A stretch of DNA of 64,000 bases, taken from Burkholderia multivorans ATCC BAA-247 (GTDB lineage Bacteria > Pseudomonadota > Gammaproteobacteria > Burkholderiales > Burkholderiaceae). Within the stretch, counting starts at the first letter, position 1; the number at the start of each line of letters is the position of its first letter. The notes below the pieces were generated by a model, which made no database searches, was not told where the DNA came from, and saw nothing but the letters and a program-made list of their open reading frames with translations. Position numbers and translations under genes: made by a program. Location of the stretch: contig NZ_CP009830.1 of the NCBI RefSeq assembly GCF_000959525.1, positions 310,001 to 374,000 on the forward strand. Reading direction: 5' to 3'. This document shows positions 1-64,000 of the stretch, piece by piece.

Positions 1-861
1 GGCATGGTGTTCCAGAACTACGCGCTGTTTCCGCATCTGACGGTGGAGCAGAACGTCGCCTATCCGCTGACGGTGCGCAAGCTGCCGGCGGGCGAGCGCG
101 CCGAGCGCGTCGCACATGCGCTGAAGATGGTGCAGATGGAGCGCTTCGCGAAGCGCTATCCGGCGCAGCTGTCCGGCGGCCAGCAGCAGCGCATTGCGCT
201 CGCGCGTGCGCTGGTGTTCGAGCCGAAGCTCGTGCTGATGGACGAACCGCTCGGCGCGCTCGACAAGCAGCTGCGCGAGCACATGCAGTACGAGCTGAAG
301 GCGCTGCACGAGAAGCTCGGCGTGACATTCGTCTACGTGACGCACGATCAGGGCGAGGCGCTGACGATGTCGGACCGCGTGGCGGTATTCGACAAGGGCA
401 TCGTGCAGCAGCTCGACACGGTGGACCGGCTCTACGAATCGCCGTGCAACGAATTCGTCGCGAACTTCATCGGCGACAGCAACCGGCTGCGCGGCACGAT
501 CGCGCGCGTCGACGGCGAGTTCTGCGAGCTGCGGCTCGGCGACGGCACGCGCCTCGTCGGGCGCAACGTCGCGAATGCCGCGCCCGGCGCAGCCGCAATC
601 GCGTGCATCCGTCCGGAACGCATGCGTCTTTCCCGCGAGCCGGAACCGCCGGCCCCGCACGACGTCGCCGCGAATCGCGTCGCGGGCGAAGCGCTCGGGC
701 TGATTTATTTCGGCGATCATGTGCGCATGCGTTGCGCCGTGCCCGGACAAGGCGAGTGCTTCGTCAAGGTGCCGCTCGGCACCGAAGCGCTCGACAACTT
801 TTTCCCCGGCGCGCCGGTTTCGCTGTCGTTCGCGCCCGCGCATCTGCGCGTGTTCGCGTAA
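1..861 (+). CDS. Polyamine-type ABC transporter ATPase (PotA-like), 5' truncated by window edge
   Basis: ATP-hydrolysing subunit of a spermidine/putrescine-type importer on the inner face of the cytoplasmic membrane. The gene starts left of the window, so the Walker A motif is missing. Visible are the Q-loop (VFQNYALFPHLT), the signature LSGGQQQRIALARAL, Walker B LVLMDEPLGALD and the switch-His region VTHDQGEAL. A C-terminal TOBE-like regulatory domain follows, to the TAA at 859-861. The binding protein and two permeases follow on the same strand, 91 bp downstream, making a complete four-part importer. The true substrate (spermidine, putrescine or another cation) cannot be fixed from sequence alone. 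Confidence 0.9.
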   Translation, partial: GMVFQNYALFPHLTVEQNVAYPLTVRKLPAGERAERVAHALKMVQMERFAKRYPAQLSGGQQQRIALARALVFEPKLVLMDEPLGALDKQLREHMQYELKALHEKLGVTFVYVTHDQGEALTMSDRVAVFDKGIVQQLDTVDRLYESPCNEFVANFIGDSNRLRGTIARVDGEFCELRLGDGTRLVGRNVANAAPGAAAIACIRPERMRLSREPEPPAPHDVAANRVAGEALGLIYFGDHVRMRCAVPGQGECFVKVPLGTEALDNFFPGAPVSLSFAPAHLRVFA

Positions 862-952
862 CGCCGGCGCGGCCGCCGGTTTCCCCGCAGTCTGTCAGTT
901 GTCGTCGATCACCGCCACTACGCATTTTCACCGCGACCGGAGAGGAACCACC

Positions 953-1999
953 ATGAATCGAACCCGCTTTACCGCACGCCGCATTGCCGTTGCGCTGACG
1001 TTGGCCGCATTCGGCGCGTCGGCATCCGCTGCCGAACTGACGGTCGTCAACTTCGGCGGCGCGAACGGCGATGCGCAGAAGGCCGCTTTCAACCAGCCGT
1101 TCGAGAAGGCGACCGGCAACAAGGTCACCGCCGTCGAATACAACGGCGAGCAGGCGAAGGTGAAGGCGATGGTCGAGGCGAAGCACGTGAGTTGGGACGT
1201 CGTCGACGTCGAGTCCGGCGACGTCGGCCGCGGCTGCGACGAAGGCCTTTACGAGAAGCTCGACTGGTCGAAGATCGCGAAGAAGACCGATCTGATTCCC
1301 GAGGCGTACCAGACCTGCGGCGCGGGCATTTTCGTCTGGTCGACGGTGCTGTCGTACAACGCCGACAAGCTGAAGACCGCACCGGCGAGCTGGGCCGATT
1401 TCTGGGACGTGAAGAAATTCCCCGGCAAGCGTGCGATGCGCAAGGGTGCACGCTACAACCTCGAGTTCGCGCTGATGGCCGACGGCGTCGCGCCGAAGGA
1501 CGTCTACAAGGTGCTGAACACGAAGGCCGGCCAGGATCGTGCGTTCAAGAAGCTCGACGAGCTGAAGCCGAACATTCAGTGGTGGGAAGCGGGCGCACAG
1601 CCGCCGCAGTTCCTCGTTGCCGGCGACGTCGTGATGTCGACCGCGTTCAGCGGCCGCATCGACGCGGCGCGCAAGGAAGGCAAGAACCTGAAGATCGTGT
1701 GGAACGGCAGCATCTACGATCTCGACTACTGGGCGATTCCGAAGGGTTCGCCGAACAAGGCGCTCGCCGAGCAGTTCATCGCCTACACGCTGACGCCGAA
1801 GCCGCAGCAGGCATATGCACAGCACATCGCGTACGGCCCGGTGAACCTCGCCGCGATCAAGTCGCTCGACGCGAAGACGCTCGCGAATCTGCCGAATTCG
1901 CCGGCCAACGGCAAGAACGCCGTGCTGCAGGACATCGGCTTCTGGACCGACCACGGCGACGAGCTCGAGCAGCGCTTCGCCGCGTGGGCGTCGAAGTGA
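953..1999 (+). CDS. ABC transporter periplasmic binding protein (PotD/PotF-like)
   Basis: Periplasmic solute receptor of the polyamine-type importer, 348 aa, close to the usual length of the family. The ATG at 953 follows an AGAGG ribosome site. It opens a signal peptide of about 26 residues: basic MNRTRFTARR, a hydrophobic core, and a probable Ala-X-Ala cut before AELTVV. The mature protein has the bilobal type-2 binding-protein pattern, starting TVVNFGGANGDAQ and later YDLDYWAIPKGSPNKALAEQFI. It lies between the ATPase and the permeases in one operon. The polyamine assignment rests on operon type and overall similarity, not on checked ligand residues. Confidence 0.88.
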   Translation: MNRTRFTARRIAVALTLAAFGASASAAELTVVNFGGANGDAQKAAFNQPFEKATGNKVTAVEYNGEQAKVKAMVEAKHVSWDVVDVESGDVGRGCDEGLYEKLDWSKIAKKTDLIPEAYQTCGAGIFVWSTVLSYNADKLKTAPASWADFWDVKKFPGKRAMRKGARYNLEFALMADGVAPKDVYKVLNTKAGQDRAFKKLDELKPNIQWWEAGAQPPQFLVAGDVVMSTAFSGRIDAARKEGKNLKIVWNGSIYDLDYWAIPKGSPNKALAEQFIAYTLTPKPQQAYAQHIAYGPVNLAAIKSLDAKTLANLPNSPANGKNAVLQDIGFWTDHGDELEQRFAAWASK

Positions 2000-2129
2000 G
2001 TCCGCAGTGCGCGGGCGCGTGCGCGTCCAGGCACTGACGTTGTCCGCCGTGCGATGCAGCGGTACGCATCGCACGGCTTTCCGCCGGACCGCGAGTCGCG
2101 GTTCGCGGTCCGGTCCGGAGACACCTCCG

Positions 2130-3395
2130 TTGAACACGATGACGATCGCTTCTTCCCCGACGTCGACGGCCGCGCTCAAGCGTGAACTGAAAGCCGCCGA
2201 AGCGCGCAAGCGCACGATGGCGCTGCTGCTGATCGCGCCGCTCGCGATCTTCCTGCTGCTGGTGTTCGTCGTGCCGATCGGCACGCTGCTCACGCGCGCG
2301 GTGCAGAACCCCGAGATCGCCGCCGCGCTGCCGAACACGGTCGCCGCGCTGTCGAAGTGGGACCGCAAGACGCCGCCCGCCGACGCCGCTTACGCGGCGC
2401 TCGCCACCGACATGACGAAAGTCGCCGACAGCGACGCGATGGGTGCGCTCGCACGGCGGCTGAACACCGAGATTCCCGGCTATCGCTCGCTCGTCGCGAA
2501 AACGGCGCGCGCGATGCCGCTGAAAAGCGACGATGGCACGGCGCTGACGCCGGCCGGCACGCGCGGCAAACTGCTCGAACTCGATGCGCGCTGGGGCGAG
2601 ATCGCCTACTGGCAGGCCATCGCCAAAAACGGCAGCGCCTATTCGCCGTTCTATTTGCTGGCCGCGCTCGATCACAAGCAGGACGGCTTCGGTAACATCG
2701 TGCACGCCGATCCGGATCAGTCGATCTATCTGGCGATCTTCGGTCGCACGTTCGTGATCGGCATCGCCGTGACGCTGTTCGCGCTGCTGCTCGGCTATCC
2801 GCTCGCCTACTGGATCTCGACGCTGTCGGAGCGGCGCGCGAACCTGGCGATGATCCTCGTGCTGATTCCGTTCTGGACCTCGGTGCTCGTGCGCGTGGCC
2901 GCGTGGATCGTGCTGCTGCAGAACGAAGGGCTGATCAACAAGGCGCTGATCGGCAGCGGCCTGATCGCGCATCCGCTCGCGCTGCTGTTCAATCGCGTGG
3001 GCGTCTATATCTCGATGACGCACATCCTGCTGCCGTTCATGATCCTGCCGCTGTACAGCGTGATGAAGTCGATTCCGCCGACCTACCAGCGCGCGGCCGT
3101 CTCGCTCGGCAGCCATCCGTTCGCGGCGTTCTGGCGCGTGTACGTGCCGCAGACGTATCCGGGCGTCGGCGCGGGCGCGCTGCTCGTGTTCATCCTCGCG
3201 ATCGGCTACTACATCACGCCGGCGCTGCTCGGCGGCCCGAACGATCAGATGGTGAGCTACTACGTCGCGTACTTCACGAACGTGACGATCAACTGGGGAA
3301 TGGCGTGTGCGCTCGGCGGGCTGCTGCTCGCGGCGACGCTCGTGCTGTATGCGGTGTACGGGCGCTTCACGCGCACCAACGTGAGCCTCGGCTGA
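2130..3395 (+). CDS. ABC transporter permease (PotB-like) with long periplasmic insert
   Basis: Inner-membrane channel subunit, about 421 aa, longer than a typical PotB (around 280-300). The first membrane helix (MALLLIAPLAIFLLLVFVV) is followed by about 150 hydrophilic, Ala-rich residues predicted outside the membrane. The usual five-helix permease core then begins near FVIGIAVTLFALLLGYPLAYW. The EAA-type coupling loop reads YQRAAVSLGSHPFAAFWRVYVPQ. I chose TTG at 2130 because GGAG at 2117-2120 sits 9 nt before it; the ATG at 2139 is the alternative. It pairs with the permease at 3428. The insert may contact the binding protein, which is an inference. Confidence 0.88.
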   Translation: MNTMTIASSPTSTAALKRELKAAEARKRTMALLLIAPLAIFLLLVFVVPIGTLLTRAVQNPEIAAALPNTVAALSKWDRKTPPADAAYAALATDMTKVADSDAMGALARRLNTEIPGYRSLVAKTARAMPLKSDDGTALTPAGTRGKLLELDARWGEIAYWQAIAKNGSAYSPFYLLAALDHKQDGFGNIVHADPDQSIYLAIFGRTFVIGIAVTLFALLLGYPLAYWISTLSERRANLAMILVLIPFWTSVLVRVAAWIVLLQNEGLINKALIGSGLIAHPLALLFNRVGVYISMTHILLPFMILPLYSVMKSIPPTYQRAAVSLGSHPFAAFWRVYVPQTYPGVGAGALLVFILAIGYYITPALLGGPNDQMVSYYVAYFTNVTINWGMACALGGLLLAATLVLYAVYGRFTRTNVSLG

Positions 3396-3427
3396 GCGCG
3401 GGCCGACAGGGAAAGGAGAACAGGACC

Positions 3428-4264
3428 ATGAAACTGGCCAGGCCGCTGTTTGCGCCGCACATGTCGTTCGTCGAGCGCGCGTGGTACGTCGCGTTGCGCG
3501 TGCTCGTCGTGCTCACGCTGCTGTATCTGATCCTGCCGGTGCTTGCGATCGTGCCGCTGTCGTTCTCGTCGAGCACGTTCCTCGTGTATCCGATTCCGGG
3601 GTTCTCGACGCGCTGGTACGAGAACCTGATTGCGTCGGACGAGTGGCGCATGGCCGCGAAGAACAGCTTCATCGTGGCGCCGTCGGCGACGCTCGTGGCG
3701 ACCGTGCTCGGCACGCTGGCCGCGATCGGGCTGACGAAGGCCGAGTTCCGCGGCAAGGGGCTGCTGATGGCGGTGCTGCTCTCGCCGATGATCGTGCCGG
3801 TAGTGGTGGTCGGTGTCGGCATGTATCTGTTCTTCGCGCCGCTGGGGCTCGCGAACACGTACATGGGGCTGATCGCGGCGCACGCGGCGCTCGGCGTGCC
3901 GTTCGTCGTGACGACGGTGGCCGCGACGCTGCAGGGGTTCAACCAGAACCTCGTGCGCGCGAGCCTGTCGCTGGGCGCGAACCCGATGACGACATTCTTC
4001 CGCGTGACGCTGCCGGTGATCGCGCCGGGCGTGATGTCGGGCGCGCTGTTCGCGTTCGCGACGTCGTTCGACGAAGTGGTCGTCACGCTGTTTCTGGCCG
4101 GTGCGGACCAGACGACGCTGCCGCGGCAGATGTTTACCGGCATCCGCGAAAACATCAGCCCGACGATCGCGGCGCTCGCGACGATCCTGATCGTGTTCTC
4201 GACGAGCCTGCTGCTCGCGCTCGAATGGCTGCGCGGCCGTCAGGCGCGGCGCGCGGTGGCGTAA
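3428..4264 (+). CDS. ABC transporter permease (PotC-like)
   Basis: Second inner-membrane permease of the polyamine-type importer, 278 aa, normal length. The ATG at 3428 is preceded by AAAGGAGAA. Six hydrophobic segments can be seen, starting with VLVVLTLLYLILPVLAIVPL. The EAA coupling loop is LVRASLSLGANPMTTFFRVTLP, which binds the ATPase. It begins 32 bp after the first permease, so the operon order is ATPase, receptor, permease, permease. Nothing in the sequence departs from the family pattern. Confidence 0.9.
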   Translation: MKLARPLFAPHMSFVERAWYVALRVLVVLTLLYLILPVLAIVPLSFSSSTFLVYPIPGFSTRWYENLIASDEWRMAAKNSFIVAPSATLVATVLGTLAAIGLTKAEFRGKGLLMAVLLSPMIVPVVVVGVGMYLFFAPLGLANTYMGLIAAHAALGVPFVVTTVAATLQGFNQNLVRASLSLGANPMTTFFRVTLPVIAPGVMSGALFAFATSFDEVVVTLFLAGADQTTLPRQMFTGIRENISPTIAALATILIVFSTSLLLALEWLRGRQARRAVA

Positions 4265-4576
4265 CGCAGAAGACGCCGCCAAAGACGCGAGGGACGCGAG
4301 AAACGCCGGAGACGAGCGCGCACGCGCGCGTGCGCCGCACGCTGCAAGTTCACCCATCGCGTATAGCGAATTGCAACCGGCGTGAACGGCCGCGCGAGCG
4401 GCATCGCGAAGATCGCAAGGCCGTGCATCGCCAACTCGCCCGCCGCAGCCCCCATCCCTGCCTGCTTCCTTGTCGATCCGCGCCGCGCATCGGTCACGCG
4501 CGCGATGCGGGCGCGCACCTTGCTCGACCGCGTGGCGGCGACGATGCCGTTGCCGCATTCGACAAGGAGGTCCGAC
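4265..4576 (+). other. 312-bp intergenic region upstream of the alcohol dehydrogenase
   Basis: No gene is supported here. The left part is rich in short purine-rich near-repeats (agacgc, gacgcgag). An alternating CG tract follows at about 4317-4335. The right part holds a candidate sigma-54 promoter at 4509-4524 and the AAGGAGG ribosome site at 4564-4570. An open frame from 4382 reaches the dehydrogenase but lacks a ribosome site and reads as unlikely protein, so I did not extend the gene into it. Confidence 0.6.
4509..4524 (+). promoter_or_regulatory. Candidate sigma-54 promoter for the 4577 dehydrogenase operon
   Basis: Reads GGGCGCGCACCTTGCT: GG and GC elements at the right spacing with a perfect TTGC -12. 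The -24 half deviates at two bases. The -12 C is 54 bp before the start codon. Confidence 0.4.
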
Positions 4577-5782
4577 ATGAAAGCAGTCGTATTTCACGGT
4601 ATCGGCGACATCCGCATCGATACCGTACCCGATCCGGAAGTCGCCGACACCACCGACGCGGTCGTGCGCCTGACGGCCAGCGCGATCTGCGGCACCGATC
4701 TGCACATGGTGCGCGGCACGCTAGGCGGCATGAAGCCGGGCACGATTCTTGGGCACGAAGGCGTCGGCATCGTCGAGGCGGTCGGCCGCGACGTGCGTAA
4801 TCTGCGGCGCGACGACCGCGTGCTGATTCCGTCGACGATCGCATGCGGCCACTGCGTGTACTGCCGTGCCGGCTATACCGCGCAGTGCGACGTCGCGAAT
4901 CCGGGTGGGCCGCGCGCGGGCACCGCGTTCTTCGGCGGCCCGGCCGACACGGGCGCGTTCGACGGACTGCAGGCCGAATACGCGCGCACGCCGCTCGCGA
5001 ACGCGAGCCTGATCCGTCTGCCCGACGAAATCGACGACGATCGCGCGATCCTGATGTCCGACATTTTTCCGACCGGCTATTTCGGCGCGCAGCTCGCCGA
5101 AGTGAAGCCGGGCGATACGGTCGCCGTGTTCGGCGCGGGCCCGGTCGGGCAGTTCGCGATCGCGAGCGCGAAGCTGATGGGTGCGGGCCGCGTGATCGCG
5201 ATCGACCGGATCGCATCGCGTCTCGACATGGCCTGTGCGCAGGGCGCGGAAGCGGTCGACTTCTCCGAGGAAGATCCGGTCGACACCGTGCTGCGTCTGA
5301 CGGGTGGAATCGGCGTCGATCGCGTGATCGACGCGGTCGGTGTCGACGCGATGCGCGCGACGCATGGGCCCGCTGCGGCCGACCACGAGGCCGCGCGTGC
5401 GTTCGATGCGGAGGTCGACGCGGTCGCGCCGCGCCGCAAGCCGGACGGCCGCTACTGGGTGCCGGGCGACGGGCCGTCGCAGGTGCTGCAATGGGCGGTG
5501 CGCGCGGTCGCGAAGGCGGGCACGGTCGCGGTGATCGGCGTGTATCCGCCGCAGGCGCGCGTGTTTCCGATCGGCGAGGCGATGAACCGCAATCTCACGA
5601 TCAAGATGGGCAACTGCAATCACCGGACGATCACGCCGCAACTGATCGAATTGGTGCGCAGCGGTGCGTTCGATCCGTTGTCGGTGCTGACGCAGCGCGA
5701 GCCGCTGACCAATGCGATCGACGCGTATCGCGCCTTCGACGTGCGCGAGCCGGGCTGGATCAAAGTGAAACTGGAGCCGTGA
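4577..5782 (+). CDS. Zinc-dependent alcohol dehydrogenase family protein
   Basis: Medium-chain NAD(P)-dependent alcohol/aldehyde oxidoreductase, 401 aa, cytosolic. The ATG at 4577 is set by AAGGAGG six bases upstream. The catalytic zinc ligands are present: AICGTDLH and the GHEGVG motif. Four structural-zinc cysteines lie in CGHCVYCRAGYTAQC. The nucleotide-binding fold has VFGAGPVGQFAI. The protein matches the glutathione-independent formaldehyde dehydrogenase-like subgroup by its long loop after the structural zinc. The substrate is unknown. The stop overlaps the start region of the Cys-rich gene at 5785, so the two are probably co-translated. A diverged paralogue without the catalytic zinc lies at 34648. 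Confidence 0.9.
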   Translation: MKAVVFHGIGDIRIDTVPDPEVADTTDAVVRLTASAICGTDLHMVRGTLGGMKPGTILGHEGVGIVEAVGRDVRNLRRDDRVLIPSTIACGHCVYCRAGYTAQCDVANPGGPRAGTAFFGGPADTGAFDGLQAEYARTPLANASLIRLPDEIDDDRAILMSDIFPTGYFGAQLAEVKPGDTVAVFGAGPVGQFAIASAKLMGAGRVIAIDRIASRLDMACAQGAEAVDFSEEDPVDTVLRLTGGIGVDRVIDAVGVDAMRATHGPAAADHEAARAFDAEVDAVAPRRKPDGRYWVPGDGPSQVLQWAVRAVAKAGTVAVIGVYPPQARVFPIGEAMNRNLTIKMGNCNHRTITPQLIELVRSGAFDPLSVLTQREPLTNAIDAYRAFDVREPGWIKVKLEP

Positions 5783-5784
5783 TC

Positions 5785-6135
5785 ATGGAACCCGCAACGA
5801 ACCGCACCGAACTGAACGCGCGCTACGACACGTGCATGGCGGCATGCGACGCATGTGCCCATGCGTGCGACGCCTGCGCCGGCGCGTGTCTCGCGGAGCC
5901 CGACCCGCGCGCGCTGACCGCATGCATCGCGCTCGACATCGACTGCGCGCTGCTGTGCCGCTTCGCGTCCGGCGCGATGGCCCGCCGCAGCGTGCTCGCA
6001 CCGCAGATCTGCGCACTGTGCGCCCAGGTGTGCGAGCGCTGTGCGGCGGAATGCCGACGCCATACGCACGAGCACTGCCGGCGCTGCGCCCTCGCCTGCG
6101 ATGCCTGCGCGGCGATGTGCCGCGCGATGGCGTGA
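5785..6135 (+). CDS. Cys-rich four-helix bundle protein (DUF326-like, copper-storage type)
   Basis: Small soluble protein of 116 aa with about 20 cysteines, mostly in CxxxC and CxxC spacing (MAACDACAHACDACAGAC, ICALCAQVCERCAAEC, CRRCALACDACAAMC). This pattern is that of the four-helix-bundle copper-binding (Csp-like) family, in which helix-facing Cys bind many Cu(I) ions. No signal peptide is seen, so it would act in the cytosol. ATG at 5785 is two bases after the dehydrogenase stop; GTG at 5779 in the same frame is possible. Its coupling to a dehydrogenase suggests thiol or metal buffering under stress, which is an inference. Confidence 0.82.
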   Translation: MEPATNRTELNARYDTCMAACDACAHACDACAGACLAEPDPRALTACIALDIDCALLCRFASGAMARRSVLAPQICALCAQVCERCAAECRRHTHEHCRRCALACDACAAMCRAMA

Positions 6136-6145
6136 GCGCGGCCGC

Positions 6146-7732
6146 TTACGGGCGAGCGTGGAATTTGCGTGCGACGCGCTGAAGCAGCGCGTCGAGCACC
6201 GGCATTTCGACGGGCTTCACGAGGTGGTCGTCGAAGCCTGCGCTGGTACTGCGCGCACGGTCCGACGGTTGCGCGTGCCCCGACAACGCGACGCACGCGG
6301 TGTCGGCGAGCGCGTCGATCCGGCGCAACGCCTGCAGCAGCGCATACCCGTCGACGTCCGGCATCGTCAGATCGATCAGCATCAGATGCGGCGTGTAGTC
6401 GCGTGCGAGCGCGAGCGCTTCGTCGGCGCTGTATGCGACGCGCGGCGCGTGGCCTTTGACCTGCAGCAGCACCGCGAGCGTGTCCGCGGAGTCGCGGTTG
6501 TCGTCGACGACAACGATGCGCAGCGGCGCGACCGGCGTGTCGGCGGCCGCGCACGCGGCAGGAAGCTCGGGCTCCGCGCGCGCCGCGCGTTCGACGGGCA
6601 GACGGATGATGAACGTCGCGCCGTGGCCGGGGCCGTCGCTCTCCGCCGAGATCATCCCGCCGTGCAGTTCGACGAACGACCGGCAGATCGCGAGGCCGAG
6701 GCCGAAGCCATCGGTCGGCCGATGGGCCGCGCCTTCCTGCTCGAACAGATCGAAGATCGACTCGAGCGCGCCGGGCGCGATCCCGACGCCGCGATCGATC
6801 ACGCGAATCGCGACGACCGGGCCTTCGACGCGCGCGCTGATGTCGATACGCCCGCCGCGCGGCGAAAATTTCGATGCGTTGTCGAGCAGGTTGTGCAGCA
6901 CCTGCACGAGCCGCGCATCGTCGCCGCGCAGCACGATCGGCTCGGGCGGCAGATCGACGTGGATCTGCTGCTCGCGGGTCGCCAGCTTCGGCTGCACGCT
7001 TTCGACGCCGCGCGCCACGAGATCGCGTACCGTCACCGGCCGATCCTCGAGCTCGACCTTGCCCGACGTGATACGGCCGACGTCGAGCAGATCGTCGACG
7101 AGCCGCGTCAGTTGCGCGACCTGACGATGCACCGCGTCGCGGCACTGCGCGAGCGCGGGCGCCGGATCGGGCAGGCTCTGCAGCACGCCGACCGAATGGC
7201 GCAGCGGCGCGAGATGGTTGCGCAGTTCGTGCGCGAGCATCGCGATGAATACGCTGAGCCGATGCGTGGACGTTTCGAGTTCCTCGAGCCGCCTGCGCTC
7301 GGTCATGTCGCGCGTGATCTTGATGAAGCCGCACAGCTGATCCGACTCGTCGCGCACCGCGGTGATCGTCACGCTGGCCCAGAACAGCGAGCCGTCCTTG
7401 CGCACGCGCCAGCCTTCGTCCTCGAAGCGGCCATGTGTCGCGGCTTCGCGCAGCCCGTACGACGGGCGGCCGGCCGCGACTGCTTCGGGCGGGTAGAAGC
7501 GCGAGAAATGGTTGCCGACGATTTCGCTCGCGCGGTAGCCCTTGATGCGCTCGGCGCCGGCGTTCCACGTGACGACGTGGCCCTGCGTGTCGAGCATGAA
7601 CACCGCATAGTCGGTGATCGAGGCGACGACGGTCTGGAAACGGAATTCCGCGAAACGGTGCAGCAGGTCGCCACCGTCCGGAGCGGGGGACGGCGGGGGA
7701 TTCGAATGGGGTCGAATGTCGTCTTTCGTCAT
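6146..7732 (-). CDS. Hybrid sensor histidine kinase with PAS and C-terminal receiver
   Basis: Cytosolic two-component hybrid kinase, about 528 aa, with no membrane segment. Order: PAS domain (about 30-150, including YAVFMLDTQGHVVTWNAGAERIKG), HisKA with phospho-acceptor His in LAHELRNHLAPL, HATPase with N-box NLLDNASKF, G1 DRGVGIAP and G2 GFGLGLAI, then a receiver (from RIVVVDDNRDSAD; phospho-Asp in LIDLTMPDVDG; Lys in HLVKPVE). PAS suggests redox, oxygen or ligand sensing. The start is ATG 7732 or 7765; neither has a strong ribosome site. No dedicated response regulator adjoins it. A candidate sigma-54 promoter lies at 7858-7873. Confidence 0.9.
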   Translation of the reverse strand: MTKDDIRPHSNPPPSPAPDGGDLLHRFAEFRFQTVVASITDYAVFMLDTQGHVVTWNAGAERIKGYRASEIVGNHFSRFYPPEAVAAGRPSYGLREAATHGRFEDEGWRVRKDGSLFWASVTITAVRDESDQLCGFIKITRDMTERRRLEELETSTHRLSVFIAMLAHELRNHLAPLRHSVGVLQSLPDPAPALAQCRDAVHRQVAQLTRLVDDLLDVGRITSGKVELEDRPVTVRDLVARGVESVQPKLATREQQIHVDLPPEPIVLRGDDARLVQVLHNLLDNASKFSPRGGRIDISARVEGPVVAIRVIDRGVGIAPGALESIFDLFEQEGAAHRPTDGFGLGLAICRSFVELHGGMISAESDGPGHGATFIIRLPVERAARAEPELPAACAAADTPVAPLRIVVVDDNRDSADTLAVLLQVKGHAPRVAYSADEALALARDYTPHLMLIDLTMPDVDGYALLQALRRIDALADTACVALSGHAQPSDRARSTSAGFDDHLVKPVEMPVLDALLQRVARKFHARP

Positions 7733-7857
7733 CAGAGGCGAGCTCAGCTGCAAATGGAACGCCATGGGCCGCCCGCAGGACAGCGGGACGGCGGCGCAGT
7801 GGCTGGGGGCGGCACCCCGAGAGCATACGGGATCGCCGCGTGATTCGCCAATCCGCA

Positions 7858-7873
7858 TGCACGGACTGTGCCG
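7858..7873 (-). promoter_or_regulatory. Candidate sigma-54 promoter for the hybrid kinase
   Basis: Minus strand reads CGGCACAGTCCGTGCA, with GG and GC elements correctly spaced. The -12 C is 127 bp from ATG 7732, or 94 bp from the alternative ATG 7765. Confidence 0.45.
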
Positions 7874-8009
7874 GGCCGCACGCAATGAACGGATCCGATC
7901 GCTCGCGTCGCTCGCCGGCGCCGGCCGACCAGACCGACGACCGCGCCGCTTACGCACGTCGGTCGCCCGGACCGTCCGCGCCGGCCGCCTGGCGTCGCGC
8001 GCTCGCGGC

Positions 8010-8025
8010 CGGCACGGCACTTGCG
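8010..8025 (+). promoter_or_regulatory. Candidate sigma-54 promoter for the 8098 gene
   Basis: Reads CGGCACGGCACTTGCG, matching the -24/-12 consensus at all but the outer bases. It ends 74 bp before the start codon. Confidence 0.62.
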
Positions 8026-8097
8026 TCCCTCGCACGCCCGACGACCGGCGCGGCCCGCTGCGGCCGCGCCGCGCATGGCAACCGCGAGGACATAGCG

Positions 8098-8493
8098 ATG
8101 AGCACACTGAATCCCGACAACGAGCCGGCCGGCCCGGACGACGAGAACGCGAGCCGCGGCCGCGACGGGCGCGCGCTCGGCCCGAGCGACTCGTCGGACA
8201 GCGGCAGCGACACGGCCGGCGCGCGGCGCCATTCGTTCGACGTCGACTCGCCGCTCGACGCGCATGCGCTCGAGCGTGGCGACGCGACGCTCGACAGCGA
8301 CACGGACCGCGCGGGCACGGGCGAGCGCGCGGCGGCGGACGGCGACGCGACGTTCGAGGAGAGCGCGGACATCGAGCCGGACCGGCTCGAACAGCTCGCC
8401 GAGCCGCCCGACGCGGGCGAAGCCGATGAATCCCACGAATTGGACGAGCGCGGCGGCGAGCGCGACGGCGAGCGTGGCGGCGAGCCCGGCTGA
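8098..8493 (+). CDS. Acidic, probably disordered hypothetical protein
   Basis: 131 aa, dominated by Asp, Glu, Gly, Ser and Arg, with no membrane segment, signal peptide or recognisable domain. Composition suggests an intrinsically disordered, highly charged protein like the hydrophilic proteins made under osmotic or desiccation stress; that is only an analogy. ATG at 8098 follows GAGGA about 9 nt upstream. It has its own candidate sigma-54 promoter, and the BON-protein gene begins 163 bp downstream with another. The coding frame is supported by the ribosome site and position rather than by homology. Confidence 0.6.
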   Translation: MSTLNPDNEPAGPDDENASRGRDGRALGPSDSSDSGSDTAGARRHSFDVDSPLDAHALERGDATLDSDTDRAGTGERAAADGDATFEESADIEPDRLEQLAEPPDAGEADESHELDERGGERDGERGGEPG

Positions 8494-8499
8494 CGCACA

Positions 8500-8512
8500 C
8501 GCAAAAACTGCA
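8500..8512 (+). promoter_or_regulatory. Weak match to the candidate enhancer element
   Basis: CGCAAAAACTGCA resembles the TGAAA-NN-TTTKCA element only partly. It lies about 65 bp upstream of the 8573 promoter and is followed by an inverted repeat CTGCAA-TTCGG-TTGCAG. Confidence 0.25.
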
Positions 8513-8572
8513 ATTCGGTTGCAGATCGGCACGACCGGCGCGTGCGGCGTACGCGTTCGGGCGCCGCACGCG

Positions 8573-8588
8573 CGGCATGCCGATTGCG
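8573..8588 (+). promoter_or_regulatory. Candidate sigma-54 promoter for the BON/ABC-fusion operon
   Basis: Reads CGGCATGCCGATTGCG, with a perfect TTGC -12 element. The -12 C is 70 bp from ATG 8657. This promoter would drive the BON gene, the mini-ORF and the ABC fusion. Confidence 0.62.
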
Positions 8589-8656
8589 CCGGCGACGCGG
8601 CGCGCGCGCCGGGCGGCATGGGGCCGCTCGCCGCGCACGCGGCCAAGGAGGACACG

Positions 8657-9640
8657 ATGCAACGACGATATCCCGGGCGGCCGGTCGAACGGCGCGGCCC
8701 GCCCGATTGGCAGGAACGCAGCGAACGCGCGTACCGGGAGGCAGGCGAGCGCGGTTTTCCGGACGATCCGGCGCTGCGGCCCGAGGAGGACTACGAGTCC
8801 GCGTACCGGCGCTTCGCGAGCGAGGACGTCGGCCCCGAGGAATGGGGCAGCGAATGGACCGAGCGCGCGGCACGGCCCGCGGCGGAACTCGGCGGGCGCG
8901 GCACACGCACCGAATGGCACGGCGGCCCCGGCGGACCGGGTGAACCGCGCGGCGCGCGCGGTGCGGCGTACGACGCCGAGCGCGGTCGCGGGCAGCCGGG
9001 CGGCGGGCCGGACCCGCACCGATACGGCGGCGGCCGCGACGAGGCGCCGGGCCTGCGCGGACACTTCCGGCTCGGCTGGTACGGCGGCGGCGAGCGCGGC
9101 TACGACGATCCGCGTACGGCCGACGCGCCGGACCTGTCGCGCTTCGGCAGCGGCGCGGCGCGCGACGCCATGCGCGGCCGGCGCGGCCCGAAAGGCTATA
9201 CGCGCTCGGACGAACGGATTCGCGAGGACGTCTGCGAACGGCTCGCGCATGCGCTCGACATCGACGTCAGCGACGTGAGCGTGCAGGTCAGCGACGGCCG
9301 CGTCGAACTCGACGGCACGGTGCCCACGCGCTGGATGAAGCATGCGATCGAGGACATCGCGGACGACTGCATGTGCGTGCGCGACGTCGAGAACCGCGTG
9401 CGCGTGAAGCGCGAAGGCGAGCACGACAGCGGCATGGTGCTGCACCCCGCGCAGCGAACCGTTACGCCGACCCAGCCGGCCGTGCGCGAGCCTGAGCCCG
9501 GCACGTCGGCTCAGGGCGCGGGCAGCGGCGACGCGGGCGGCGGCGGCACTGCAGGCAGCGGCGCCGCAGGCAGCGGCACCGCAGCGGGCACCGGCGGCAC
9601 TGCGGCGGGCGGCACGCCGGGCCGCGAGCGCCATCACTGA
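8657..9640 (+). CDS. BON domain-containing protein with charged N-terminus and Gly-rich tail
   Basis: 327 aa. Residues 1-180 are Arg/Gly/Glu-rich and low in complexity (repeated short segments such as REAGERGFPDDPALRPEED). A single BON domain spans about 186-255 (DERIREDVCERL, then VELDGTVPTRWMKHAIEDIAD, ending RDVENRVRVK). The tail is Gly/Ala/Thr-rich. BON domains bind phospholipid or protein surfaces and are common in stress-induced envelope proteins such as OsmY. No signal peptide is seen, so its location is uncertain. AAGGAG lies 6 nt before ATG 8657. The ABC-fusion gene follows after 47 bp. Confidence 0.8.
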   Translation: MQRRYPGRPVERRGPPDWQERSERAYREAGERGFPDDPALRPEEDYESAYRRFASEDVGPEEWGSEWTERAARPAAELGGRGTRTEWHGGPGGPGEPRGARGAAYDAERGRGQPGGGPDPHRYGGGRDEAPGLRGHFRLGWYGGGERGYDDPRTADAPDLSRFGSGAARDAMRGRRGPKGYTRSDERIREDVCERLAHALDIDVSDVSVQVSDGRVELDGTVPTRWMKHAIEDIADDCMCVRDVENRVRVKREGEHDSGMVLHPAQRTVTPTQPAVREPEPGTSAQGAGSGDAGGGGTAGSGAAGSGTAAGTGGTAAGGTPGRERHH

Positions 9641-9655
9641 CGGAGGACGGCCGTC

Positions 9656-9691
9656 ATGAACCCGCCACAACGGAACGCAGTGCGCGCATGA
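9656..9691 (+). CDS. 11-codon leader ORF translationally coupled to the ABC fusion
   Basis: ATG 9656 opens MNPPQRNAVRA and stops with TGA at 9689-9691. That stop overlaps the ATG (9688-9690) of the ABC-fusion gene in an ATGA junction. The only good ribosome site nearby (CGGAGGA at 9641-9647) is placed for this mini-ORF, not for the large gene, which lacks one of its own. I infer translation of the ABC gene by reinitiation. A peptide function is not suggested. Confidence 0.5.
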   Translation: MNPPQRNAVRA

Positions 9692-12432
9692 CGCCGGCGA
9701 CCGGGGACACGCGACGCGACACGCGCAGCCTGCGGCTGCGGATCGCCGGCGAGCTATGGCGTGCGATCTGGCGTTATCGCGCGCGCGTGCTCGCGGCGAT
9801 CGCGCTGCTGGTGCTCGCGAAGGCCGCGGCCGTGTCGGTGCCGCTGCTGCTGAAGGAGATCGTCGACGACTTCGGCCAGCTCGCGCAGCGGCCCGCGTCG
9901 CTGCCGGTGCTGCTGCTGTTCGCGTACGCGGTCGTGCGGTTCGCGTCGAACGCGCTGAATGAAGTGCGCGACATGACGTTCGTGCAGGTCACGCAGAGCA
10001 CGGTCGCCGCATTCACGGTACGCACGTTCGGCCATCTGCACCGGCTCGGCGCGCGCTTCCATTCGCAGCGCGAGACGGGCGCGGTCGTGCGCGACCTCGA
10101 GAAGGGCACGGCCGGCATCGGCTATCTGCTTGGCGTCGCCGTGTTTACGATCGTGCCGACCGCGATCGAGATCGGCTCGGTGCTCGTGATCGTCGTCAGC
10201 AAGTATGGCGGCGGCTTCACCGCGATCATCTTCGTCACGTTCGCCGTCTACGCCGCGTACACGATCGTGTTCACGCGGCGGCGCATGCGCTACCAGCGCC
10301 GCGTGAACGCGCTCGAGGCCGAATCGAATTCGCGCATTGTCGACAGCCTGCTGAACGTCGACACCGTCAAGTACTTCGCGCGCGAGGACGTCGAACGCGA
10401 CCGGCTCGACCGCGTGCTGAACGCGTGGTCGGACGCGGGCGTCGACAACCAGTACGCGCTGTCGACGCTGCACATCGGGCAGAGCGCCTGCATCGGCGCC
10501 GGCATCGCGGCCGTGATGCTGCTCGCCGGCGAGCGCGTCGCGACCGGCGCGATGACGGTCGGCGACCTCGTGCTGATCAACGCGTACATCATCCAGATCA
10601 GCCTGCCGCTGAACGCGCTCGGCTTCGTGTTCCGCGAGGCGAACGACGCGATGACGAACATCGAGCGGCTGTTCGGGCTGCTCGACGCGCGCGGCAAGCC
10701 GGGCGAGGACGGCGACGTGCCGGGTGCGCAGCCGCTCGTCGTGCGCGGCGGCGCGATCGAGTTCGAGCACGTGGACTTCGGCTACGAGCCGAGCCGGCAG
10801 ATCCTGTGGGACGTGTCGTTCCGGATCGAGCCCGGCCAGTCGGTCGCGGTGGTCGGCGGCAGCGGCTCGGGCAAGTCGACGCTCGCGCGGCTGCTGTTCC
10901 GGCTTTACCAGCCGGACGCCGGCACGATCCGCATCGACGGCCAGGATCTGCGCCTCGTCACCGAGCGCAGCCTGCGCGACGCGCTCGGCATCGTGCCGCA
11001 GGACACGATCCTGTTCAACGACACGATCGCGTACAACATCGCGTACGGCAAGCGCGACGCGACGCGCGCGGAAGTGGTCGCGGCCGCGCGCAGCGCGCAG
11101 CTCGACACGTTCATCGAGCGGCTGCCCGATGCCTACGACACGCGCGTCGGCGAACGCGGCGTGCGGCTGTCGGGCGGCGAGCGGCAGCGCGTCGCGATTG
11201 CGCGCGCGCTGCTGAAGGCGCCGCCGATCGTCGTGTTCGACGAGGCGACGTCCGCGCTCGACACGCGCTCGGAGCGCGCGATCCAGCAGGAGCTGATGCG
11301 TGTCGCGCAACATCGGACGAGCCTGATCATCGCGCACCGGCTGTCGACGATCGTCGATGCGGACCGCATCCTCGTGATGGAGTACGGCCGGCTCGTCGAA
11401 CAGGGCACGCACGACGAGCTGCTCGCGAGCGGCGGCGTCTATGCGCAGATGTGGGCGCTGCAGGCGAAGCAGCGCGAGCTCGAACGCACCGAGGCGAAGT
11501 TCGCGCGGCAGCCGGTGCGCATCAATCCGCTCGTGTCGCAGGTGCTCGACGGGCTCGCTGACGCGGCCGAGCGGCGCGGCGTGCCGGTGTTCCGCCATTT
11601 GTCCGACGAGGACCTGATCGTGAAGGCCGATCCGGCCGCGCTGCGGCGCTTCGTGTGGGAGCTGTGCCGCAACGGGATCGACGTGAGCGGCAGCGGCGGG
11701 CGCGTCCAGGTCTATACGGAGCGGCACGATCCGGATGCACGGATCACGGTCGCCTGCGCGGGCGTCGATGCGCCGGAGCTGTCGCTGCTCGCTCTCGAGC
11801 CGCTGCAGAACGCGATCGAGGAGGCGGGCGGCTACGTCGTGCGCGAACGCGACGACGCCGGTGTCACGCTGCACGTCGCGCTGCCGCTCTGCGCGATCGC
11901 GCCGGCGTCGATGCAGCCGGCCGATGCCGTGCCCGTGCCGATCGCCGACAGGCCGCTCGACGGCCTGCGCATCGCCTGCGTCGACGATCACGACGAAGCG
12001 CGCGATGCGCTGACCGCGCTGCTGACGGTGGCCGGCGCGCAGGTCGACGCGTTCGCGTCGGGCCAGGCGCTGCTCGACACGCTATGGCGCGCGCGCCGTG
12101 ACGACTGGCCGGCGCTGCTCGTCTGCGACATCGACCTCGGCGACGACGAGGAAGACGGCTATACGGTCATGACGCGCGTGCGTCAGCTCGAAGCGGCGCG
12201 CGCGAACGAGGACGGCGCATCGTCCATCGAAGCGCTCGCGCTGTCCGGCCACGCGCGCGAGCGCGACCGCGCGCGCGCCGTCGAAGCGGGTTTCCATGCG
12301 TATCTGACCAAGCCGGCGGCGCCGGCCGACCTGATCGCGGCGCTGCGCGCGCTCGCATTTTCCTCCGGAGACTCACATGCCGACTCATCTGAATCCGTCC
12401 CCCGAAGGGCTGACCGCACGTCGCGGCGGTAG
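9688..12432 (+). CDS. ATM1-type ABC exporter fused to a degenerate HATPase-like region and a receiver domain
   Basis: 914 aa. Residues about 35-310 form an exporter membrane domain. About 350-590 form a complete nucleotide-binding domain: Walker A GGSGSGKST near 390, signature LSGGERQRVAIARAL near 494, Walker B IVVFDEATSALD near 514, and H-loop IIAHRLSTI. This half resembles ATM1/HMT1 exporters. After it, about 615-745 resembles a kinase ATP-binding domain: DPAALRRFVWELCRNGIDVSG matches an N-box region, but the G1 and G2 boxes are absent. About 758-885 is a receiver with acidic VDDHDEARD, Asp in CDIDLGDD, Ser in LALSGHA and Lys in YLTKPA. A transporter ending in signalling modules is unusual. 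Start by ATGA coupling; the 3' end overlaps the next gene by 56 bp. Confidence 0.88.
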   Translation: MTPATGDTRRDTRSLRLRIAGELWRAIWRYRARVLAAIALLVLAKAAAVSVPLLLKEIVDDFGQLAQRPASLPVLLLFAYAVVRFASNALNEVRDMTFVQVTQSTVAAFTVRTFGHLHRLGARFHSQRETGAVVRDLEKGTAGIGYLLGVAVFTIVPTAIEIGSVLVIVVSKYGGGFTAIIFVTFAVYAAYTIVFTRRRMRYQRRVNALEAESNSRIVDSLLNVDTVKYFAREDVERDRLDRVLNAWSDAGVDNQYALSTLHIGQSACIGAGIAAVMLLAGERVATGAMTVGDLVLINAYIIQISLPLNALGFVFREANDAMTNIERLFGLLDARGKPGEDGDVPGAQPLVVRGGAIEFEHVDFGYEPSRQILWDVSFRIEPGQSVAVVGGSGSGKSTLARLLFRLYQPDAGTIRIDGQDLRLVTERSLRDALGIVPQDTILFNDTIAYNIAYGKRDATRAEVVAAARSAQLDTFIERLPDAYDTRVGERGVRLSGGERQRVAIARALLKAPPIVVFDEATSALDTRSERAIQQELMRVAQHRTSLIIAHRLSTIVDADRILVMEYGRLVEQGTHDELLASGGVYAQMWALQAKQRELERTEAKFARQPVRINPLVSQVLDGLADAAERRGVPVFRHLSDEDLIVKADPAALRRFVWELCRNGIDVSGSGGRVQVYTERHDPDARITVACAGVDAPELSLLALEPLQNAIEEAGGYVVRERDDAGVTLHVALPLCAIAPASMQPADAVPVPIADRPLDGLRIACVDDHDEARDALTALLTVAGAQVDAFASGQALLDTLWRARRDDWPALLVCDIDLGDDEEDGYTVMTRVRQLEAARANEDGASSIEALALSGHARERDRARAVEAGFHAYLTKPAAPADLIAALRALAFSSGDSHADSSESVPRRADRTSRR

Positions 12433-12901
12433 CGCGTTCGCGGATCGCCAGGCCGCGATCGCGGCCGTCGAACTGCTGCTGCCGACGCTGTCGGCCGCGT
12501 TGCAGAGCGACTTCGTCGGCGACAGCGGCTGCCTGCACATCGTGATCATGGATCCGGCGCTCGGCCCGCACGACGCGTCGTTCGAAGACGCGATCCTCTA
12601 CGAGTTCTCGCTGCCCGACCCGAAGGACTGGGACGCCGACTATCGCGCGTACGCGCGCGCGAAAGCGCGTTTGTCGTGGGAAACCGGCCGCGACGGCCAT
12701 GTCGTGCAGGCGCTCGAGCCGTACCGGCTGCGCGCGGGCGACACGAACCTGTGGGGCGCCGTCGCGCAGCATGGGATCGTGGTCGGCGTATCGGGCGCGC
12801 AGCCGTGGTTCGACGAGGCGTTCGCGGGCTGCATCGCGCATTGCCTGCGCGCGCTCGCGAAGCATCGCGCGCAGGCGACGCCCGACGCGCTCGCGATCTG
12901 A
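12377..12901 (+). CDS. GlcG/HbpS-like small protein (tentative)
   Basis: 174 aa, soluble, no signal peptide. The second half has the GlcG/HbpS (DUF336) pattern: a conserved Lys/Ala helix (YARAKARLSWETGRD), then GIVVGVSGAQPWFDEAFAGCI, like the GxIGVSG...DExxA motif of that family. Family members bind haem, cobalamin or small aromatics, or act as accessory sensors. The first 50 residues are unlike the family, so this is a remote match. Its start (ATG 12377, GGAG upstream) lies inside the end of the ABC fusion, so the two are tightly co-expressed and may act together, for example as ligand sensor and exporter. Confidence 0.6.
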   Translation: MPTHLNPSPEGLTARRGGSAFADRQAAIAAVELLLPTLSAALQSDFVGDSGCLHIVIMDPALGPHDASFEDAILYEFSLPDPKDWDADYRAYARAKARLSWETGRDGHVVQALEPYRLRAGDTNLWGAVAQHGIVVGVSGAQPWFDEAFAGCIAHCLRALAKHRAQATPDALAI

Positions 12902-12997
12902 TCGCAAGCGCAGCGCGGTGCGGGCACGTTTTTACAGCCGGTTATAAAAAAGCCAGCGAACGCGCCGCGACGCGCGACGCAACGCGGTTCGAAACGG

Positions 12998-13013
12998 ACG
13001 GGCACGAATCTCG
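12998..13013 (+). promoter_or_regulatory. Weak candidate sigma-54 promoter for the glycan operon
   Basis: Reads GGGCACGAATCTCGCT. The -24 half is good; the -12 half is TCGC rather than TTGC. It lies 77 bp before the GTG start at 13089. Confidence 0.33.
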
Positions 13014-13030
13014 CTGTCTTCCCTGCGATG

Positions 13031-13050
13031 ACGCTTGTCACGACAAGCGT
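13031..13050. promoter_or_regulatory. Perfect 9-bp-arm inverted repeat, operator-like
   Basis: ACGCTTGTC (13031-13039) and GACAAGCGT (13042-13050) are separated by AC. The repeat lies in the probable 5' leader of the glycan operon, 39 bp before the start codon. It could be a repressor site or an RNA hairpin. Confidence 0.5.
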
Positions 13051-13088
13051 TCCGACGAAGTTCTTCTGACGCCGACAGGGAGGTACAT

Positions 13089-13838
13089 GTGAACGGGACC
13101 CACGATCCAGCTCAACTGCCGCTCGCCGGCCGCACCGCACTCGTCACGGGCGGCGGCCGCGGGCTCGGCGAAGCGATCTGCGAGGAACTCGCGCGCAACG
13201 GTGCGCACGTCGTCGTCGCGGATCTCGACGGCGACCGCGCGGCGGCCGTCGCGCAGCGCCTTACGCGGCACGGCGTGAAGGCGGTCGGCCGTCCGCTCGA
13301 CGTGCGCGACGAGGCGTCGGTGCTGCAGGCCGTGCACGATGCGCGCGAAGTGGTGGGCGATCTCGACGTGATCGTGAACAACGCGGCGATCGACGTGACC
13401 GCGCCGATCGACGACGTGAGCGTCGACGCATGGCAGCAGGTGCTGATGACGAACCTGTTCGGTCCATACCTGATGTGCCATGCGGTCGTGCCGATGATGA
13501 AGGCGCGCGGCGGCGGGCATATCGTCAACATCGCGTCGACCGCATCGAAACGCGCGTGGCCGAACGCATCGGCGTATCACGCGACGAAGTGGGGGCTGCT
13601 CGGTCTGTCGCATGCGCTTCATGCGGAGCTGCGCCCGGCCGGCGTGCGCGTCTCGGCGATCGTCGCCGGCGGGATGCGCACGCCGTTCCTGCTCGATCGT
13701 TTCCCGGACATCGACGAGGACACGCTGCAGCCGCCCGAGAACGTCGCGGCCGCGGTGCGCTTCGTGCTGACGCAGCCGCCGGGCACGGTCGTACCGGAAG
13801 TGATGGTGCTGCCGATGAAGGAGACATCATGGCCCTGA
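13089..13838 (+). CDS. Short-chain dehydrogenase/reductase, first gene of the glycan operon
   Basis: Classical SDR, 249 aa, cytosolic NAD(P)-dependent oxidoreductase. Motifs: TGGGRGLG cofactor loop near residue 20, NNAAID, catalytic Ser in NIASTAS, and YHATK (Tyr-x3-Lys). The GTG start at 13089 is set by AGGGAGG five bases upstream. An overlapping ATG at 13087 stops at once (ATG TGA), so it cannot be the start. The gene overlaps the phosphatase gene by 10 bp. With its neighbours it probably modifies a nucleotide sugar or sugar intermediate, but general SDR specificity cannot be read from sequence. Confidence 0.87.
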   Translation: MNGTHDPAQLPLAGRTALVTGGGRGLGEAICEELARNGAHVVVADLDGDRAAAVAQRLTRHGVKAVGRPLDVRDEASVLQAVHDAREVVGDLDVIVNNAAIDVTAPIDDVSVDAWQQVLMTNLFGPYLMCHAVVPMMKARGGGHIVNIASTASKRAWPNASAYHATKWGLLGLSHALHAELRPAGVRVSAIVAGGMRTPFLLDRFPDIDEDTLQPPENVAAAVRFVLTQPPGTVVPEVMVLPMKETSWP

Positions 13839-14440
13839 AGCACGATCCGCGTCCGCGCGGCGCCGTGCTGCTCGACAAGGACGGCACGCTGCTCGACGAC
13901 GTGCCGTACAACGTCGATCCGGCCCGCATGCGGCTCGCGCCGGGCGCCGCGCGTGCGCTGCGCTCGCTCGCGTCGACCGGCATGCCGATCGCGGTCGTCT
14001 CGAACCAGCCGGGCGTCGCGCTCGGCCGCTTCACCGAATCTCAGCTTGGCGCGGTCCGCCAGCGTCTTGCCGAACTGTTCGAAGAGAACGGCGCGGCGCT
14101 GGCGGATTTTTTTTACTGCCCGCACCACCCGCAGGGCAGCGTGCCGCGCTATGCATGCGACTGTCTGTGCCGCAAGCCGAGGCCCGGCATGCTGCGCCGC
14201 GCGGTCGCCGCGCTCGGCGTCGAGGCCGGCGCGAGCTGGATGATCGGCGACATACTCGACGACATCGAAGCCGGCCGCGCGGCGCAGTGCCGCACGATCC
14301 TCGTCGATCGCGGCTACGAGACGGAATGGCGGATCGACGCGACACGCACGCCGCACTTCGTCGTCGACCGGCTCGATCTCGCGGCCGACATCGTCGTGCG
14401 CGAAACCGCGCGCCGTCACGGCTCGCGGGTGCGGCAATGA
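13829..14440 (+). CDS. HAD-IIIA phosphatase, GmhB-like (heptose bisphosphate phosphatase)
   Basis: 203 aa, cytosolic. HAD motif I is LLDKDGTLLDD, motif II VVSNQPGVA, motif III CRKPRPGM, motif IV IGDILDDIEA. The zinc loop characteristic of GmhB (CPHHPQG then CDCLCRKP) is intact. GmhB removes the 7-phosphate of D-glycero-D-manno-heptose 1,7-bisphosphate on the way to ADP- or GDP-heptose. It is followed directly by a heptosyltransferase-family gene (ATGA overlap), which supports a role in supplying activated heptose. A ribosome site AAGGAG precedes the ATG. It may duplicate a housekeeping gmhB elsewhere. Confidence 0.85.
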   Translation: MALKHDPRPRGAVLLDKDGTLLDDVPYNVDPARMRLAPGAARALRSLASTGMPIAVVSNQPGVALGRFTESQLGAVRQRLAELFEENGAALADFFYCPHHPQGSVPRYACDCLCRKPRPGMLRRAVAALGVEAGASWMIGDILDDIEAGRAAQCRTILVDRGYETEWRIDATRTPHFVVDRLDLAADIVVRETARRHGSRVRQ

Positions 14441-15654
14441 GCGCGCCCGCGTGGGACCGCGCGCGCCGCATTCTGTGCGTGCGGCTCGACAATCTCGGCG
14501 ACGTGCTGATGACGACGCCGGCACTGCGCGCGCTGAAGGAAAGCGGCAACGGCCGGCATCTGACGCTGCTCACGTCGAGCACGGCCGCGGCGCTCGGCGC
14601 GCATCTGCCGATGGTCGACGACGTGTGGACGTACGACGCGCCGTGGGTCAAGCATCCGGACGCGCCGGCCGACCCGGTCGCCGATCTCGACATGATCGAC
14701 CGGCTGCTGTCCGCGCGTTTCGACGCGGCGGTGATCTTCACCGTGTATAGCCAGAGCCCGTTGCCGGCCGCGATGATGTGCTGGCTCGCCGGCATTCCGC
14801 TGCGGCTCGCGCATTGCCGCGAGAACCCGTACCGGCTGCTGACCGACCGCGTCGCGGAGACCGAGCCCGATCAGCAGGTGCGGCACGAAGTGGCGCGCCA
14901 GCTCGCGCTGGTGCGCACGATCGGTGCGAAGACCGCCGACTGGCGGATGGCGTTCGAACCGGGCGACGCGGCGCGCCGGGCGGTGCAGGCGCGGCTGCGC
15001 GCCGCGCTGCAGCGCTTCGGCGGCCCGCGGCGCGGCGACGCGCATGGCTGCGGGCGCTGGCTCGTCGTGCATCCGGGCGCCAGCGCCGCGTCGCGGCGCT
15101 GGCCGGCCGAGCGCTTCGGCGACGCGGCCGCGCGCCTCGTGTCGCAGTTCGACGGCGTCGCAGTGACGGGCGGCAGCGGCGAACGCGCGCTCGTCGACGC
15201 GGTGTGCGAGCGGATCGGCCCGCGCGCGCTGCCGCTCGCCGGCACGCTGCCGCTCGGCGAGCTGGGCGCGCTGATCGAGACGGCCGACCTGCTGCTGTCG
15301 AACAACAGCGGCCCCGCGCATCTCGCGGCCGCGCTCGGCACGCCCGTCGTCGATCTCTACGCGCTGACCAATCCGCAGCACACGCCGTGGCGCGTTCCGC
15401 ATCGCGTGCTGAACGTCGACGTGCCGTGCCGCAACTGCTATCGCAGCGTGTGCGAACAGCCGGGACATCCGTGCCTGCGCGGCGTGCGCGTCGACGATGT
15501 CGTCGATGCCGCGCACGCGCTGCTGCGCGGCAACGCGCGCGGTGCGCGGCACGCGGGTGCCCGCGCAGCCGCCGCGTCCGACACGTCGCTCGCCGGCAGC
15601 GCAGCCGGCGCGTCGAACGTGATTCCTTTCGCGCACGTCATCACCAGGAGCTGA
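14437..15654 (+). CDS. Glycosyltransferase family 9 (heptosyltransferase-like)
   Basis: 405 aa, cytosolic face of the inner membrane. The N-terminus RILCVRLDNLGDVLMTTPALRAL is the typical GT9 opening. The C-terminal half has WLVVHPGASAASRRWPAERF and the nucleotide-sugar region LLLSNNSGPAHLAAALGTPVVDLYAL. GT9 enzymes transfer heptose (or a related sugar) from ADP-heptose to LPS core or other glycans. A Cys cluster (CRNCYRSVCEQPGHPC) near 333 is typical of one GT9 subgroup. The last 45 residues are Ala-rich and unlike the family. The ATG overlaps the preceding stop. A second GT9 is encoded at 18398. Confidence 0.88.
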   Translation: MSAPAWDRARRILCVRLDNLGDVLMTTPALRALKESGNGRHLTLLTSSTAAALGAHLPMVDDVWTYDAPWVKHPDAPADPVADLDMIDRLLSARFDAAVIFTVYSQSPLPAAMMCWLAGIPLRLAHCRENPYRLLTDRVAETEPDQQVRHEVARQLALVRTIGAKTADWRMAFEPGDAARRAVQARLRAALQRFGGPRRGDAHGCGRWLVVHPGASAASRRWPAERFGDAAARLVSQFDGVAVTGGSGERALVDAVCERIGPRALPLAGTLPLGELGALIETADLLLSNNSGPAHLAAALGTPVVDLYALTNPQHTPWRVPHRVLNVDVPCRNCYRSVCEQPGHPCLRGVRVDDVVDAAHALLRGNARGARHAGARAAAASDTSLAGSAAGASNVIPFAHVITRS

Positions 15655-15657
15655 CGC

Positions 15658-17403
15658 ATGCCCGAACCGATCTATACGCTCGGCATCAACGCCGCCTTTC
15701 ACGACAGCGCCGCGTGCCTCGTGCGCGACGGCGTGGTCGTGGCCGCGGCCGAGGAAGAACGCTTCACGCACGTGAAGCATGCGAAACGGCCAGTGCCGTT
15801 TTCGACCTGGGAATTGCCGTATCACGCGATCGACTACTGTCTCGCGGAAGCGGGCATCGCGCTCGCGGACGTGCAGCATGTCGCGTATTCGTACGATCCG
15901 TGGCTCGAACTCGATCGCCGCGCCGGACAGCCGTCGCTCACGCTGCCGCTCGAACCGTCCGCGCACGCGCGGCCGCCGGGCGGCGAGTCGCCGTGGCATC
16001 CGCTGTTCCTGTCGTCGATCGTCAACGCGCCGCGTCAGCTCGCGGGCGGCGCGCCGCACCACCTGCAGCGGCGCTTTCGCGGCGTCACGCACGACGGGCC
16101 GTTCCGCTGGCATTTCGTCGAACACCACCTCGCGCACGAGGCGAGCGCGTTTCTCGCGGCGCCGTACGAGCGCTGCGCGGTGATGACGATGGACGGACGC
16201 GGCGAGCGCGCGACGACGAGCTACGGCGTGTTCGACGGACGCACGTACCGGCGCATCGCGCAGGTCGACCTGCCGCATTCGCTCGGGCTGCTGTACGAGC
16301 GCGTCACGCGTTACCTCGGCTTCCTGCATTCGTCCGACGAGTACAAGGTGATGGCGCTCGCGTCGTACGGCAAGCCGATCTACGCCGATCAGATGCGCCA
16401 GCTCGTGCGCTATCGCGGCGACGGCCGGTACGACGTCGACGAGGCGGATCTGGTCGCGCTGTTCGGCCCCGCGCGCGAGCGCGGCGGGCCGATCACGCCG
16501 AACCACTGCGACATCGCGCACGCGCTGCAGCTGGTGCTCGAGGAAACGACGCTGCGCGCGGTCGAATGGCTCGCGGCCGAAACCGGCGAGAAGCAGCTCG
16601 CGATGGCGGGCGGCGTCGCGCTGAACTGCGTGATGAATGCGCGCATTCGCGATCGCGGCCCGTTCGACGACGTGTGGGTGCAGCCGGCGGCCGGCGACGC
16701 CGGCACCGCGCTCGGCGCCGCGCTGTGGACCGACTTCCGCGAGCGCGGCGCGCGCGGCGACTGGCGCATGGATCACGCGTATCTCGGCCCGTCGTTCGAG
16801 GACGACGCGATCGAGGCCTTCATCCGCGAAGCGCAGCTGCCGTATCGGCGGCTGAACGACGTCGCCGCGCAGACGGCCGCACTGCTCGCGCAGAACCGCG
16901 TGATCGGCTGGTTCCAGGGCCGCATGGAGTTCGGCCCGCGCGCGCTCGGCGCGCGTTCGATTCTCGCGTCGCCGATCGATCCCGACATGCAGCGCAAGCT
17001 GAACCGGATCAAGGATCGCGAGGATTTCCGGCCGGTCGCGCCGGTCGCGCTCGAAAGCAAGGCACACGAGTGGTTCTCGGGCGGGCGGCGCGAGCCGCTG
17101 CATGCGCCGTTCATGCTGTTCGTCTACGACGTGCGGCCCGAGCGGGCGGAGCGGATTCCGGCCGTGCGCCATATCGACGGCACCGCGCGCGTGCAGACGG
17201 TCGGCCCGCAGCAGAACCCGCTGCTGCACGCGCTGCTGACCGAGTTCGACGCGCTGACCGGCGTGCCGGTGCTCGTCAACACGTCGTTCAACACGCGCGG
17301 CGAGCCGATCGTCTGCACGCCGCGCGACGCGATCGAATGCTTCTGGACTTCGCCGCTCGACGCGCTCGTGATCGGTTCGTTCCTGATGGAGAAGCCGCGA
17401 TGA
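15658..17403 (+). CDS. Carbamoyltransferase, NodU/CmcH family
   Basis: 581 aa, the usual family length. NodU-type enzymes transfer a carbamoyl group from carbamoyl phosphate, through a carbamoyl-adenylate, to a sugar hydroxyl. The N-terminal half has the ASKHA-like opening YTLGINAAFHDSAACLV, AAAEEERFTHVKHAK and FVEHHLAHEASAF. The C-terminal half has the YrdC-related adenylate region with GWFQGRMEFGPRALGARSIL and VNTSFNTRGEPIVCTPRDAI. Its position among glycosyltransferases suggests O-carbamoylation of the glycan made by this operon. AGGAGC lies 8 nt before the ATG. It ends with a 4-bp overlap with the GT2 gene. Confidence 0.92.
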   Translation: MPEPIYTLGINAAFHDSAACLVRDGVVVAAAEEERFTHVKHAKRPVPFSTWELPYHAIDYCLAEAGIALADVQHVAYSYDPWLELDRRAGQPSLTLPLEPSAHARPPGGESPWHPLFLSSIVNAPRQLAGGAPHHLQRRFRGVTHDGPFRWHFVEHHLAHEASAFLAAPYERCAVMTMDGRGERATTSYGVFDGRTYRRIAQVDLPHSLGLLYERVTRYLGFLHSSDEYKVMALASYGKPIYADQMRQLVRYRGDGRYDVDEADLVALFGPARERGGPITPNHCDIAHALQLVLEETTLRAVEWLAAETGEKQLAMAGGVALNCVMNARIRDRGPFDDVWVQPAAGDAGTALGAALWTDFRERGARGDWRMDHAYLGPSFEDDAIEAFIREAQLPYRRLNDVAAQTAALLAQNRVIGWFQGRMEFGPRALGARSILASPIDPDMQRKLNRIKDREDFRPVAPVALESKAHEWFSGGRREPLHAPFMLFVYDVRPERAERIPAVRHIDGTARVQTVGPQQNPLLHALLTEFDALTGVPVLVNTSFNTRGEPIVCTPRDAIECFWTSPLDALVIGSFLMEKPR

Positions 17404-18401
17404 ACATGCGCGACACGCAGCTGCCGCCGGTCGTGTCCGTCGTCGTGCCGACCTACCGGCGGCCCGATCTGCTCGAACGCTGTCTCGACGCGCTGTGCGT
17501 GCAGGTGTTCGATCCGACGACGTACGAGATCATCGTCGTCGACGACGATCCGGCCGGCAGCGCGCGGCCGGTGGTCGACGCATGCCGCGCGCGCATGACC
17601 GACGTGCCGGCGATCCGCTACCTGAGCGCGCCCGACACGCAGGGGCCGGCCGGTGCACGCAACGTCGGCTGGCGCAGCGCGCGCGGCGCGCTGATCGCGT
17701 TTACCGACGACGACACGATTCCCGATCCGACCTGGCTGCGCCACGGCGCGGCCGCGCTGCTCGCGGAGCCGTCCGCGGCCGCGGCGGCAGGGCGCATCGA
17801 GGTGCCGCTGCGGCCGCGGCCGACCGACTACGAACGCGACGCGGCGGGGCTCGCGCATGCCGAATTCGCGACCGCGAACTGCTTCGTGCGGCGCGCCGCG
17901 CTCGAACGCGTCGGCGGCTTCGACGAGCGCTTCACGCGCGCGTGGCGCGAGGATGCGGACCTGATGTTCGCGCTGCGCGAGCACGCGGGCCCGATCGTCG
18001 AGGTCGAGGACGCGCGCATCGTGCATCCGGTGCGGCCCGCGCGCTGGGGCGCGAGCATCGGCCAGCAGTCGAAGGTGTATTTCGACGCGCTGCTGTACAA
18101 GAAGCATCGCACGACGTACCGGCGCCATATCCGGCCGGTGCCGCCCTGGCACTACTACGGCGCGGTGTTCGCGGCGCTCGCGGCGATCGTCTGCTTCGTC
18201 GCGCGCTGGAACGCGGCCGGCGCGGTATTCGCCGGCATCTGGGCCGCGATCACCGCGTGGTTCTGCTGCAAGCGGCTGCGCGGCACGGCGCTCACGCCGT
18301 CGCACGTCGCCGAGATGATCGTCACGTCGATCGCGATTCCGCCGGTGTCGCTGTACTGGCGCATCCGCGGCGCACTTCACTTCCGGGTGTTCTTCCTATG
18401 A
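17400..18401 (+). CDS. Glycosyltransferase family 2, membrane-anchored
   Basis: 333 aa. GT-A fold with opening VSVVVPTYRRPDLLERCLDAL, nucleotide-sugar region IIVVDDDPAG, and the DXD-like FTDDDTIPDPTWL. A later acidic catalytic segment reads AWREDADLMFALREHAG. About residues 250-290 hold one or two membrane segments (AAIVCFVARW, AVFAGIWAAITAWF) that would anchor it on the cytosolic face. It probably adds one sugar to a lipid-linked or LPS-core acceptor; donor unknown. Start ATG 17400 overlaps the carbamoyltransferase stop, and its own stop overlaps the next GT9 start. Confidence 0.88.
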   Translation: MNMRDTQLPPVVSVVVPTYRRPDLLERCLDALCVQVFDPTTYEIIVVDDDPAGSARPVVDACRARMTDVPAIRYLSAPDTQGPAGARNVGWRSARGALIAFTDDDTIPDPTWLRHGAAALLAEPSAAAAAGRIEVPLRPRPTDYERDAAGLAHAEFATANCFVRRAALERVGGFDERFTRAWREDADLMFALREHAGPIVEVEDARIVHPVRPARWGASIGQQSKVYFDALLYKKHRTTYRRHIRPVPPWHYYGAVFAALAAIVCFVARWNAAGAVFAGIWAAITAWFCCKRLRGTALTPSHVAEMIVTSIAIPPVSLYWRIRGALHFRVFFL

Positions 18402-19474
18402 CGCTCGACACGTCCTCCCCGCCGGCCCCGCGCACGATCGCCGTGTTCCGCGCGCTGCAGCTCGGCGACATGCTGTGCGCTGTGCCGGCGCTGCGCGCGC
18501 TGCGTCGCGGCGCGCCCGATGCGCACATCACGCTGATCGGATTGCCGTGGGCGCGCGAATTCGCGTCGCGCTTCGGCGACTACATCGACGACTTCATCGC
18601 GTTTCCCGGCGCGCCGGGACTCGGCGAGCAGGCGGAACCGGAAGCTGCCGCGCGCGACGCGTTCCTCGCGAAGTGCCGCGCGCGCGAGTTCGATCTCGCG
18701 ATCCAGCTGCACGGCAGCGGCGCGCGGACCAACGCGATCGTCGCGTCGCTCGGCGCCGTGCGCACCGCGGGCTTCATGCCGGCCGACGGCGACGCGGCCG
18801 CGCTCGACTGTTCGATCGTCTGGCGCGACGAGGAGCCGGAAGTCACGCGCTATCTGCGGCTGATGCACGCGCTCGGCTATCCCGACTGGGGCGACTACCT
18901 CGAATTCCCGCTCGGCGGACTCGACTACGCGCTGTGGCACGTGCTCTGCGACGAATACGCGCTCGAAGCCGGCCGCTACGTGATCGTGCACCCCGGCGCG
19001 CGGATGGCGTCGCGCCGCTGGCCGGTCGAGCGTTTCGCAAACGCCGCGCGGCGGCTCGCGGACGATGGCTGGCAGATCGTGCTGACCGGCACGCGCGCGG
19101 AGATCGCGCTCGCCGGCGCATTCGCCGAACAGCTCGGGCGGCCGTGCGTGAATCTGTGCGGCCGCACGCCGCTCGGCGCGCTGGCCGCGCTGATCGGCCG
19201 CGCGCGCCTGCTGCTCTGCAACGACACCGGCGTGTCGCACGTCGCGGCCGCGCTCGGCACGCCGAGCGTCGTCGTCGCGTGCGGCAGCGACACCGCACGC
19301 TGGGCGCCGCTCGACGGCGAGCGCCACCGCGTGCTCGCGAACTATCCGTCATGCCGGCCCTGCATGTACGACGCGTGCCCGTACGAGCACGAGTGTGCAG
19401 TGGCGATCGGCGTCGACGACGTGATCGATCAGGCGAGCGCGCTGCTCGCGGAGGAGAGACGTCATGTCACGTAA
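18398..19474 (+). CDS. Glycosyltransferase family 9, second copy in the operon
   Basis: 358 aa. GT9 opening IAVFRALQLGDMLCAVPALRAL, middle YVIVHPGARMASRRWPVERF, and donor-binding LLLCNDTGVSHVAAALGTPSVVV. It shares the Cys-containing tail pattern (CRPCMYDACPYEHECA) with the GT9 at 14437, so both belong to the same subgroup rather than to the LPS inner-core WaaC/WaaF enzymes. Predicted to transfer heptose or a related sugar. The start is coupled by ATGA to the GT2 gene, and the end overlaps the next gene by 11 bp. Confidence 0.87.
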   Translation: MTLDTSSPPAPRTIAVFRALQLGDMLCAVPALRALRRGAPDAHITLIGLPWAREFASRFGDYIDDFIAFPGAPGLGEQAEPEAAARDAFLAKCRAREFDLAIQLHGSGARTNAIVASLGAVRTAGFMPADGDAAALDCSIVWRDEEPEVTRYLRLMHALGYPDWGDYLEFPLGGLDYALWHVLCDEYALEAGRYVIVHPGARMASRRWPVERFANAARRLADDGWQIVLTGTRAEIALAGAFAEQLGRPCVNLCGRTPLGALAALIGRARLLLCNDTGVSHVAAALGTPSVVVACGSDTARWAPLDGERHRVLANYPSCRPCMYDACPYEHECAVAIGVDDVIDQASALLAEERRHVT

Positions 19475-20414
19475 GCGTTTGCGCGTGCTGACCTGGCACG
19501 TGCACGGCAACTACCTGTACTACCTGTCGCAGGCGCCGCACGATTTCTTCATCGTGACGAAACCGCAGCATCCGCCCGGTTACGCGGGCCGCGTCGGCCA
19601 TCTGCCGTGGGGCGACAACGTGCACGAGGTGCCGGTCGAATGCGTGCGCGATACCGCGTTCGACTGCGTGCTGTATCAGCATCACAGCCACTACCAGCAC
19701 GACCGGCTGCATCTGCTGAGCGACGCGCAGCGCGCATTGCCGACGCTGTTCGTCGAGCACGATCCGCCGCGCGAGCATCCGACCGACACGCTGCACCCCG
19801 TGCAGGACCCGAACGTGATGCTCGTGCACGTGACGCCGTTCAACGCGCTGATGTGGGACAACGGCATCACGCCGACGCGCGTGATCGAGCACGGCGTGCT
19901 CGTGCCCGACAACGTCGCCTATCACGGCACGCTGCCGAAGGGCGTGTCGGTCGTGAACAACCTCGCGCGCCGCGGCCGCCGTCTCGGCGTGGACGTGTTC
20001 GAGCACGTGCGCCGCAGCGTGCCGCTCGATCTGGTCGGGATGGGATCGAGCGAGCTCGGCGGCATCGGCGAAGTGCCGAATCCGGCGCTGCCGCACTTCC
20101 TGTCGCACTACCGGTTCTTTTTCAATCCGATCCGCTATACGAGCCTCGGGCTCGCGGTGATCGAGGCGATGATGATCGGCCTGCCGATCGTCGCGCTCGC
20201 GACGACCGAAATGGCGCAGCTCGTGAAGACCGGCGTAAACGGCGCGGCCGACACGCGCCCGGCGGTGCTGATCGAGGCGATGCGGATGCTGATCCGCGAT
20301 GCGGACCTCGCGCGCGCGTGGGGCGAGGCCGCGCGCCGCGATGCGCGCGAGCGCTTCGGCATCGAGCGCTTCGTGCGCGACTGGGACGCGGCGCTGACCG
20401 AAGTCGCGGCGTAG
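19464..20414 (+). CDS. Glycosyltransferase (GT4/GT-B-like), last gene of the glycan operon
   Basis: 316 aa. The C-terminal half carries the GT-B donor site: FFFNPIRYTSLGLAVIEAMMIGLPIVALATTEM resembles the GT4 E-x7-E motif. The N-terminal half is His- and aromatic-rich (HVHGNYLYYLSQAPHDFF; YQHHSHYQHDR) and lacks the common GGxG opening, so it is a diverged member. It closes a run of seven overlapping genes from 13089. A GC-rich hairpin at 20425-20448 follows the stop. Donor and acceptor are unknown. Confidence 0.78.
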   Translation: MSRKRLRVLTWHVHGNYLYYLSQAPHDFFIVTKPQHPPGYAGRVGHLPWGDNVHEVPVECVRDTAFDCVLYQHHSHYQHDRLHLLSDAQRALPTLFVEHDPPREHPTDTLHPVQDPNVMLVHVTPFNALMWDNGITPTRVIEHGVLVPDNVAYHGTLPKGVSVVNNLARRGRRLGVDVFEHVRRSVPLDLVGMGSSELGGIGEVPNPALPHFLSHYRFFFNPIRYTSLGLAVIEAMMIGLPIVALATTEMAQLVKTGVNGAADTRPAVLIEAMRMLIRDADLARAWGEAARRDARERFGIERFVRDWDAALTEVAA

Positions 20415-20424
20415 CGCCATCGAT

Positions 20425-20448
20425 GCGGGCCGCGCGACGGCGGCCCGC
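20425..20448. terminator. Hairpin between convergent genes
   Basis: GCGGGCCG (20425-20432) and CGGCCCGC (20441-20448) form an 8-bp stem with an 8-nt loop. It sits between the ends of the glycan operon and the 20457 activator gene. No T-run follows, so it may act with Rho or only as an RNA 3'-end protector. Confidence 0.45.
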
Positions 20449-20456
20449 CCGCTCGC

Positions 20457-21500
20457 TCACTGGCTCGACGCGTTCGTCGCCGGGTTCGTGCCGCTTCCCG
20501 ATCCGCCGCCTGCGGTGCCGGAGCCGCCCGACAGGTTCGCGACGAGATTGCGCTCGTGCTCGGGCAGCAGCGCGAGGCGGTTGTACAGCGTTTTCAGGCT
20601 GATGCCGAGCGCCTTCGCGGTGCGCGGCTTGTCGCCGTTGAAATGCCGCAGCGACGCGACGATGAAGCGCTGCTGCGTATGCGCGAGCGTCGTGCCGATA
20701 TGGAGCGTCATCGCGTTGTGCCGCACTTCCTCGCGCGGCGGCTGGCGGCGCGGCAGCTGCAGGTCGATCTGCTCGTCCGCGAGGATGAACGCGCGCTCGA
20801 CCGCGTTGCGCAGTTCGCGCACGTTGCCGGGCCACGTGTAGGCGCGCAGCGCCTTCATCGCCTGCGTCGACAGCCGCTTGCGCGTGCGATGGCGCGTGTT
20901 CAGCCGCTCGACGATCTGCATCGCGATCTCGCCGACGTCGTCCTCGCGCTGGCGCAGCGCGGGCACGTGCAGCGCGACCGTCGCGATGCGGTAGAACAGG
21001 TCTTCGCGCAGGCGCCCGCTGCGCACCGCTTCGACCGGATCGTGATGGGTGGCCGCGACGATGCGCACGTCGATCGGAATCGCTTCGTGGCCGCCGACGC
21101 GCATGATCGTGTTCGACTCGAGCGTACGCAGCAGCTTGACCTGCAGCTCGAGCGGCATCTCGGCGATCTCGTCGAGAAACAGCGTGCCGCCGCGCGCGGC
21201 CTCGAACATGCCGACGTGCTGCGCCACCGCGCCGGTGAAGCTGCCTTTCTCGTGGCCGAACAATTGCGACTCGGCGATATCGCCGGGAATTGCGCCGCAA
21301 TTGACCGGCACGAACGGCCCGCGCCGACGCGGGCTCATGTCGTGCAGCAGTCGCGCGACAATGTCCTTGCCCGCGCCGCTCTCACCCACGATCAATACGC
21401 TTGCGCGCGTGGTGGCGACGCGCGACACCTTCAGCATCAGGGTCTGGATCGAGCGCGAGCGGCCGAACAGCCGCGTGCCGTCATCGTCGGATTTCGACAT
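20457..21500 (-). CDS. Sigma-54 activator without receiver domain (PspF-like architecture)
   Basis: 347 aa. Only about 17 residues precede the AAA+ domain: Walker A GESGAGKD, sigma-54-contacting loop GSFTGA, Walker B GGTLFLDEIAEM, arginine-finger region RLREDLFYRIA. The C-terminal Fis-type helix-turn-helix reads AKALGISLKTLYNRLALLPE, followed by a Gly/Ser-rich tail. It activates sigma-54 polymerase from upstream sites. Lacking a receiver, it should be controlled by a partner or by its own level. Start ATG 21500; the ribosome site is weak. Its recognition helix is almost identical to that of the divergent regulator at 21849, so they may share DNA targets. Confidence 0.9.
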   Translation of the reverse strand: MSKSDDDGTRLFGRSRSIQTLMLKVSRVATTRASVLIVGESGAGKDIVARLLHDMSPRRRGPFVPVNCGAIPGDIAESQLFGHEKGSFTGAVAQHVGMFEAARGGTLFLDEIAEMPLELQVKLLRTLESNTIMRVGGHEAIPIDVRIVAATHHDPVEAVRSGRLREDLFYRIATVALHVPALRQREDDVGEIAMQIVERLNTRHRTRKRLSTQAMKALRAYTWPGNVRELRNAVERAFILADEQIDLQLPRRQPPREEVRHNAMTLHIGTTLAHTQQRFIVASLRHFNGDKPRTAKALGISLKTLYNRLALLPEHERNLVANLSGGSGTAGGGSGSGTNPATNASSQ

Positions 21501-21848
21501 GGTCTGATATCGGAGTGGGAAGTTTTGACCGAATACGTCACGGCAGAAAGGAAAAAACGACGCGGTGTGCGTCGCCTGTTCGTGCACAGAGCATATCGTC
21601 GATATCGCTTGCGAGGCATTGAATATCGCAATCCGCGCGGCCGAAACGGATAGATTTAATCGATGAAGCGAGCACGCAAGACATGCTTCTTCTATACTGC
21701 TAAGCACTGTTACTGATGGCAGGACTGCTTGTCTGCCCCGATGACGCGCATCGCGTGATGCGCCGCCGAGTGCCCCGGCGGTCGACGCGCTGCCTACTCG
21801 CCGCGGTTCCGGCCGCTCGCGTGCCGGGCCGCACCACAAGGAGCCCAG
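21501..21848. promoter_or_regulatory. Divergent regulatory region between the two sigma-54 activators
   Basis: 348 bp without a supported gene. A 13-bp perfect palindrome, ATATCG-T-CGATAT, lies at 21593-21605. Related GATATCG/AATATCG words recur near 21506 and 21622. A sigma-70 -10-like TATACT is at 21693-21698 without a clear -35. I found no correctly spaced -24/-12 site, so these regulators are probably not sigma-54-driven. The palindrome is a candidate operator. Confidence 0.5.
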
Positions 21849-23216
<1,368 letters not shown>

Positions 23217-23233
23217 TGCCGCCGCGAGCCCGT

Positions 23234-24160
23234 CTACGCACGCGCGCGCGCGTTGCGCCGCGCGTCGTCGGCGGCGATCAGGCGACGCATCCGTTCGACG
23301 TGCGGCGCGATCGCGCGCCGCTCGCGCAGGATCCACGGCAAGCCCGCGAACGCCCGCACGAGTCCGCGCTCGCGCCGCAGCCGCGGCAGCATCCGCACCG
23401 TATGCACGAGCGCCGCGCCGGCCGGCCAGCGCAGCCACGCGGTCCACGCGTCGTTGCGCGCGGCGACGCTCGCGCGCGTGCGCGTGTCGCGCGCCGTCGA
23501 CGGATAGTGATGGACGGTCAGCGTCGGCGCGTACACGAGCCAGTCGCCGGCCGCGCAGAGGTCCAGCGCGAGCAGCGCTTCCTCGCCGCCGAGAAAATAG
23601 CGCGGATGGTATCCGCCCGCGCGCACGAACGCCTCGCGCCGGAACATCGTCGCGCCGGCCAGCAAGCCGAGGATCGGGCGGCCGGGCAGCGGCACCGGCG
23701 CTTCGAGCGGGCTCGCGGCCATCACGCCGCAGGTCGGGTCCTCGCGCTCGTCCGGGCCGACCAGCACGCGCGCCGTGAGCGCGGCCACGTGCGGATACGC
23801 GTCGAGCAGATCGGCCGCGTCGCGCAGCGAGCCGGATGCCCACCACGTGTCGTCGTCGCAGAACGCGACGTAGGGCGTGCGCGCGACCGCGACGCCGAGA
23901 TTGCGGCCGGCCGCGCCCGGATTGCCGGGCGCCGCGACGAGCGCCGCGTGCGGAAAGCGCGCATGCACGAGCGCGGCCGTCGCCGCGTCGGCCGCGTTGT
24001 CGACGACGACGATCGCGGGCCGGTCCGGCAGCGCGGTGAGCCGCGCGAGCGTGCGCGCGAGCTCGTCGGGGCGCCGGTACGTGAGCACGACCGCGGTCAC
24101 GCGCGGCTCGTGCGCCGTCAGCGCGACGCGCGCGGGCGTTACGCGTACGTGACGTCGCAT
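23234..24160 (-). CDS. Glycosyltransferase family 2
   Basis: 308 aa. GT-A fold: VTAVVLTYRRPDELARTLARL, donor site AIVVVDNAADAAT, and the DXD-type CDDDTWW. The central acidic motif FLGGEEALLALDLCAAG is typical of GT2 enzymes that make surface glycans. The C-terminus is Arg-rich and probably cytosolic. The start (ATG 24160) lies inside the end of the PIG-L deacetylase gene, a 22-bp overlap, so the pair is one operon. GT2/PIG-L pairs commonly act on N-acetylated sugars of lipids or polysaccharides. The exact product is unknown. Confidence 0.87.
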   Translation of the reverse strand: MRRHVRVTPARVALTAHEPRVTAVVLTYRRPDELARTLARLTALPDRPAIVVVDNAADAATAALVHARFPHAALVAAPGNPGAAGRNLGVAVARTPYVAFCDDDTWWASGSLRDAADLLDAYPHVAALTARVLVGPDEREDPTCGVMAASPLEAPVPLPGRPILGLLAGATMFRREAFVRAGGYHPRYFLGGEEALLALDLCAAGDWLVYAPTLTVHHYPSTARDTRTRASVAARNDAWTAWLRWPAGAALVHTVRMLPRLRRERGLVRAFAGLPWILRERRAIAPHVERMRRLIAADDARRNARARA

Positions 24161-24834
24161 TCGAGCTGCCAGTACGTTTCCGGTTTGCGGAGGTCCGCGA
24201 GCATATGCGGCTCGAACAGCGCGATCTGACTCGCGTACGCTTCGACCGCGCGCGCCTTGGCGTCGCGGGCCCCCGTGCGCTCGCCGGCCGGCGAGCCGAC
24301 CGGCCGCGCGATCCAGCCGTGCTCGCGCCAGCCGACCACGCGTTTCGCCATCAGCCCCTCGATGCGCCGATACGGCACGTCTTCGTAGAAACGCCACACG
24401 CGCGCCGTATCATCGTCGCGCAGCAGCATCAGCATTGCCTGCTGCACCTGCAGGTGGTCGCGATGGAACAGGCCGGCCGGCGCGAGCACGCCGTAGCCGG
24501 GATGCTCGGCGATCGCGGCCGCCACGCGCGCGGCAATGGCCGACGGCGCGGCCGGCGTGCCGTACTGGTCGTCGAGGAAGTCGAGCCATACCGGCCGCGC
24601 ATCGAGGATCGACAGCGCGCGGCGATCTTCGTCGCGGCGCGCGCGCATCGCTTCGTCCGCGCTGCGAAAGCCGGCGCGCCGATCCCAGGGCGGCGCGACG
24701 GTCCCGGCCGGCGGAATGCCGGCGAACACCGTGACGACGACCGACCCGGGTGCCTGCGCGAGCAGTTGCCCGCAACTGAACACCGCGTCGTCGAGATGCG
24801 GCGAAACAACGAGCCAGCGAGTGGGAGCAGTCAT
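24139..24834 (-). CDS. PIG-L family N-acetylglucosaminyl deacetylase
   Basis: 231 aa, cytosolic metal-dependent amidohydrolase. The zinc site opener SPHLDDAVFSCG corresponds to the family motif (P/A)HxDD, and the later metal His is in LFHRDHLQVQ. Members deacetylate GlcNAc in lipids, mycothiol or bacillithiol precursors, or antibiotics. Start ATG 24834, with GGAG about 11 nt upstream on the minus strand. It leads a two-gene operon with the GT2, and a candidate sigma-54 promoter lies at 24885-24900. A role in deacetylating a glycan sugar is likely but not shown. Confidence 0.87.
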   Translation of the reverse strand: MTAPTRWLVVSPHLDDAVFSCGQLLAQAPGSVVVTVFAGIPPAGTVAPPWDRRAGFRSADEAMRARRDEDRRALSILDARPVWLDFLDDQYGTPAAPSAIAARVAAAIAEHPGYGVLAPAGLFHRDHLQVQQAMLMLLRDDDTARVWRFYEDVPYRRIEGLMAKRVVGWREHGWIARPVGSPAGERTGARDAKARAVEAYASQIALFEPHMLADLRKPETYWQLECDVTYA

Positions 24835-24884
24835 GGCAGAGGGGACTCCATCGTATGCGGCAGCGTCCGCGGTGCGCATCGGCA

Positions 24885-24900
24885 AGCACGCGGCATGCCC
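24885..24900 (-). promoter_or_regulatory. Candidate sigma-54 promoter for the PIG-L/GT2 operon
   Basis: Minus strand reads GGGCATGCCGCGTGCT. The -12 C is 52 bp from ATG 24834. On the plus strand, a weaker overlapping match (CGGCAAGCACGCGGCA, 24880-24895) points at the kinase gene. Confidence 0.5.
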
Positions 24901-24950
24901 GCGCCGGCGACGCGCCACGACGGCCGGGCGACACGCCGGGAGCGCAGCCG

Positions 24951-27254
24951 ATGAGTGAAAAGATGCGCACGCATGCCGGAAATTGCGCGACGGCCGTCAT
25001 GTTCGTCGCGATCGCGACGGTGCTGCAGGCGCTCGCGATTCGCTTCGGCGGCGCCAACATGCCGCTCGCGGTGTACTACCCGTTGCTCGCGGCGATCGCC
25101 TGGGCGACGTCGTTCCTGTTCGGCCTGATCGCGACGCTCGCGAGCAGCGTGCTCGTGTGGACGCTGTTCCTGTCCGATCCGGCCGCGTACGCGATGTCGC
25201 TGTCGGAGCGTCTCGTGCGGCTCGGCGAATTTGCGCTGATCGGCGTGCTCGCGTGCGCAGTCGTCGCGGCGGTGCGCCATGCGCGCGTGACGAACGAGCG
25301 TGCGCGACGCCGCGAAGCCGCGGCGCGCGCGCAGTTCGAGGCGCTGCTGAATGCGCTGCCGGACGGCGTGATCGCCGCCGATACGAACGCGCGGCTGACC
25401 TACGTGAACGCGGCGGCGGCCGCGCTGCTCGGCTGCCGGCCGGACGACGCGGCCGGCCGCGCGCTGCGCGCCGTGCTGCAGCTGACCGATCGCGACGGAC
25501 GGCGCGTGCAGACCTCGGCGCTCGAACATGCGCTCGGCGGCACGCGCACGACCTGCGAGCGCCACTGGCTGCGCGTGGCCGGCGGCGAGCCCGTGCCGGT
25601 CGCGGAGACGGCCGCGCCGATCGCCGATGCGGACGGCAACGTCGACGGCGCAGTGCTGCTGCTGCGCGACGCGAGCGCGGACCGCGCGCGGGCGGACGCC
25701 GCGCAGGTCCGGCGCGCGGTCGTCGACGCGTCGCCCGATGCGCTCATCGGGATCGACCGCGACGCGCGTATCGTCAGCTGGAATCCGGCCGCGCAGCGCA
25801 TCTTCGGCTACGACGAAGAGGCGGCCTACGGCCGCCGTTTCGACTCGCTGATCGCGATGCGCTGGCTCAAGCGTCATCCGCTCGTGCAGACCTTCGACCA
25901 TCTGCGCGAAATCGTCGGGCCGGTCGACCTGCTCTGCGTGCGACGCGACGGCGGACGCTTCCGCGCGACGGTCGCCGCGCGGCCCGTGCGCGGCGAGGCA
26001 CGCGACGGCGTCGCGCTGTCGATCACGCTGCGCGAGACCGGCGCACAGCGCCGTCAGGACCGGCGCACGCAACGCTCGCTGCGCAGCGCGCGCGACGCGG
26101 GCGAGCAGGCCGCGACGTCGAATCGTCTGAAGGATGAATTGCTCGCCACCGTATCGCACGAATTGCGCACGCCGCTGAACGTGATCTACGGGTGGATCGA
26201 GGTGCTGCGCAATTCGGGCGACGACGCGCTGCGCGTGCAGGCGATCGACGCGATCGACCGCAGCGCGCGCTCGCTCACGCGCATGGTCGGCGACATCCTC
26301 GATGCGTCGTCGCTGTCCACAGGCAAGCTGCGGCTCGACACGATGCCGGTCGACGTCGTGCGGCTGTTCGCCGATGTCGTCGCCGCGTTCCAGACGGCCG
26401 CATCGAGCACCGGCATCGCGCTCGAATTCGAGTCGCGTGTCGCGACCTGCATCGTCTCGGGCGACGCCGAGCGGCTGCGGCAGATGCTGTCGAACCTCGT
26501 ATCGAACGCGCTGAAATTCACGCCGGCCGGCGGCGACGTCACGGTCAGCGTCGCGCACGACGACACGCATGCCGTGCTGACCGTGACCGACACCGGGCAG
26601 GGCATCGCGCCGGAGTTCGTGCCGCACGTGTTCGACATGTTCCGGCGCGCGGACGATTCGCCGGCCTCGTCGCGGCGCGGCCTCGGGCTCGGCCTGTCGA
26701 TCGTCCGGCATATCGTGCAGCTGCACGGCGGCACGGTCGTCGTCGACAGCGCGGGGCGCAATCGCGGTACGACCTTCACCGTGAAGCTGCCGGCCGGCTG
26801 GCAGCCGATCGGCGCGATGGCATGGGGGATCGCGCAGACGGTCGTCGCGCGCGAACGGCTCGGCCTCGACACGCAGCGGATCCTGATCGTCGACGACGAC
26901 GCGACCACGCGCGCGAGCCTGACCGCCGCGCTGCGCACGCTCGGCGCCGAAGTCGCGGTCGCATCGTCGGGCCATCAGGCCGTGACGATCGCCGCGCAGA
27001 TGCGGCCGACCGTCGTGCTGTCGGATCTCGCGATGTCGGACGGCGACGGCTTCTGGCTGCTCGACGCGATCCGCCGGCGCGCGGCCGAAGGCGACGACGC
27101 GTGCAACCCGCGCGTCGTCGCGGTGACCGCGCACGCGGGGCTCGCCGACGAGCGGCGCGCGCGCGCGGCCGGCTTCGACGGCTATCTCTGCAAGCCGGTC
27201 GACGTCGGCGATCTCGCGCGCGAGATCGCGCGCGTGACGAGCCGCGACGACTGA
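24951..27254 (+). CDS. Membrane hybrid histidine kinase with two PAS domains and receiver
   Basis: 767 aa. Residues about 12-105 hold hydrophobic helices of a DUF4118-like (KdpD-type) membrane region. Two PAS domains follow, about 120-240 and 250-365 (the latter with DALIGIDRDARIVSWNPAAQRIFGY). HisKA His is near 402 in LATVSHELRTPLN. HATPase has N-box NLVSNALKF, G1 DTGQGIAP and G2 RGLGLGLSIV. The receiver (about 640-765) begins ILIVDDDATTRAS, with phospho-Asp in VVLSDLAMSDGDG. Start ATG 24951 has GGGAGCG upstream; ATG 24963 is possible. No regulator adjoins it; the sigma-54 response regulator at 21849 is a plausible partner by proximity. Confidence 0.9.
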   Translation: MSEKMRTHAGNCATAVMFVAIATVLQALAIRFGGANMPLAVYYPLLAAIAWATSFLFGLIATLASSVLVWTLFLSDPAAYAMSLSERLVRLGEFALIGVLACAVVAAVRHARVTNERARRREAAARAQFEALLNALPDGVIAADTNARLTYVNAAAAALLGCRPDDAAGRALRAVLQLTDRDGRRVQTSALEHALGGTRTTCERHWLRVAGGEPVPVAETAAPIADADGNVDGAVLLLRDASADRARADAAQVRRAVVDASPDALIGIDRDARIVSWNPAAQRIFGYDEEAAYGRRFDSLIAMRWLKRHPLVQTFDHLREIVGPVDLLCVRRDGGRFRATVAARPVRGEARDGVALSITLRETGAQRRQDRRTQRSLRSARDAGEQAATSNRLKDELLATVSHELRTPLNVIYGWIEVLRNSGDDALRVQAIDAIDRSARSLTRMVGDILDASSLSTGKLRLDTMPVDVVRLFADVVAAFQTAASSTGIALEFESRVATCIVSGDAERLRQMLSNLVSNALKFTPAGGDVTVSVAHDDTHAVLTVTDTGQGIAPEFVPHVFDMFRRADDSPASSRRGLGLGLSIVRHIVQLHGGTVVVDSAGRNRGTTFTVKLPAGWQPIGAMAWGIAQTVVARERLGLDTQRILIVDDDATTRASLTAALRTLGAEVAVASSGHQAVTIAAQMRPTVVLSDLAMSDGDGFWLLDAIRRRAAEGDDACNPRVVAVTAHAGLADERRARAAGFDGYLCKPVDVGDLAREIARVTSRDD

Positions 27255-27273
27255 GCCGACGCGTGCGCCGCGC

Positions 27274-28320
27274 TCAAGACGTCGGCGCCGCGCGGTTGCG
27301 CGTGCCGATCTGCGCGAGCATGTGCGACGCGATCTGCGTGCTGCGCACGAGATCGCCGGGCGCATGGTGCGCGGCTTGCCGATGGATGAAATAGCGCGCG
27401 GTATGCGCGAGCCCGCTCGCGAACGGCGTCGTCGCGCGCCAGCCGAGCCGCTTGCGCGCCGCGTCGAGATTCGGCCGGCGCTGGCGCGGATCGTCGGCCG
27501 GCAGCGGACGAAACTCGATCGGCACCGTCGCGCCCACCACGCGCACGACTTCGCGCGCGACGTCGATCATCGCGATCTCGTCGTCGCTGCCGAGATTGAC
27601 GGGCTCGCACGCGTCGCCCGGCTCGTCCATCAGCCGCACGAGCGCGTCGATCATGTCGTCGACGTAGCAGAACGAGCGCGTCTGCGTGCCGTCGCCGTAG
27701 ACGGTCAGCGGTTCGCCCGCGAGCGCCTGCGTGATGAAGTTCGACACGACGCGGCCGTCGGCCGGATGCATGCGCGGCCCGTAGGTGTTGAAGATCCGCG
27801 CGATCCGCACGTCGACGCCGTACTGCCGGTGATAGTCCATGAACAGCGTTTCCGCGCAGCGCTTGCCTTCGTCGTAGCACGCGCGGATGCCGATCGGATT
27901 CACGCGGCCGCAATAGCGTTCGTCCTGCGGATGCACGTCGGGGTCGCCGTACACCTCGCTCGTCGACGCCTGCAGGATGCGCGCCTTCACGCGCTTGGCG
28001 AGACCGAGCAGGTTGATCGCGCCGTGCACGCTCGTCTTCGTCGTCTGCACGGGGTCGCGCTGGTAGTGCACGGGCGACGCGGGGCACGCGAGGTTGTAGA
28101 TTTCGTCGACTTCGACGTAGAGCGGGAACGTCACGTCGTGACGCATCAGCTCGAAATTCGGCGCGTCGAGCAGGTGCGCGATATTGTCCTTCGCACCGGT
28201 GTAGAAATTGTCGACGCACAGCACGTCGTGGCCGGCCGTCACCAGACGCTCGCAGAGATGCGAACCGAGAAAGCCGGCGCCGCCCGTCACGAGCACGCGT
28301 TTTCGATCGTAGCCCTTCAT
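27274..28320 (-). CDS. UDP-glucuronate decarboxylase-like (UXS) sugar epimerase family
   Basis: 348 aa, cytosolic extended SDR. Cofactor motif [16 protein letters not shown]. Catalytic Thr/Ser region [12 protein letters not shown] and YDEGKR (Tyr-x3-Lys) match UDP-xylose synthase closely, as do [19 protein letters not shown] and [15 protein letters not shown] oxidises and decarboxylates UDP-glucuronate to UDP-xylose. The C-terminal 40 residues extend past the family end and are unremarkable. ATG 28320 overlaps the GT4 stop by one base, with AAGGAGAA upstream, so it is made with the GT4. A dTDP-glucose dehydratase activity is less likely. Confidence 0.85.
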
Positions 28321-29636
28321 CACGCATTCTCCTTGCGGGTGGCCAGCACGGCCGGTGTCGTCGCGACCGGCGTGCGGCGCGACGTGGCTGCCGTCGTGCC
28401 CGCACGCTCGCGCGCGACGTCGCGATAGACGTCGACGAGCCGGTCGACGACGCCGCGCCACGTATAGAAGCGATGCGCGCGTTCGTAGCCCGCGCGGCCG
28501 AGCGCCGCGCAGCGATCCGGTTGCGCGCGCAACTGCACGAGCCGCTCGGCGAGCGCGGCCGGATCGCGTGGCGGCACGAGATAACCGGTCTTGCCGTCCT
28601 CGACCGTCGTGCGGATGCCGCCGACGTCGCTGCCGATCACGGGCGTCGCGCACGCCATCGCCTCGACGGGCGTGATGCCGAACGGCTCGTACCACGGCGT
28701 CGTCACGAACACGTCGGCGGCGCTGTAGTAGAGGTGCAGCGCGTCGCGGTCGCGCCGGCCGACGAACGTCACGCGATCGGCGATGCCCACGTCGTGCGCG
28801 AGCGCGACGAGCCGCGCGAGTTCCGGATCGTTCGCCGGGTCGGGCGTCGCCTGGCTGCCGCCGACCACGTACAGCCGCGTCGGCCGCTGCGGATCGCGCG
28901 GCATGCGCGCGAGCGCGTCGATCACGTTGTCGATTCCCTTGCGCGGCACGAGGCGGCCGAGCTGCAGCACGACGAACGCGTCCTCGGGCCAGCCGAGCTG
29001 CGCACGCGCGGCCGCGCGCGGCACCGGCCGGAATTCGCGCGCGTCGAATCCGCACGGCACGATCTCGATGCGCGATGCATCGGCGCGATAGTGCGTGGTC
29101 AGATCGAGCGCGTCCTGCGGGCATTCGGCGATCAGCCGGTCCGAGCGGCGCGCGAGCGTGTCCTCGATCGCGAAGCGCGCATCGGGGAAGCCGTCGGCCG
29201 CGCCCTGATGCAGACGCCGCACGCGGCCGAGCGCATGGAACGTCGTCACGAGCGGAATGCCAAGGCGCTTCTTCACGCGCAGCGCCGCTTCGCCGGACAT
29301 GAAGAAGTTTGCGTGCATCACGTCGACCGGATCGGGCTCGCGGCGCATGCGCGCGATCATGTACTCCGCGAACGCGCCCATGTACGGCAGGAGCTTTTCC
29401 TTCGGCACGTCGACCGGCGGGCCGGCCGGCACGTGGATCACGCGCATCCGCGTGCCGATCCGTACGACTTCCGGCAGGTGCGCATTGTCGCAACGCGTAT
29501 ACACGTCGACGTCGAGCCCGCGCTCGGCGAGCTGCTTCGCGACGTTTGCGACATAGATGTTCTGCCCGCCTGCATCGACGCCGCCGATGACCCCCAGCGG
29601 CGACGCATGTTCACTGATCAACGCGATTCTTTGCAT
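28320..29636 (-). CDS. Glycosyltransferase family 4
   Basis: 438 aa, GT-B fold. The opener [24 protein letters not shown] is that of the sucrose-phosphate-synthase/MshA-like GT4 branch. The C-terminal donor site has [31 protein letters not shown] with the E-x7-E motif. Start ATG 29636 has GGGAGC upstream on the minus strand. It is first in a two-gene operon with the UXS gene, suggesting it may use UDP-xylose or another nucleotide sugar made nearby. A candidate sigma-54 promoter lies at 29689-29704. Confidence 0.87.
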
Positions 29637-29688
29637 GGTGTCGCTCCCGATATCGGGGCCGCGCCGGTGCGTCCCTCGAAGCTTCTCC

Positions 29689-29704
29689 GGCAATCGTCAT
29701 GCCC
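29689..29704 (-). promoter_or_regulatory. Candidate sigma-54 promoter for the GT4/UXS operon
   Basis: Minus strand reads GGGCATGACGATTGCC; -12 C is 54 bp from ATG 29636. The divergent BON gene has its own site at 29836-29851. Confidence 0.55.
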
Positions 29705-29736
29705 GCTGCTACGCGCGCGCGCGCGTACGGGAGAGC

Positions 29737-29749
29737 GCCGCAAAAATTA
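29737..29749 (+). promoter_or_regulatory. Possible enhancer element between divergent sigma-54 promoters
   Basis: CGCAAAAATTACA partly matches the complement form (TGMAAA-NN-TTTCA) of the element seen at 40704, 51624 and 52784. It lies about 90 bp upstream of the 29836 promoter and 40 bp upstream of the minus-strand one. A CAACGCGTTG palindrome follows. Confidence 0.3.
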
Positions 29750-29835
29750 CAACGCGTTGGATGAAAGGGCGTCTGATCATCGGCGTGCAGGCGCCGAACG
29801 CGGTTCGACCGGACGTGACGCGCGCGTGGGCGGTG

Positions 29836-29851
29836 CGGCACGCCGCTTGCG
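29836..29851 (+). promoter_or_regulatory. Candidate sigma-54 promoter for the BON/SDR operon
   Basis: Reads CGGCACGCCGCTTGCG, with -24 GGCACG and -12 TTGC complete. The -12 C is 53 bp before ATG 29903. Confidence 0.65.
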
Positions 29852-29902
29852 CCGGCGTGGCGTACCTGCCGGCTCGCCCGGCGTGACAAAAAGGAGGTCA
29901 CG

Positions 29903-30307
29903 ATGAAGCTCAACTCGCTGCAAGCCCGTTCTCCGCGACTTCGCGGTCGTCGCACGCGCCGCATCGGTCTCGCGATCGCGGTCGCCGCCGCCACCTGCGC
30001 GCTCGCCGCGCCGAACGTGTACGCCGCCGGCGACGACAGCGCGTCGTCGTCCTCGTCTTCGTCGTCGTCGCATTCGTCGACCGGCACGAAAATCCGCGAC
30101 GCGACGATCACGACGAAGGCGAAGGCCGAACTGGTCGGCACGAGCGGCCTGACGAGCGGCGACATCCACGTGAAGACGCGGCATGGCGTCGTGATGCTGA
30201 CCGGCAGCGTGCCGGACGAACAGCAGCGCACGATGGCCGTCGACGCGGTCAAGAAGGTCGACGGCGTGCAGAGCGTGCGCGACCAGCTGACGATCCGGCC
30301 GAAATAA
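29903..30307 (+). CDS. Periplasmic BON domain protein (OsmY-like)
   Basis: 134 aa. A basic N-terminus and hydrophobic stretch (IGLAIAVAAATCALAAPNVYA) form a signal peptide of about 41 residues. A run of nine serines links it to one BON domain (about 65-132): IRDATITTKAKAELV, DIHVKTRHGVVMLTGSVPDE, VQSVRDQLTI. The family includes OsmY and other periplasmic proteins induced by osmotic or stationary-phase stress. AAGGAGG precedes the ATG. The SDR gene follows 28 bp later, probably in the same transcript from the sigma-54 site at 29836. Confidence 0.87.
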   Translation: MKLNSLQARSPRLRGRRTRRIGLAIAVAAATCALAAPNVYAAGDDSASSSSSSSSSHSSTGTKIRDATITTKAKAELVGTSGLTSGDIHVKTRHGVVMLTGSVPDEQQRTMAVDAVKKVDGVQSVRDQLTIRPK

Positions 30308-30335
30308 CTGACGGCACCGCCGAAGGAGTCCAGTG

Positions 30336-31364
30336 ATGAACTGCATGCTCAAACCGGTCGGCGAGCAGACGATCGTGATCACCGGCGCGACGAGCGGCAT
30401 CGGCCTCGTAACGGCGCGCAAGGCGGCACGGCGCGGCGCGAAGCTCGTGCTGTTCGCGCGCAACGCGGACGCGCTCAACACGCTCTGCGAAGAAATCCGC
30501 CAGCACGGCGGTCTCGCGGTGCCGGTCGCCGGCGACGTCGCGAACATCGAGGATCTGCAGCGCGCGGCCGCGCAGGCGGTCGAGACGTACGGCGGCTTCG
30601 ATACCTGGGTCAACAACGCGGGCGTGTCGATTTTCGGCACCGCGGCGACGGTGCCGCTCGAGGATCAGCGGCGCCTGTTCGACACGAACTACTGGGGTGT
30701 CGTGCATGGCTCGCTCGTGGCGGCCGACCATTTCCGTCGCCAGAACGACCTGCGCGGCGGCGCGATCATCAACATGGGCAGCGAGGCGTCCGACGCGCCG
30801 CTGCCGCTGCAGAGCGCGTACGTCGCGTCGAAGCACGCGGTGAAGGGGTTTACCGATTCGCTGCGGCTCGAACTGGAGTCGGACCGGCTGCCGGTGTCCG
30901 TGACGCTGATCAAGCCGGCCGCGATGGACACGATGTTCGTGATGCACGCGAAGAACTACATGAACGTCGAGCCGAAGCTGCCGCCGCCGATCTACGACCC
31001 CGAACTCGTCGCCGACGCGATCCTGTTCGCGGCCGCGCATCCGCGCCGCACGCTGTTCGTCGGCGGTGCCGCAAAGCTGACGTCGGCGAGCGCGTATCAC
31101 GCGCCGCGGCTGTTCGACCGGCTCGCGGCGACGCTGTTCTCGCGCGGCCAGCGCACGGTGCGGCCGGCGCGGCCGCGCGACGACAACGCGCTCTACGAGT
31201 CGCGTCATGCGCTGCACGAGCGCGAAGGCATGGAAGGGCCGGTGCTGCGCTCGTGCGCGTACAACACGGTCGTGCAGCGTCCGAAGGTCGCGAGCGCCGT
31301 TGCGCTGACCGCGGCCGCGCTGCTGTTCGCGGCCGTCGCGCGGTCGCGCCGCGCCGCGGCGTGA
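30336..31364 (+). CDS. SDR family oxidoreductase with C-terminal membrane anchor
   Basis: 342 aa. Cofactor motif TGATSGIG, NNAGVS, catalytic Ser in NMGSEAS and YVASK. This fits the subgroup of 330-340 aa SDRs (DltE/YqjQ-like) often found with stress genes. About the last 20 residues (VASAVALTAAALLFAAVA then RSRR) could form a membrane tail, an unusual end for a classical SDR. ATG 30336 is preferred over GTG 30333 because AAGGAG lies 7 nt before it. Lies between the BON and DUF2795 genes. The substrate is unknown. Confidence 0.85.
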   Translation: MNCMLKPVGEQTIVITGATSGIGLVTARKAARRGAKLVLFARNADALNTLCEEIRQHGGLAVPVAGDVANIEDLQRAAAQAVETYGGFDTWVNNAGVSIFGTAATVPLEDQRRLFDTNYWGVVHGSLVAADHFRRQNDLRGGAIINMGSEASDAPLPLQSAYVASKHAVKGFTDSLRLELESDRLPVSVTLIKPAAMDTMFVMHAKNYMNVEPKLPPPIYDPELVADAILFAAAHPRRTLFVGGAAKLTSASAYHAPRLFDRLAATLFSRGQRTVRPARPRDDNALYESRHALHEREGMEGPVLRSCAYNTVVQRPKVASAVALTAAALLFAAVARSRRAAA

Positions 31365-31395
31365 TTTCGTTTCACTTTTCGAAGGAGGCATCGCA

Positions 31396-31695
31396 ATGAC
31401 ATCCCGACAACATACGGGTCACGAGCACAGCCACTCGCGCGCGCACGAAGGCGAGCGCACGCAGCAGGATCACGACAAGGGCGGGCACCAGACCGGGCAC
31501 GGCAAGCCGCCGAGCCCGATCGACGTGCAGAAGGCGCTGAAGGGGCTCGACTATCCGGCGAGCAAGTCGGACGTCGTCGAGTGCGCGGAGCGCTCGCACG
31601 CGGATCCGGACGTGCTGGAGATGCTCAAGCAAATCCCCGATCGCGAGTACGAAACGCCGGCGTCGGTCTCGAAGGAACTGGGCCGGCTGATGTAA
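31396..31695 (+). CDS. DUF2795 domain protein
   Basis: 99 aa. The first 38 residues are His-, Glu- and Gly-rich and hydrophilic. The rest matches the DUF2795 pattern: SPIDVQKALKGLDYPASKSDVVECA, then LEMLKQIPDREYETPASVSKEL. The domain is small, helical and of unknown function, common in soil bacteria near stress genes. AAGGAGG precedes ATG 31396. Lies 31 bp after the SDR gene in the same direction. Not membrane-bound. Confidence 0.8.
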   Translation: MTSRQHTGHEHSHSRAHEGERTQQDHDKGGHQTGHGKPPSPIDVQKALKGLDYPASKSDVVECAERSHADPDVLEMLKQIPDREYETPASVSKELGRLM

Positions 31696-31753
31696 GCGCC
31701 GCGCCGCCGCGCGCCGGCCGCGCGCGCGGTGCACCGTCACGAGGAGCAGAGCA

Positions 31754-32320
31754 ATGGCGATGATCGTCGCAGGTCGGTTCACGACCTTCGAGGAAGCGGA
31801 AGGCGGCGCGCGCCGCCTTTACGAGCGCGCATTCGGCCCGGACGACGTGTCGATCTTCTTCCTGAATCCGGACGGGCAGCATGCGCGCTTTCCGGTCGGC
31901 GGCGACGTATACGCCGATACGGCCGCGAAGCCCGGCGGCCGCGGCGCGGTCGTCGGCGTGATGCGCGGGCTCGCGATCGGGCTCGTCGTCGGGTTGATCG
32001 TCTATGCGATCGGCTTGCGCTACTGGTTCGTGCCGGTCGCGGGCGCGCTCGCGGGCGCGTATCTCGGCGCGTTCGGCGGCGCGCTCGGCCGGATGCGCGG
32101 GCAGCAGGCCGAAGGGCGCGGCACGCTCGCGAAGACCGAATCGGGCGTGATCCTCGCCGCGCGCGTGACGCCGGGCAGCGCGACGACCGCCGAAGACGTG
32201 CTGCGCGCGACCGGCGCGACGTCGATCGAGCGCGTCGAAGGCGACTGGCAGAACGGCGAGTGGCGCGATTTCGATCCGGTGCGCCGTCCCGACGAGGCCG
32301 GCGCCGCGGGACCGCGTTGA
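31754..32320 (+). CDS. Glycine-zipper membrane protein, general-stress type
   Basis: 188 aa. The N-terminal 65 residues (IVAGRFTTFEEAEGGARRLYERAF; VSIFFLNPDGQHARFPVGGD) resemble cytosolic domains of heat- and stress-induced YflT/17M-like proteins. A Gly-rich zipper segment (about 75-120; VVGVMRGLAIGLVVGLIVYAIGL and GALAGAYLGAFGGALG) could span or insert in membrane. The last part is acidic and soluble. GAGGAGC precedes ATG 31754. I recognise the type but know no biochemical role. It is probably on the transcript from 29836, and a new promoter follows for the next gene. Confidence 0.72.
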   Translation: MAMIVAGRFTTFEEAEGGARRLYERAFGPDDVSIFFLNPDGQHARFPVGGDVYADTAAKPGGRGAVVGVMRGLAIGLVVGLIVYAIGLRYWFVPVAGALAGAYLGAFGGALGRMRGQQAEGRGTLAKTESGVILAARVTPGSATTAEDVLRATGATSIERVEGDWQNGEWRDFDPVRRPDEAGAAGPR

Positions 32321-32399
32321 GCCGCGTATTTTCTGCACGCATTTTGCAATGCCGCGCGCGCGAGGCCGCGCCGTCGGCGCCGCGCGGGCGCGCGGCGCA

Positions 32400-32415
32400 C
32401 GGCACGGCGCTTGCG
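32400..32415 (+). promoter_or_regulatory. Candidate sigma-54 promoter for the 32452 SDR operon
   Basis: Reads CGGCACGGCGCTTGCG, a near-perfect site. The -12 C is 38 bp from ATG 32452, giving a leader of about 26 nt that contains the ribosome site. A CTGCACGCATTTTGCAATG stretch about 60 bp upstream may be part of an activator site. Confidence 0.65.
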
Positions 32416-32451
32416 TCGCGCTGCGCACACCGTCGTTGAAGGAGGAACCCC

Positions 32452-33309
32452 ATGACCACGGCACAGACGCCGCCGCCGCAGAAGCAGACGCAGCAACCGG
32501 GCACCGAGCGCGAGATGAATCCGAAGCCGCGGGACGAAGCCGCCGATTACGTCGGCAGCGGCAAGCTCGCGGGCAAGGTCGCGCTCGTCACCGGCGGCGA
32601 CAGCGGGATCGGGCGCGCGGTGGCAATCGGTTTCGCGAAGGAAGGGGCGGACGTCGCGATCGTCTACCTGAAGGAGTCCGACGATGCCGCGCATACGAAG
32701 CGGCTGATCGAGCAGGCCGGGCGGCGCTGCGAAGCGATCGCCTGCGACGTCGGCGACCGGCGGCAGGCATTCGACGCGGTGGCGCGCACGGTCGAGCGGC
32801 TCGGCCGGCTCGATGTGCTCGTCAACAACGCGGGCGAACAGCATCCGCAGCCGAGCCTCGAGGAAGTCAGCGAAGAACAGCTCGAACGCACGTTCCGCAC
32901 CAACGTGTACGGCATGTTCTTCTGCACGCAGGCCGCGCTCAAGCACATGCAGCCCGGCGCGCGCATCGTCAACACCGCATCGGTGACGGCCTATCACGGC
33001 AGCCCGAAGCTGCCCGACTATTCGGCGACGAAGGGCGCGATCGTCGCGTTTACGCGCTCGCTGTCGATCGAGCTCGCCGAGCGCGACATCCGCGTGAACG
33101 CGGTCGCGCCGGGGCCGATCTGGACGCCGCTGATTCCGTCCACATTCACGGCCGAGCAGGTCGCGAAATTCGGCTCGAACGTGCCGCTGAAGCGGCCGGG
33201 GCAGCCGGACGAACTGATCGGCTGTTACGTGCTGCTCGCATCCGAAGGCGCGAGCTACATGACGGGGCAGACGCTGCACCCGAACGGCGGCTCGATCGTC
33301 GGCGGCTGA
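32452..33309 (+). CDS. SDR family oxidoreductase (YdaD/YhdG stress type)
   Basis: 285 aa. The hydrophilic Pro/Gln-rich N-terminal extension (about 35 residues) before the Rossmann fold is typical of the B. subtilis YdaD/YhdG-like general-stress SDRs. Motifs: VTGGDSGIGRA, NNAGEQHPQPSLEEVS, Ser in TASVTAYHGS, and YSATK. The end MTGQTLHPNGGSIVGG is characteristic. Probably NADP-dependent; substrate unknown. GAAGGAGG precedes the ATG. It heads a run with DUF4142, ferritin-like and dehydrogenase genes. Confidence 0.88.
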   Translation: MTTAQTPPPQKQTQQPGTEREMNPKPRDEAADYVGSGKLAGKVALVTGGDSGIGRAVAIGFAKEGADVAIVYLKESDDAAHTKRLIEQAGRRCEAIACDVGDRRQAFDAVARTVERLGRLDVLVNNAGEQHPQPSLEEVSEEQLERTFRTNVYGMFFCTQAALKHMQPGARIVNTASVTAYHGSPKLPDYSATKGAIVAFTRSLSIELAERDIRVNAVAPGPIWTPLIPSTFTAEQVAKFGSNVPLKRPGQPDELIGCYVLLASEGASYMTGQTLHPNGGSIVGG

Positions 33310-33335
33310 CGCCGCCTCACGCAAGGAGGAACCGA

Positions 33336-33950
33336 ATGAGAACCCACAACTGGACGATCGCGGCACTCGCCGCCGCGGGCGTGCTCGGTCTGTCGACGGC
33401 CGCGCACGCACAGATGCCGAGCGAGCCGCCGGCATCGAATTCGCACGTGCCGGGCGGCGTCGTGAACCCGTCGTCGGGCGCGGCCGCTGCCGACAGCGGC
33501 ATCGCGAAGTCGCCGCAGGGCACCGACGCCGAGTTCGTCGACAAGGCGGCGCTCGGCGGCAAGACCGAAGTGCAGGCGAGCCAGCTCGCGCTGAAGCAGG
33601 CGAAGTCGGCCGACGTGCGCACGTTCGCGAAGCGGATGGTCGCCGACCACGGCAAGGCGAACGCGCAGCTGACCAAGCTCGCCGCGCGCAAGGGCATCAA
33701 GCCGCAGGCCGAGCAGATCGCCGACCCGGACGTCGAGGCGCTGCGCGGCAAGCAGGGCCACGACTTCGACGTCGCGTACGTCGCGGCCGCGGGCCCCGAT
33801 GCACACCGCAAGACGATCGCGCTGTTCGAGAGCGAGGCGCGCGACGGCAAGGATGCCGATCTGCGTGCGTTCGCCAAATCGACGCTGCCGACGCTCAAGC
33901 ATCACCTGAGCATGGCGGAGGCGCTGCAGCGCAAGGTGGGCGCGCAGTAA
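33336..33950 (+). CDS. DUF4142 secreted protein
   Basis: 204 aa. Signal peptide of about 25 residues (MRTHNWTIAALAAAGVLGLSTAAHA). The mature part has two helical DUF4142 segments: EFVDKAALGGKTEVQASQLA, VRTFAKRMVADHGKAN, and KTIALFESEARDGKD...AFAKSTLPTLKHHLSMAEAL. This is a ferritin-like helical fold with conserved His in DHGKAN and LKHHL. Function unknown; members sit in envelope-stress clusters. AAGGAGGA precedes ATG 33336. A hairpin with a T-run follows the stop. Confidence 0.87.
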   Translation: MRTHNWTIAALAAAGVLGLSTAAHAQMPSEPPASNSHVPGGVVNPSSGAAAADSGIAKSPQGTDAEFVDKAALGGKTEVQASQLALKQAKSADVRTFAKRMVADHGKANAQLTKLAARKGIKPQAEQIADPDVEALRGKQGHDFDVAYVAAAGPDAHRKTIALFESEARDGKDADLRAFAKSTLPTLKHHLSMAEALQRKVGAQ

Positions 33951-33971
33951 CGCGCGCCCGGTTCAACCTGT

Positions 33972-33996
33972 GGGCCGCGCGTGCGGCCCGATTTTT
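33972..33996 (+). terminator. Intrinsic terminator or attenuator before the ferritin-like gene
   Basis: GGGCCGC (33972-33978), loop GCGT, GCGGCCC (33983-33989), then GATTTTT. It lies 22 bp after the DUF4142 stop and ends just before the ribosome site (CGGAGG) of the next gene, so it may reduce transcription into the ferritin-like gene. Confidence 0.6.
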
Positions 33997-34007
33997 CGGA
34001 GGCAGTC

Positions 34008-34619
34008 ATGGCCCAACGGCAATCGAAGCACGAAGGCATCCTCGAACTGCTCTGCCAGGCGTACGAGACCGAGCTTGGCGGCGCGAAGATCTACGAGGCC
34101 GCGCTGCAGTGCGCGACCGACGAGGACCTGCACAAGGAGTGGGAGAAGTACCATCGCGAAACGCTGCATCACCAGGAGGTGCTGCGCGACGTGTTCAAGA
34201 CCCTCGGCCTCGATCCCGACGCGCAGTCGCCCGGCCGCGCGGCGGTGGCGGCCACCGGCGAATCGCTGGTCCAGGTCATCGAGCAGGCGCGGCAGCAGGC
34301 GGACCCGGCCGTCGCGCAGGTCGTCGCGGCCGAGTGCGTGGTGCTCGCCGAAACGAAGGACCACCTGAACTGGGAGCTGATCGGCTATGCGGCGGACCAG
34401 CTGCCCGACAGCGAAGCGGCGAAGGTGCTGAAGGCCGCGCATGACGAGGTCGAGGCCGACGAAGACCATCACCTGTACCACACGCGCGGCTGGGCCCGCG
34501 AGATGTGGATCCAGTCGATGGGCTTCAAGGCCGTGCTGCCGCCGCCGGAAGAAGTGAAAAAGGTCGAGTCGGCCGCCGACGCGGCGCGCGCCGAGCGCTC
34601 GCGCGGCAAGATGATGTAA
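34008..34619 (+). CDS. Ferritin-like four-helix protein
   Basis: 203 aa, soluble. Four predicted helices carry acidic/His metal-ligand positions: YETELGGAKIYEAAL, KYHRETLHHQEVL, AAECVVLAETKDHLNWEL, and HDEVEADEDHHLYHTRGW. This Glu and ExxH pattern fits the ferritin-like superfamily (rubrerythrin or Mn-catalase related), which binds a dinuclear iron or manganese site and detoxifies peroxide or stores metal. Start ATG 34008 has CGGAGG 5 nt upstream. The next gene is a dehydrogenase 28 bp downstream. The Lys/Arg tail (ERSRGKMM) is unremarkable. Confidence 0.82.
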   Translation: MAQRQSKHEGILELLCQAYETELGGAKIYEAALQCATDEDLHKEWEKYHRETLHHQEVLRDVFKTLGLDPDAQSPGRAAVAATGESLVQVIEQARQQADPAVAQVVAAECVVLAETKDHLNWELIGYAADQLPDSEAAKVLKAAHDEVEADEDHHLYHTRGWAREMWIQSMGFKAVLPPPEEVKKVESAADAARAERSRGKMM

Positions 34620-34647
34620 CGCGTCGCCGGCCGCGGGGAGAACGCCG

Positions 34648-35823
34648 ATGATGGCCTTGTGCTGGCACGGCAAGCGCACCGTGCGCTACGAGCGGGTGCC
34701 CGATCCGGCGATCGAGCACCCGCGCGACGCGATCGTCAAGGTGCGGCGCTGCGCGATCGGCGGCGCCGATCTGCATCTGTACGACGCGGCGATGCCGGGG
34801 CTGAAGGACGGCGCGATTCTCGGCCGCGAATTCGTCGGCGAAGTGGTCGAGGTCGGACGCGAGAACCGTCGTCTGCACGTCGGCGATCGCGTCGTCGTGC
34901 CGTTCGTCGTCGCCTGTGGCGAATGCGAGCAGTGCCGGCGCGGCAACTACTCGGTGTGCGAGGCGTCGAACCCGAATCGCGCGTTCGTCGAGCGCGTGTA
35001 CGGGCAGGGCACCGGCGGCCTGCTGGGCGGCGGCCATCTCGCCGGCAGCTATGCGGGCGGCCACGCCGAATACGTGCGCGTGCCGTTCGCCGACGTCGCG
35101 CCGATCCGCCTGCCCGACGAGCTGGACGACGAACGCGCGCTGCCGCTCGGCGACACGCTGCCGGCCGGCTGGCAGGCGGCCGCGCAGTGCGCGATCCAGC
35201 CGAACGACGTCGTCGCGGTGTGGGGCGCGGGCGCAGTCGGCCTGTTCGCCGCACTGGCCGCGCGGCTGCTCGGCGCGCGCGAGGTGATCGCGATCGACTG
35301 CGTGCCCGCGCGGCTCGAATGCGCGCGCACGCTCGGCGCGACGCCGCTCGATTTCACGAAGCTCAGCGTCGCCGACACGCTGGCGAAACACACGCGCGGC
35401 AAAGGGCCCGACAAGTGCATCGACGCGGTCGGGCTCCACGCGCACGCGATCGACGCCGTCGATGCGCCGCTCGACCGCTTCAAGGAAACGTCGGCACCCG
35501 GCGTCGACCCGCCGCACGTGCTGCGCGAAGCGATCTATGCGTGCCGGCCCGGCGGCATCGTGTCGATCGCGGGGCTGTACGGCGGCCTCGTCGACGACGT
35601 GCCGGTCGGCGCGATCGTGAACAAGGGACTGACGCTGCGCGCGGCGCAGACGCACGTGCCGCGCTGGAGCGACGAGCTGCTCGGACGCCTCGCGGACGGT
35701 CGGATCGATCCGTCGTTCGTCGTCACGCACCGTGCGCGGCTCGAGGACGGGCCCGCGCTCTACGAACTGAGCCGCACGCGCAGCGACGGCTGCATCAAGG
35801 CGGTGATGCAGCCGGGCGGCTGA
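34648..35823 (+). CDS. Alcohol dehydrogenase-like protein lacking the catalytic zinc ligands
   Basis: 391 aa, clearly homologous to the zinc dehydrogenase at 4577. The structural-zinc cysteines are kept (CGECEQCRRGNYSVC), as is the cofactor loop VWGAGAVGLFAA. The catalytic zinc Cys is replaced: AIGGADLH stands where the other copy has AICGTDLH. The His of GHE is Arg (GREFVG). It may bind cofactor without normal alcohol oxidation, use another mechanism, or act as a sensor. The remaining fold looks intact, with no frameshift. GGGGAG lies 7 nt before the ATG. Confidence 0.88.
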   Translation: MMALCWHGKRTVRYERVPDPAIEHPRDAIVKVRRCAIGGADLHLYDAAMPGLKDGAILGREFVGEVVEVGRENRRLHVGDRVVVPFVVACGECEQCRRGNYSVCEASNPNRAFVERVYGQGTGGLLGGGHLAGSYAGGHAEYVRVPFADVAPIRLPDELDDERALPLGDTLPAGWQAAAQCAIQPNDVVAVWGAGAVGLFAALAARLLGAREVIAIDCVPARLECARTLGATPLDFTKLSVADTLAKHTRGKGPDKCIDAVGLHAHAIDAVDAPLDRFKETSAPGVDPPHVLREAIYACRPGGIVSIAGLYGGLVDDVPVGAIVNKGLTLRAAQTHVPRWSDELLGRLADGRIDPSFVVTHRARLEDGPALYELSRTRSDGCIKAVMQPGG

Positions 35824-35877
35824 CCGCATCGCGCGCGGCGGCGGTCCCGCTTATCCCGCCTTTCCCGCCGTTCGCGA

Positions 35878-37170
35878 CTACGCCACCATGTCGACGACCA
35901 TCGTGACGACCGCGACCGCCATCAGCGCGACCGCGAGCCAGCCGAAGCATTTCGACACGATGCCGGTGCCCGGCCGCCCGTCGACGCCGCGCCGCGCGGA
36001 CAGCAGCATCACCATCACGAGCATCGGCACCGCGGCGACGCCGTTGAGCACCGCGCTCCAGTACAGCGCGCGGATCGGATCGATCGGGCTGAAGCAGATC
36101 GCGATGCCGACGACGACGCAGAGCGTGAGCACCGTATAGAACGCGGGCGCGCGCCGCACCGGCTCGTTCAGCCCTTCGCGGAAGCGCCAGGCTTCCGCGC
36201 AGCCGTATGCCGCGCTGCCGGCGAACGCGGGAATCGCGAGCAGGCCGCAGCCGACGATGCCGAACGCGAACACGAGAAACGCGGCTTCGCCCGCGATCGG
36301 CCGCAGCGCCTCGGCGGCCTGTGCGGTGCTCGCGATGTCGTGCTCGCCGCGCGCATAGAACACGGCCGCGCCCACGACCATGATGCAGAACGACACCGCG
36401 TTGGTCACGACCATCCCGGCCCACGTATCGACGCGGATCCGCTGCGCCTGCCGGTCGCAGAGTGCGGTGTCGCGCGCGCTCGCGCCGTTGCGCTGCGCCG
36501 CCTGCGCTTCCTCGACTTCCAGGGCGGCCTGCCAGACGAACAGATACGGGCTCAGCGTCGTGCCGAGCACCGCGACGGCGGTCGTCGCGTAGGCGTGCGA
36601 GAACGCGATCTGCGGCAGCACGAGCGCATGCAGCGCGTGCGGCCAGTCGACGTGCACGAACGCGAGCTCGACCACGTACGCGAGCAGCGCGAACGTGAGC
36701 CACTTCAGCCAGCGCGCGTAGCGCTCGTACGACATCGTCACCTGCAGCGCGAGCGAGACGATGCCGTAGACGGGCGCGAACCAGTAGCTGCGGCCGCCGA
36801 CGACGAGCGCGGTCGCGTCGCCCATCGCCGCGAGGTCGGCGCCGACGTTCACGACGTTGACGATCACGACGAGCGCGATCAGCGCCTTGGCGGCGCGCGC
36901 CGAATAGTGCTGACGGATGCCGGCGATCAGCCCTTCGCGATTGCTGCGGCCGATGCACGCGGAGGCGATCTGCACGGCGACCATCATCGGCAGCGTGACG
37001 ACGATCATCCACAGCATGTTGAAGCCGACCTGGCTGCCGGCCTGCGCGTAGACCGCGACGTTGCTCGGGTCGGCGTCGGACGCGCCGGCCAGCAGCCCCG
37101 GGCCGAGCCGGCGGTACCACGGCAGCGGGGCGGGCTTGGCGGTGTCGTCGGCGGGCGGCGCGTCGCTCAT
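35878..37170 (-). CDS. NRAMP-family divalent metal transporter, diverged metal site
   Basis: 430 aa with about 11 membrane helices. TM1 has the metal motif as DADPSNVAVYAQAG (canonical DPGN). The TM6 region reads AGMVVTNAVSFCIMVVG and lacks the MPH sequence that gives transition-metal binding in classical MntH. Related NRAMP-type magnesium transporters also lack that Met. The transported ion is therefore uncertain; Mg or Mn are both possible. Start ATG 37170 overlaps the UdgX stop (ATGA), with GGAG upstream. A hydrophilic 20-residue N-terminus precedes TM1. Other metal-linked proteins (ferritin-like, DUF892) lie nearby. Confidence 0.85.
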   Translation of the reverse strand: MSDAPPADDTAKPAPLPWYRRLGPGLLAGASDADPSNVAVYAQAGSQVGFNMLWMIVVTLPMMVAVQIASACIGRSNREGLIAGIRQHYSARAAKALIALVVIVNVVNVGADLAAMGDATALVVGGRSYWFAPVYGIVSLALQVTMSYERYARWLKWLTFALLAYVVELAFVHVDWPHALHALVLPQIAFSHAYATTAVAVLGTTLSPYLFVWQAALEVEEAQAAQRNGASARDTALCDRQAQRIRVDTWAGMVVTNAVSFCIMVVGAAVFYARGEHDIASTAQAAEALRPIAGEAAFLVFAFGIVGCGLLAIPAFAGSAAYGCAEAWRFREGLNEPVRRAPAFYTVLTLCVVVGIAICFSPIDPIRALYWSAVLNGVAAVPMLVMVMLLSARRGVDGRPGTGIVSKCFGWLAVALMAVAVVTMVVDMVA

Positions 37171-37826
37171 TCGGTGTCTCCGCGGCCCGCCTTCGGCGTG
37201 CCGTCGTCGCGCGCGAGCTTCGACGCGGTGCGCAGCGCATCGACGAGCGTCTGGTACGCGTGCTCGCGCGAATCGGCGCCGCGCGTGCGCAGCACGTACG
37301 ACGGATGGTAGGTCGCGACGACGAGGTAGCCCTGCGCGGTGCGCGTGGGCGTCGGCGTGCGCTGCAGCGTCGCGTCGTTGTCCTGCAGCACGGCGCGCAG
37401 CGCGGTGCCGCCGAGCGCGACGATCACGCGCGGGTGCACGCTCTCGAGTTCGCGATCGAGCCAGTAGCGGCACGCGGTGATCTCGCGCTGCGCGGGCGTC
37501 TTGTGCAGACGCCGCTTGCCGCGCGGTTCCCATTTGAAGTGCTTGACGGCGTTGGTCAGATAGACCGAGCGGCGATCGATGCCGGCCGCGTCGAGCGCGC
37601 GGTCGAGCACGTGGCCGGCGGCGCCGACGAACGGCACGCCCGTGCGGTCCTCCTGATCGCCCGGCTGCTCGCCCACCAGCACGATCGACGCGTGCCGCGG
37701 GCCGGTGCCCGGCACCGGCTGCGTCGCGTGTTCCCACAGCCCGCAGCGCCGGCATGCGTCGAGCGTCGCGGGGCGCTGATCGTCCGGCGTGTCGTCGGCG
37801 CCGGATGCGGACGCTGCGCGCGTCAT
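37167..37826 (-). CDS. UdgX-type uracil-DNA glycosylase
   Basis: 219 aa. Family 4-like core: GEQPGDQEDRTGVPFVGAAG, ALDAAGIDR, then the loop AVKHFKWEPRGKRRLHKTP. The KRR(I/L)HK motif is the mark of UdgX, in which the loop His forms a covalent bond to DNA at the uracil site and gives an uncut, protected complex. One Cys pair is CRRC; another Cys lies in ITACRYWL, consistent with an iron-sulfur cluster. The C-terminal motif is YHPSYVLR. Start: ATG 37826 with GGAG upstream is preferred; 37844 and 37871 lack a site. The predicted transcript begins near 37935, which excludes the longest frame start. Confidence 0.85.
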   Translation of the reverse strand: MTRAASASGADDTPDDQRPATLDACRRCGLWEHATQPVPGTGPRHASIVLVGEQPGDQEDRTGVPFVGAAGHVLDRALDAAGIDRRSVYLTNAVKHFKWEPRGKRRLHKTPAQREITACRYWLDRELESVHPRVIVALGGTALRAVLQDNDATLQRTPTPTRTAQGYLVVATYHPSYVLRTRGADSREHAYQTLVDALRTASKLARDDGTPKAGRGDTE

Positions 37827-37945
37827 CGCGCCCGCGCTCCGCATGCCGGCGCGCGGCGCGCGTGCGCGCATCGCGTGCCGGCCGACGACAAAGACTCGAT
37901 CGCTGGCATCGACGGCTCCCGTTTTCGATGAATACGACAGCACAC

Positions 37946-37961
37946 AGCAACCCGCATGCCA
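37946..37961 (-). promoter_or_regulatory. Consensus sigma-54 promoter for the udgX/NRAMP operon
   Basis: Minus strand reads TGGCATGCGGGTTGCT, a full match to the consensus. The -12 C is 121 bp from ATG 37826. Confidence 0.68.
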
Positions 37962-37975
37962 CCGCCGGTCAATAT

Positions 37976-37991
37976 GGGCGCGCGCCTTGCG
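37976..37991 (+). promoter_or_regulatory. Candidate sigma-54 promoter for the 38032 receiver gene
   Basis: Reads GGGCGCGCGCCTTGCG, 42 bp before ATG 38032. It is back-to-back with the minus-strand site at 37946-37961, 14 bp apart. The -24 half deviates at two bases. Confidence 0.45.
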
Positions 37992-38031
37992 TGGCCGCCG
38001 GCATCCGGCATTCGATCACAGGAGAAAAGCC

Positions 38032-38589
38032 ATGCCTATTGCCCCCGGCGACGATCCGGCCGCCGACGACGTGCTGCTGTGGCGCTCGCCCGACAGCGTG
38101 CCGCGCCGCCCGCGCCGCGTGCTGGTCGTCGACGACTATCGCGACGCGGCCGATGCGCTGCAACTGCTGCTCGACGCACGCGGCTTCGAATGCCGCGTCG
38201 TCGACGATCCGTTCGCGGTGTGCGACGTCGCGCGCGACTGGCAGCCGTTCGCGATCGTGCTCGACGTCGCGATGCCGAGGCTCGACGGGCTGCAGCTCGC
38301 GCGGCGGCTGCGCGGCGACCCGCGCACGGCCGACATGCTGCTCGTCGCGTGCAGCGCGTTCGCGTCGCCGGTCGATCGCGAGCGCGCGCGCGAAGCGGGC
38401 TTCGACGCGCATTGCGCGAAGCCGCTGACGCCGCATCCGCTGCTGCGTTACCTGGAAGCCGCATGCGGTGCGCGCGCCGCGCAACGCCTGGACGGCGCCG
38501 AACGCGTGGACGGTGCGGGGCGCCTGGACGGCGCCGAACGCGCGGACGGGCTCGACGGCGCGGACGGCGCCGTTACACGCGGGTTGTAA
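38032..38589 (+). CDS. Stand-alone receiver domain protein with repetitive tail
   Basis: 185 aa. A short acidic N-terminus precedes a receiver (about 22-140): VLVVDDYRDAADALQLLL, phospho-Asp in IVLDVAMPRLDG, Ser in VACSAFAS, Lys in HCAKPLT. No output domain. The last 40 residues are an Asp/Gly/Ala/Arg repeat made by a 36-bp DNA duplication at 38483-38554. Single-receiver proteins relay phosphate or bind partners such as hybrid kinases; both hybrid kinases in the window are candidates. AGGAGAA lies 7 nt before the ATG. The divergent promoter region is shared with udgX. Confidence 0.86.
   Translation: MPIAPGDDPAADDVLLWRSPDSVPRRPRRVLVVDDYRDAADALQLLLDARGFECRVVDDPFAVCDVARDWQPFAIVLDVAMPRLDGLQLARRLRGDPRTADMLLVACSAFASPVDRERAREAGFDAHCAKPLTPHPLLRYLEAACGARAAQRLDGAERVDGAGRLDGAERADGLDGADGAVTRGL
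38483..38554 (+). repeat. 36-bp tandem duplication in the receiver tail
   Basis: Two copies (38483-38518 and 38519-38554) share their first 22 bases (starting CGCCTGGACGGC) and further short blocks. They encode repeated R-L/V-D-G-A/E units, so the tail length may vary between strains. Confidence 0.7.
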
Positions 38590-38630
38590 AAACGCGTGAC
38601 GGCGCGCGGCGCATATAAAGGCCCGCGCAT

Positions 38631-38654
38631 AAAAAAACCCCGCCGGAGGCGGGG
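38631..38654 (-). terminator. Rho-independent terminator for the PRC-barrel gene
   Basis: On the minus strand: CCCCGCC, loop TCC, GGCGGGG (38654 to 38638), then seven T (38637-38631). It begins 38 bp after the stop of the 38692 gene. This is the clearest intrinsic terminator in the window. Confidence 0.85.
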
Positions 38655-38691
38655 TGCGGACCGCGTCGCCGTCGCCGGCGACACGTCGCGA

Positions 38692-39177
38692 TTACAGGCG
38701 GCCGTCGCGCGCGCGCGGATCGTTCAGGTCTTCGGTCGGATCGGTGAGGCCGAGCTCGTCGCCCGCGCTCCAGTACGGCGTGCTGCCGTAATACTCGTGC
38801 AGCGGCCCCGCCCATTGCGGGTCGGCCATCGCCGGCCAGTGATCCTTGTCGAAGCCCGGCGCATTGCGGATCCGCTCGGACGATACCGACAACAGGAAGC
38901 ACTTGCGTTCCGTGTCGAGCGTCAGCGCGCTCCACGGAATCGCGAGCAGCTTGTCGCCGATGCCGAGCAGGCCGCCGCTCGACAGCACCGCGTACGCGAC
39001 GCGGCCCGAGCGCACGTCCAGCATGATGTCCTTGATCTTGCCGACATCGTCCCCGTCGGTCGTGTAGACCTTGTTGCCTTCGAGCGTATCGGCTGCCATC
39101 ACGTCGGGACCGGGGCCGTCTGCCGTCGCGGCCCCCTTGCCGACGATGCGGGTCTGTCCTTGATCGGGAGTCTGCAT
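38692..39177 (-). CDS. PRC-barrel domain protein
   Basis: 161 aa, soluble. PRC-barrel fold about 25-100: AADTLEGNKVYTTDGDDVGKIKDIMLDVRSGRVAYAVLSSGG, then LLAIPWSALTLDTERKCFLL. PRC-barrels bind RNA or serve in photosynthetic and stress proteins; this size is the common stress-associated type. The C-terminus (HWPAMADPQWAGPLHEYYG) matches that group's tail. CAGGAGGA precedes ATG 39177. It lies after the CBS gene on the same strand, with an 88-bp gap holding a 17-bp palindrome at 39250-39266. Confidence 0.85.
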   Translation of the reverse strand: MQTPDQGQTRIVGKGAATADGPGPDVMAADTLEGNKVYTTDGDDVGKIKDIMLDVRSGRVAYAVLSSGGLLGIGDKLLAIPWSALTLDTERKCFLLSVSSERIRNAPGFDKDHWPAMADPQWAGPLHEYYGSTPYWSAGDELGLTDPTEDLNDPRARDGRL

Positions 39178-39249
39178 GATTGTCCTCCTGCTGCGTGGGC
39201 GCGGCCGGCCGCATCGGGCGCGGGCCGCGCGTTCGGGGTAATGACGCGA

Positions 39250-39266
39250 ACGGACACCGTGTCCGT
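39250..39266. promoter_or_regulatory. 17-bp perfect palindrome between the CBS and PRC genes
   Basis: ACGGACAC-C-GTGTCCGT, ending at the CBS stop codon. It could be an operator for the PRC gene or a short RNA hairpin; no T-run follows on the minus strand. Confidence 0.45.
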
Positions 39267-39697
39267 CACGCCTGCTTCGGCTGCGACACGCCTTCCAGCG
39301 TGTTCGCGAGCGCGTCGCGCGACGGGCCGGCCGTGCGCGTCGCGATGTCGGCGAGCGAGAGCATCCCGACGAGCCGCTTGTCGTGATCGACGACCGGCAG
39401 ACGGCGCAACTGCGCATCCGCCATGTAGTGCTGGATCTCGTCGAGCGAATCGTCGTCGAAACACCATTCGATCGGCCCGGACGCCACTTCGTGGACGCGC
39501 GTGTCGGGCGGCTTGCCGGCCGATACCGCGCGCACCGCGAGATCGCGGTCGGTGACCATCCCGACCAGCCGGTTGTTGTCGCACACGGGCAGCGCGCCGA
39601 CGTCGTAGCGCGCCATCAGTTCCGCGGCGTGGCGAATCGAGTCGGTCGGCGCGATGCGCACGACGTCCTGCGACATGATTTCGTTGACGCGATGCAT
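39266..39697 (-). CDS. Twin CBS-domain protein
   Basis: 143 aa made of two CBS domains and little else. First: VNEIMSQDVVRIAPTDSIRHAAELM, GALPVCDNNRLVGMVTDRDL. Second: SGPIEWCFDDDSLDEIQHYMADAQLRRLPVVDHDKRLVGMLSLADI. Such pairs bind adenine nucleotides (AMP, ATP, NADH) and are energy sensors; this type is common in hypoxia and stress clusters. AGGAGGA precedes ATG 39697, and a sigma-54 promoter lies at 39734-39749. The regulated partner is unknown. Confidence 0.88.
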   Translation of the reverse strand: MHRVNEIMSQDVVRIAPTDSIRHAAELMARYDVGALPVCDNNRLVGMVTDRDLAVRAVSAGKPPDTRVHEVASGPIEWCFDDDSLDEIQHYMADAQLRRLPVVDHDKRLVGMLSLADIATRTAGPSRDALANTLEGVSQPKQA

Positions 39698-39733
39698 GTA
39701 GTCCTTCCTCCTTCGGGTTCGGCCCGTCGTTCT

Positions 39734-39749
39734 CGCAACGGGCGTGCCG
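39734..39749 (-). promoter_or_regulatory. Candidate sigma-54 promoter for the CBS/PRC genes
   Basis: Minus strand reads CGGCACGCCCGTTGCG, a near-perfect site whose -12 C is 38 bp from ATG 39697. It fits in the gap between the 39751 gene and the CBS gene. Confidence 0.65.
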
Positions 39750-39750
39750 C

Positions 39751-40011
39751 TCAGCGTCCGCCTTCGTCCTGCTCGCGCTTTTCCTGCCACGGCCCGTCGT
39801 CGTGCGTGCCGGGCGGCGTGTCGGGCTCGATCCGCGTGACGCCGCCCGTCGACGGCGCGTCGCTCGCGGGAAACGTGTCTTCGAGCGACTTGTCGATGTG
39901 GCGCTCCGAATGGCGCGTGCGCGCGCTGTCGCGATCCTTCAGCGGCGGCGTCGGGTCCGTCTGCTGCCCGGACGACGGCGTGCGCTCTTCGGATCGGGTC
40001 GTATCGTTCAT
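39751..40011 (-). CDS. Small hydrophilic hypothetical protein
   Basis: 86 aa, rich in Asp, Glu, Arg, Pro, Ser and Thr; no membrane segment or domain recognised. The segment HIDKSLEDTFPASDAPSTGGVTRIEPD resembles a short conserved motif (SLEDTFPASDPPS) found in small stress-associated proteins of Proteobacteria, but I cannot name a function. GGAG precedes ATG 40011 on the minus strand. It diverges from the 40157 gene; promoter candidates for both lie at 40035-40088. Confidence 0.75.
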   Translation of the reverse strand: MNDTTRSEERTPSSGQQTDPTPPLKDRDSARTRHSERHIDKSLEDTFPASDAPSTGGVTRIEPDTPPGTHDDGPWQEKREQDEGGR

Positions 40012-40034
40012 GGCAAGTCTCCGTGTCGATGACG

Positions 40035-40050
40035 TACGAATTCGCGCAAT
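40035..40050 (-). promoter_or_regulatory. Candidate sigma-54 promoter for the 39751-40011 gene
   Basis: Minus strand reads GGGAACGCGCATTGCG, with -12 complete and one change in the -24 core. It is only 25 bp from ATG 40011, leaving a very short leader that still contains the GGAG site. Confidence 0.42.
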
Positions 40051-40072
40051 GCGCGTTCCCGTAGTGGTCGCG

Positions 40073-40088
40073 CGGCACGCGGCTTGCC
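40073..40088 (+). promoter_or_regulatory. Candidate sigma-54 promoter for the 40157 gene
   Basis: Reads CGGCACGCGGCTTGCC; -12 C is 70 bp from ATG 40157. The element is nearly self-complementary, so the opposite strand (CGGCAAGCCGCGTGCC) is itself a fair -24/-12 match toward the minus-strand gene. Confidence 0.6.
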
Positions 40089-40156
40089 GCGCAGGACGTA
40101 ACTGCGCCGGCGCCGCACGAGCGCGCCGGCGCGACAGTCGAGCGGGAGGCACGACG

Positions 40157-40462
40157 ATGATTCCGATCAAACGACAGCCGCGCGTGCGCTACGAGGTCAA
40201 CGTATGCGGCGGCGGATTCGATTCGGTGAAGCACCACTTCACCGCGTGGAAGCAGGAGCCGCTGATCTACCGGCCCGAGCGCCGCATGTTCGAAGGCAAG
40301 GCCGACGTGCGGCCGCTCGGCGACGAGACGTTCGGCGCGACCGAGCCCGCGCGCTTCGCGCTGCAGCGCGCGTGCGAGCCGGGCGATTCGTACGCGCTTG
40401 CCGCGCGCGTGGAAGACGAGGGCCGCAATCTATGGCTCGTGATGGCCGCGTACGACACGTAG
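40157..40462 (+). CDS. Hypothetical protein
   Basis: 101 aa, basic N-terminus, no signal or membrane segment. YEVNVCGGGFDSVKHHFTAWKQEPLIYRPERRMFEGKADVR is aromatic-rich and suggests a compact folded protein, but I do not recognise a family. GGGAGG lies 7 nt before ATG 40157. It is a single-gene unit with its own candidate sigma-54 promoter and a 415-bp gene-free stretch after it. Codon use is like its neighbours. Confidence 0.75.
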   Translation: MIPIKRQPRVRYEVNVCGGGFDSVKHHFTAWKQEPLIYRPERRMFEGKADVRPLGDETFGATEPARFALQRACEPGDSYALAARVEDEGRNLWLVMAAYDT

Positions 40463-40524
40463 CGATGGCCTTCGCTCGTCGCACGCGGTACAGATCGGCT
40501 GCACGTATCGCGCGACTCGCGTAT

Positions 40525-40569
40525 TGCGCGTCATGCGCGTCATGCGCGTCATGCGCGTCATGCGCGTCG
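40525..40569. repeat. 9-bp tandem repeat (VNTR-like), about 4.9 copies
   Basis: Four perfect copies of TGCGCGTCA at 40525-40560, then TGCGCGTCG (40561-40569). There are no spacers and no CRISPR-like arrangement. It is likely length-variable between strains. Confidence 0.9.
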
Positions 40570-40703
40570 CGGCGCGCATGCACGGGATGCGATGTGCGGC
40601 GTGGTACGCGCATGCCGTGCGCGCTTGCCGCGCCGTCGCGTCGCGCGCGCTTGCACATGCGTCTCGTCGCGTCCGCCCGCAATCGCCGCGTGCATCGCCC
40701 GCA

Positions 40704-40716
40704 TGAAAGATTTGCA
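40704..40716 (+). promoter_or_regulatory. Candidate sigma-54 activator (enhancer) site
   Basis: TGAAAGATTTGCA, a 13-bp near-palindrome matching TGAAATCTTTGCA (51624) and TGAAAACTTTTCA (52784). It is centred about 91 bp upstream of the -24 element at 40801. Confidence 0.5.
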
Positions 40717-40799
40717 GCGCGCGGTGTAGCGAAGTCACGGTGGCGCGCAGCGCCTCGCACGGACGCGGGCCGCTCGCGCGGCGCAGGCCGCACACCGGA

Positions 40800-40815
40800 C
40801 GGAACGCGGCTTGCG
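40800..40815 (+). promoter_or_regulatory. Candidate sigma-54 promoter for the 40878 operon
   Basis: Reads CGGAACGCGGCTTGCG, with TTGC complete and A for C at one -24 position. The -12 C is 64 bp before ATG 40878. Confidence 0.5.
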
Positions 40816-40877
40816 GCCCCGCACGGCGACGCCACCGCGAGCGACATCGTTCGCGACACGACCGTCACGGAGCGCCC

Positions 40878-41108
40878 ATGAACGAGGACCTTGCACATTC
40901 GCTGCATCGGCCCGATCCGCCGATGCCCGATACCGAGCCCGAGCCGGTGCCGCCGCCCGCGCCGGAACTGCCGCCCGACGTGCCGCAGCCGTACCACGAC
41001 CCCGAAGGCGATCCCCCCGAACACCGGCCGCCGGAACGCGAGCCGCCGGCGCCCGTGCCGCCTGCGCACGCCGCCACGCCGCCCGCGCGGCAGGAGCGCA
41101 CGCGATGA
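40878..41108 (+). CDS. Proline-rich small hypothetical protein
   Basis: 76 aa, about one-third proline with many Glu and His; surely disordered. No signal peptide. Segments such as PDPPMPDTEPEPVPPPAPELPP are repetitive. The ATG at 40878 follows CGGAGCG. Its TGA overlaps the next gene's ATG (41105) in an ATGA junction, which supports real translation. Function unknown; it may be a linker or scaffold, or mainly a translational lead-in for the next gene. Confidence 0.6.
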   Translation: MNEDLAHSLHRPDPPMPDTEPEPVPPPAPELPPDVPQPYHDPEGDPPEHRPPEREPPAPVPPAHAATPPARQERTR

Positions 41109-41416
41109 GCATCCTGGTGAAGCAGGGCATGTTGCGCGACATCGCCGAGACGCTCGGCCGTCATTTCGAAGCGCGCGCGATGCCGTTCCACGTCGAGGAG
41201 CAGCCGGCCGGCGCGCTCCATATCGGCTTTCGCGTCGACGGGCATCCGGCGTCGCTGACCGTCACCTTCGACGCGGACGCGTTCGCGGCGCTCGAGCAGG
41301 CCGACGTCGCGCGGCAGCGCGGCGCGCTCGCGCGGATGGCCGCCGAGTTCGACGCGATGATGGCGCGGCGCGGGCCGACCGCGTACGCGGCCGACTTTCA
41401 TTTCAACCGGCTCTGA
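41105..41416 (+). CDS. Hypothetical protein
   Basis: 103 aa, soluble, alpha/beta-looking (IAETLGRHFEARAMPFHVEEQPAGALHIGFRVDGHPASLTVTFD). It has no recognised domain. The layout, a short helix followed by a beta-rich section, is loosely like the DUF3022-like proteins at 44376 and 51139, but sequence identity is not convincing. Translationally coupled to the 40878 gene by ATGA. The lipoprotein gene begins 44 bp later. Confidence 0.68.
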   Translation: MSILVKQGMLRDIAETLGRHFEARAMPFHVEEQPAGALHIGFRVDGHPASLTVTFDADAFAALEQADVARQRGALARMAAEFDAMMARRGPTAYAADFHFNRL

Positions 41417-41460
41417 GCGTGCGCGCGACGCACGCCGGCCCCCCTTGCATGGAGGTCTCG

Positions 41461-41772
41461 ATGAAATCGATCCATTCGCTCTCGCTCGCCGTCTGCGCGG
41501 CCGCCGCCGCATGCGCGATGAGCGCCTGCACGCAACCCGACACGGTCCGCACGACGGGCGCGCCGCCGCCGCCCCATCAGGGCGGCAACGCGTCGCCGCC
41601 GACCGAGACGATGCCGGACGCGAACACGCGCTACGACACGCGTCCGTCGCCGGGCAACACGATGCCGCAGCGCTCGACCGGCACGCCGACCGGCGTGCCC
41701 GATCCGAACGTCGGCGGCGCGCCGACCAACACGCGCCCGGCGCCCGGCACGCCGCCGCCGATGCAGTACTGA
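41461..41772 (+). CDS. Small secreted lipoprotein-like protein
   Basis: 103 aa. A signal peptide with Ala/Cys-rich core ends in a lipobox-like MSAC with Cys23, so it is probably lipidated and held in the outer or inner membrane facing the periplasm. The mature part is Pro/Thr/Gly/Asn-rich and disordered (TGTPTGVPDPNVGGAPTN). GGAGG at 41452-41456 precedes ATG 41461. Unknown function. It lies in the same direction as the DUF892 gene 20 bp downstream. Confidence 0.75.
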   Translation: MKSIHSLSLAVCAAAAACAMSACTQPDTVRTTGAPPPPHQGGNASPPTETMPDANTRYDTRPSPGNTMPQRSTGTPTGVPDPNVGGAPTNTRPAPGTPPPMQY

Positions 41773-41792
41773 TCGGCGCGACGGAGCAACGG

Positions 41793-42302
41793 ATGGCGAC
41801 GCCGCACGCCCACCTCGAGGACTGGCTGCGCGACGCGTATGCGATGGAGCATCACGCGCAAGCGTTGCTCGACGCGCAGGCGCGTCGTGTCGGCCACTAC
41901 CCGCTGCTGCAGGACCGGCTGCGACGGCATCGGGACGACACGCTCGGCCAGCAGGCGCTCGTCGAAGCGTGCCTGCAGCGGCTCGGCACGACGCCGTCCG
42001 CGATCAAGGATCTCGGCGCGCGCATCGGCGCGTACGGGCAGGTGGCGACCGCGATGCTGTCGGGCGACGAAGTGGTGAAGGCGACGATGGCCGCGTACGC
42101 GTTCGCGCAGGTCGAGATCGCCGCCTATACGGCGTTGATCGCGGCCGCGCGGGCGGCCGGCGAGGCCGAGATCCACGCGTGCTGCGAGCGCCTGCTGCAG
42201 CAGGAGCGCGACATGGCCGCGTGGCTGCTGCGTGAGCTGCCCGACGTGACGACCGCGTTTCTCGACCGCTCGGCCGTCGACCGGATCGACGCGAAACGCT
42301 AG
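41793..42302 (+). CDS. DUF892 ferritin-like protein (YciE/YciF type)
   Basis: 169 aa, helical. The opening LEDWLRDAYAMEHHAQALLDAQARRV and later RRHRDDTLGQQALVEACLQRLG, AAYAFAQVEIAAYTALIAAA and LLQQERDMAAWLLRELP match the DUF892 four-helix fold, which has ferritin-like His/Glu positions. YciE/YciF are osmotic- and stationary-phase-induced in enterics; their chemistry is not established. CGGAGC precedes ATG 41793. It ends the operon before rpoN2; a 188-bp gap follows with an inverted repeat at 42343-42362. Confidence 0.83.
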   Translation: MATPHAHLEDWLRDAYAMEHHAQALLDAQARRVGHYPLLQDRLRRHRDDTLGQQALVEACLQRLGTTPSAIKDLGARIGAYGQVATAMLSGDEVVKATMAAYAFAQVEIAAYTALIAAARAAGEAEIHACCERLLQQERDMAAWLLRELPDVTTAFLDRSAVDRIDAKR

Positions 42303-42427
42303 CGCGGCGGCGCGCACGCGAATTGCGCCTCCAAACTTGCCGCCCGCTTGTAAAAAAGCGGGTGCGGAAGGGGCGAAAAATAGGGCGCGTAGGCGCCAAA
42401 GTCCCGTCCGGTGGGCGTCTGCGGGAC

Positions 42428-42443
42428 TGGCATGGAAGCTGCA
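42428..42443 (+). promoter_or_regulatory. Candidate sigma-54 promoter of rpoN2 (autoregulation)
   Basis: Reads TGGCATGGAAGCTGCA: -24 TGGCATG and -12 CTGCA. The -12 C is 49 bp before ATG 42491. An inverted repeat AGTCCCG/CGGGACT (42400-42406, 42422-42428) abuts the -24 element. Confidence 0.6.
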
Positions 42444-42490
42444 TAAGTCCGGCATACGAATTTTCGCGAACCCATTCAGGAGGACCGCAG

Positions 42491-43918
42491 ATGTCCGTCA
42501 CGCTTGCGCTCCAGATGCGACAGCATCTGGCACTTACGCCAAGGCTCCAGCAGTCGCTGCGCCTGCTGCAGTTGTCTTCGCTCGAATTCCAGCAGGAATT
42601 GCGGCAGGCGCTCGACACGAACCCTTTCCTCGAAGACGGCCAGGGCGACGACGAGGCCGCCGCGCCGGATCCGGCGGCCGAAGCTGCGGCACCGGAGGCC
42701 GCACCCGAGCGCGACGACGTGCGCCCGGTCGACGGCGAGCTGTCGTATACGGCCGCGCCGGCGCCGCGCGGCGGCAGCCGTCAGGGTGAAGACGGCGGCG
42801 ATCTGTCGCCCGGCGAATGGATGGCCGCCGAGCCGTCGCTGCATCAGCATCTGCACGAGGCGCTGCGGCTCTATCCGCTGAACCGGCGCGATCGCGAAGC
42901 GGCGCGCCTCGTGATCGACGCGCTCGACGACGACGGCTACCTGCGTCAGGAGCTCGGCGACCTGCTCGGCGCGGCCGATCCCGCGCTCTTGCTATCGGAG
43001 CGCGATCTGTCCGTCGCGCTGCGGCTCGTGCAGATGCTCGACCGGCCCGGCATCGCCGCGCGTTCGCTGTCGGAGTGCCTGCTGCTGCAGCTCGACGCGA
43101 TTCCGGCCGGCACGCCGGCGCTGCCCGAAGCGAAGGCGATCGCGCGCGAACATCTCGAACGCCTCGCCCGCCGCGAGACCGCCGAGATCCAGCGGCGCAT
43201 CGGCTGCAACCAGCAGACGCTGCAGGCCGCGTGCGCGCTCGTGCGCGGGCTCGACCCGCGTCCCGGCAACCACTACGGCAGCACGCGCGGCGATTACGTG
43301 GTGCCCGACGTGATCGTGCGCCAGGTGCGCGACGAGTGGGTCGTGACGATCAATCCGGCCGTGCTGCCGCGTGCGCGGCTGCACGAGCGCTATGCGACGC
43401 TGTTCGCGCAGTCGAGCGGCGAGCGCGACTCGCCGCTCGGCCAGCAGCTGCAGGAAGCGCGCTGGCTGATCCGCAACGTGCAGAAGCGCTTCGACACGAT
43501 CCAGCGCGTCGGCGAATGCATCGTCGCGCGGCAGCGCGACTTCTTCCGCTACGGCGAGATCGCGATGAAGCCGCTCGTGCTGCGCGACATCGCGGAGGAG
43601 CTCGACCTGCACGAATCGACCGTGTCGCGCGCGACCGGCAACAAGTACATGGCGACGCCGCACGGCACGTTCGAGTTCAAGCATTTCTTCCCGCGCAAGC
43701 TGGAGGCGGCGGGGCGCGGCGTCTGCTCGGCATCGGCCGCGAAGGTGCTGATCCGCGACATGATCGCCGCGGAACGGCACACCGATCCGCTGTCGGACGT
43801 CGCGCTGACGCAGAACCTCGCGGGCCGCGGCATCCTTCTTGCGCGCCGTACGGTGACCAAGTATCGGCAGGCGATGAAGATTCCGCCGGCCGAGCTGCGC
43901 CGCCGCGACGCCGCATGA
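42491..43918 (+). CDS. rpoN2: RNA polymerase sigma-54 factor, second copy (rpoN2)
   Basis: 475 aa. Region I (1-50) is Gln/Leu-rich (LTPRLQQSLRLLQLSSLEFQQEL). Region II is acidic and Ala-rich (50-110). Region III has the core-binding part and the HTH (DIAEELDLHESTVSRATGNKYM). The RpoN box near the end is ARRTVTKYR (canonical ARRTVAKYR), with one conservative change. It directs polymerase to -24/-12 promoters and needs an AAA+ activator, of which two are encoded nearby. It is not in the housekeeping rpoN context (no lptB, hpf or ptsN next to it), hence a second copy. AGGAGGA precedes ATG 42491. Confidence 0.93.
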   Translation: MSVTLALQMRQHLALTPRLQQSLRLLQLSSLEFQQELRQALDTNPFLEDGQGDDEAAAPDPAAEAAAPEAAPERDDVRPVDGELSYTAAPAPRGGSRQGEDGGDLSPGEWMAAEPSLHQHLHEALRLYPLNRRDREAARLVIDALDDDGYLRQELGDLLGAADPALLLSERDLSVALRLVQMLDRPGIAARSLSECLLLQLDAIPAGTPALPEAKAIAREHLERLARRETAEIQRRIGCNQQTLQAACALVRGLDPRPGNHYGSTRGDYVVPDVIVRQVRDEWVVTINPAVLPRARLHERYATLFAQSSGERDSPLGQQLQEARWLIRNVQKRFDTIQRVGECIVARQRDFFRYGEIAMKPLVLRDIAEELDLHESTVSRATGNKYMATPHGTFEFKHFFPRKLEAAGRGVCSASAAKVLIRDMIAAERHTDPLSDVALTQNLAGRGILLARRTVTKYRQAMKIPPAELRRRDAA

Positions 43919-43982
43919 CGACGCGTGCGGCCGAACCGATCGCGCGCCGCAGCGCGGCGCGCGCAAACCGAGGGAGCGAACC

Positions 43983-44171
43983 ATGCCAGCGAAATCCCAG
44001 GCCCAGCAGCGCGCGGCAGGGGCGGCCCTGTCGGCCAAGCGCGGCCGCACCAAAATGCAGGACCTGAAACCGCCGTCGAAGTCGATGGCCAAATCGATGA
44101 GCGAGAAAGAGCTCGAGAAAATGGCCTCGACGCCGACCCACGGCAAACCCAGGCACAAGCACGATTCTTGA
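43983..44171 (+). CDS. DUF3008 small basic protein
   Basis: 62 aa, basic and hydrophilic. [21 protein letters not shown] and [21 protein letters not shown] match the DUF3008 family, small proteins of unknown function found near stress genes in Proteobacteria. No membrane segment; likely nucleoid- or ribosome-associated by charge, which is a guess. GGGAGC precedes ATG 43983. It lies 64 bp after rpoN2. Confidence 0.82.
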
Positions 44172-44217
44172 TCGACGACGATGGGCGTCGACGGTCGCTG
44201 TTCCCCAGGAGGAATCC

Positions 44218-44379
44218 ATGCTTCGATACGCACTCATCTTCTTCGTCATCGCGATCATTGCAGCTGTCTTCGGCTTTGGCGGCATCGCTGCCGGCGCGGC
44301 CGAGATCGCGAAGATCCTGTTCTACATCTTCGTCGTGATCTTCCTGGTCACGCTGCTGCTGGGCGTCGTACGCCGATGA
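44218..44379 (+). CDS. DUF1328 small membrane protein
   Basis: 53 aa, two hydrophobic helices: [21 protein letters not shown] and [19 protein letters not shown], ending RR. Length and pattern match DUF1328 (YtjA-type), inner-membrane proteins induced in stationary phase or stress in several bacteria. AGGAGGA precedes ATG 44218. Its stop overlaps the next gene's ATG (44376). Confidence 0.88.
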
Positions 44380-44762
44380 CGGCAGCGTCGGACCGTTCGC
44401 AGCGCATCGCCGAAATCGAGCATGCGCTGGCGAACGGCTTTCCGTCGCAGTCGACCGTGGTCGTCCACGCGGACGACGCGTCGGGACGGTTGACGATCCA
44501 GGTGTCGTGGGTGCGCGCGCCGGTCGAGGCCAGCGCGCGCGAGTGGCGGTGTGCGGTCGATCTGCGGTTCGAACCCGACGTGATCGCCCGCTACGCCGCG
44601 CTCGACACCGCCGAGCGGCTGCGCGTGCGCACCTATCTGTGCGATCTCGCGCGGCGCGCGATCGACGAGAACAAGCCGCGCGTCGAAGATGCGGCGATCG
44701 AATGCAGTGCGGCGCTCGACGTGAGCGCCGCCGACATCGGCGACGCGTCGCGCGGGCCGTGA
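44376..44762 (+). CDS. DUF3022-like protein
   Basis: 128 aa, soluble. [40 protein letters not shown] and [28 protein letters not shown] recall the Burkholderia-group DUF3022 family. It shares layout and motifs with the 51139 gene (GRxTxxxxW, then xYAxLDxxxRxRVxxxL), so the two are paralogues. Function unknown. Start coupled to the DUF1328 gene by ATGA. It is the last gene before the Ku/LigD unit. Confidence 0.7.
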
Positions 44763-44827
44763 CGCTCGTCACGGCCCGCGCCATGCGCGCTCGCGCGCAG
44801 TGACGCGTGTCGCGTGTGGCCGCCGCA

Positions 44828-44843
44828 CGGCGTGCCGCATGCC
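44828..44843 (+). promoter_or_regulatory. Weak candidate sigma-54 promoter for ku/ligD
   Basis: Reads CGGCGTGCCGCATGCC: GG and GC spacing are right, with deviations in both halves. It lies 105 bp before the ku ATG. Confidence 0.3.
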
Positions 44844-44946
44844 CGCGCGGCGCGGTGTGCGGCCACGGCTGTACCCGCAGGCCGCGCACGCCGCGCGCGC
44901 CCCCGCACGCCGTGCGCGTGCGCGGCTGCCCGCAAGGAGGAAAGGC

Positions 44947-45987
44947 ATGGCAGCACGGATGATCTGGAAAGGCGCGATCAGCTTCGGGCTCGTGCACGTG
45001 CCCGTGCAGCTGTTTCCGGCCACGCGCACCGTGAAACCGTCGTTCCGGCTGCTCGACAAGCGCTCGATGGACCCGGTCGGCTATCGGCAGATCAACAAGC
45101 GTACCGGCAAGGAGGTGTCGCGCGACGACATCGTGCGCGGCTACGAGTACGAGAAAGAGCGCTACGTCGTGCTGACCGACGAGGAGATCCGCGCGGCCAA
45201 CCCCGAATCGACGCAGACGGTCGACATCCTGACGTTCGTCGATCAGGAGGCCGTGTCGTTCCTCTATCTCGACACGCCGTACTACCTGGTGCCCGACCGC
45301 AAGGGCGAAAAGGTCTATGCGCTGCTGCGCGACGCGCTGAAGGACAGCGGCAAGATCGGCATCGCGCTGGTCGTGATGCGCGACAAGCAGCATCTCGGCG
45401 CGCTGATTCCGGTCGGCCCGCTGCTCGCGCTCGACACGCTGCGCTGGCAGGACGAACTGCGCGGGCTCGACGAGCTGTCGACGCCGGTCGAGGACGCGAA
45501 GCGCGCGGGCGTGAGCGCGCGCGAGCTCGCGATGGCGAAGAAGCTGATCGACGACATGTCCGGCGAATGGACGCCCGAGCAGTATCACGACACGTTCCGC
45601 GACGACATTCTCGAACTCGTCGAGCGCAAGGTGCGCCAAGGGCGGATCGAGGAAATCGAGGAACGTCCGGCCGATCGCGGCCACGTGCCGTCGAACGTCG
45701 TGGATCTGACCGAGCTGCTCAAGCGCAGCCTGCGCGGCGGCGGCCGCGGTTCGGACCGCGCGGCCGCGAACGAGGACGAACACGACGAGGACGCCGACGC
45801 GCACACGCGTAGCCGTCGTCAGCCGGCCGCGAAGCGCGGCGCGAAGACCGCCGCGAAGACGAGCGCCAAGACGGCGACGAAAACGGCCGCGAAGCGCACG
45901 TCGGCGGCCAAGGCCGGCGACAAGCGCGGCGACGGCAGCGCCGCCGCGAAAAAGACCGCCGCGCGCAGCAAGAAGCGCGCGGCATGA
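44947..45987 (+). CDS. ku: Ku protein, bacterial non-homologous end joining
   Basis: 346 aa. The Ku core (about 1-265): IWKGAISFGLVHVPVQLFPAT, HIVRGYEYEKERYVVLTDEEIRAA-like segment, then SGEWTPEQYHDTFRDDILELVERK. It forms a homodimer ring on DNA ends and recruits LigD. After residue 265 comes an acidic stretch and then a Lys/Ala-rich tail of about 70 residues (KRGAKTAAKTSAKTATK, SKKRAA), like histone H1 tails; such tails strengthen DNA binding in other bacterial Ku. AAGGAGG lies before ATG 44947. ligD begins 24 bp after the stop, on the same transcript. Confidence 0.92.
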   Translation: MAARMIWKGAISFGLVHVPVQLFPATRTVKPSFRLLDKRSMDPVGYRQINKRTGKEVSRDDIVRGYEYEKERYVVLTDEEIRAANPESTQTVDILTFVDQEAVSFLYLDTPYYLVPDRKGEKVYALLRDALKDSGKIGIALVVMRDKQHLGALIPVGPLLALDTLRWQDELRGLDELSTPVEDAKRAGVSARELAMAKKLIDDMSGEWTPEQYHDTFRDDILELVERKVRQGRIEEIEERPADRGHVPSNVVDLTELLKRSLRGGGRGSDRAAANEDEHDEDADAHTRSRRQPAAKRGAKTAAKTSAKTATKTAAKRTSAAKAGDKRGDGSAAAKKTAARSKKRAA

Positions 45988-46011
45988 CGCCGCGACACGC
46001 AAGGTGACACG

Positions 46012-48792
46012 ATGGCCGGCAAGCTCGATCCGTATCGCCGCAAGCGTCATTTCGACGCGACGCCCGAACCCGAAGGCACGCGCCGCCGCCGCGCGCCGGC
46101 CGACGCGCAGCCGGCCGAGCGCGGCCGGCATCCGCTGCGCTACGTGATCCAGGAGCATCACGCGCGGCGCCTGCATTACGATTTCCGGCTCGAACTCGAC
46201 GGCACGCTGAAGTCGTGGGCCGTGCCGAAAGGGCCGAGTTTCGATCCGTCGGTCAAGCGGCTCGCGGTGCACGTCGAGGATCATCCGCTCGAATACGCGT
46301 CGTTCGAAGGCGAGATTCCGGCCGGCCATTACGGCGCGGGCTCGGTGATCGTCTGGGACGAGGGCACGTGGGCGCCGGAGGGCGGGCTCGCGAAGGCGCG
46401 CGAAGGCTATCGCGCAGGCAAGCTGAAATTCCGGCTCGACGGCGAGAAGCTGCACGGCGGCTGGGCGCTCGTGCGCAGCGGCCGCCAGGAAGGGCGGCAG
46501 GAGCAGTGGCTGCTGATCAAGGAGCGCGACGACGACGCGCGCAGCGCCGATGCGTACGACGTCGTCGCGCAGCAGCCCGGCAGCGTGCACGACGGCGCGG
46601 CGCGCGGGCGCGCGGCGAACGGGCGCGCGGCGAACGGGCATGCGCGGGCGCGCCGGCGCGGTGAGAAAGCGGCCGGCAAGGAGGCCGACGCCGAGGCGCA
46701 CGCCGACACCGACGCGCCGCGCACCCGCGCGACGAAAGCGAAACGGCCGCCCGCGCTGTCGCGCGTCGAAGGCGCGGTGCGCGCGCCATTGCCGGAGCGC
46801 GTCGCGCCGCAGCTCGCGACGCTCGTCGATGCGCCGCCCACGCACGGCGACTGGCGCTACGAACTGAAGTTCGACGGCTACCGGATGCTCGCGCGCATCG
46901 CGGGCAAGGGCGCGCGGCGGCACGTGACGCTGATGACGCGCGAGGGCCGCGACTGGACGCCGAAGCTGCGCGCGCTGCGCGATGCGCTCGCGGCGCTCGA
47001 CGTCGACGATGCATGGCTCGACGGCGAAGCGGTCGTGCTCGGCGAGAACGGGCTGCCCGATTTCCAGCGGCTGCAGAACGCGCTCGGTTCCGGGCAGTCG
47101 GATGCGGTCACGCTGTTCGTGTTCGATCTGCCCTACCTGAACGGCTATGACCTGCGCGATGCGCCGCTGACCGCACGCCGCGCGCAACTCGAACCGCTGT
47201 TCGACGACGCCGATCCGGCGCGCCTGCGGTTTTCGCCGGATCTCGGCAGCGATGCGGCCGGACTGATCGCGAACGCGTGCGACACGGGCCTCGAAGGGCT
47301 GATCGGCAAGCGCGCGGACGCACGCTACCGCGCGGGACGCTCCCCGGCCTGGATCAAGCTCAAATGCCGGCGCCGGCAGGAGTTCGTGATCGGCGGCTAT
47401 ACGGAGCCGACCGGCAGCCGCCACGGCTTCGGCGCGCTGCTGCTCGGCGTGCACGAACCGGCGCCGAACGGCAAGCGCACGCGCGGCGCGGCGCCGCTGC
47501 GCTACGTCGGCCGTGTCGGTACCGGCTTCGACACGCGGATGCTCGACAAGCTCGCGCCGCTGCTGCGCGAGCGCGAACGCGCGTCGCCGCCGTTCGATCC
47601 GCCGCCGCAAGGGTGGTCGCGCACGCGCGTCCACTGGGTCGAGCCGACGCTCGTCGCCGAATGCGAATTCGCGGAATGGACCGGCGACGGCATCGTGCGA
47701 CAAGCCGCGTTCGTGGCGCTGCGCGAGGACAAGCCGGCGTCGCAGATCGTCAGGGAAGTCGCACGCCACCCCACCACGGAGAACACGATGGACGAGCGCA
47801 CGACCTCATCCGCGCGGCGCGGCCGCGCCGCCGCCGACACGCACGATGGCGGGCAAGAACGCGCGCAGCATCGCACGCCCGCCGCACGCGGCAAGTCGGC
47901 GCCCGATCAGGTCGGCCAGGTCCGCATCACGCATCCGGAACGCGTGCTCGATCGCGAGAGCGGCACGCGCAAGATCGATCTCGCGCACTACTGGGAGCGC
48001 GTCGCGCCGTGGGCGCTGCCCGATCTCGCGGGCCGCCCGGTGTCGCTCGTGCGCGCGCCGCAGGACATCGGCGGCGAGCTGTTTTTCCAGAAGCATGCGG
48101 AGCGCCGCGAGATTCCGTTCGTCACGCAGCATCCGGGACTCGATCCCGGACACGGTCCGCTGCTGTCGATCGACAGCGTCGATGCGCTGATCGGCGCCGC
48201 GCAGATGGGGACGATCGAACTGCATACGTGGAACGCGCACGCGTCGAACATCGAGCGGCCGGACCGGATCGTGTTCGACCTCGATCCCGATCCCGCGCTG
48301 CCGTGGCGCACGATGATCGAGGCCGCGCAGCTCGTGCGCGGGCTGCTCGACGAGCTGGGCCTCGTGTCGTTCTGCAAGACGAGCGGCGGCAAGGGGCTGC
48401 ACGTCGTCGTGCCGATCACGCGGCATTCGGGCTGGGACGAGATGAAGGACTTCTCGCGCGCGGTCGCGCAGCACATCGCGGGCGCGCTGCCCGACCGCTT
48501 CACGGCGACGATGGGGCCGCGTCACCGGCGCGGCAAGATCTTCATCGACTATCTGCGCAACGGGCGTGGCGCGAGCACGATCGCGGCCTACTCGGTGCGT
48601 GCGCGGCCGGGCATGGGCGTGTCGGTGCCGATCGGTTGGGACGAAGTGCCGGCCACGACGGGCGGCGCGCAGTGGACGATCGACACCGTGCACGAACGGC
48701 TCGACGCGCTCGAGCACGATCCGTGGGAAGCGTACGCAGGCACGCGCCAGCGGATCACGGCCGCGATGCGCACGCGCCTCGCCGCGCGCTGA
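46012..48792 (+). CDS. ligD: LigD: phosphoesterase-ligase-polymerase for end joining
   Basis: 926 aa in PE-LIG-POL order. PE (about 40-165) with VIQEHHARRLHYDFRLEL and EDHPLEYASFEGEIPAGHYGAG trims 3' ends. LIG (about 255-580) has the adenylated Lys motif ELKFDGYRML near 285 and motif V AWIKLKC. POL (about 640-915) has VFDLDPDPALPW and TSGGKGLHVVV, the primase-type metal and nucleotide residues. Low-complexity linkers lie at about 195-245 (GRAANGRAANG repeat) and 588-640. This is a complete end-joining ligase, fully paired with Ku. The start ATG 46012 has only a weak AAGG site and probably depends on coupling. Confidence 0.93.
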   Translation: MAGKLDPYRRKRHFDATPEPEGTRRRRAPADAQPAERGRHPLRYVIQEHHARRLHYDFRLELDGTLKSWAVPKGPSFDPSVKRLAVHVEDHPLEYASFEGEIPAGHYGAGSVIVWDEGTWAPEGGLAKAREGYRAGKLKFRLDGEKLHGGWALVRSGRQEGRQEQWLLIKERDDDARSADAYDVVAQQPGSVHDGAARGRAANGRAANGHARARRRGEKAAGKEADAEAHADTDAPRTRATKAKRPPALSRVEGAVRAPLPERVAPQLATLVDAPPTHGDWRYELKFDGYRMLARIAGKGARRHVTLMTREGRDWTPKLRALRDALAALDVDDAWLDGEAVVLGENGLPDFQRLQNALGSGQSDAVTLFVFDLPYLNGYDLRDAPLTARRAQLEPLFDDADPARLRFSPDLGSDAAGLIANACDTGLEGLIGKRADARYRAGRSPAWIKLKCRRRQEFVIGGYTEPTGSRHGFGALLLGVHEPAPNGKRTRGAAPLRYVGRVGTGFDTRMLDKLAPLLRERERASPPFDPPPQGWSRTRVHWVEPTLVAECEFAEWTGDGIVRQAAFVALREDKPASQIVREVARHPTTENTMDERTTSSARRGRAAADTHDGGQERAQHRTPAARGKSAPDQVGQVRITHPERVLDRESGTRKIDLAHYWERVAPWALPDLAGRPVSLVRAPQDIGGELFFQKHAERREIPFVTQHPGLDPGHGPLLSIDSVDALIGAAQMGTIELHTWNAHASNIERPDRIVFDLDPDPALPWRTMIEAAQLVRGLLDELGLVSFCKTSGGKGLHVVVPITRHSGWDEMKDFSRAVAQHIAGALPDRFTATMGPRHRRGKIFIDYLRNGRGASTIAAYSVRARPGMGVSVPIGWDEVPATTGGAQWTIDTVHERLDALEHDPWEAYAGTRQRITAAMRTRLAAR

Positions 48793-48798
48793 GCGCCG

Positions 48799-50118
48799 TC
48801 AATGCCGGCGCTGCCGGCGGTGATACCAGTTCATCAACGGCGTCGCCGAGATGCCGTGCGCGACCACCGATGCAGAGACGACCGCGAGCACCGGCGCCGA
48901 AAGCGGGCGCACGGTATCGGTCGGCCCGTGCTCGAGCGCGAACAGCAGGTAGTAGAACGAGCCGATGCCGCGGATGCCGAACCAGGCCATCAGCCGCCGC
49001 TGCGCGATCGTCGCGCGCGAGCCGGCCAGCGTGAGCCGCACCGCGAGCGGCCGCACGACGACGAACAGCAGCGCGGCCAGCGCGAGCGCGCGCCACGTGA
49101 TCAGCGGACCCGGCAGCGTCGCGAGCACGCTGCCGACCATCGTCATCACGACCGCTTCGGCGATGCGTTCGAGTTCGATCGTGAAGCCGAGCACCGATTC
49201 GGCCATGAACGCATGGGCCTTGTCCGGATCCTTTTCGGTTGCAACGACGTCGGCCGAGTCGACCTGGCCGATCACTTCGCGCGGATCGCGGTCGCCGCTC
49301 GCGCGATGCTCGACGCGGCGCATCGCGACGCCGGCCGCGAACGTCGCGATGAAGCCGAACGCATGCGCGACTTCCGCGGCGCCGTACGACAGCACGATCA
49401 GCGCGAGCGCGAAGAAGCCTTCGAAGCCGAGCGCCTGCGCGTAGCGCATGCGCAGCCAGCCGATCGTCTTCGTCGTGATCCAGCCGAGCCCGCCGCCGAT
49501 CGCCGCTGCGCCGACGATGCCCCAGGCGGTCGCGAGCGCGAACGACAGCGACAGCGGCGCCCTGCCGTGCGTCGCCTCCGGCGCACCGCAGAGCGCGAGC
49601 GCGGCGAGCGCGAACGGCAGCGCGATCCCGTCGTTCATCCCGCCTTCGCCGGAGAGCGCGAAGCGCACGAGGTCGCGATCGCCGGGGTCGTGCACCTGCA
49701 CGTCGTGCGCGAGCACGGGATCGGTCGGCGCAAGAATCGCCGCAAGCAGCAGCGCGGGCGCCCAGCCGATGCCGAGCGCGAACACCGCGCAGGCGGCGAG
49801 CAGCGGCACGGTGACGATCATCGCGAGCAGCCCGAGCCGGCACGGCACGAGCCACAGCGGGTCGGACAGCGGCACGCGCAGCCGCAGCCCGATCGCGAAC
49901 AGCGACACGAGCAGCCCGATCTCGACGATCATCCGCAGCAGCGGCGCGTCGCGCTCGATGTCGACGTGCAGCAGTCCGGCGCCCGCCGGGCCCAATGCGA
50001 TGCCGAGCACGAGATAGATCATCGCGGTGCTGCACGGCAGATGACGCAGCGCCGACGTCGCGATGCCCATGCCCATCAGCACCGCGCCGGTGATCAGATA
50101 CCACAGCGTTTCATGCAT
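48799..50118 (-). CDS. CPA1-family cation/proton antiporter
   Basis: 439 aa, about 12 membrane helices. The core ion motif appears as LAPTDPVLAHDVQV (the TDP motif) and SGEGGMNDGIALPFALA (ND motif), as in Na+/H+ or K+/H+ antiporters of the NhaP/NhaK type. A soluble loop (about 285-315; VIGQVDSADVVATEKDPDKAH) interrupts the membrane core, unusual in length. C-terminus is short and basic (HRRQRRH). Start ATG 50118 is 40 bp after the DUF3175 gene, so the two form one operon. It would adjust ion or pH balance under stress. Confidence 0.87.
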   Translation of the reverse strand: MHETLWYLITGAVLMGMGIATSALRHLPCSTAMIYLVLGIALGPAGAGLLHVDIERDAPLLRMIVEIGLLVSLFAIGLRLRVPLSDPLWLVPCRLGLLAMIVTVPLLAACAVFALGIGWAPALLLAAILAPTDPVLAHDVQVHDPGDRDLVRFALSGEGGMNDGIALPFALAALALCGAPEATHGRAPLSLSFALATAWGIVGAAAIGGGLGWITTKTIGWLRMRYAQALGFEGFFALALIVLSYGAAEVAHAFGFIATFAAGVAMRRVEHRASGDRDPREVIGQVDSADVVATEKDPDKAHAFMAESVLGFTIELERIAEAVVMTMVGSVLATLPGPLITWRALALAALLFVVVRPLAVRLTLAGSRATIAQRRLMAWFGIRGIGSFYYLLFALEHGPTDTVRPLSAPVLAVVSASVVAHGISATPLMNWYHRRQRRH

Positions 50119-50157
50119 GCGTGCAGTCCGGAAACGGGAGGCAGGCGCACGCGTGCG

Positions 50158-50514
50158 TCACGGCTTGCGGCCGAACGCTTCGCGCAGCTTGCGCTTCGCG
50201 CGCTCGAGCGTCGTGCGGCGCGTTTTCGGCAGGTTGCGGCCCGCGCGGTTCACGTAGAAGTTCAGCATCGACATCGCCGACTGGAACGGCGTCGCCTTGC
50301 GGCGGCGGCTGCGTTCGGCCGAGCGTTTCAGCGACGCGGCGATCTCGCCCGGATCGTCGGACTTGAAGATCTCGGGTTCGAGGTCGAGCGCGTCGCTGTC
50401 GCGCGTGACGTCGGCCGACCAGCGTGTCGCGTGGCCGCGATCGGTGCTGCGCGCGCGGCCCGCGCGCCGCGTCAGGCGTTTGCCGCGCGCGTGCGGCGGG
50501 GAGGAAGAAGGCAT
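50158..50514 (-). CDS. DUF3175 protein
   Basis: 118 aa, basic. The conserved part SADVTRDSDALDLEPEIFKSDDPGEIAASLKRSAERSRRRKATPFQSAMSMLNFYVNRAGRNL matches DUF3175, a small family of unknown function. It sits upstream of the antiporter and may work with it or simply share a promoter. Start ATG 50514 has GGAG about 9 nt before it on the minus strand. A strong candidate sigma-54 promoter is at 50553-50568. N-terminus is Arg/Ser-rich and disordered. Confidence 0.82.
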   Translation of the reverse strand: MPSSSPPHARGKRLTRRAGRARSTDRGHATRWSADVTRDSDALDLEPEIFKSDDPGEIAASLKRSAERSRRRKATPFQSAMSMLNFYVNRAGRNLPKTRRTTLERAKRKLREAFGRKP

Positions 50515-50552
50515 TGCATGACGCTCCGTCGTTGGCGTATGCGACGACGGCC

Positions 50553-50568
50553 CGCAATTCGCGTGCCG
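50553..50568 (-). promoter_or_regulatory. Candidate sigma-54 promoter for the DUF3175/antiporter operon
   Basis: Minus strand reads CGGCACGCGAATTGCG, near-perfect; -12 C is 40 bp from ATG 50514. It lies 39 bp from the divergent site at 50608. Confidence 0.66.
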
Positions 50569-50607
50569 GCCGAGGCCGGTGCACGACGCGCGCATTCGAG
50601 CCACTGA

Positions 50608-50623
50608 CGGCATGGGCCTTGCT
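50608..50623 (+). promoter_or_regulatory. Candidate sigma-54 promoter for the 50669 gene
   Basis: Reads CGGCATGGGCCTTGCT, with complete TTGCT; -12 C is 47 bp from ATG 50669. Confidence 0.65.
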
Positions 50624-50668
50624 GAAGAAACGGGGCAGATACTTCATTTCCGTTACGGAGAATCCGTC

Positions 50669-51052
50669 ATGACGTCAGCCTTATCCACAACGAAATCCCC
50701 GGCGCGCCGCGTGCTCGGCTGCGCCGCCGGTGCCATGCTCGCGGCCGCGGCCGCCGCGAGCCCGGCGCTGGCACAGAACTCGCAGCAGTCCGATCACGGC
50801 TCCGGCGCGCCGCTGTCGGCCGGCACCTCGAGCAGTTACACCGGCAATGGCGATACGGCCGCGCCGCCGCCGCCGAACATGCAGCAGTCGGACGGCGGAC
50901 GCGGCGCGATGTCCTCGCACAGCGGCGCGAGCGGCCACGCGAAGCCCGGCGCGAAGGGCGCGGGCGCCGGCAACGGCCGCTCGCCGGGCGCGACCGGTTC
51001 GGGCGGCGGCGGTGCCGGCGGGCAGGGCAGCGCCGATTCCAGCGGCTACTGA
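50669..51052 (+). CDS. Secreted Gly/Ser-rich hypothetical protein
   Basis: 127 aa. Signal peptide (about 1-35: RRVLGCAAGAMLAAAAAASPALA then QNSQQ). The mature chain is Gly, Ser, Ala and Asn-rich and disordered (GSGAPLSAGTSSSYTGNGDT; GAGAGNGRSPGATGSGGGGAGGQ), with no domain. Likely periplasmic or outer-surface. ATG 50669 has ACGGAGA about 7 nt upstream. It shares a divergent sigma-54 region with the DUF3175 gene. The 51139 gene follows 86 bp later, probably co-transcribed. Confidence 0.74.
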   Translation: MTSALSTTKSPARRVLGCAAGAMLAAAAAASPALAQNSQQSDHGSGAPLSAGTSSSYTGNGDTAAPPPPNMQQSDGGRGAMSSHSGASGHAKPGAKGAGAGNGRSPGATGSGGGGAGGQGSADSSGY

Positions 51053-51138
51053 CGATGTCGCGCCGGCTCGCGGCCGGCGCGGCGCGATGGCCGACGCCCG
51101 CCGCCGCGGCGGGCGCGGCGACCACGCAGGAGGACATC

Positions 51139-51501
51139 ATGCAATCGAACCCCCGAATCGGAATCGAGCCGTACGACATCGACGAAGACCCGGACGCGGA
51201 CGACCTCAACACGACAGTGCACCTCGACGTGGCGACCGGCAGGATTACGTTTCATGCGGCTTGGGCGATCGCGCCCGATGCGCCGCCCGACGCCGTGCGC
51301 CACTCGGTCGTGCTCGCGCTCGACTGCGACACGATGGAGCGCTATGCGGACCTCGACGACGGCGCGCGCATGCGCGTGCACGCGATGCTGCACGACTCGG
51401 TGCAGGCCATGCTCGAACGGCTGCCCGACCTCGACGAGGACCAGACGCTGACGGTCGAGCTGACCGACGCGATGCTCGACGTCGCGACGCGTCTGCAGTG
51501 A
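51139..51501 (+). CDS. DUF3022-like protein, paralogue of the 44376 gene
   Basis: 120 aa, acidic and soluble. GRITFHAAWAIAPDAPPDAVRHSVVLALDCDTMERYADLDDGARMRVHAMLHDSVQAML parallels the 44376 protein over about 70 residues. Function unknown; two copies in one regulon suggest a related stress role. CAGGAGG precedes ATG 51139. After it comes a 320-bp gene-free region with regulatory elements. Confidence 0.7.
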   Translation: MQSNPRIGIEPYDIDEDPDADDLNTTVHLDVATGRITFHAAWAIAPDAPPDAVRHSVVLALDCDTMERYADLDDGARMRVHAMLHDSVQAMLERLPDLDEDQTLTVELTDAMLDVATRLQ

Positions 51502-51611
51502 CCGGCAGGGTGTCCGCCGGGTGTCCGCGGCCGCGAAACTGTCTCGATGCTGCGACACATTGCGACGGCGCGTGTCGCACGCGAGAGCCCGCACACGGGC
51601 GCAACCTGCCT

Positions 51612-51636
51612 GTTACATGCCGTTGAAATCTTTGCA
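51612..51636 (+). promoter_or_regulatory. Candidate sigma-54 activator (enhancer) site
   Basis: GTTACA (51612-51617), then six bases, then the near-palindrome TGAAATCTTTGCA (51624-51636). The same GTTACA-6-TGAAA arrangement recurs at 52772. Its centre is about 127 bp upstream of the -24 element at 51757. Confidence 0.55.
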
Positions 51637-51755
51637 GTGAACGATGGAAGCCGCCGCGCGCGCCGCGCCGGCAGGGTCGGAGAGCGGCTTGCGCGTCGTT
51701 CGCGAAGCCCGAGCCCAGGCCGATGCGCGCGTTGTGTGGGGTAGCGCACCGGGCG

Positions 51756-51771
51756 TGGCACGTCGATTGCT
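51756..51771 (+). promoter_or_regulatory. Consensus sigma-54 promoter for the DJ-1/PfpI operon
   Basis: Reads TGGCACGTCGATTGCT, identical to the consensus TGGCACG-N4-TTGCT. The -12 C is 52 bp from ATG 51822. It is the best match in the window. Confidence 0.8.
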
Positions 51772-51821
51772 GCTGTCGGGTGACGGCACGATCGGTGCCG
51801 CAACCAGCATGGAGGTTTTTC

Positions 51822-52391
51822 ATGAGCGGCAAACTCGCCAATTGCAAGGTCGCGATCCTCGCCGTGGACGGCTTCGAGGAGGCCGAGCTCGTCGAACCGC
51901 AGCGTGCGCTCAGTGCCGAGGGTGCGCAGGTCGACGTGATTTCGCAGCAACCGGGCGAGATCCAGGGTTTCCGGCACGTCGACAAGGGCGCACGCGTCAA
52001 GGTGAACCATACGTTCGACGATGCGAAGCAGGGCGACTACGATGCGATCGTTCTGCCGGGCGGTGTCGTGAACGGCGACGCGATGCGGATGATTCCCGCC
52101 GCGCGCGAGTTCGTGACGGCCGCGATCGGCGCCGACAAGCCGGTCGCCGTGATCTGTCACGGCGGCTGGCTGCTCGTGTCGGCCGGGCTCGTCGACGGCC
52201 GCACGATGACCAGCTGGCCGAGCCTGCAGGACGACATCCGCAACGCCGGCGGCAAGTGGGTCGACGAGCGCGTCGTGCGCGACGGCAATCTCATCACGAG
52301 CCGCAAGCCCGACGATCTCGACGCGTTCAACGGCGCGCTGATCGAATGCCTCGCGGCCGACCGCGCGCATGCGCCGCGGGAGCGCCCATGA
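51822..52391 (+). CDS. DJ-1/PfpI family protein (YhbO/PfpI-type)
   Basis: 189 aa, soluble. The family opening KVAILAVDGFEEAELVEPQRAL holds the conserved Glu near the start. The nucleophile elbow is AVICHGGWLLVSAG (Cys with following His). DYDAIVLPGGVVNGD matches PfpI/YhbO. These proteins degrade or deglycate stress-damaged molecules and act as methylglyoxal detoxifiers or chaperones. GGAGG at 51811-51815 precedes ATG 51822. It overlaps the DUF1488 gene by 4 bp. Confidence 0.9.
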   Translation: MSGKLANCKVAILAVDGFEEAELVEPQRALSAEGAQVDVISQQPGEIQGFRHVDKGARVKVNHTFDDAKQGDYDAIVLPGGVVNGDAMRMIPAAREFVTAAIGADKPVAVICHGGWLLVSAGLVDGRTMTSWPSLQDDIRNAGGKWVDERVVRDGNLITSRKPDDLDAFNGALIECLAADRAHAPRERP

Positions 52392-52720
52392 GCACACGCG
52401 CGACGATTGCGGGCGATCCGCCACCCGTGTTCGACGGCGCGACGCTGCAGCTGCAGTTCGTCGTCGAGATCGACGGCGTACCGGCGGAGTGCGCGATCAC
52501 GGCCGAAGCGCTCGAGGATCACTTCGGTGCGCGCTCGGCGCTCGAGGCCGACTTGCGCGAGGCGTTCGAACGGGGCCGCCAGCGCATCGCCGAGGCCTGC
52601 GCGGACGTGGTCGCCGACGGCCACGGCGGCGCGGTGCTGCATAGCGGCTATTTCCGCGTGCAGCGGCGCGCGGCCGCGGCGCTCGCGCGTCAGGCGACGT
52701 CGCACGCGCCACGGTCCTGA
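52388..52720 (+). CDS. DUF1488 protein
   Basis: 110 aa. VFDGATLQLQFVVEIDGVPAECAITAEALEDHFGA and LREAFERGRQRIAEACADV match DUF1488, whose members are about 85-100 aa and of unknown function. Coupled to the DJ-1/PfpI gene by ATGA. Soluble, slightly acidic, with no catalytic motif seen. Confidence 0.83.
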   Translation: MSTRATIAGDPPPVFDGATLQLQFVVEIDGVPAECAITAEALEDHFGARSALEADLREAFERGRQRIAEACADVVADGHGGAVLHSGYFRVQRRAAAALARQATSHAPRS

Positions 52721-52771
52721 CCCCGTGCACGGCGCGCTGCTCGCGCGCCGTGTATCGGCGTTGGCCCGGCC

Positions 52772-52796
52772 GTTACACGACATTGAAAACTTTTCA
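52772..52796 (+). promoter_or_regulatory. Candidate sigma-54 activator (enhancer) site
   Basis: GTTACA (52772-52777), six bases, then TGAAAACTTTTCA (52784-52796), a near-perfect palindrome. Centred about 82 bp upstream of the -24 element at 52872. Layout is the same as at 51612. Confidence 0.55.
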
Positions 52797-52870
52797 CCGG
52801 CTGCGCGCGGGACGCGGATTCGACCCCGCCCTGCGCCCGACCGGGCCGATGCAGTGTGCGCGGCTCGCAT

Positions 52871-52886
52871 TGGCATGCTTCGTGCA
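52871..52886 (+). promoter_or_regulatory. Candidate sigma-54 promoter for the 52974 gene
   Basis: Reads TGGCATGCTTCGTGCA: -24 TGGCATG complete, -12 GTGCA. The -12 C is 89 bp from ATG 52974. Confidence 0.62.
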
Positions 52887-52973
52887 TGTCGTTACCGAAT
52901 CCGGCAGGTGCACTGCCGGCCGCGATTGCGGCGTCGCCGCATCGGAAAATACGCCGTCATTGGGGAGACGAGC

Positions 52974-53198
52974 ATGTTGACTGCTCACGAATTTGCCGCG
53001 CTGTTTCTGGTCCAGCGCGCACCAGAACAAATCCAGCTCGACCGCGACGACATCGTCGCGCTCGTCGAACGACAACTGGTCGTCATGCAGAGCGACGCGT
53101 CCGGCGCTCGCCGGCCCGAGCTGACGCCCGACGGACTGTCGATCCTGCGCTCCGTGCAGCGCGGCAGCGGAGGCTATACGAACGACAACAGTTTGTGA
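52974..53198 (+). CDS. Small hypothetical protein
   Basis: 74 aa, soluble. LTAHEFAALFLVQRAPEQIQLDRDDIVALVERQLVVMQ then RRPELTPDGLSILRSVQRG suggests a compact helical, winged-helix-like fold; ELTPDGLSIL resembles the end of small DNA-binding wings. That is only a visual impression and no family is named. GGGGAG at 52961-52966 precedes ATG 52974. It is a single-gene unit with its own enhancer-like element and promoter, ending at a strong hairpin. Confidence 0.7.
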   Translation: MLTAHEFAALFLVQRAPEQIQLDRDDIVALVERQLVVMQSDASGARRPELTPDGLSILRSVQRGSGGYTNDNSL

Positions 53199-53211
53199 CG
53201 AACGGTCCGAT

Positions 53212-53250
53212 CGCATGCGGCGCGCTGCCCTGGGGAGCGCGCCGCATGCG
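53212..53250. terminator. Long perfect hairpin between convergent genes
   Basis: 15-bp perfect arms (53212-53226 and 53236-53250) with a 9-nt loop, very GC-rich. It lies between the ends of the 52974 gene and the PSD-like gene. Without a T-run, it probably works as a bidirectional or Rho-assisted end. Confidence 0.65.
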
Positions 53251-53253
53251 CAT

Positions 53254-54495
53254 TCAGCGCGCGAGCGCGACCGCGGCATTGACCTGCACGGGCGGCGCAT
53301 CGTCGCTTGGCGCATGCAGGAAGCGGTCGATCACGCCGGGCTCGAACAGCAGGCAGTACGTCGAGCCGCCGAACTGGAAATAACCGATCTCGTCGCCTTT
53401 TTCGACGCGCTGCCCCGGCACGACCTCGATCACGCACGACGACACATCGCCCATCCCGACGAAGACCGCGGCCACCGTGCCCAGGCCCGGATCGTCGCTG
53501 GCGATCGCGACGATCGCGCGCGTGGCGACGGCCGTCATGTAGCCCTGCGAATCGTTGAGCCCGGACGGGTCTTCGCCTTCGACGTCGGCGATCGAGTAAT
53601 AGGTGCCGTCGATGCGGTACGCGTGCGTGACGGTGCCGCGGATCGGCGCATGCCAGCGGTGGTAGTTGTACGCGGCCAGATAGGCCTGGTAGAGATCGCC
53701 GCCGACGAAGTGCTCGGCGAGCGGCAGCCGTGCGGGCGTGAAGATGTCGCGCAGCGAATAGGGTTGCCCCTTGATCCAGAACCGGTCGCGCAGCTGCAGG
53801 TTCGTGGCCGTGTGATAGGGCGCGGCTTCGCACGCGCTGACGATCACGTGCGAATCGTCGGGCGAGGCCACCGGCCGTGCGCCCGCGCGAAAGCGCCGCG
53901 TGAAGAAGTCGTTCCACGAGTCGAAGCCCCAGTGCGGCTGATCCTCGCGGTACTGGAACTGCGACAGGCCGATCCGTTTGCGCGCTTCTTCGCTTAGCCA
54001 GCCGTCCGGCGCCGTCGTCACGAGGTGGTCGCGCGAGTGCGGGCCGCCGAGAAAATCGCACCAGACGTTCAGCACACGCTTCAGATGCGCGTTGACGGTC
54101 GCGTCACGGAATACCGCGCGGCCCGACGGCATGCACATCGGCCAGTCGAGGAACGCGTTCAGCGGACACACGATCAGGCTCGATTCGCTGAAGGGCGGCG
54201 TGTACGTCATCAGATAGTCGATCACCGTCATCAGCTCGCCGATCGACCGGTAGCCGAGGTCGCGGCCCGTCGCGAGCGCCTCGTCGATCGCGCGCGACAG
54301 CCCCATGTGCAGCACCGCGTGATCGTCGAACAGTCGCGCGAGCTCCTGCACGGCCGGCGTGCGCAGCCGTTCGCCGGCCCGTGCGCGCGCGTCCGCGGCA
54401 ATGCGCGTGCGGAACGCGGCCATGTGCTTTTCCTCGCCGGCCAACCATCCGCCGAGTCGGCGGCGGCCTGCTTGCGTGTCGTTGTCGTTCGGCAT
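53254..54495 (-). CDS. Phosphatidylserine decarboxylase family protein with N-terminal associated domain
   Basis: 413 aa. The N-terminal half (about 30-200) matches the PSD-associated domain (HMAAFRTRIAADARAR, FSESSLIVCPLNAFLDWPMC). The C-terminal half is the decarboxylase: FFTRRFRAGARPV, YNYHRWHAPIRGTVTHAYRIDG with the catalytic His, and GGST with the self-cleavage Ser near 378, which would produce the pyruvoyl group. No membrane segment or signal is seen. It may act on phosphatidylserine or another amino acid-like substrate. Start ATG 54495 has GGAGG upstream on the minus strand. Confidence 0.87.
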   Translation of the reverse strand: MPNDNDTQAGRRRLGGWLAGEEKHMAAFRTRIAADARARAGERLRTPAVQELARLFDDHAVLHMGLSRAIDEALATGRDLGYRSIGELMTVIDYLMTYTPPFSESSLIVCPLNAFLDWPMCMPSGRAVFRDATVNAHLKRVLNVWCDFLGGPHSRDHLVTTAPDGWLSEEARKRIGLSQFQYREDQPHWGFDSWNDFFTRRFRAGARPVASPDDSHVIVSACEAAPYHTATNLQLRDRFWIKGQPYSLRDIFTPARLPLAEHFVGGDLYQAYLAAYNYHRWHAPIRGTVTHAYRIDGTYYSIADVEGEDPSGLNDSQGYMTAVATRAIVAIASDDPGLGTVAAVFVGMGDVSSCVIEVVPGQRVEKGDEIGYFQFGGSTYCLLFEPGVIDRFLHAPSDDAPPVQVNAAVALAR

Positions 54496-54531
54496 GTCAC
54501 CTCCGGGAGCGAGTCTCGATCGCGCTGGTGT

Positions 54532-54547
54532 AGCAATCGGCCTGCCT
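54532..54547 (-). promoter_or_regulatory. Candidate sigma-54 promoter for the PSD-like gene
   Basis: Minus strand reads AGGCAGGCCGATTGCT: -12 complete, two deviations in -24. The -12 C is 38 bp from ATG 54495. Only 5 bp separate it from the divergent site at 54553. Confidence 0.48.
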
Positions 54548-54552
54548 GTGCA

Positions 54553-54568
54553 CGGCACCGAAATTGCG
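54553..54568 (+). promoter_or_regulatory. Candidate sigma-54 promoter for the 54608 gene
   Basis: Reads CGGCACCGAAATTGCG, TTGC complete; -12 C is 41 bp from ATG 54608. Confidence 0.58.
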
Positions 54569-54607
54569 GCATCGCTGCGATCGACACCCACGAACCGGGA
54601 GGCAATG

Positions 54608-54850
54608 ATGAAGGCGATGTCGAATACGCAGCAGACGAACGAGCAGGCAGCCGGCGAGACGCGCCGCGACGGCGCGCGCACGGTCGCGCCGACGCGCCCG
54701 CGGCTGCGCGCGCATGCGTCGCGCGCCAAGCGGCGGCCGCAGGACGGCGTCGCGCACGGCACGCTGACGGCCGGCCACGACGCGCGCGGCGCCAGCGATG
54801 CGCATTGGGAGGAGGACGGCGCGCCGTTGCCGCCCGAAGAGTGGTCGTGA
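54608..54850 (+). CDS. Small basic hypothetical protein
   Basis: 80 aa, hydrophilic, Arg/Ala/Thr-rich in the middle (TRPRLRAHASRAKRRPQDG) and acidic at the end (HWEEDGAPLPPEEWS). No domain recognised. ATG 54608 lies 5 nt after GGGAGG and is preferred to ATG 54605 (2 nt) or 54617. A single-gene unit divergent from the PSD-like gene. It is the last plus-strand gene before the trehalose operon. Confidence 0.62.
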   Translation: MKAMSNTQQTNEQAAGETRRDGARTVAPTRPRLRAHASRAKRRPQDGVAHGTLTAGHDARGASDAHWEEDGAPLPPEEWS

Positions 54851-54948
54851 GCGCCGATCGTCGACACCGCGCGTGACGCAGCCGCGCGGTCGCGCTGCCG
54901 CCATCGTGCCGGCGCTTCTGTAAAAAACGACCGCTGCCGCGCGCCGCG

Positions 54949-57711
54949 TCATGCGCGCGGCGGCGGCCCGACCCACACCGCGACCGGCAGCGCGCGCAGG
55001 CAGTGCGCGACGCGCAGCAAGCCGTCCGGCGTGTCGCCGGCTTCGCTCGCATCGAGCCAGTCGGCCCACGGCCCCGTCGCGCCGGCCGGCAGCACGACGG
55101 CCGTGTCGTCCCACTGCGCCGGTTCGACGCGCGGCAGCGCGGGCGCGTCGCCGAGCAGCCGGCATGCGAGCCGCGTCGTCACGACGACGATCGTCGCCGC
55201 GTCGTCGCAGCGCGCGAACGCGACCACGTGACGCGCGAGCGGACCGCGCACGCGCAGCGGCACGTAGCGGCCGTTCGCGAACGTCGACGTATGCTGCGCA
55301 CGCAGCGCGAGCAGCCGCTCGACGAGCGCACGCTTCACGCGTGCATCGGGCCAGGTCGGCAGATACGCGCTGACGGGGCCGTCGACGCGCTCGGCGGCGA
55401 GCGCCGCGAACGGCACGTCGCGCCGGTTGTCCGGATCGACGAGCGAATGGTCCCACCGTTCGGTGCCCTGATAAAGATCGGGCACGCCGGGCGACGTGAT
55501 GCGCAGCGTCGTCTGCGTGAGGCTGTTGACGACGCCGGCCGGCGCGATGCGCATGACGAACGCATGCAGCCGATGCACGAAATCGCCGGCGCCGTGCGGC
55601 GTCAGGATCGCGCGCACGAACGCCTCGCTGTCCTGCTCGTAGTCGGGTTCGGGCGCGAGCCAGTCGGTCTGCTGCTTCGCTTCGCGCAGCGCCTTCGTCT
55701 GCCATTGCACGACGCGATCGGCGAGCGCCGCGAGGCCGGCCGCGTCGTCGGGGGCGAGTGACGGCGGCCAGCAGCCGACGAGCGTCTGATACAGCATCGC
55801 CTCGGCAGCGGGCCCCGGCGACCAGTCGAGGTCGCGATGCGCGCGGCCGCGATGCGGCTGGTTCAGCGCGGACCAGTCGAGCGAGACCGCGCGCCATGCG
55901 TCGGGGATCTCGCTCAGCACGGCGAGCCGCACGCGCGCGTCTTCGCCGCGCTTGTGGTCGTGCGTCGCGGTCGCGACGAGCGCGTGCGGCGAACGGTGCG
56001 CGCGCCGCCGGTTGCGCGCATGGAACGCGCCGCGCGACAGACTGAAATCGCCGGCATCGGCGCCGACTTCGTTGCGCGACAGCAGCCGCCCATAGCGGTA
56101 GTTCGCCGTATCCTCGACGCCCTTCGCTGCGAGCGGCGCCGTGAGCTGCGCGAACGCGACGCGCGCCGCATGCCGGCGCGCCGCATCGGCGCGCGGCGCG
56201 CGCGTGCCCGGCAGGCCGAGCCACTGCGCGACGCGTTCGAGCGCGATGCGATCGGTCGGATCGACGGCCGCGCGGGCGCACGCATACGCCTGCGCGAGCA
56301 CGCGGCGATCGTCGGGCGCGAGTTCGTCGTCGGCCGGATACATGCGGTACACGCTCAGGTGCACCGCGAGTTCGCCGAGCACGCGATGGATCGCGATCCG
56401 GCTGATGTCGCGTGTCGCGGGCGACGCGCGCGCGATGTCGTGCAGCTTGCGCGCGACGCGCGCATGTTCGCCGGCGAGCTGGCGCAGCAGCACGCGGCGC
56501 TTGCCGTCGACCGCTTCCTGCGCGAACGTGCGCGGCGAGCGCGACACGGCCGCCCAGTGCGCGCCGAGCGGTTCCGCGCCGGCCGGATCGTGCAGCAGCG
56601 CGGCGACGTCGTTCATGAAGTCGTAGCCGGTCGTGCCGTCGATCGGCCAGTCGGCGCGCAGCGTTTCGCCGGGCGCGAGGATCTTCTCGACGTAGATCGT
56701 CGGCGGCGTGTCGCGCTGCGCGGCGAGGCGCGCATGCAGCCGCCGGCAGTACGCGCGCGGATCGGCGAGCCCGTCGACGTGATCGACGCGTACGCCGTCG
56801 ACGAGTCCCGCCGCATGGAGCCGCAACGGCAGCGCATGGACCGCGTCGAACACCGCGTCGTCCTCGACGCGTACGCCGGCCAGCGTCGCGATGTCGAAGA
56901 AGCGCCGCCAGTTGAGCTCGTCGGCGGCCGTGCGCCACCACGCGAGCCGGTAGTGCTGCCGTTCGAGCACATGGTGCAGGCACGCGCGCGAGCGCGCACG
57001 GCGCGGATCGGTGCCGTGCAGCACCGCGTCGAACGCATGCGGGCCGTGCGCGGCCGCGTGCGCACGCAGCGCCGCATGCGCGGCGGCGACGCGCGCACTG
57101 CCGCGCGTGGCCGCGGTATCGAAGCGTTCGGCGAGCGCGTTCAGGTCCGCGCGGTTCGCGACACGCAGGATTTCCGCATAGGTCGCGACCGCGACCGGCA
57201 GTTGCCGTCCCGCGCAGGCGATCGTGAAGCGCCCGGCCGCCGCGTCGATGCCGAGCGTGATGTCGCCGGCGGCGAGCGCGTCGCCGTACGGCGAGCCGAG
57301 GCAGGGCAGCAGCACCTTGCCGTCGAGCGTCGGGTCGGGCGGATGCCAGTCGATGTCGAAATAGCGCGCATACGGGCTCGCGGGGCCCCACTCGAGCACG
57401 TCGTTCCACCAGCCGTTCGACGAGCCGCCCACGCCCATGTGATTTGGCACGATGTCGACGATCACGCGCAGCCCGCGCGCGCTCAGCGCGTCGACGAGCC
57501 GCACGAAGCCCGCTTCGCCGCCGAGTTCCGCGCTGATCGCGCCGTAGTCGACCGTGTCGTAGCCGTGCCGCGAGCCGGGCTCCGCGGTCGTGATCGGCGA
57601 CAGATACAGATGGCTGATGCCGAGCCGCGCGAAATAGTCCGCGTGCGCGGCCGCGTCGTCGAACGTGAAGCCGGCATGCAGCTGCAGCCGCAGGGTCGCG
57701 CGCGGCGTCAT
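54949..57711 (-). CDS. treY: Maltooligosyl trehalose synthase
   Basis: 920 aa. TreY isomerises the terminal alpha-1,4 bond of maltooligosaccharides to alpha,alpha-1,1, giving maltooligosyltrehalose. GH13 motifs: RVIVDIVPNHMGV, GVRVDHVDGLADP with the catalytic Asp, YVEKILAPGE with the acid Glu region, and GVEDTANYRY. The opener TPRATLRLQLHAGFTFDDAAAHADYFARLGISHLYLSP is typical of TreY. Start ATG 57711 overlaps the malQ stop by 4 bp. Its product is cut by TreZ from the same operon. Last gene of the operon in this window. Confidence 0.93.
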   Translation of the reverse strand: MTPRATLRLQLHAGFTFDDAAAHADYFARLGISHLYLSPITTAEPGSRHGYDTVDYGAISAELGGEAGFVRLVDALSARGLRVIVDIVPNHMGVGGSSNGWWNDVLEWGPASPYARYFDIDWHPPDPTLDGKVLLPCLGSPYGDALAAGDITLGIDAAAGRFTIACAGRQLPVAVATYAEILRVANRADLNALAERFDTAATRGSARVAAAHAALRAHAAAHGPHAFDAVLHGTDPRRARSRACLHHVLERQHYRLAWWRTAADELNWRRFFDIATLAGVRVEDDAVFDAVHALPLRLHAAGLVDGVRVDHVDGLADPRAYCRRLHARLAAQRDTPPTIYVEKILAPGETLRADWPIDGTTGYDFMNDVAALLHDPAGAEPLGAHWAAVSRSPRTFAQEAVDGKRRVLLRQLAGEHARVARKLHDIARASPATRDISRIAIHRVLGELAVHLSVYRMYPADDELAPDDRRVLAQAYACARAAVDPTDRIALERVAQWLGLPGTRAPRADAARRHAARVAFAQLTAPLAAKGVEDTANYRYGRLLSRNEVGADAGDFSLSRGAFHARNRRRAHRSPHALVATATHDHKRGEDARVRLAVLSEIPDAWRAVSLDWSALNQPHRGRAHRDLDWSPGPAAEAMLYQTLVGCWPPSLAPDDAAGLAALADRVVQWQTKALREAKQQTDWLAPEPDYEQDSEAFVRAILTPHGAGDFVHRLHAFVMRIAPAGVVNSLTQTTLRITSPGVPDLYQGTERWDHSLVDPDNRRDVPFAALAAERVDGPVSAYLPTWPDARVKRALVERLLALRAQHTSTFANGRYVPLRVRGPLARHVVAFARCDDAATIVVVTTRLACRLLGDAPALPRVEPAQWDDTAVVLPAGATGPWADWLDASEAGDTPDGLLRVAHCLRALPVAVWVGPPPRA

Positions 57712-59945
57712 GCGCGTCGCTCCGGCGTGCCGCGCGCGTCGGCGAGCGCCGCGATGCGCGCGCGCGTGTCGGCGTCGAACAGCGCGTCGACGGTGCGCGG
57801 CAGGCGCCGCCGCCAGTTCGGATGGCCGCACGGCGGCCCGGGCAGGTTCGGCTGCGCGTCGAGCGCGAGCAGATCCTCGAGCGGCACGATCGCGAGCGGC
57901 GACGCACTGCGCGCGACGAACGCGAGCACGGCGCCGACGGGCGGCGCATCGGCCGGCGGCGGCGGTGCGTCGTTCGGCGCGCAGCCGGCCTGCTGCAGTG
58001 CGCGCCACAGCGCGGCGCGCGCGGCATCGCGCTCGGCGAGATCGTCCGGTGTCGCGGCGCGTGCGGCGGCCGCGTCGGGGTCGGCATACGTGCCCTCGAC
58101 GGTGTCGGCGTCGTTCGCGTCGCTTGTATCGTTCACGTCGCGCGTATCGCTCGCATCGGTCGTATCGCTTGTATCGCTCACGACGTGACGATCCTCCGGC
58201 CCGGCATCGGCGGGCCGGCCTCGCGCCTGCTCGTGCTCGGCCGCGATGCGCCGCCAGCCGAGATCGATGCCGCGCCACCAGCCGGCGACGGTCGGCAGGT
58301 CGTGCGTCGAGGTCATCGCGAGTGCGTCGCGGTCCCAGCTCGACGGCGGCCGGAATGCGCCGTCCGGCTCGCGTTCGAACCACAGCACGCGCATTCCGGC
58401 GACGCCCCGCGCGCCGAGCCGGTCGCGAAACCCGTCGGGCACGGTGCCGAGATCCTCGCCGACCGCGATCGCGCGGTGCCGCGCGGCCTCCAGCGCGACG
58501 AGCCGCAGCAGGTCGTCGCACGGGTAGTGCAGATACGCGCCGTCGCGTGCGCTCGCGCCGTCCGGCACGACCCACATGCGCGCGAAACCGAGCACGTGAT
58601 CGATCCGGATGCCGCCCGCGTGCGCGAACGCGGCGCGCAGCAGCTCGATGAACGGCGCGAAGCCGTTCGCGCGCAGCGCGGCCGGCGTCCAGGTCGTCAC
58701 GCCCCACGCCTGGCCGGCCGCATTGAACGCGTCGGGCGGCGCGCCGAGCGACAGCCCGCGCAGCAGCGTCGTGCCGTGCGCCCACGCATCGCTGCCCGCG
58801 CGATCAGAGCCGACGGCGAGATCGGCGATCAGCCCGATCGCCATGCCCGCGCGGCGCGCGGCCTGCTGCGCGTCCGTCAGCGCGTGCGCCGCGCACCATT
58901 GCAGGAACGCATGGAACGCGACCGTATCGGCGTGCGCCTGCGCGAATGCGTCGACTTCGACCGAGGTCGGCATCCGCCACGGCGCCGGCCATTGCCGCCA
59001 GTCCGAGCCGAGCCCGCGCGCGACGCAGAACGCCTGCAGCGCGTCGAAGCGCGCATGCGCGTCGAGCGCCGCGCCGCCCGCCGCGCGGAACCGTTCGAAC
59101 CCGTCGAGCGCGGTGCCGCCGCCGGCGCGCAGCGCGTCGAACCGCGCGCGCAGCCGGCGCAGCTTCCGCGGCAGCACGTGCGGCCAGTCGACGAGTCGCG
59201 CATCGGCCGCGCCGTCCGCTTCGTCGCCCGCGACGCGGCCGACGCCCGGTACTGCGCGGCAGTCCAGATACGCGACGTTGTGCCAGCGCCGCGACGACGG
59301 CGAATACGGGCTGTCGTGCGCAGGCAGCGCCGGATAGCCGGCATGCGTCGGACTGATCGCGACCGCATGCGCGCCGTGTCGCGCCGCGTGCGTCGCGAGC
59401 TGCGCGAGCGCGGTGTAGTCGCCCGCGCCGTCGTCGCCGGCGCGGCGCAGCCCGTACAGCTGCGCGGCGATGCCCCAGCGGTTGCCGGCGTCCGGCGTGC
59501 CGCGCAGGCGCTCGGCCGCGCGCACGCGGCGCGGTGCGATCGCGATGGCGATCCGCTGCTCGCCGACGTCGAGTGCGTGATAGCCGGGCCGCACGATCGG
59601 CGGCAGCAGCGGGTCGCCGCTCGTGCCGCCCACGCGGCCGTCGACGTGCCCGCCCGTCTCGAACGTCACGCGATAGCGCGCGCCCGGCCCGGCCACGGTG
59701 GCCGGCAGCGCGATCGGCATGCCGGCGTCGGCGGTGATCATGCGCGGCGGCGCCGCATCGGCATCGACGAGCGCGGCGAGGCTGTCCACGCGTTCGACCG
59801 GCGTGCCGCACGGCCAGCCGAGCGCGTCGACGAGCGCGAACAGCGCGTCGTCGTCGACGCGGCGCGGCACGCCGGCCGCGTCGGTCCAGCCGGTCTGCAG
59901 CCCCGCCGCCCGCGCGAGGGATGCGATCGGGATGTCGGTCGTCAT
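57708..59945 (-). CDS. malQ: 4-alpha-glucanotransferase (amylomaltase)
   Basis: 745 aa, GH77. Motifs: AIGLIADLAVGSDRAGSDAW, GGIRIDHVLGFARMWVVP with the nucleophile Asp, VGEDLGTVPDGF with the acid Glu, and STHDLPTVAGWW. MalQ disproportionates maltooligosaccharides, making chains long enough for TreY. An unusual Asp/Thr/Ser repeat (about residues 590-615) comes from a DNA repeat at 58104-58182; it sits in the C-terminal part after the catalytic residues. Overlaps treZ (59942-59945) and treY by 4 bp each. Confidence 0.9.
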   Translation of the reverse strand: MTTDIPIASLARAAGLQTGWTDAAGVPRRVDDDALFALVDALGWPCGTPVERVDSLAALVDADAAPPRMITADAGMPIALPATVAGPGARYRVTFETGGHVDGRVGGTSGDPLLPPIVRPGYHALDVGEQRIAIAIAPRRVRAAERLRGTPDAGNRWGIAAQLYGLRRAGDDGAGDYTALAQLATHAARHGAHAVAISPTHAGYPALPAHDSPYSPSSRRWHNVAYLDCRAVPGVGRVAGDEADGAADARLVDWPHVLPRKLRRLRARFDALRAGGGTALDGFERFRAAGGAALDAHARFDALQAFCVARGLGSDWRQWPAPWRMPTSVEVDAFAQAHADTVAFHAFLQWCAAHALTDAQQAARRAGMAIGLIADLAVGSDRAGSDAWAHGTTLLRGLSLGAPPDAFNAAGQAWGVTTWTPAALRANGFAPFIELLRAAFAHAGGIRIDHVLGFARMWVVPDGASARDGAYLHYPCDDLLRLVALEAARHRAIAVGEDLGTVPDGFRDRLGARGVAGMRVLWFEREPDGAFRPPSSWDRDALAMTSTHDLPTVAGWWRGIDLGWRRIAAEHEQARGRPADAGPEDRHVVSDTSDTTDASDTRDVNDTSDANDADTVEGTYADPDAAAARAATPDDLAERDAARAALWRALQQAGCAPNDAPPPPADAPPVGAVLAFVARSASPLAIVPLEDLLALDAQPNLPGPPCGHPNWRRRLPRTVDALFDADTRARIAALADARGTPERRA
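58104..58182. repeat. Imperfect short tandem repeat inside malQ
   Basis: Repeated words such as TCGCTTGTATCG and related TCG-rich units encode S-D-T/A-like triplets (SDTSDTTDASDTRDVNDTSDAN) on the minus strand. The frame is kept. Likely variable between strains. Confidence 0.7.
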
Positions 59946-61801
59946 GGCCGCGCGTGTCCGTTCGCGCGATGGTTCAGCGCATCGTGGTTGACTGCGCCGT
60001 CGCGCCACGCAATGCATGCGCGTGCAGGCAGGCGTGCGTCGACGAGCGCGTCGCGCGCACGCGGCGGCGTCTCGAACACGATCTTGCCGACCGGCAGTTC
60101 GGGCAGCGCCGTCGCGCGCGGGCCGAGGTTCAGCGCGAGCGTCAGCGTGCTGCCGTCGCCGAGCCGCCAGCGTGCAACAAGCGCGCGCGCCGTCTCGTCG
60201 TCGGCCAGCACGTCGACGCCGAGCGCGCGCGCACCCGGCAGATGCGGCGTGACGAGCGCGGCGCGCACGGTCAGCGCGCTGCGGTAGAAACGACGCCACG
60301 CATCGGCATCGGGCCAGGTGTCGGGCCGCTCGTGCAACGCCGAGCGCGCGAACGTCGCCGGGTCGTTCGGATCCGGAATCGCGTCGCGATGCGCGGGATC
60401 GGCGAACGCGGGAAACGCGGCGAATTCGCGGCGGCGGCCCTCGCGTACGGCGTCGGCGAGCGCGCCGCGATAGTCGGTGAAGAACTGGAACGGCTGCGTG
60501 CTGCCGTCTTCCTCGCCCATGAACAGCAGCGGGATCTGCGGCGAGAGCAGCAACAGCGCCGTGACCGCGCGCAGCGCGTCGTCGTTCGCGAGCGCGCGCA
60601 GCCGCTCGCCGAACGCGCGATTGCCGATCTGGTCGTGGTTCTGCAGGAACGACACGAACGCGGTCGGCGGCAGCTGCGCGCTCGGCTCGCCGCGCGGTGC
60701 GCCGTCGTGCAGCGGCGACGGTTCGCCCTGGTACGCGAATCCTTCGCCGAGCGTGCGCGCGAAATGACGCAGCGGCGCGTCCGCATACGCGCGGTAGTAG
60801 CCGTCGCGCTCGCCGGTCAACAGCACGTGCGCGCTGTTGTGGAAGTCGTCGTTCCACTGCGCGTCGAAGCGGTCGGGCCCGAGCAGGCTCGCGGTATTGC
60901 GTTCGTTCTCGAGCACCAGATGCACGTGGCGCTCGCCTGCGGCCGTGCGCACGCGCCGCGCGAGCTCGCGCAGCCACGCGTCGTCGTCGATCGCGTGCGC
61001 CGCGTCGATGCGTAGACCGTCGAACCGGTACTCGTCGATCCAGTACAGCGCGTTCTCGATGAAGAACGCGCTCGTCTGCGCGCGCGAGAAGTCGATCGCA
61101 GGCCCCCACGCGGTGTGCCGGTCGTCGCGGAAGAACGCGGGCGCATAGCGCGGCAGCAGGTTGCCGTCCGGGCCGAAGTGGTTGTACACGACGTCGAGGA
61201 ACACCTGCAGCCCGAGCCCGTGCGCCGCGTCGATCAGCGATTTCAGTTCCTCGGGGCGGCCGTACGACGCATCGGGCGCGAACGGCAGCACGCCGTCGTA
61301 GCCCCAGTTGCGCGTGCCGGGAAACGCGTTGATCGGCATCAGCTCGATCGCGGTCACGCCGACCGATGCGATGTCGGGCAGGCGCCGCTCGACGTTCGCA
61401 TAGCCGCCACATGCGCCGACGTGCAGCTCGTACAGCACGGTCTCGTGCCACGGCCGGCCGCGCCAGGCACCGTGCCGCCAGCGATACGCGGCGGGATCGA
61501 CGACCTGGCTCGGGCCGTGCACGTCGGACGGCTGGAAGCGCGATGCGGGATCGGGGACGACGAGCTCGTCGTCGAGCCGATAGCGATAGAGCGCGCCCGC
61601 GCCGACCGGCGCGACGAGTTCGAACCAGCCGTCGCCGGCGGCCGTCATCTCGAGCGTTTGCGCGCCGTGCAGCTCGACCTGCGCGCGGCGGCTGGCAGGC
61701 GCCCACAGACGAAAGCGCGTATGGCCGGCGTCGAGGCAGGTCGCGCCGAACGACAACTCGAACGCATGCGTGGACGACGAAGCGGCGGAATGGGACGTCA
61801 T
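59942..61801 (-). CDS. treZ: Malto-oligosyltrehalose trehalohydrolase
   Basis: 619 aa, GH13. TreZ cleaves trehalose from maltooligosyltrehalose made by TreY. Motifs: GLQVFLDVVYNHFGPDGN, FDGLRIDAAHAI with catalytic Asp, LVLENERNTASLL with the Glu, FLQNHDQIGN. An N-terminal beta domain (FELSFGATCLDAGHTRFRLWAPASRRAQVELHG) matches the family. Start ATG 61801 overlaps the glgX stop by 4 bp. Together with TreY it makes trehalose, an osmo- and desiccation protectant. Confidence 0.93.
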   Translation of the reverse strand: MTSHSAASSSTHAFELSFGATCLDAGHTRFRLWAPASRRAQVELHGAQTLEMTAAGDGWFELVAPVGAGALYRYRLDDELVVPDPASRFQPSDVHGPSQVVDPAAYRWRHGAWRGRPWHETVLYELHVGACGGYANVERRLPDIASVGVTAIELMPINAFPGTRNWGYDGVLPFAPDASYGRPEELKSLIDAAHGLGLQVFLDVVYNHFGPDGNLLPRYAPAFFRDDRHTAWGPAIDFSRAQTSAFFIENALYWIDEYRFDGLRIDAAHAIDDDAWLRELARRVRTAAGERHVHLVLENERNTASLLGPDRFDAQWNDDFHNSAHVLLTGERDGYYRAYADAPLRHFARTLGEGFAYQGEPSPLHDGAPRGEPSAQLPPTAFVSFLQNHDQIGNRAFGERLRALANDDALRAVTALLLLSPQIPLLFMGEEDGSTQPFQFFTDYRGALADAVREGRRREFAAFPAFADPAHRDAIPDPNDPATFARSALHERPDTWPDADAWRRFYRSALTVRAALVTPHLPGARALGVDVLADDETARALVARWRLGDGSTLTLALNLGPRATALPELPVGKIVFETPPRARDALVDARLPARACIAWRDGAVNHDALNHRANGHARP

Positions 61802-63924
61802 GGCGTTTCCTTCGAAGACAGGTCGGTCGGCACGGGGGCGACCGCGATCACGGCCGCGTGCGCGGCGACCTCGAGGCCGTCGGCGGGCCAGTCGCGCGGG
61901 CCGCCGTCCGGCGTCGCGGTGTCGACCAGCACGCGATACGCAAGCGCGGGCGGCGGCGGCTTGAACGTGATCGTCTCGGCCGACGCGTTCAGCATCACGA
62001 GCAGCGCCTCGGTGCGGCCCGTGCGCCCGGTGCCGACGCGCCGCATCGTCAGCGCGCGGCGCTCGCGGTCCTGCCACGCGGGCACGCTGACCTCGTCGCC
62101 GTGCTCGTCGAACCACGCGATCTCGCGCATGCCGGGCGCGCCGTCGCGGTCGCCGGACGGAAAGCGCGGCGTCGACATCACCGGATACATGCGCCGCAGC
62201 GCGGCGAGCCGCGACACGAAGCGCGTCATCTGCACGGCCTCCGGCTGCTGCGCGGCTTCCCAGTCGAGCCACGACAGCTCGTTGTCCTGGCAGTACGCGT
62301 TGTTGTTGCCGTGCTGCGTGCGGCCGAATTCGTCGCCGGCCACGAGCATCGGCGTGCCGAGCGCGGTAAACAGTGTCGCGAGCATCGAGCGCGCGACGCG
62401 GCCGCGCACGTCGCGGATCGCCGGATCGTCGGTCGGCCCCTCGACGCCCCAGTTCGCGCTGCAGTTGTCGTCGCGGCCGTCGCGGTTGCCTTCGCCGTTC
62501 GCTTCGTTGTGCTTGCCCGCATACGAGACGACGTCGGCGAGCGTGAAGCCGTCGTGCGCGGTGACGAAGTTGATCGACGCCCACGTGCGGCGCCGCTGAT
62601 GGTTGAACAGGTCGGCCGAGCCCGCGAGCCGCGCGGCCAGCTCGGGGCGCTGGCCCGCGTCGCCGCGCCAGTAGCGCCGCACGGTGTCGCGAAAGCGGTC
62701 GTTCCATTCGGCGAAGCCGGGCGGATGGCGGCCGAGCTGATAGCCGCCCGGGCCGACGTCCCACGGCTCGGTGATCAGCTTGCGCTGCGCGAGCACGGGG
62801 TCCTGCCGCAGCGCATCGAAGAAGCCCGCGCCGGGATCGAAGCCGTGATCCTCGCGGCCGAGCGTCACGCCGAGATCGAAGCGAAAGCCGTCGATGTTGA
62901 ACGCGGTCGCCCAGTAGCGCAGCGAGTCCATCACCATCTGCAGCACGCGCGGATGCGACAGGTTCAGCGTATTGCCGCAGCCGGTCTCGTCGACGTGATA
63001 GCGCCGGTCGTCGGGCACGAGCCGGTAGTAGCTCGCGTTGTCGAGGCCGCGCCAGGATAGCGTCGGCCCGAGCTGGTTGCCTTCGCAGGTGTGGTTGTAC
63101 ACGACGTCGAGCACGACCTCGATGCCGGCCGCGTGCAGCTGACGGATCGCGATGCGCATCTCGTCGAGCCGCCGCGTCGACAGATACGACGGCTCGGGCG
63201 CGAAGAACGCCGCCGTGTCGTAGCCCCAGTAGTTGCGCAGTCCGCGGTTCAGCAGTTCGCGCTGCTGCAGGAACGCATGCACGGGCAGCAGCTCGACCGT
63301 CGTCACGCCGAGCGCGAGCAGGTGATCGACGAAGGCCGGATGCGCGAGCGCCGCGAACGTGCCGCGCTCCGGCGCGCGCAGCCCCGGCCGGCGCATCGAC
63401 GCGCCGCGCACGTGCGTCTCGTAGATGACGGTGCTGCGCCACGGCACGCACGGGCGCCGGTCGTTGCTCCAGTCGAACGCCTCGTCGACGACGATGCACT
63501 TCGGCATCGCGGGCGCCGAGTCGCGCCGGTCCATCGACAGGTCGCCGCGATTCGAATGCACGCGATAGCCGAACAGCGCGTCGGACCAGCGGAAATGGCC
63601 GAGCAGCTTGCGCGCGTACGGATCGATCAGCAGCTTGGTCGGATTGAAGCGATGGCCGGCCTGCGGCTGATACGGACCGTCCGCGCGAAAACCGTACACG
63701 GTGCCCGGATGCGCGCCGGGCAGGTAGCCGTGCCACACCTCGTCCGTGCATTCGGGCAGGTCGAGGCGCGCGAGCTCCTTGCGGCCGGTCGAATCGAAGA
63801 TGCACAGCTGGATCCGGTGTGCGTGCGCGGAAAACACCGCGAAGTTCGTCCCGAGGCCGTCCCAGGTCGCGCCGAGCGGATAGCTGCGGCCGGGTTCCAG
63901 GCGAGGGGGCAGGGCGGTCGGCAT
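61798..63924 (-). CDS. glgX: Glycogen debranching enzyme GlgX/TreX
   Basis: 708 aa, GH13 with N-terminal CBM48 (GATWDGLGTNFAVFSAHAHRIQLCIFD). Motifs: VVLDVVYNHTCEGNQ, IDGFRFDLGVTLG with the nucleophile Asp, LITEPWDVGPGGYQLG with the acid Glu, VTAHDGFTLADVVSY. It hydrolyses alpha-1,6 branches of glycogen, supplying linear maltooligosaccharides to MalQ and TreY. Start ATG 63924 is favoured by GGAG about 10 nt upstream; ATG 63960 or 63975 are possible. It is the first gene of the operon visible here; the operon may extend past the window's right end. Confidence 0.92.
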   Translation of the reverse strand: MPTALPPRLEPGRSYPLGATWDGLGTNFAVFSAHAHRIQLCIFDSTGRKELARLDLPECTDEVWHGYLPGAHPGTVYGFRADGPYQPQAGHRFNPTKLLIDPYARKLLGHFRWSDALFGYRVHSNRGDLSMDRRDSAPAMPKCIVVDEAFDWSNDRRPCVPWRSTVIYETHVRGASMRRPGLRAPERGTFAALAHPAFVDHLLALGVTTVELLPVHAFLQQRELLNRGLRNYWGYDTAAFFAPEPSYLSTRRLDEMRIAIRQLHAAGIEVVLDVVYNHTCEGNQLGPTLSWRGLDNASYYRLVPDDRRYHVDETGCGNTLNLSHPRVLQMVMDSLRYWATAFNIDGFRFDLGVTLGREDHGFDPGAGFFDALRQDPVLAQRKLITEPWDVGPGGYQLGRHPPGFAEWNDRFRDTVRRYWRGDAGQRPELAARLAGSADLFNHQRRRTWASINFVTAHDGFTLADVVSYAGKHNEANGEGNRDGRDDNCSANWGVEGPTDDPAIRDVRGRVARSMLATLFTALGTPMLVAGDEFGRTQHGNNNAYCQDNELSWLDWEAAQQPEAVQMTRFVSRLAALRRMYPVMSTPRFPSGDRDGAPGMREIAWFDEHGDEVSVPAWQDRERRALTMRRVGTGRTGRTEALLVMLNASAETITFKPPPPALAYRVLVDTATPDGGPRDWPADGLEVAAHAAVIAVAPVPTDLSSKETP

Positions 63925-64000
63925 GGGGGGAGTCTCCGTGTCGAGGGCGCCGTCGGTCATGCCGGAGTGAGCCATAGCGTGGCGAGCGGCGGCAGCCGTA

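Follow-up and report, generated by a model that had tools for sequence, protein, structure and literature searches.

Our analysis of a 64,000-nt stretch (hereafter, the window) of the 550-kb third replicon of Burkholderia multivorans reveals that the gene for a second sigma-54 factor, RpoN2, lies on this small replicon amid many stress-protection genes, many of which have sigma-54-type promoters, suggesting an unusual, dedicated sigma-54 switch for stress survival in these Burkholderia. In particular, we consider it likely that the island houses the targets of a dedicated circuit in which RpoN2 and two enhancer-binding proteins, EBP1 and EBP2, would control a general-stress regulon. The evidence comprises the genes present, an excess of sites, conservation of sites, a conserved palindrome before some promoters, and the joint occurrence of RpoN2 with EBP1. 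Sequence comparisons argue for about 17 sigma-54 promoters in the window (12 strong and 5 weak but conserved), rather than the 23 of the original prediction, which named only ten. RpoN2 is already known in Burkholderia; a description of this RpoN2 regulon was not found in the literature searched.

The window contains, as predicted, a second rpoN gene and two sigma-54 activator genes. rpoN2 (42491–43918, + strand; 475 aa), one of two rpoN genes in the genome, encodes AID, core-binding, and DNA-binding domains (PF00309, PF04963, and PF04552, all over cut-off; NCBIfam NF009118) and has the RpoN box ARRTVTKYRQ, where RpoN1 has ARRTVAKYRE. EBP1 (21849–23216, + strand) is NtrC/AtoC-like, with a receiver, an AAA+ domain, and an HTH, while EBP2 (20457–21500, − strand), encoded divergently from EBP1, comprises an AAA+ domain and an HTH without a receiver. 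Both activators contain PF00158, HTH_8, and, as the GAFTGA loop, the sequence GSFTGA. All 26 loops detected in stretches from relatives and the 17 in named loci have this sequence as well; elsewhere in the genome it is present in 2 of 14 loops read on the two larger contigs C2 and C3 (15 tried) and in 0 of 3 other loops on contig C1. EBP2 adjoins EBP1 in several relatives, and no sigma-54 site above threshold precedes either activator gene in the window. A hybrid histidine kinase (24951–27254, + strand; DUF4118-PAS-PAS-HisKA-HATPase-REC) is a possible partner of EBP1; its orthologs are present in 8 of 12 sampled relatives and are located beside EBP1 in three loci (L200, L202, and L204).

The predicted excess of sigma-54-type sites is borne out. 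The exact pattern, YGGCAYG-N4-YTGC, has 12 matches in the window, compared with a mean of 1.17 and a maximum of 5 in 100 shuffles, and the window, 1% of the genome, holds 12 of 117 genome-wide matches (61+56, in 6.32 Mb). Scoring with a sigma-54 matrix (weights based on the literature consensus; strong cut-off of at least 13 bits) gave 14 sites in the window. Of these, 12 lie in its 6.3 kb of intergenic sequence, 11 of them aimed at a called gene no more than 300 bp away; a control sample of 35 × 20 kb spread across C2 and C3 contains 19 sites, of which 11 are intergenic and 4 are promoter-like, in 135.6 kb of intergenic DNA. The twelfth intergenic site, at 52871, was initially left without a target because the gene caller missed a 74-aa ORF (52974–53198) annotated in a near-identical replicon (L215), at which the site is aimed. 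The window therefore contains 12 strong, intergenic, oriented candidate promoters with GG(−24) and GC(−12) elements at fixed spacing upstream of genes; the ten sites originally named as strongest are all intergenic and all aimed at a gene. One exact match, at 18935, was rejected as a promoter, being internal to a glycosyltransferase gene. Lowering the cut-off to 9 bits gives equal numbers of genic and intergenic sites in the window (19 each), and weak sites were therefore counted only if conserved.

The sites do not end at the island edge: the replicon has 7 further intergenic sites of at least 13 bits at 387–432 kb and another 10 at 455–533 kb, two of which precede their own activator genes and look like ordinary sigma-54 systems.

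The strong sites precede genes of the predicted stress type. Specifically, sites are located at 8010–8025 (+ strand, 13.2 bits), before a hypothetical gene (8098–8493; site in 3 of 5 orthologs); at 8573–8588 (+, 13.3 bits), before a BON-protein gene (8618–9640; 4 of 6); at 29836–29851 (+, 13.2 bits), before BON (30017–30307), SDR, and DUF2795 genes (7 of 8); at 32400–32415 (+, 13.2 bits), before SDR (32452–33309), DUF4142, DUF892-like, and ADH genes (3 of 3); at 37946–37961 (−, 19.4 bits), before UdgX (37167–37826) and Nramp-transporter genes (3 of 3); at 39734–39749 (−, 13.2 bits), before a CBS-domain gene (39266–39697; 4 of 6); at 40073–40088 (+, 13.2 bits), before a small gene (40157–40462; 5 of 5); at 51756–51771 (+, 19.3 bits), before DJ-1/PfpI (51822–52391) and DUF1488 genes (3 of 3); and at 52871–52886 (+, 15.2 bits), before the 74-aa ORF. 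A divergent pair comprises a site at 50553–50568 (−), before a DUF3175 gene (50158–50514), and a site at 50608–50623 (+), before genes at 50735–51052 and 51055–51501; across 30 DUF3175 loci, counting the one in this genome, the forward site occurs in 26 and the pair in 25. rpoN2 itself has the site TGGCATGGAAGCTGCA (42428–42443, +, 17.7 bits), 48 nt before its ATG. The five weak sites are at 7858–7873 (−, 10.6 bits; the weakest accepted), before a hybrid kinase gene (6146–7765; weak 9.6-bit site in 2 of 3 orthologs); at 13000–13015 (+, 9.05 bits), before an SDR/HAD/heptosyltransferase/carbamoyltransferase operon (13089–20414; 3 of 3); at 29689–29704 (−, 10.2 bits), before glycosyltransferase and UDP-glucuronate decarboxylase genes (3 of 3); at 40800–40815 (+, 8.9 bits), before a hypothetical gene (40878–41108) and a gene at 41105–41416 (matching-place site in G029, G059, G010, and G062); and at 54532–54547 (−, 11.1 bits), before a phosphatidylserine-decarboxylase family gene (53254–54495; 3 of 3). 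The NHEJ genes for Ku and LigD (44959–48792, +), downstream of rpoN2 and three small genes, have no site of their own and probably belong to the regulon through read-through from upstream.

The sites are conserved in relatives. For the 10 strong families, 46 of 55 upstream regions of orthologs contain a site, compared with 15 of 99 for 24 site-less families. When 58 site pairs are compared, the GG and the closing TGC agree in every pair, while spacer positions agree in 59–72%. At several orthologs in the distant relatives G014, G015, and G017 sites are missing; the divergent DUF3175 pair has no site in G021, which lacks RpoN2, and none was found near the DUF3175 genes of G022 and G035, which also lack it. 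It is highly improbable that base composition in a GC-rich genome accounts for most of the sites. Such a reading could draw on the equal numbers of genic and intergenic sites at the lower cut-off and on the genome-wide count, since the 117 exact matches are fewer than the 137 (80+57) of a backward-read control, so that the genome as a whole shows no enrichment; for the strong sites, however, it is contradicted by their promoter-like density relative to control intergenic DNA and by their conservation while spacers drift.

A candidate activator palindrome, TTRCA-N6/7-TGYAA, first spotted by eye in these same sequences, is present upstream of some promoters. In the window, it matches at 9/10 or better at 6 of 16 promoters (mean of 0.8 across all 120 half-site orders; best of the 120), with no such match at the other 10, and a conserved 8/10 palindrome is common to two further promoters. 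The candidate sites are TTGCCGCCCGCTTGTAA (42337–42353) before rpoN2, for which the best match is at least 9/10 in 20 of 36 named loci; CTGCAATTCGGTTGCAG (8508–8524; 10/10), kept in alignment with G029 and G012; TTACAACGCGTTGGAT (29747–29762; 8/10), between the divergent promoters at 29836 (+) and 29689 (−) and conserved in alignments; CTGCACGCATTTTGCAA (32333–32349; 10/10); TTACATGCCGTTGAAA (51613–51628), conserved in G029, G012, and G063; TTACACGACATTGAAA (52773–52788), upstream of the 52871 promoter, counterparts of which in G029, G012, and G063 each have a palindrome at 82–83 nt; and TTACAGCCGGTTATAA (12932–12947), conserved in 3 relatives. In an independent set of 42 promoters of relatives, excluding counterparts of those from which the palindrome came, matches of at least 9/10 are present at 8 (mean 2.0; rank 3 of 120, two permuted half-sites scoring 10 and 9) and matches of 10/10 at 3 (mean 0.11). 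Elsewhere, matches of at least 9/10 are present at 3 of 21 other C1 sites and 2 of 17 control sites.

These data bear on whether several unrelated sigma-54 systems have simply gathered on the third replicon without forming a single regulon. The absence of a detected palindrome at many promoters, together with the sigma-54 sites that precede metabolic genes and further activator genes at 455–521 kb of the replicon, would fit such a gathering; we nevertheless regard it as quite improbable, given that the strong island sites are of one class, that related, conserved palindromes precede unrelated genes, that the island has a single conserved EBP1/EBP2 pair, and that a 10/10 palindrome recurs beyond the window at replicon position 395207.

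Of 65 Burkholderia genomes, 54 have both RpoN2 and EBP1 and 11 have neither; the two co-occur even when distant (about 190 kb apart in G010). In an RpoN1 tree of 20 genomes, the 11 without RpoN2 are interspersed among the 9 with RpoN2, which implies repeated losses (or transfers) of RpoN2. RpoN2 is present in 205 of 398 Burkholderiaceae genomes drawn and in 10 of 25 genera.

RpoN2 also differs consistently from RpoN1. Specifically, 26 DNA-binding-domain positions differ between RpoN2 (n = 23; the window and 22 of the named loci) and RpoN1 (n = 20) with more than 90% agreement within each group; among them are changes in the RpoN box, including T456 and Q460 (in more than 90% of the RpoN2 sequences), and after the HTH. 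The rpoN2 promoter starts TGG, while strong cargo promoters mostly start CGG. A site precedes rpoN2 in 35 of 36 named loci, those of Paraburkholderia among them, and 34 of these 35 sites have T at −26. Across 12 relatives, all 11 rpoN2 promoters that have a site show T at this position, compared with C 30, T 3, and G 2 in the other nine strong families (C versus T, p = 5e-8, related sequences being treated as independent), and with G 6, C 4, T 1, and A 1 in the five weak families. CGGCAYGN4TTGC averages 47.9 matches per genome with RpoN2 and 29.7 without (p = 9e-6, relatedness uncorrected), whereas TGGCAYGN4TTGCW averages 8.7 and 8.3, and backward controls are equal. The CGG gap can alternatively arise from joint loss of cargo and RpoN2, and two of seven near-neighbour comparisons in the tree lack the difference (G019 and G057 are equal; G058 is below G061).

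A relay may exist, to which we give less than even weight, in which RpoN1 with EBP1 would fire the TGG promoter of rpoN2, and the altered RpoN2 would then fire CGG promoters that RpoN1 reads poorly. Alternatively, the housekeeping RpoN1 could serve genuine EBP1/EBP2-driven promoters, with RpoN2 a redundant or dosage copy sharing the locus. Both paralogs retain the core recognition motifs (RRTV.KYR), the activators could supply all specificity, and in Bradyrhizobium both sigma-54 paralogs are reported to have bound most promoters tested in vitro (PMC13207237); we judge this arrangement unlikely, however, given the joint presence and absence of RpoN2 and EBP1, the consistent DNA-binding-domain differences, and CGG-class counts that track RpoN2 while TGG-class counts do not.

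The original prediction of a self-contained regulon moving as a block holds in part: a coherent regulon of stress-type genes gains support from the conserved sites, the palindrome, and the RpoN2–EBP1 co-occurrence, while block movement fits only partly, the core being widespread and the cargo reshuffling. Most island genes lie within the sampled 60 kb in only 3 of 12 relatives, and in a fourth (G059) rpoN2 and most cargo are on separate contigs. No integrase or transposase families were found among 55 of the 60 called window proteins; GC is 0.67–0.76 across the island and 0.66 in the first 4 kb, and the sole tRNA call is in the glgX region. The island looks like an old core with cargo that has been reshuffled and that some lineages lack.

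In the circuit that we favour, a signal, probably received via the neighbouring hybrid kinase, would activate EBP1, acting with or against the receiver-less EBP2. EBP1 would bind the palindrome about 40–140 nt upstream of −24/−12 promoters and open sigma-54 RNA polymerase. rpoN2 itself, whose promoter retains the canonical TGG, would be the first target, and we infer that RpoN2, rather than RpoN1, would then read the promoters of the cargo, where CGGCAYG-N4-TTGC predominates among the strong ones. The cargo, with predicted DNA-repair, iron/manganese, redox, ion, envelope, and glycan functions, would be expressed once growth has stopped, in stationary phase or under some other stress; members would include DUF892, BON, UdgX, CBS, DJ-1, ion-transport, and probably Ku/LigD genes.

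The general-stress regulons of RpoS in Pseudomonas and EcfG in Alphaproteobacteria contain similar genes (Ku/LigD, DUF892, BON, PRC, DUF3008, and trehalose enzymes) but depend on sigma-70-family factors instead of on sigma-54 and its activators. A second rpoN gene is described as a general feature of multi-replicon beta-proteobacteria (PMC4371752). In Burkholderia pseudomallei, RpoN2 is likewise a second sigma-54 on a secondary chromosome; late-growth expression of the stress gene katE, at 48–72 h, is reported to require it, and a predicted RpoN site lies upstream of katE, while its regulon, activator, and promoter class are not described in the available part of that report (PMC4745423). No site of at least 10.5 bits precedes the large catalase gene of the window genome. 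Ralstonia solanacearum has a megaplasmid rpoN2, 44% identical to rpoN1, whose expression is reported to depend on rpoN1, which would be expected if rpoN2 had a sigma-54 promoter; likened here by description rather than sequence, it differs in having no specific phenotype and a role called enigmatic in the text available (PMC4371752). In Bradyrhizobium sp. DOA9, a megaplasmid sigma-54, RpoNp, is assigned to stress adaptation, and 22 putative sites usable by either paralog show a TGG-to-CGG change before the −24 GG, matching the shift in the island; the organism, however, is an alphaproteobacterium, TGC also changes to CGC at −12, which does not hold in general for the island, and the targets are not described as a single island in the portions available (PMC13207237). 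The lxa (low-oxygen-activated) locus of B. cenocepacia, compared by description, is likewise a Burkholderia stress-gene locus, but has six universal stress proteins and, in the sections available, no described sigma-54 link (PMC9104464).

The locus gives a second rpoN a concrete proposed job, partner activator, promoter class, and gene list, each testable. If correct, a general stress response would have been rebuilt on sigma-54, and, because ATP-driven activation is needed at every promoter, such a response can be kept silent until a signal is received. Should the relay also hold, Burkholderiaceae would use an orthogonal sigma-54 for a general stress response, whether in place of RpoS or alongside it. 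The repeated absence of the RpoN2–EBP1 pair in the genus would amount to a natural experiment in surviving stress.

Scoring of sigma-54 sites reveals strong enrichment in the window, where the exact pattern occurs 12 times versus 1.17 times in shuffles. Specifically, at a threshold of at least 13 bits, the window contains 12 intergenic sites per 6.3 kb of intergenic DNA (1.89/kb), whereas the control (35 sampled stretches) contains 11 in 135.6 kb (0.08/kb), and promoter-like sites at that threshold number 11 in the window versus 4 in the control; an equal density elsewhere was thus not found in the sample. On C1, the third replicon, which carries the window at 310001-374000, positions 1-300 kb resemble the control (4 sites in 59.9 kb), and positions 374-550 kb lie between window and control in density (17 sites in 26.9 kb).

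We examined conservation in 60 kb around rpoN2 in 12 genomes, taken from the 53 others in the genus that have RpoN2 (74-94% identical to the window copy). For ten strong families (orthologous genes behind strong window sites), a site is present in 46 of 55 ortholog upstream regions (40 at ≥13 bits), versus 15 of 99 (3 at ≥13 bits) for 24 families having no window site. Across 58 site pairs, the −24 GG and −12 TGC are invariant, a constancy favored by the site-finding method itself; the informative part is the drift of the spacer, all four bases of which are identical in just 9 of the 58 pairs. Among DUF3175 loci, 26 of 30 have the forward site and 25 of 30 have both divergent sites; those having no site belong to three distant, RpoN2-bearing genomes (G017, G027, and G015) and to one genome lacking RpoN2 (G021). 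The second DUF3175 genes of RpoN2-bearing G010 and G062 also have no sites, indicating that the site is tied to the island copies.

At a threshold of at least 9 bits, genic matches in the window equal intergenic matches in number, so weak sites require conservation to be counted, and the full set of 23 sites originally proposed is rejected. Five weak families (7858, 13000, 29689, 54532, and 54553) have a site at 12 of 13 orthologs (1 at ≥13 bits). We accept as promoters the weak sites at 7858, 13000, 29689, 40800, and 54532, being least sure of 7858; the site at 54553, which has a weak counterpart in one ortholog, is a possible promoter beyond the accepted five. Two good matches within genes, at 50769-50784 (14.8 bits) and 18935-18950 (14.3 bits), are excluded from the promoter count.

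The genome comprises 6.32 Mb in three contigs (C1, 550,289 bp) and contains two rpoN genes, one on C3 and the other in the window (rpoN2, 42491..43918, +). It also encodes 20 sigma-54 activators by strong matches (≥178 bits), of which C1 carries five. By Pfam, the RpoN2 protein is a complete sigma-54, and it falls in NCBI subfamily NF009118; truncation is ruled out by an in-frame ATG at 42491, upstream of a TTG start that would leave out region I, and by the AID domain that Pfam finds from that ATG. In B. multivorans FDAARGOS_246, RpoN2 is 100% identical (469 of 475 residues aligned), and the genes are collinear with those of the window over the 41-kb stretch compared. The genes for the two island activators adjoin divergently: EBP1 (21849..23216, +; start at 21849) has a full receiver, and EBP2 (20457..21500, −) has no receiver. 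A sigma-70 scan around them gives 1 match versus 0.4 expected. Both contain a GSFTGA loop, which is not unique to activators of RpoN2, since it also occurs in 2 of the 14 other loops that were read from C2 and C3.

RpoN2 and an EBP1 ortholog (E≤1e-110) are both present in the same 54 of 65 genomes of the genus and both absent from the same 11, one of which (G057) is only 82% complete. Linkage or replicon loss can partly explain this co-loss; the two genes are also co-present though not closely linked, lying ∼190 kb apart in G010 and on different contigs in G059 and G062. In a tree of the housekeeping sigma-54, RpoN1, from 20 genomes (all 11 lacking RpoN2 and 9 of the 54 having it), both kinds intermingle, indicating that RpoN2 losses or transfers recurred. 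Additional EBP1-like genes, 62-76% identical, occur elsewhere in six genomes (three in G014, two in G015, and others in G050, G027, G038, and G042), which suggests module duplication; for the three of those in G014 and G015 that fall in the stretches read, sigma-54 sites lie within the same 20 kb.

Upstream alignments reveal, among the matches listed, blocks that persist amid changing surroundings. BON is preceded by CTGCAAT-N3-GTTGCAG, DJ-1 by TTACA-N6-TTGAAA (with TTGCAA in one relative), the glycan operon by TTTTTACAGC...TTATAAA, and rpoN2 by CTTGTAA; CCAA-N4-GTTGTAA lies between a pair of divergent promoters. A single palindrome, YTRCA-N6/7-TGYAR, fits these blocks. Matches of ≥9/10 occur at 6 of 16 promoters in the window, at 3 of 21 sites elsewhere on C1, and at 2 of 17 control sites, and at 32 of 93 sites in relatives (the best of 120 half-site orders, which average 4.6). 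Among those 93, an independent set of 42 sites excludes counterparts of the promoters that yielded the palindrome; of these, 8 score ≥9 (mean 2.0; two permuted orders reach 10 and 9) and 3 score 10/10, versus a mean of 0.11. A strict form, TTnCAA-N4-TTGnAA, has 3 window intergenic matches at ≥9 (0.47/kb versus 0.04/kb in the control). The palindrome is a candidate EBP1 site, likely but unproven. In G059, on contig C13 (L201, near 10017), a sigma-54 site with palindrome, like rpoN2's promoter, lies beside a DUF1328 gene and stands without rpoN2, which is on another contig.

From −26, the rpoN2 promoter reads TGG in the window. The same holds for all 11 relatives that have the site, of 12 examined, and for 34 of the 35 named loci that have it, of 36 examined, with four loci of Paraburkholderia type among the 34. 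At the 11 other strong window sites, the −26 base is C in 8 and T in 3; in relatives, it is C 30, T 3, and G 2 for the other nine strong families, and G 6, C 4, T 1, and A 1 for the five weak families. In the DNA-binding domain, 26 positions separate RpoN2 from RpoN1 consistently (>90% within each group), including A>T and E>Q changes in the RpoN box and positions just after the HTH. The CGG-class count of a genome tracks whether RpoN2 is present, which the TGG-class count does not; cargo loss would also produce this difference in CGG counts. A Bradyrhizobium study reports a shift from TGG to CGG at sites possibly used by either sigma-54 paralog, and nevertheless finds that binding overlaps (PMC13207237). 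In R. solanacearum, rpoN2 is dependent on rpoN1 (PMC4371752), which agrees with what a relay from RpoN1 to RpoN2 would predict.

Strong sites continue beyond the window. Seven lie at C1 387-432 kb; the genes they precede belong to the MgtC and iron-permease families or encode an iron-sulphur subunit, an SDR (with a trehalase-like gene next to it, downstream), a TPP enzyme, an MR_MLE enzyme, and a hybrid kinase. Of ten at C1 455-533 kb, two precede additional activator genes and another precedes a PQQ dehydrogenase gene. With a GAF-type sigma-54 activator of its own and several strong sites, the PQQ-dependent dehydrogenase region at C1:509-521 kb (L073 and L074) looks like an ordinary alcohol-oxidation system. 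In C2:1341723-1348342 (L228 and L235), ∼6 kb separates two divergent sigma-54-like sites from another activator that has GSFTGA and resembles EBP2 around the loop; this could be a second RpoN2 module, smaller than the island's. In five C2 regions with CGG sites, the palindrome at ≥9 is present at 0 of 9 intergenic sites, indicating that not all CGG sites are part of the island's circuit.

By Pfam or NCBIfam, the island encodes two BON proteins, three SDR, DUF4142, two DUF892 (one of which barely exceeds the cut-off), DUF2795, UdgX, Ku, LigD, DJ-1, a PSD-like protein, glycosyltransferases, carbamoyltransferase, zinc ADH, Nramp, CBS, PRC, DUF3008, DUF1328, DUF3175, and a cation antiporter. Trehalose synthesis genes come next, at 54.9-64 kb; no promoter-like sigma-54 site was found for them in the window. 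A 914-aa protein (9688-12432) unusually fuses ABC-transporter membrane and ATPase domains to a response-regulator receiver, and an ARAGORN tRNA-Thr (anticodon agt; 62637-62722) in the glgX region is probably a false call. The gene set resembles that of the stress regulons under RpoS and EcfG. One experimental link within the genus is from B. pseudomallei, where katE expression late in growth needs RpoN2 (PMC4745423). In our genome, katE is ruled out as a direct target, having no upstream site ≥10.5 bits. The stress-regulon-like cargo and the katE link lead us to expect that the circuit would act in non-growing or drying cells.

Of the 398 Burkholderiaceae genomes drawn, 205 have RpoN2 (E≤1e-125), and they represent 10 of the 25 genera; in G332, one of two rpoN2 matches (C1:2035574-2037043) contains an in-frame stop. 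Within the sampled 60 kb, the majority of the island's genes are present in G029, G012, and G063, and nine orthologs in G034; G058 and G019 have little besides rpoN2, EBP1, and one or two neighbors. A regulon moving as a block, as originally proposed, is only partly supported by this distribution: the core is widespread, but the cargo varies among the relatives' sampled 60 kb, indicating a widespread regulatory core with modular cargo. Neither the sigma-54 family nor RpoN2 is new in itself; the literature searched, with subscription papers mostly outside it, yielded no description of an RpoN2 stress regulon. As far as that literature goes, the organised stress regulon, the activator pair, the candidate enhancer, and the promoter class are undescribed; the sigma-54 island is real, conserved and of more interest than a mere dense patch of sites.
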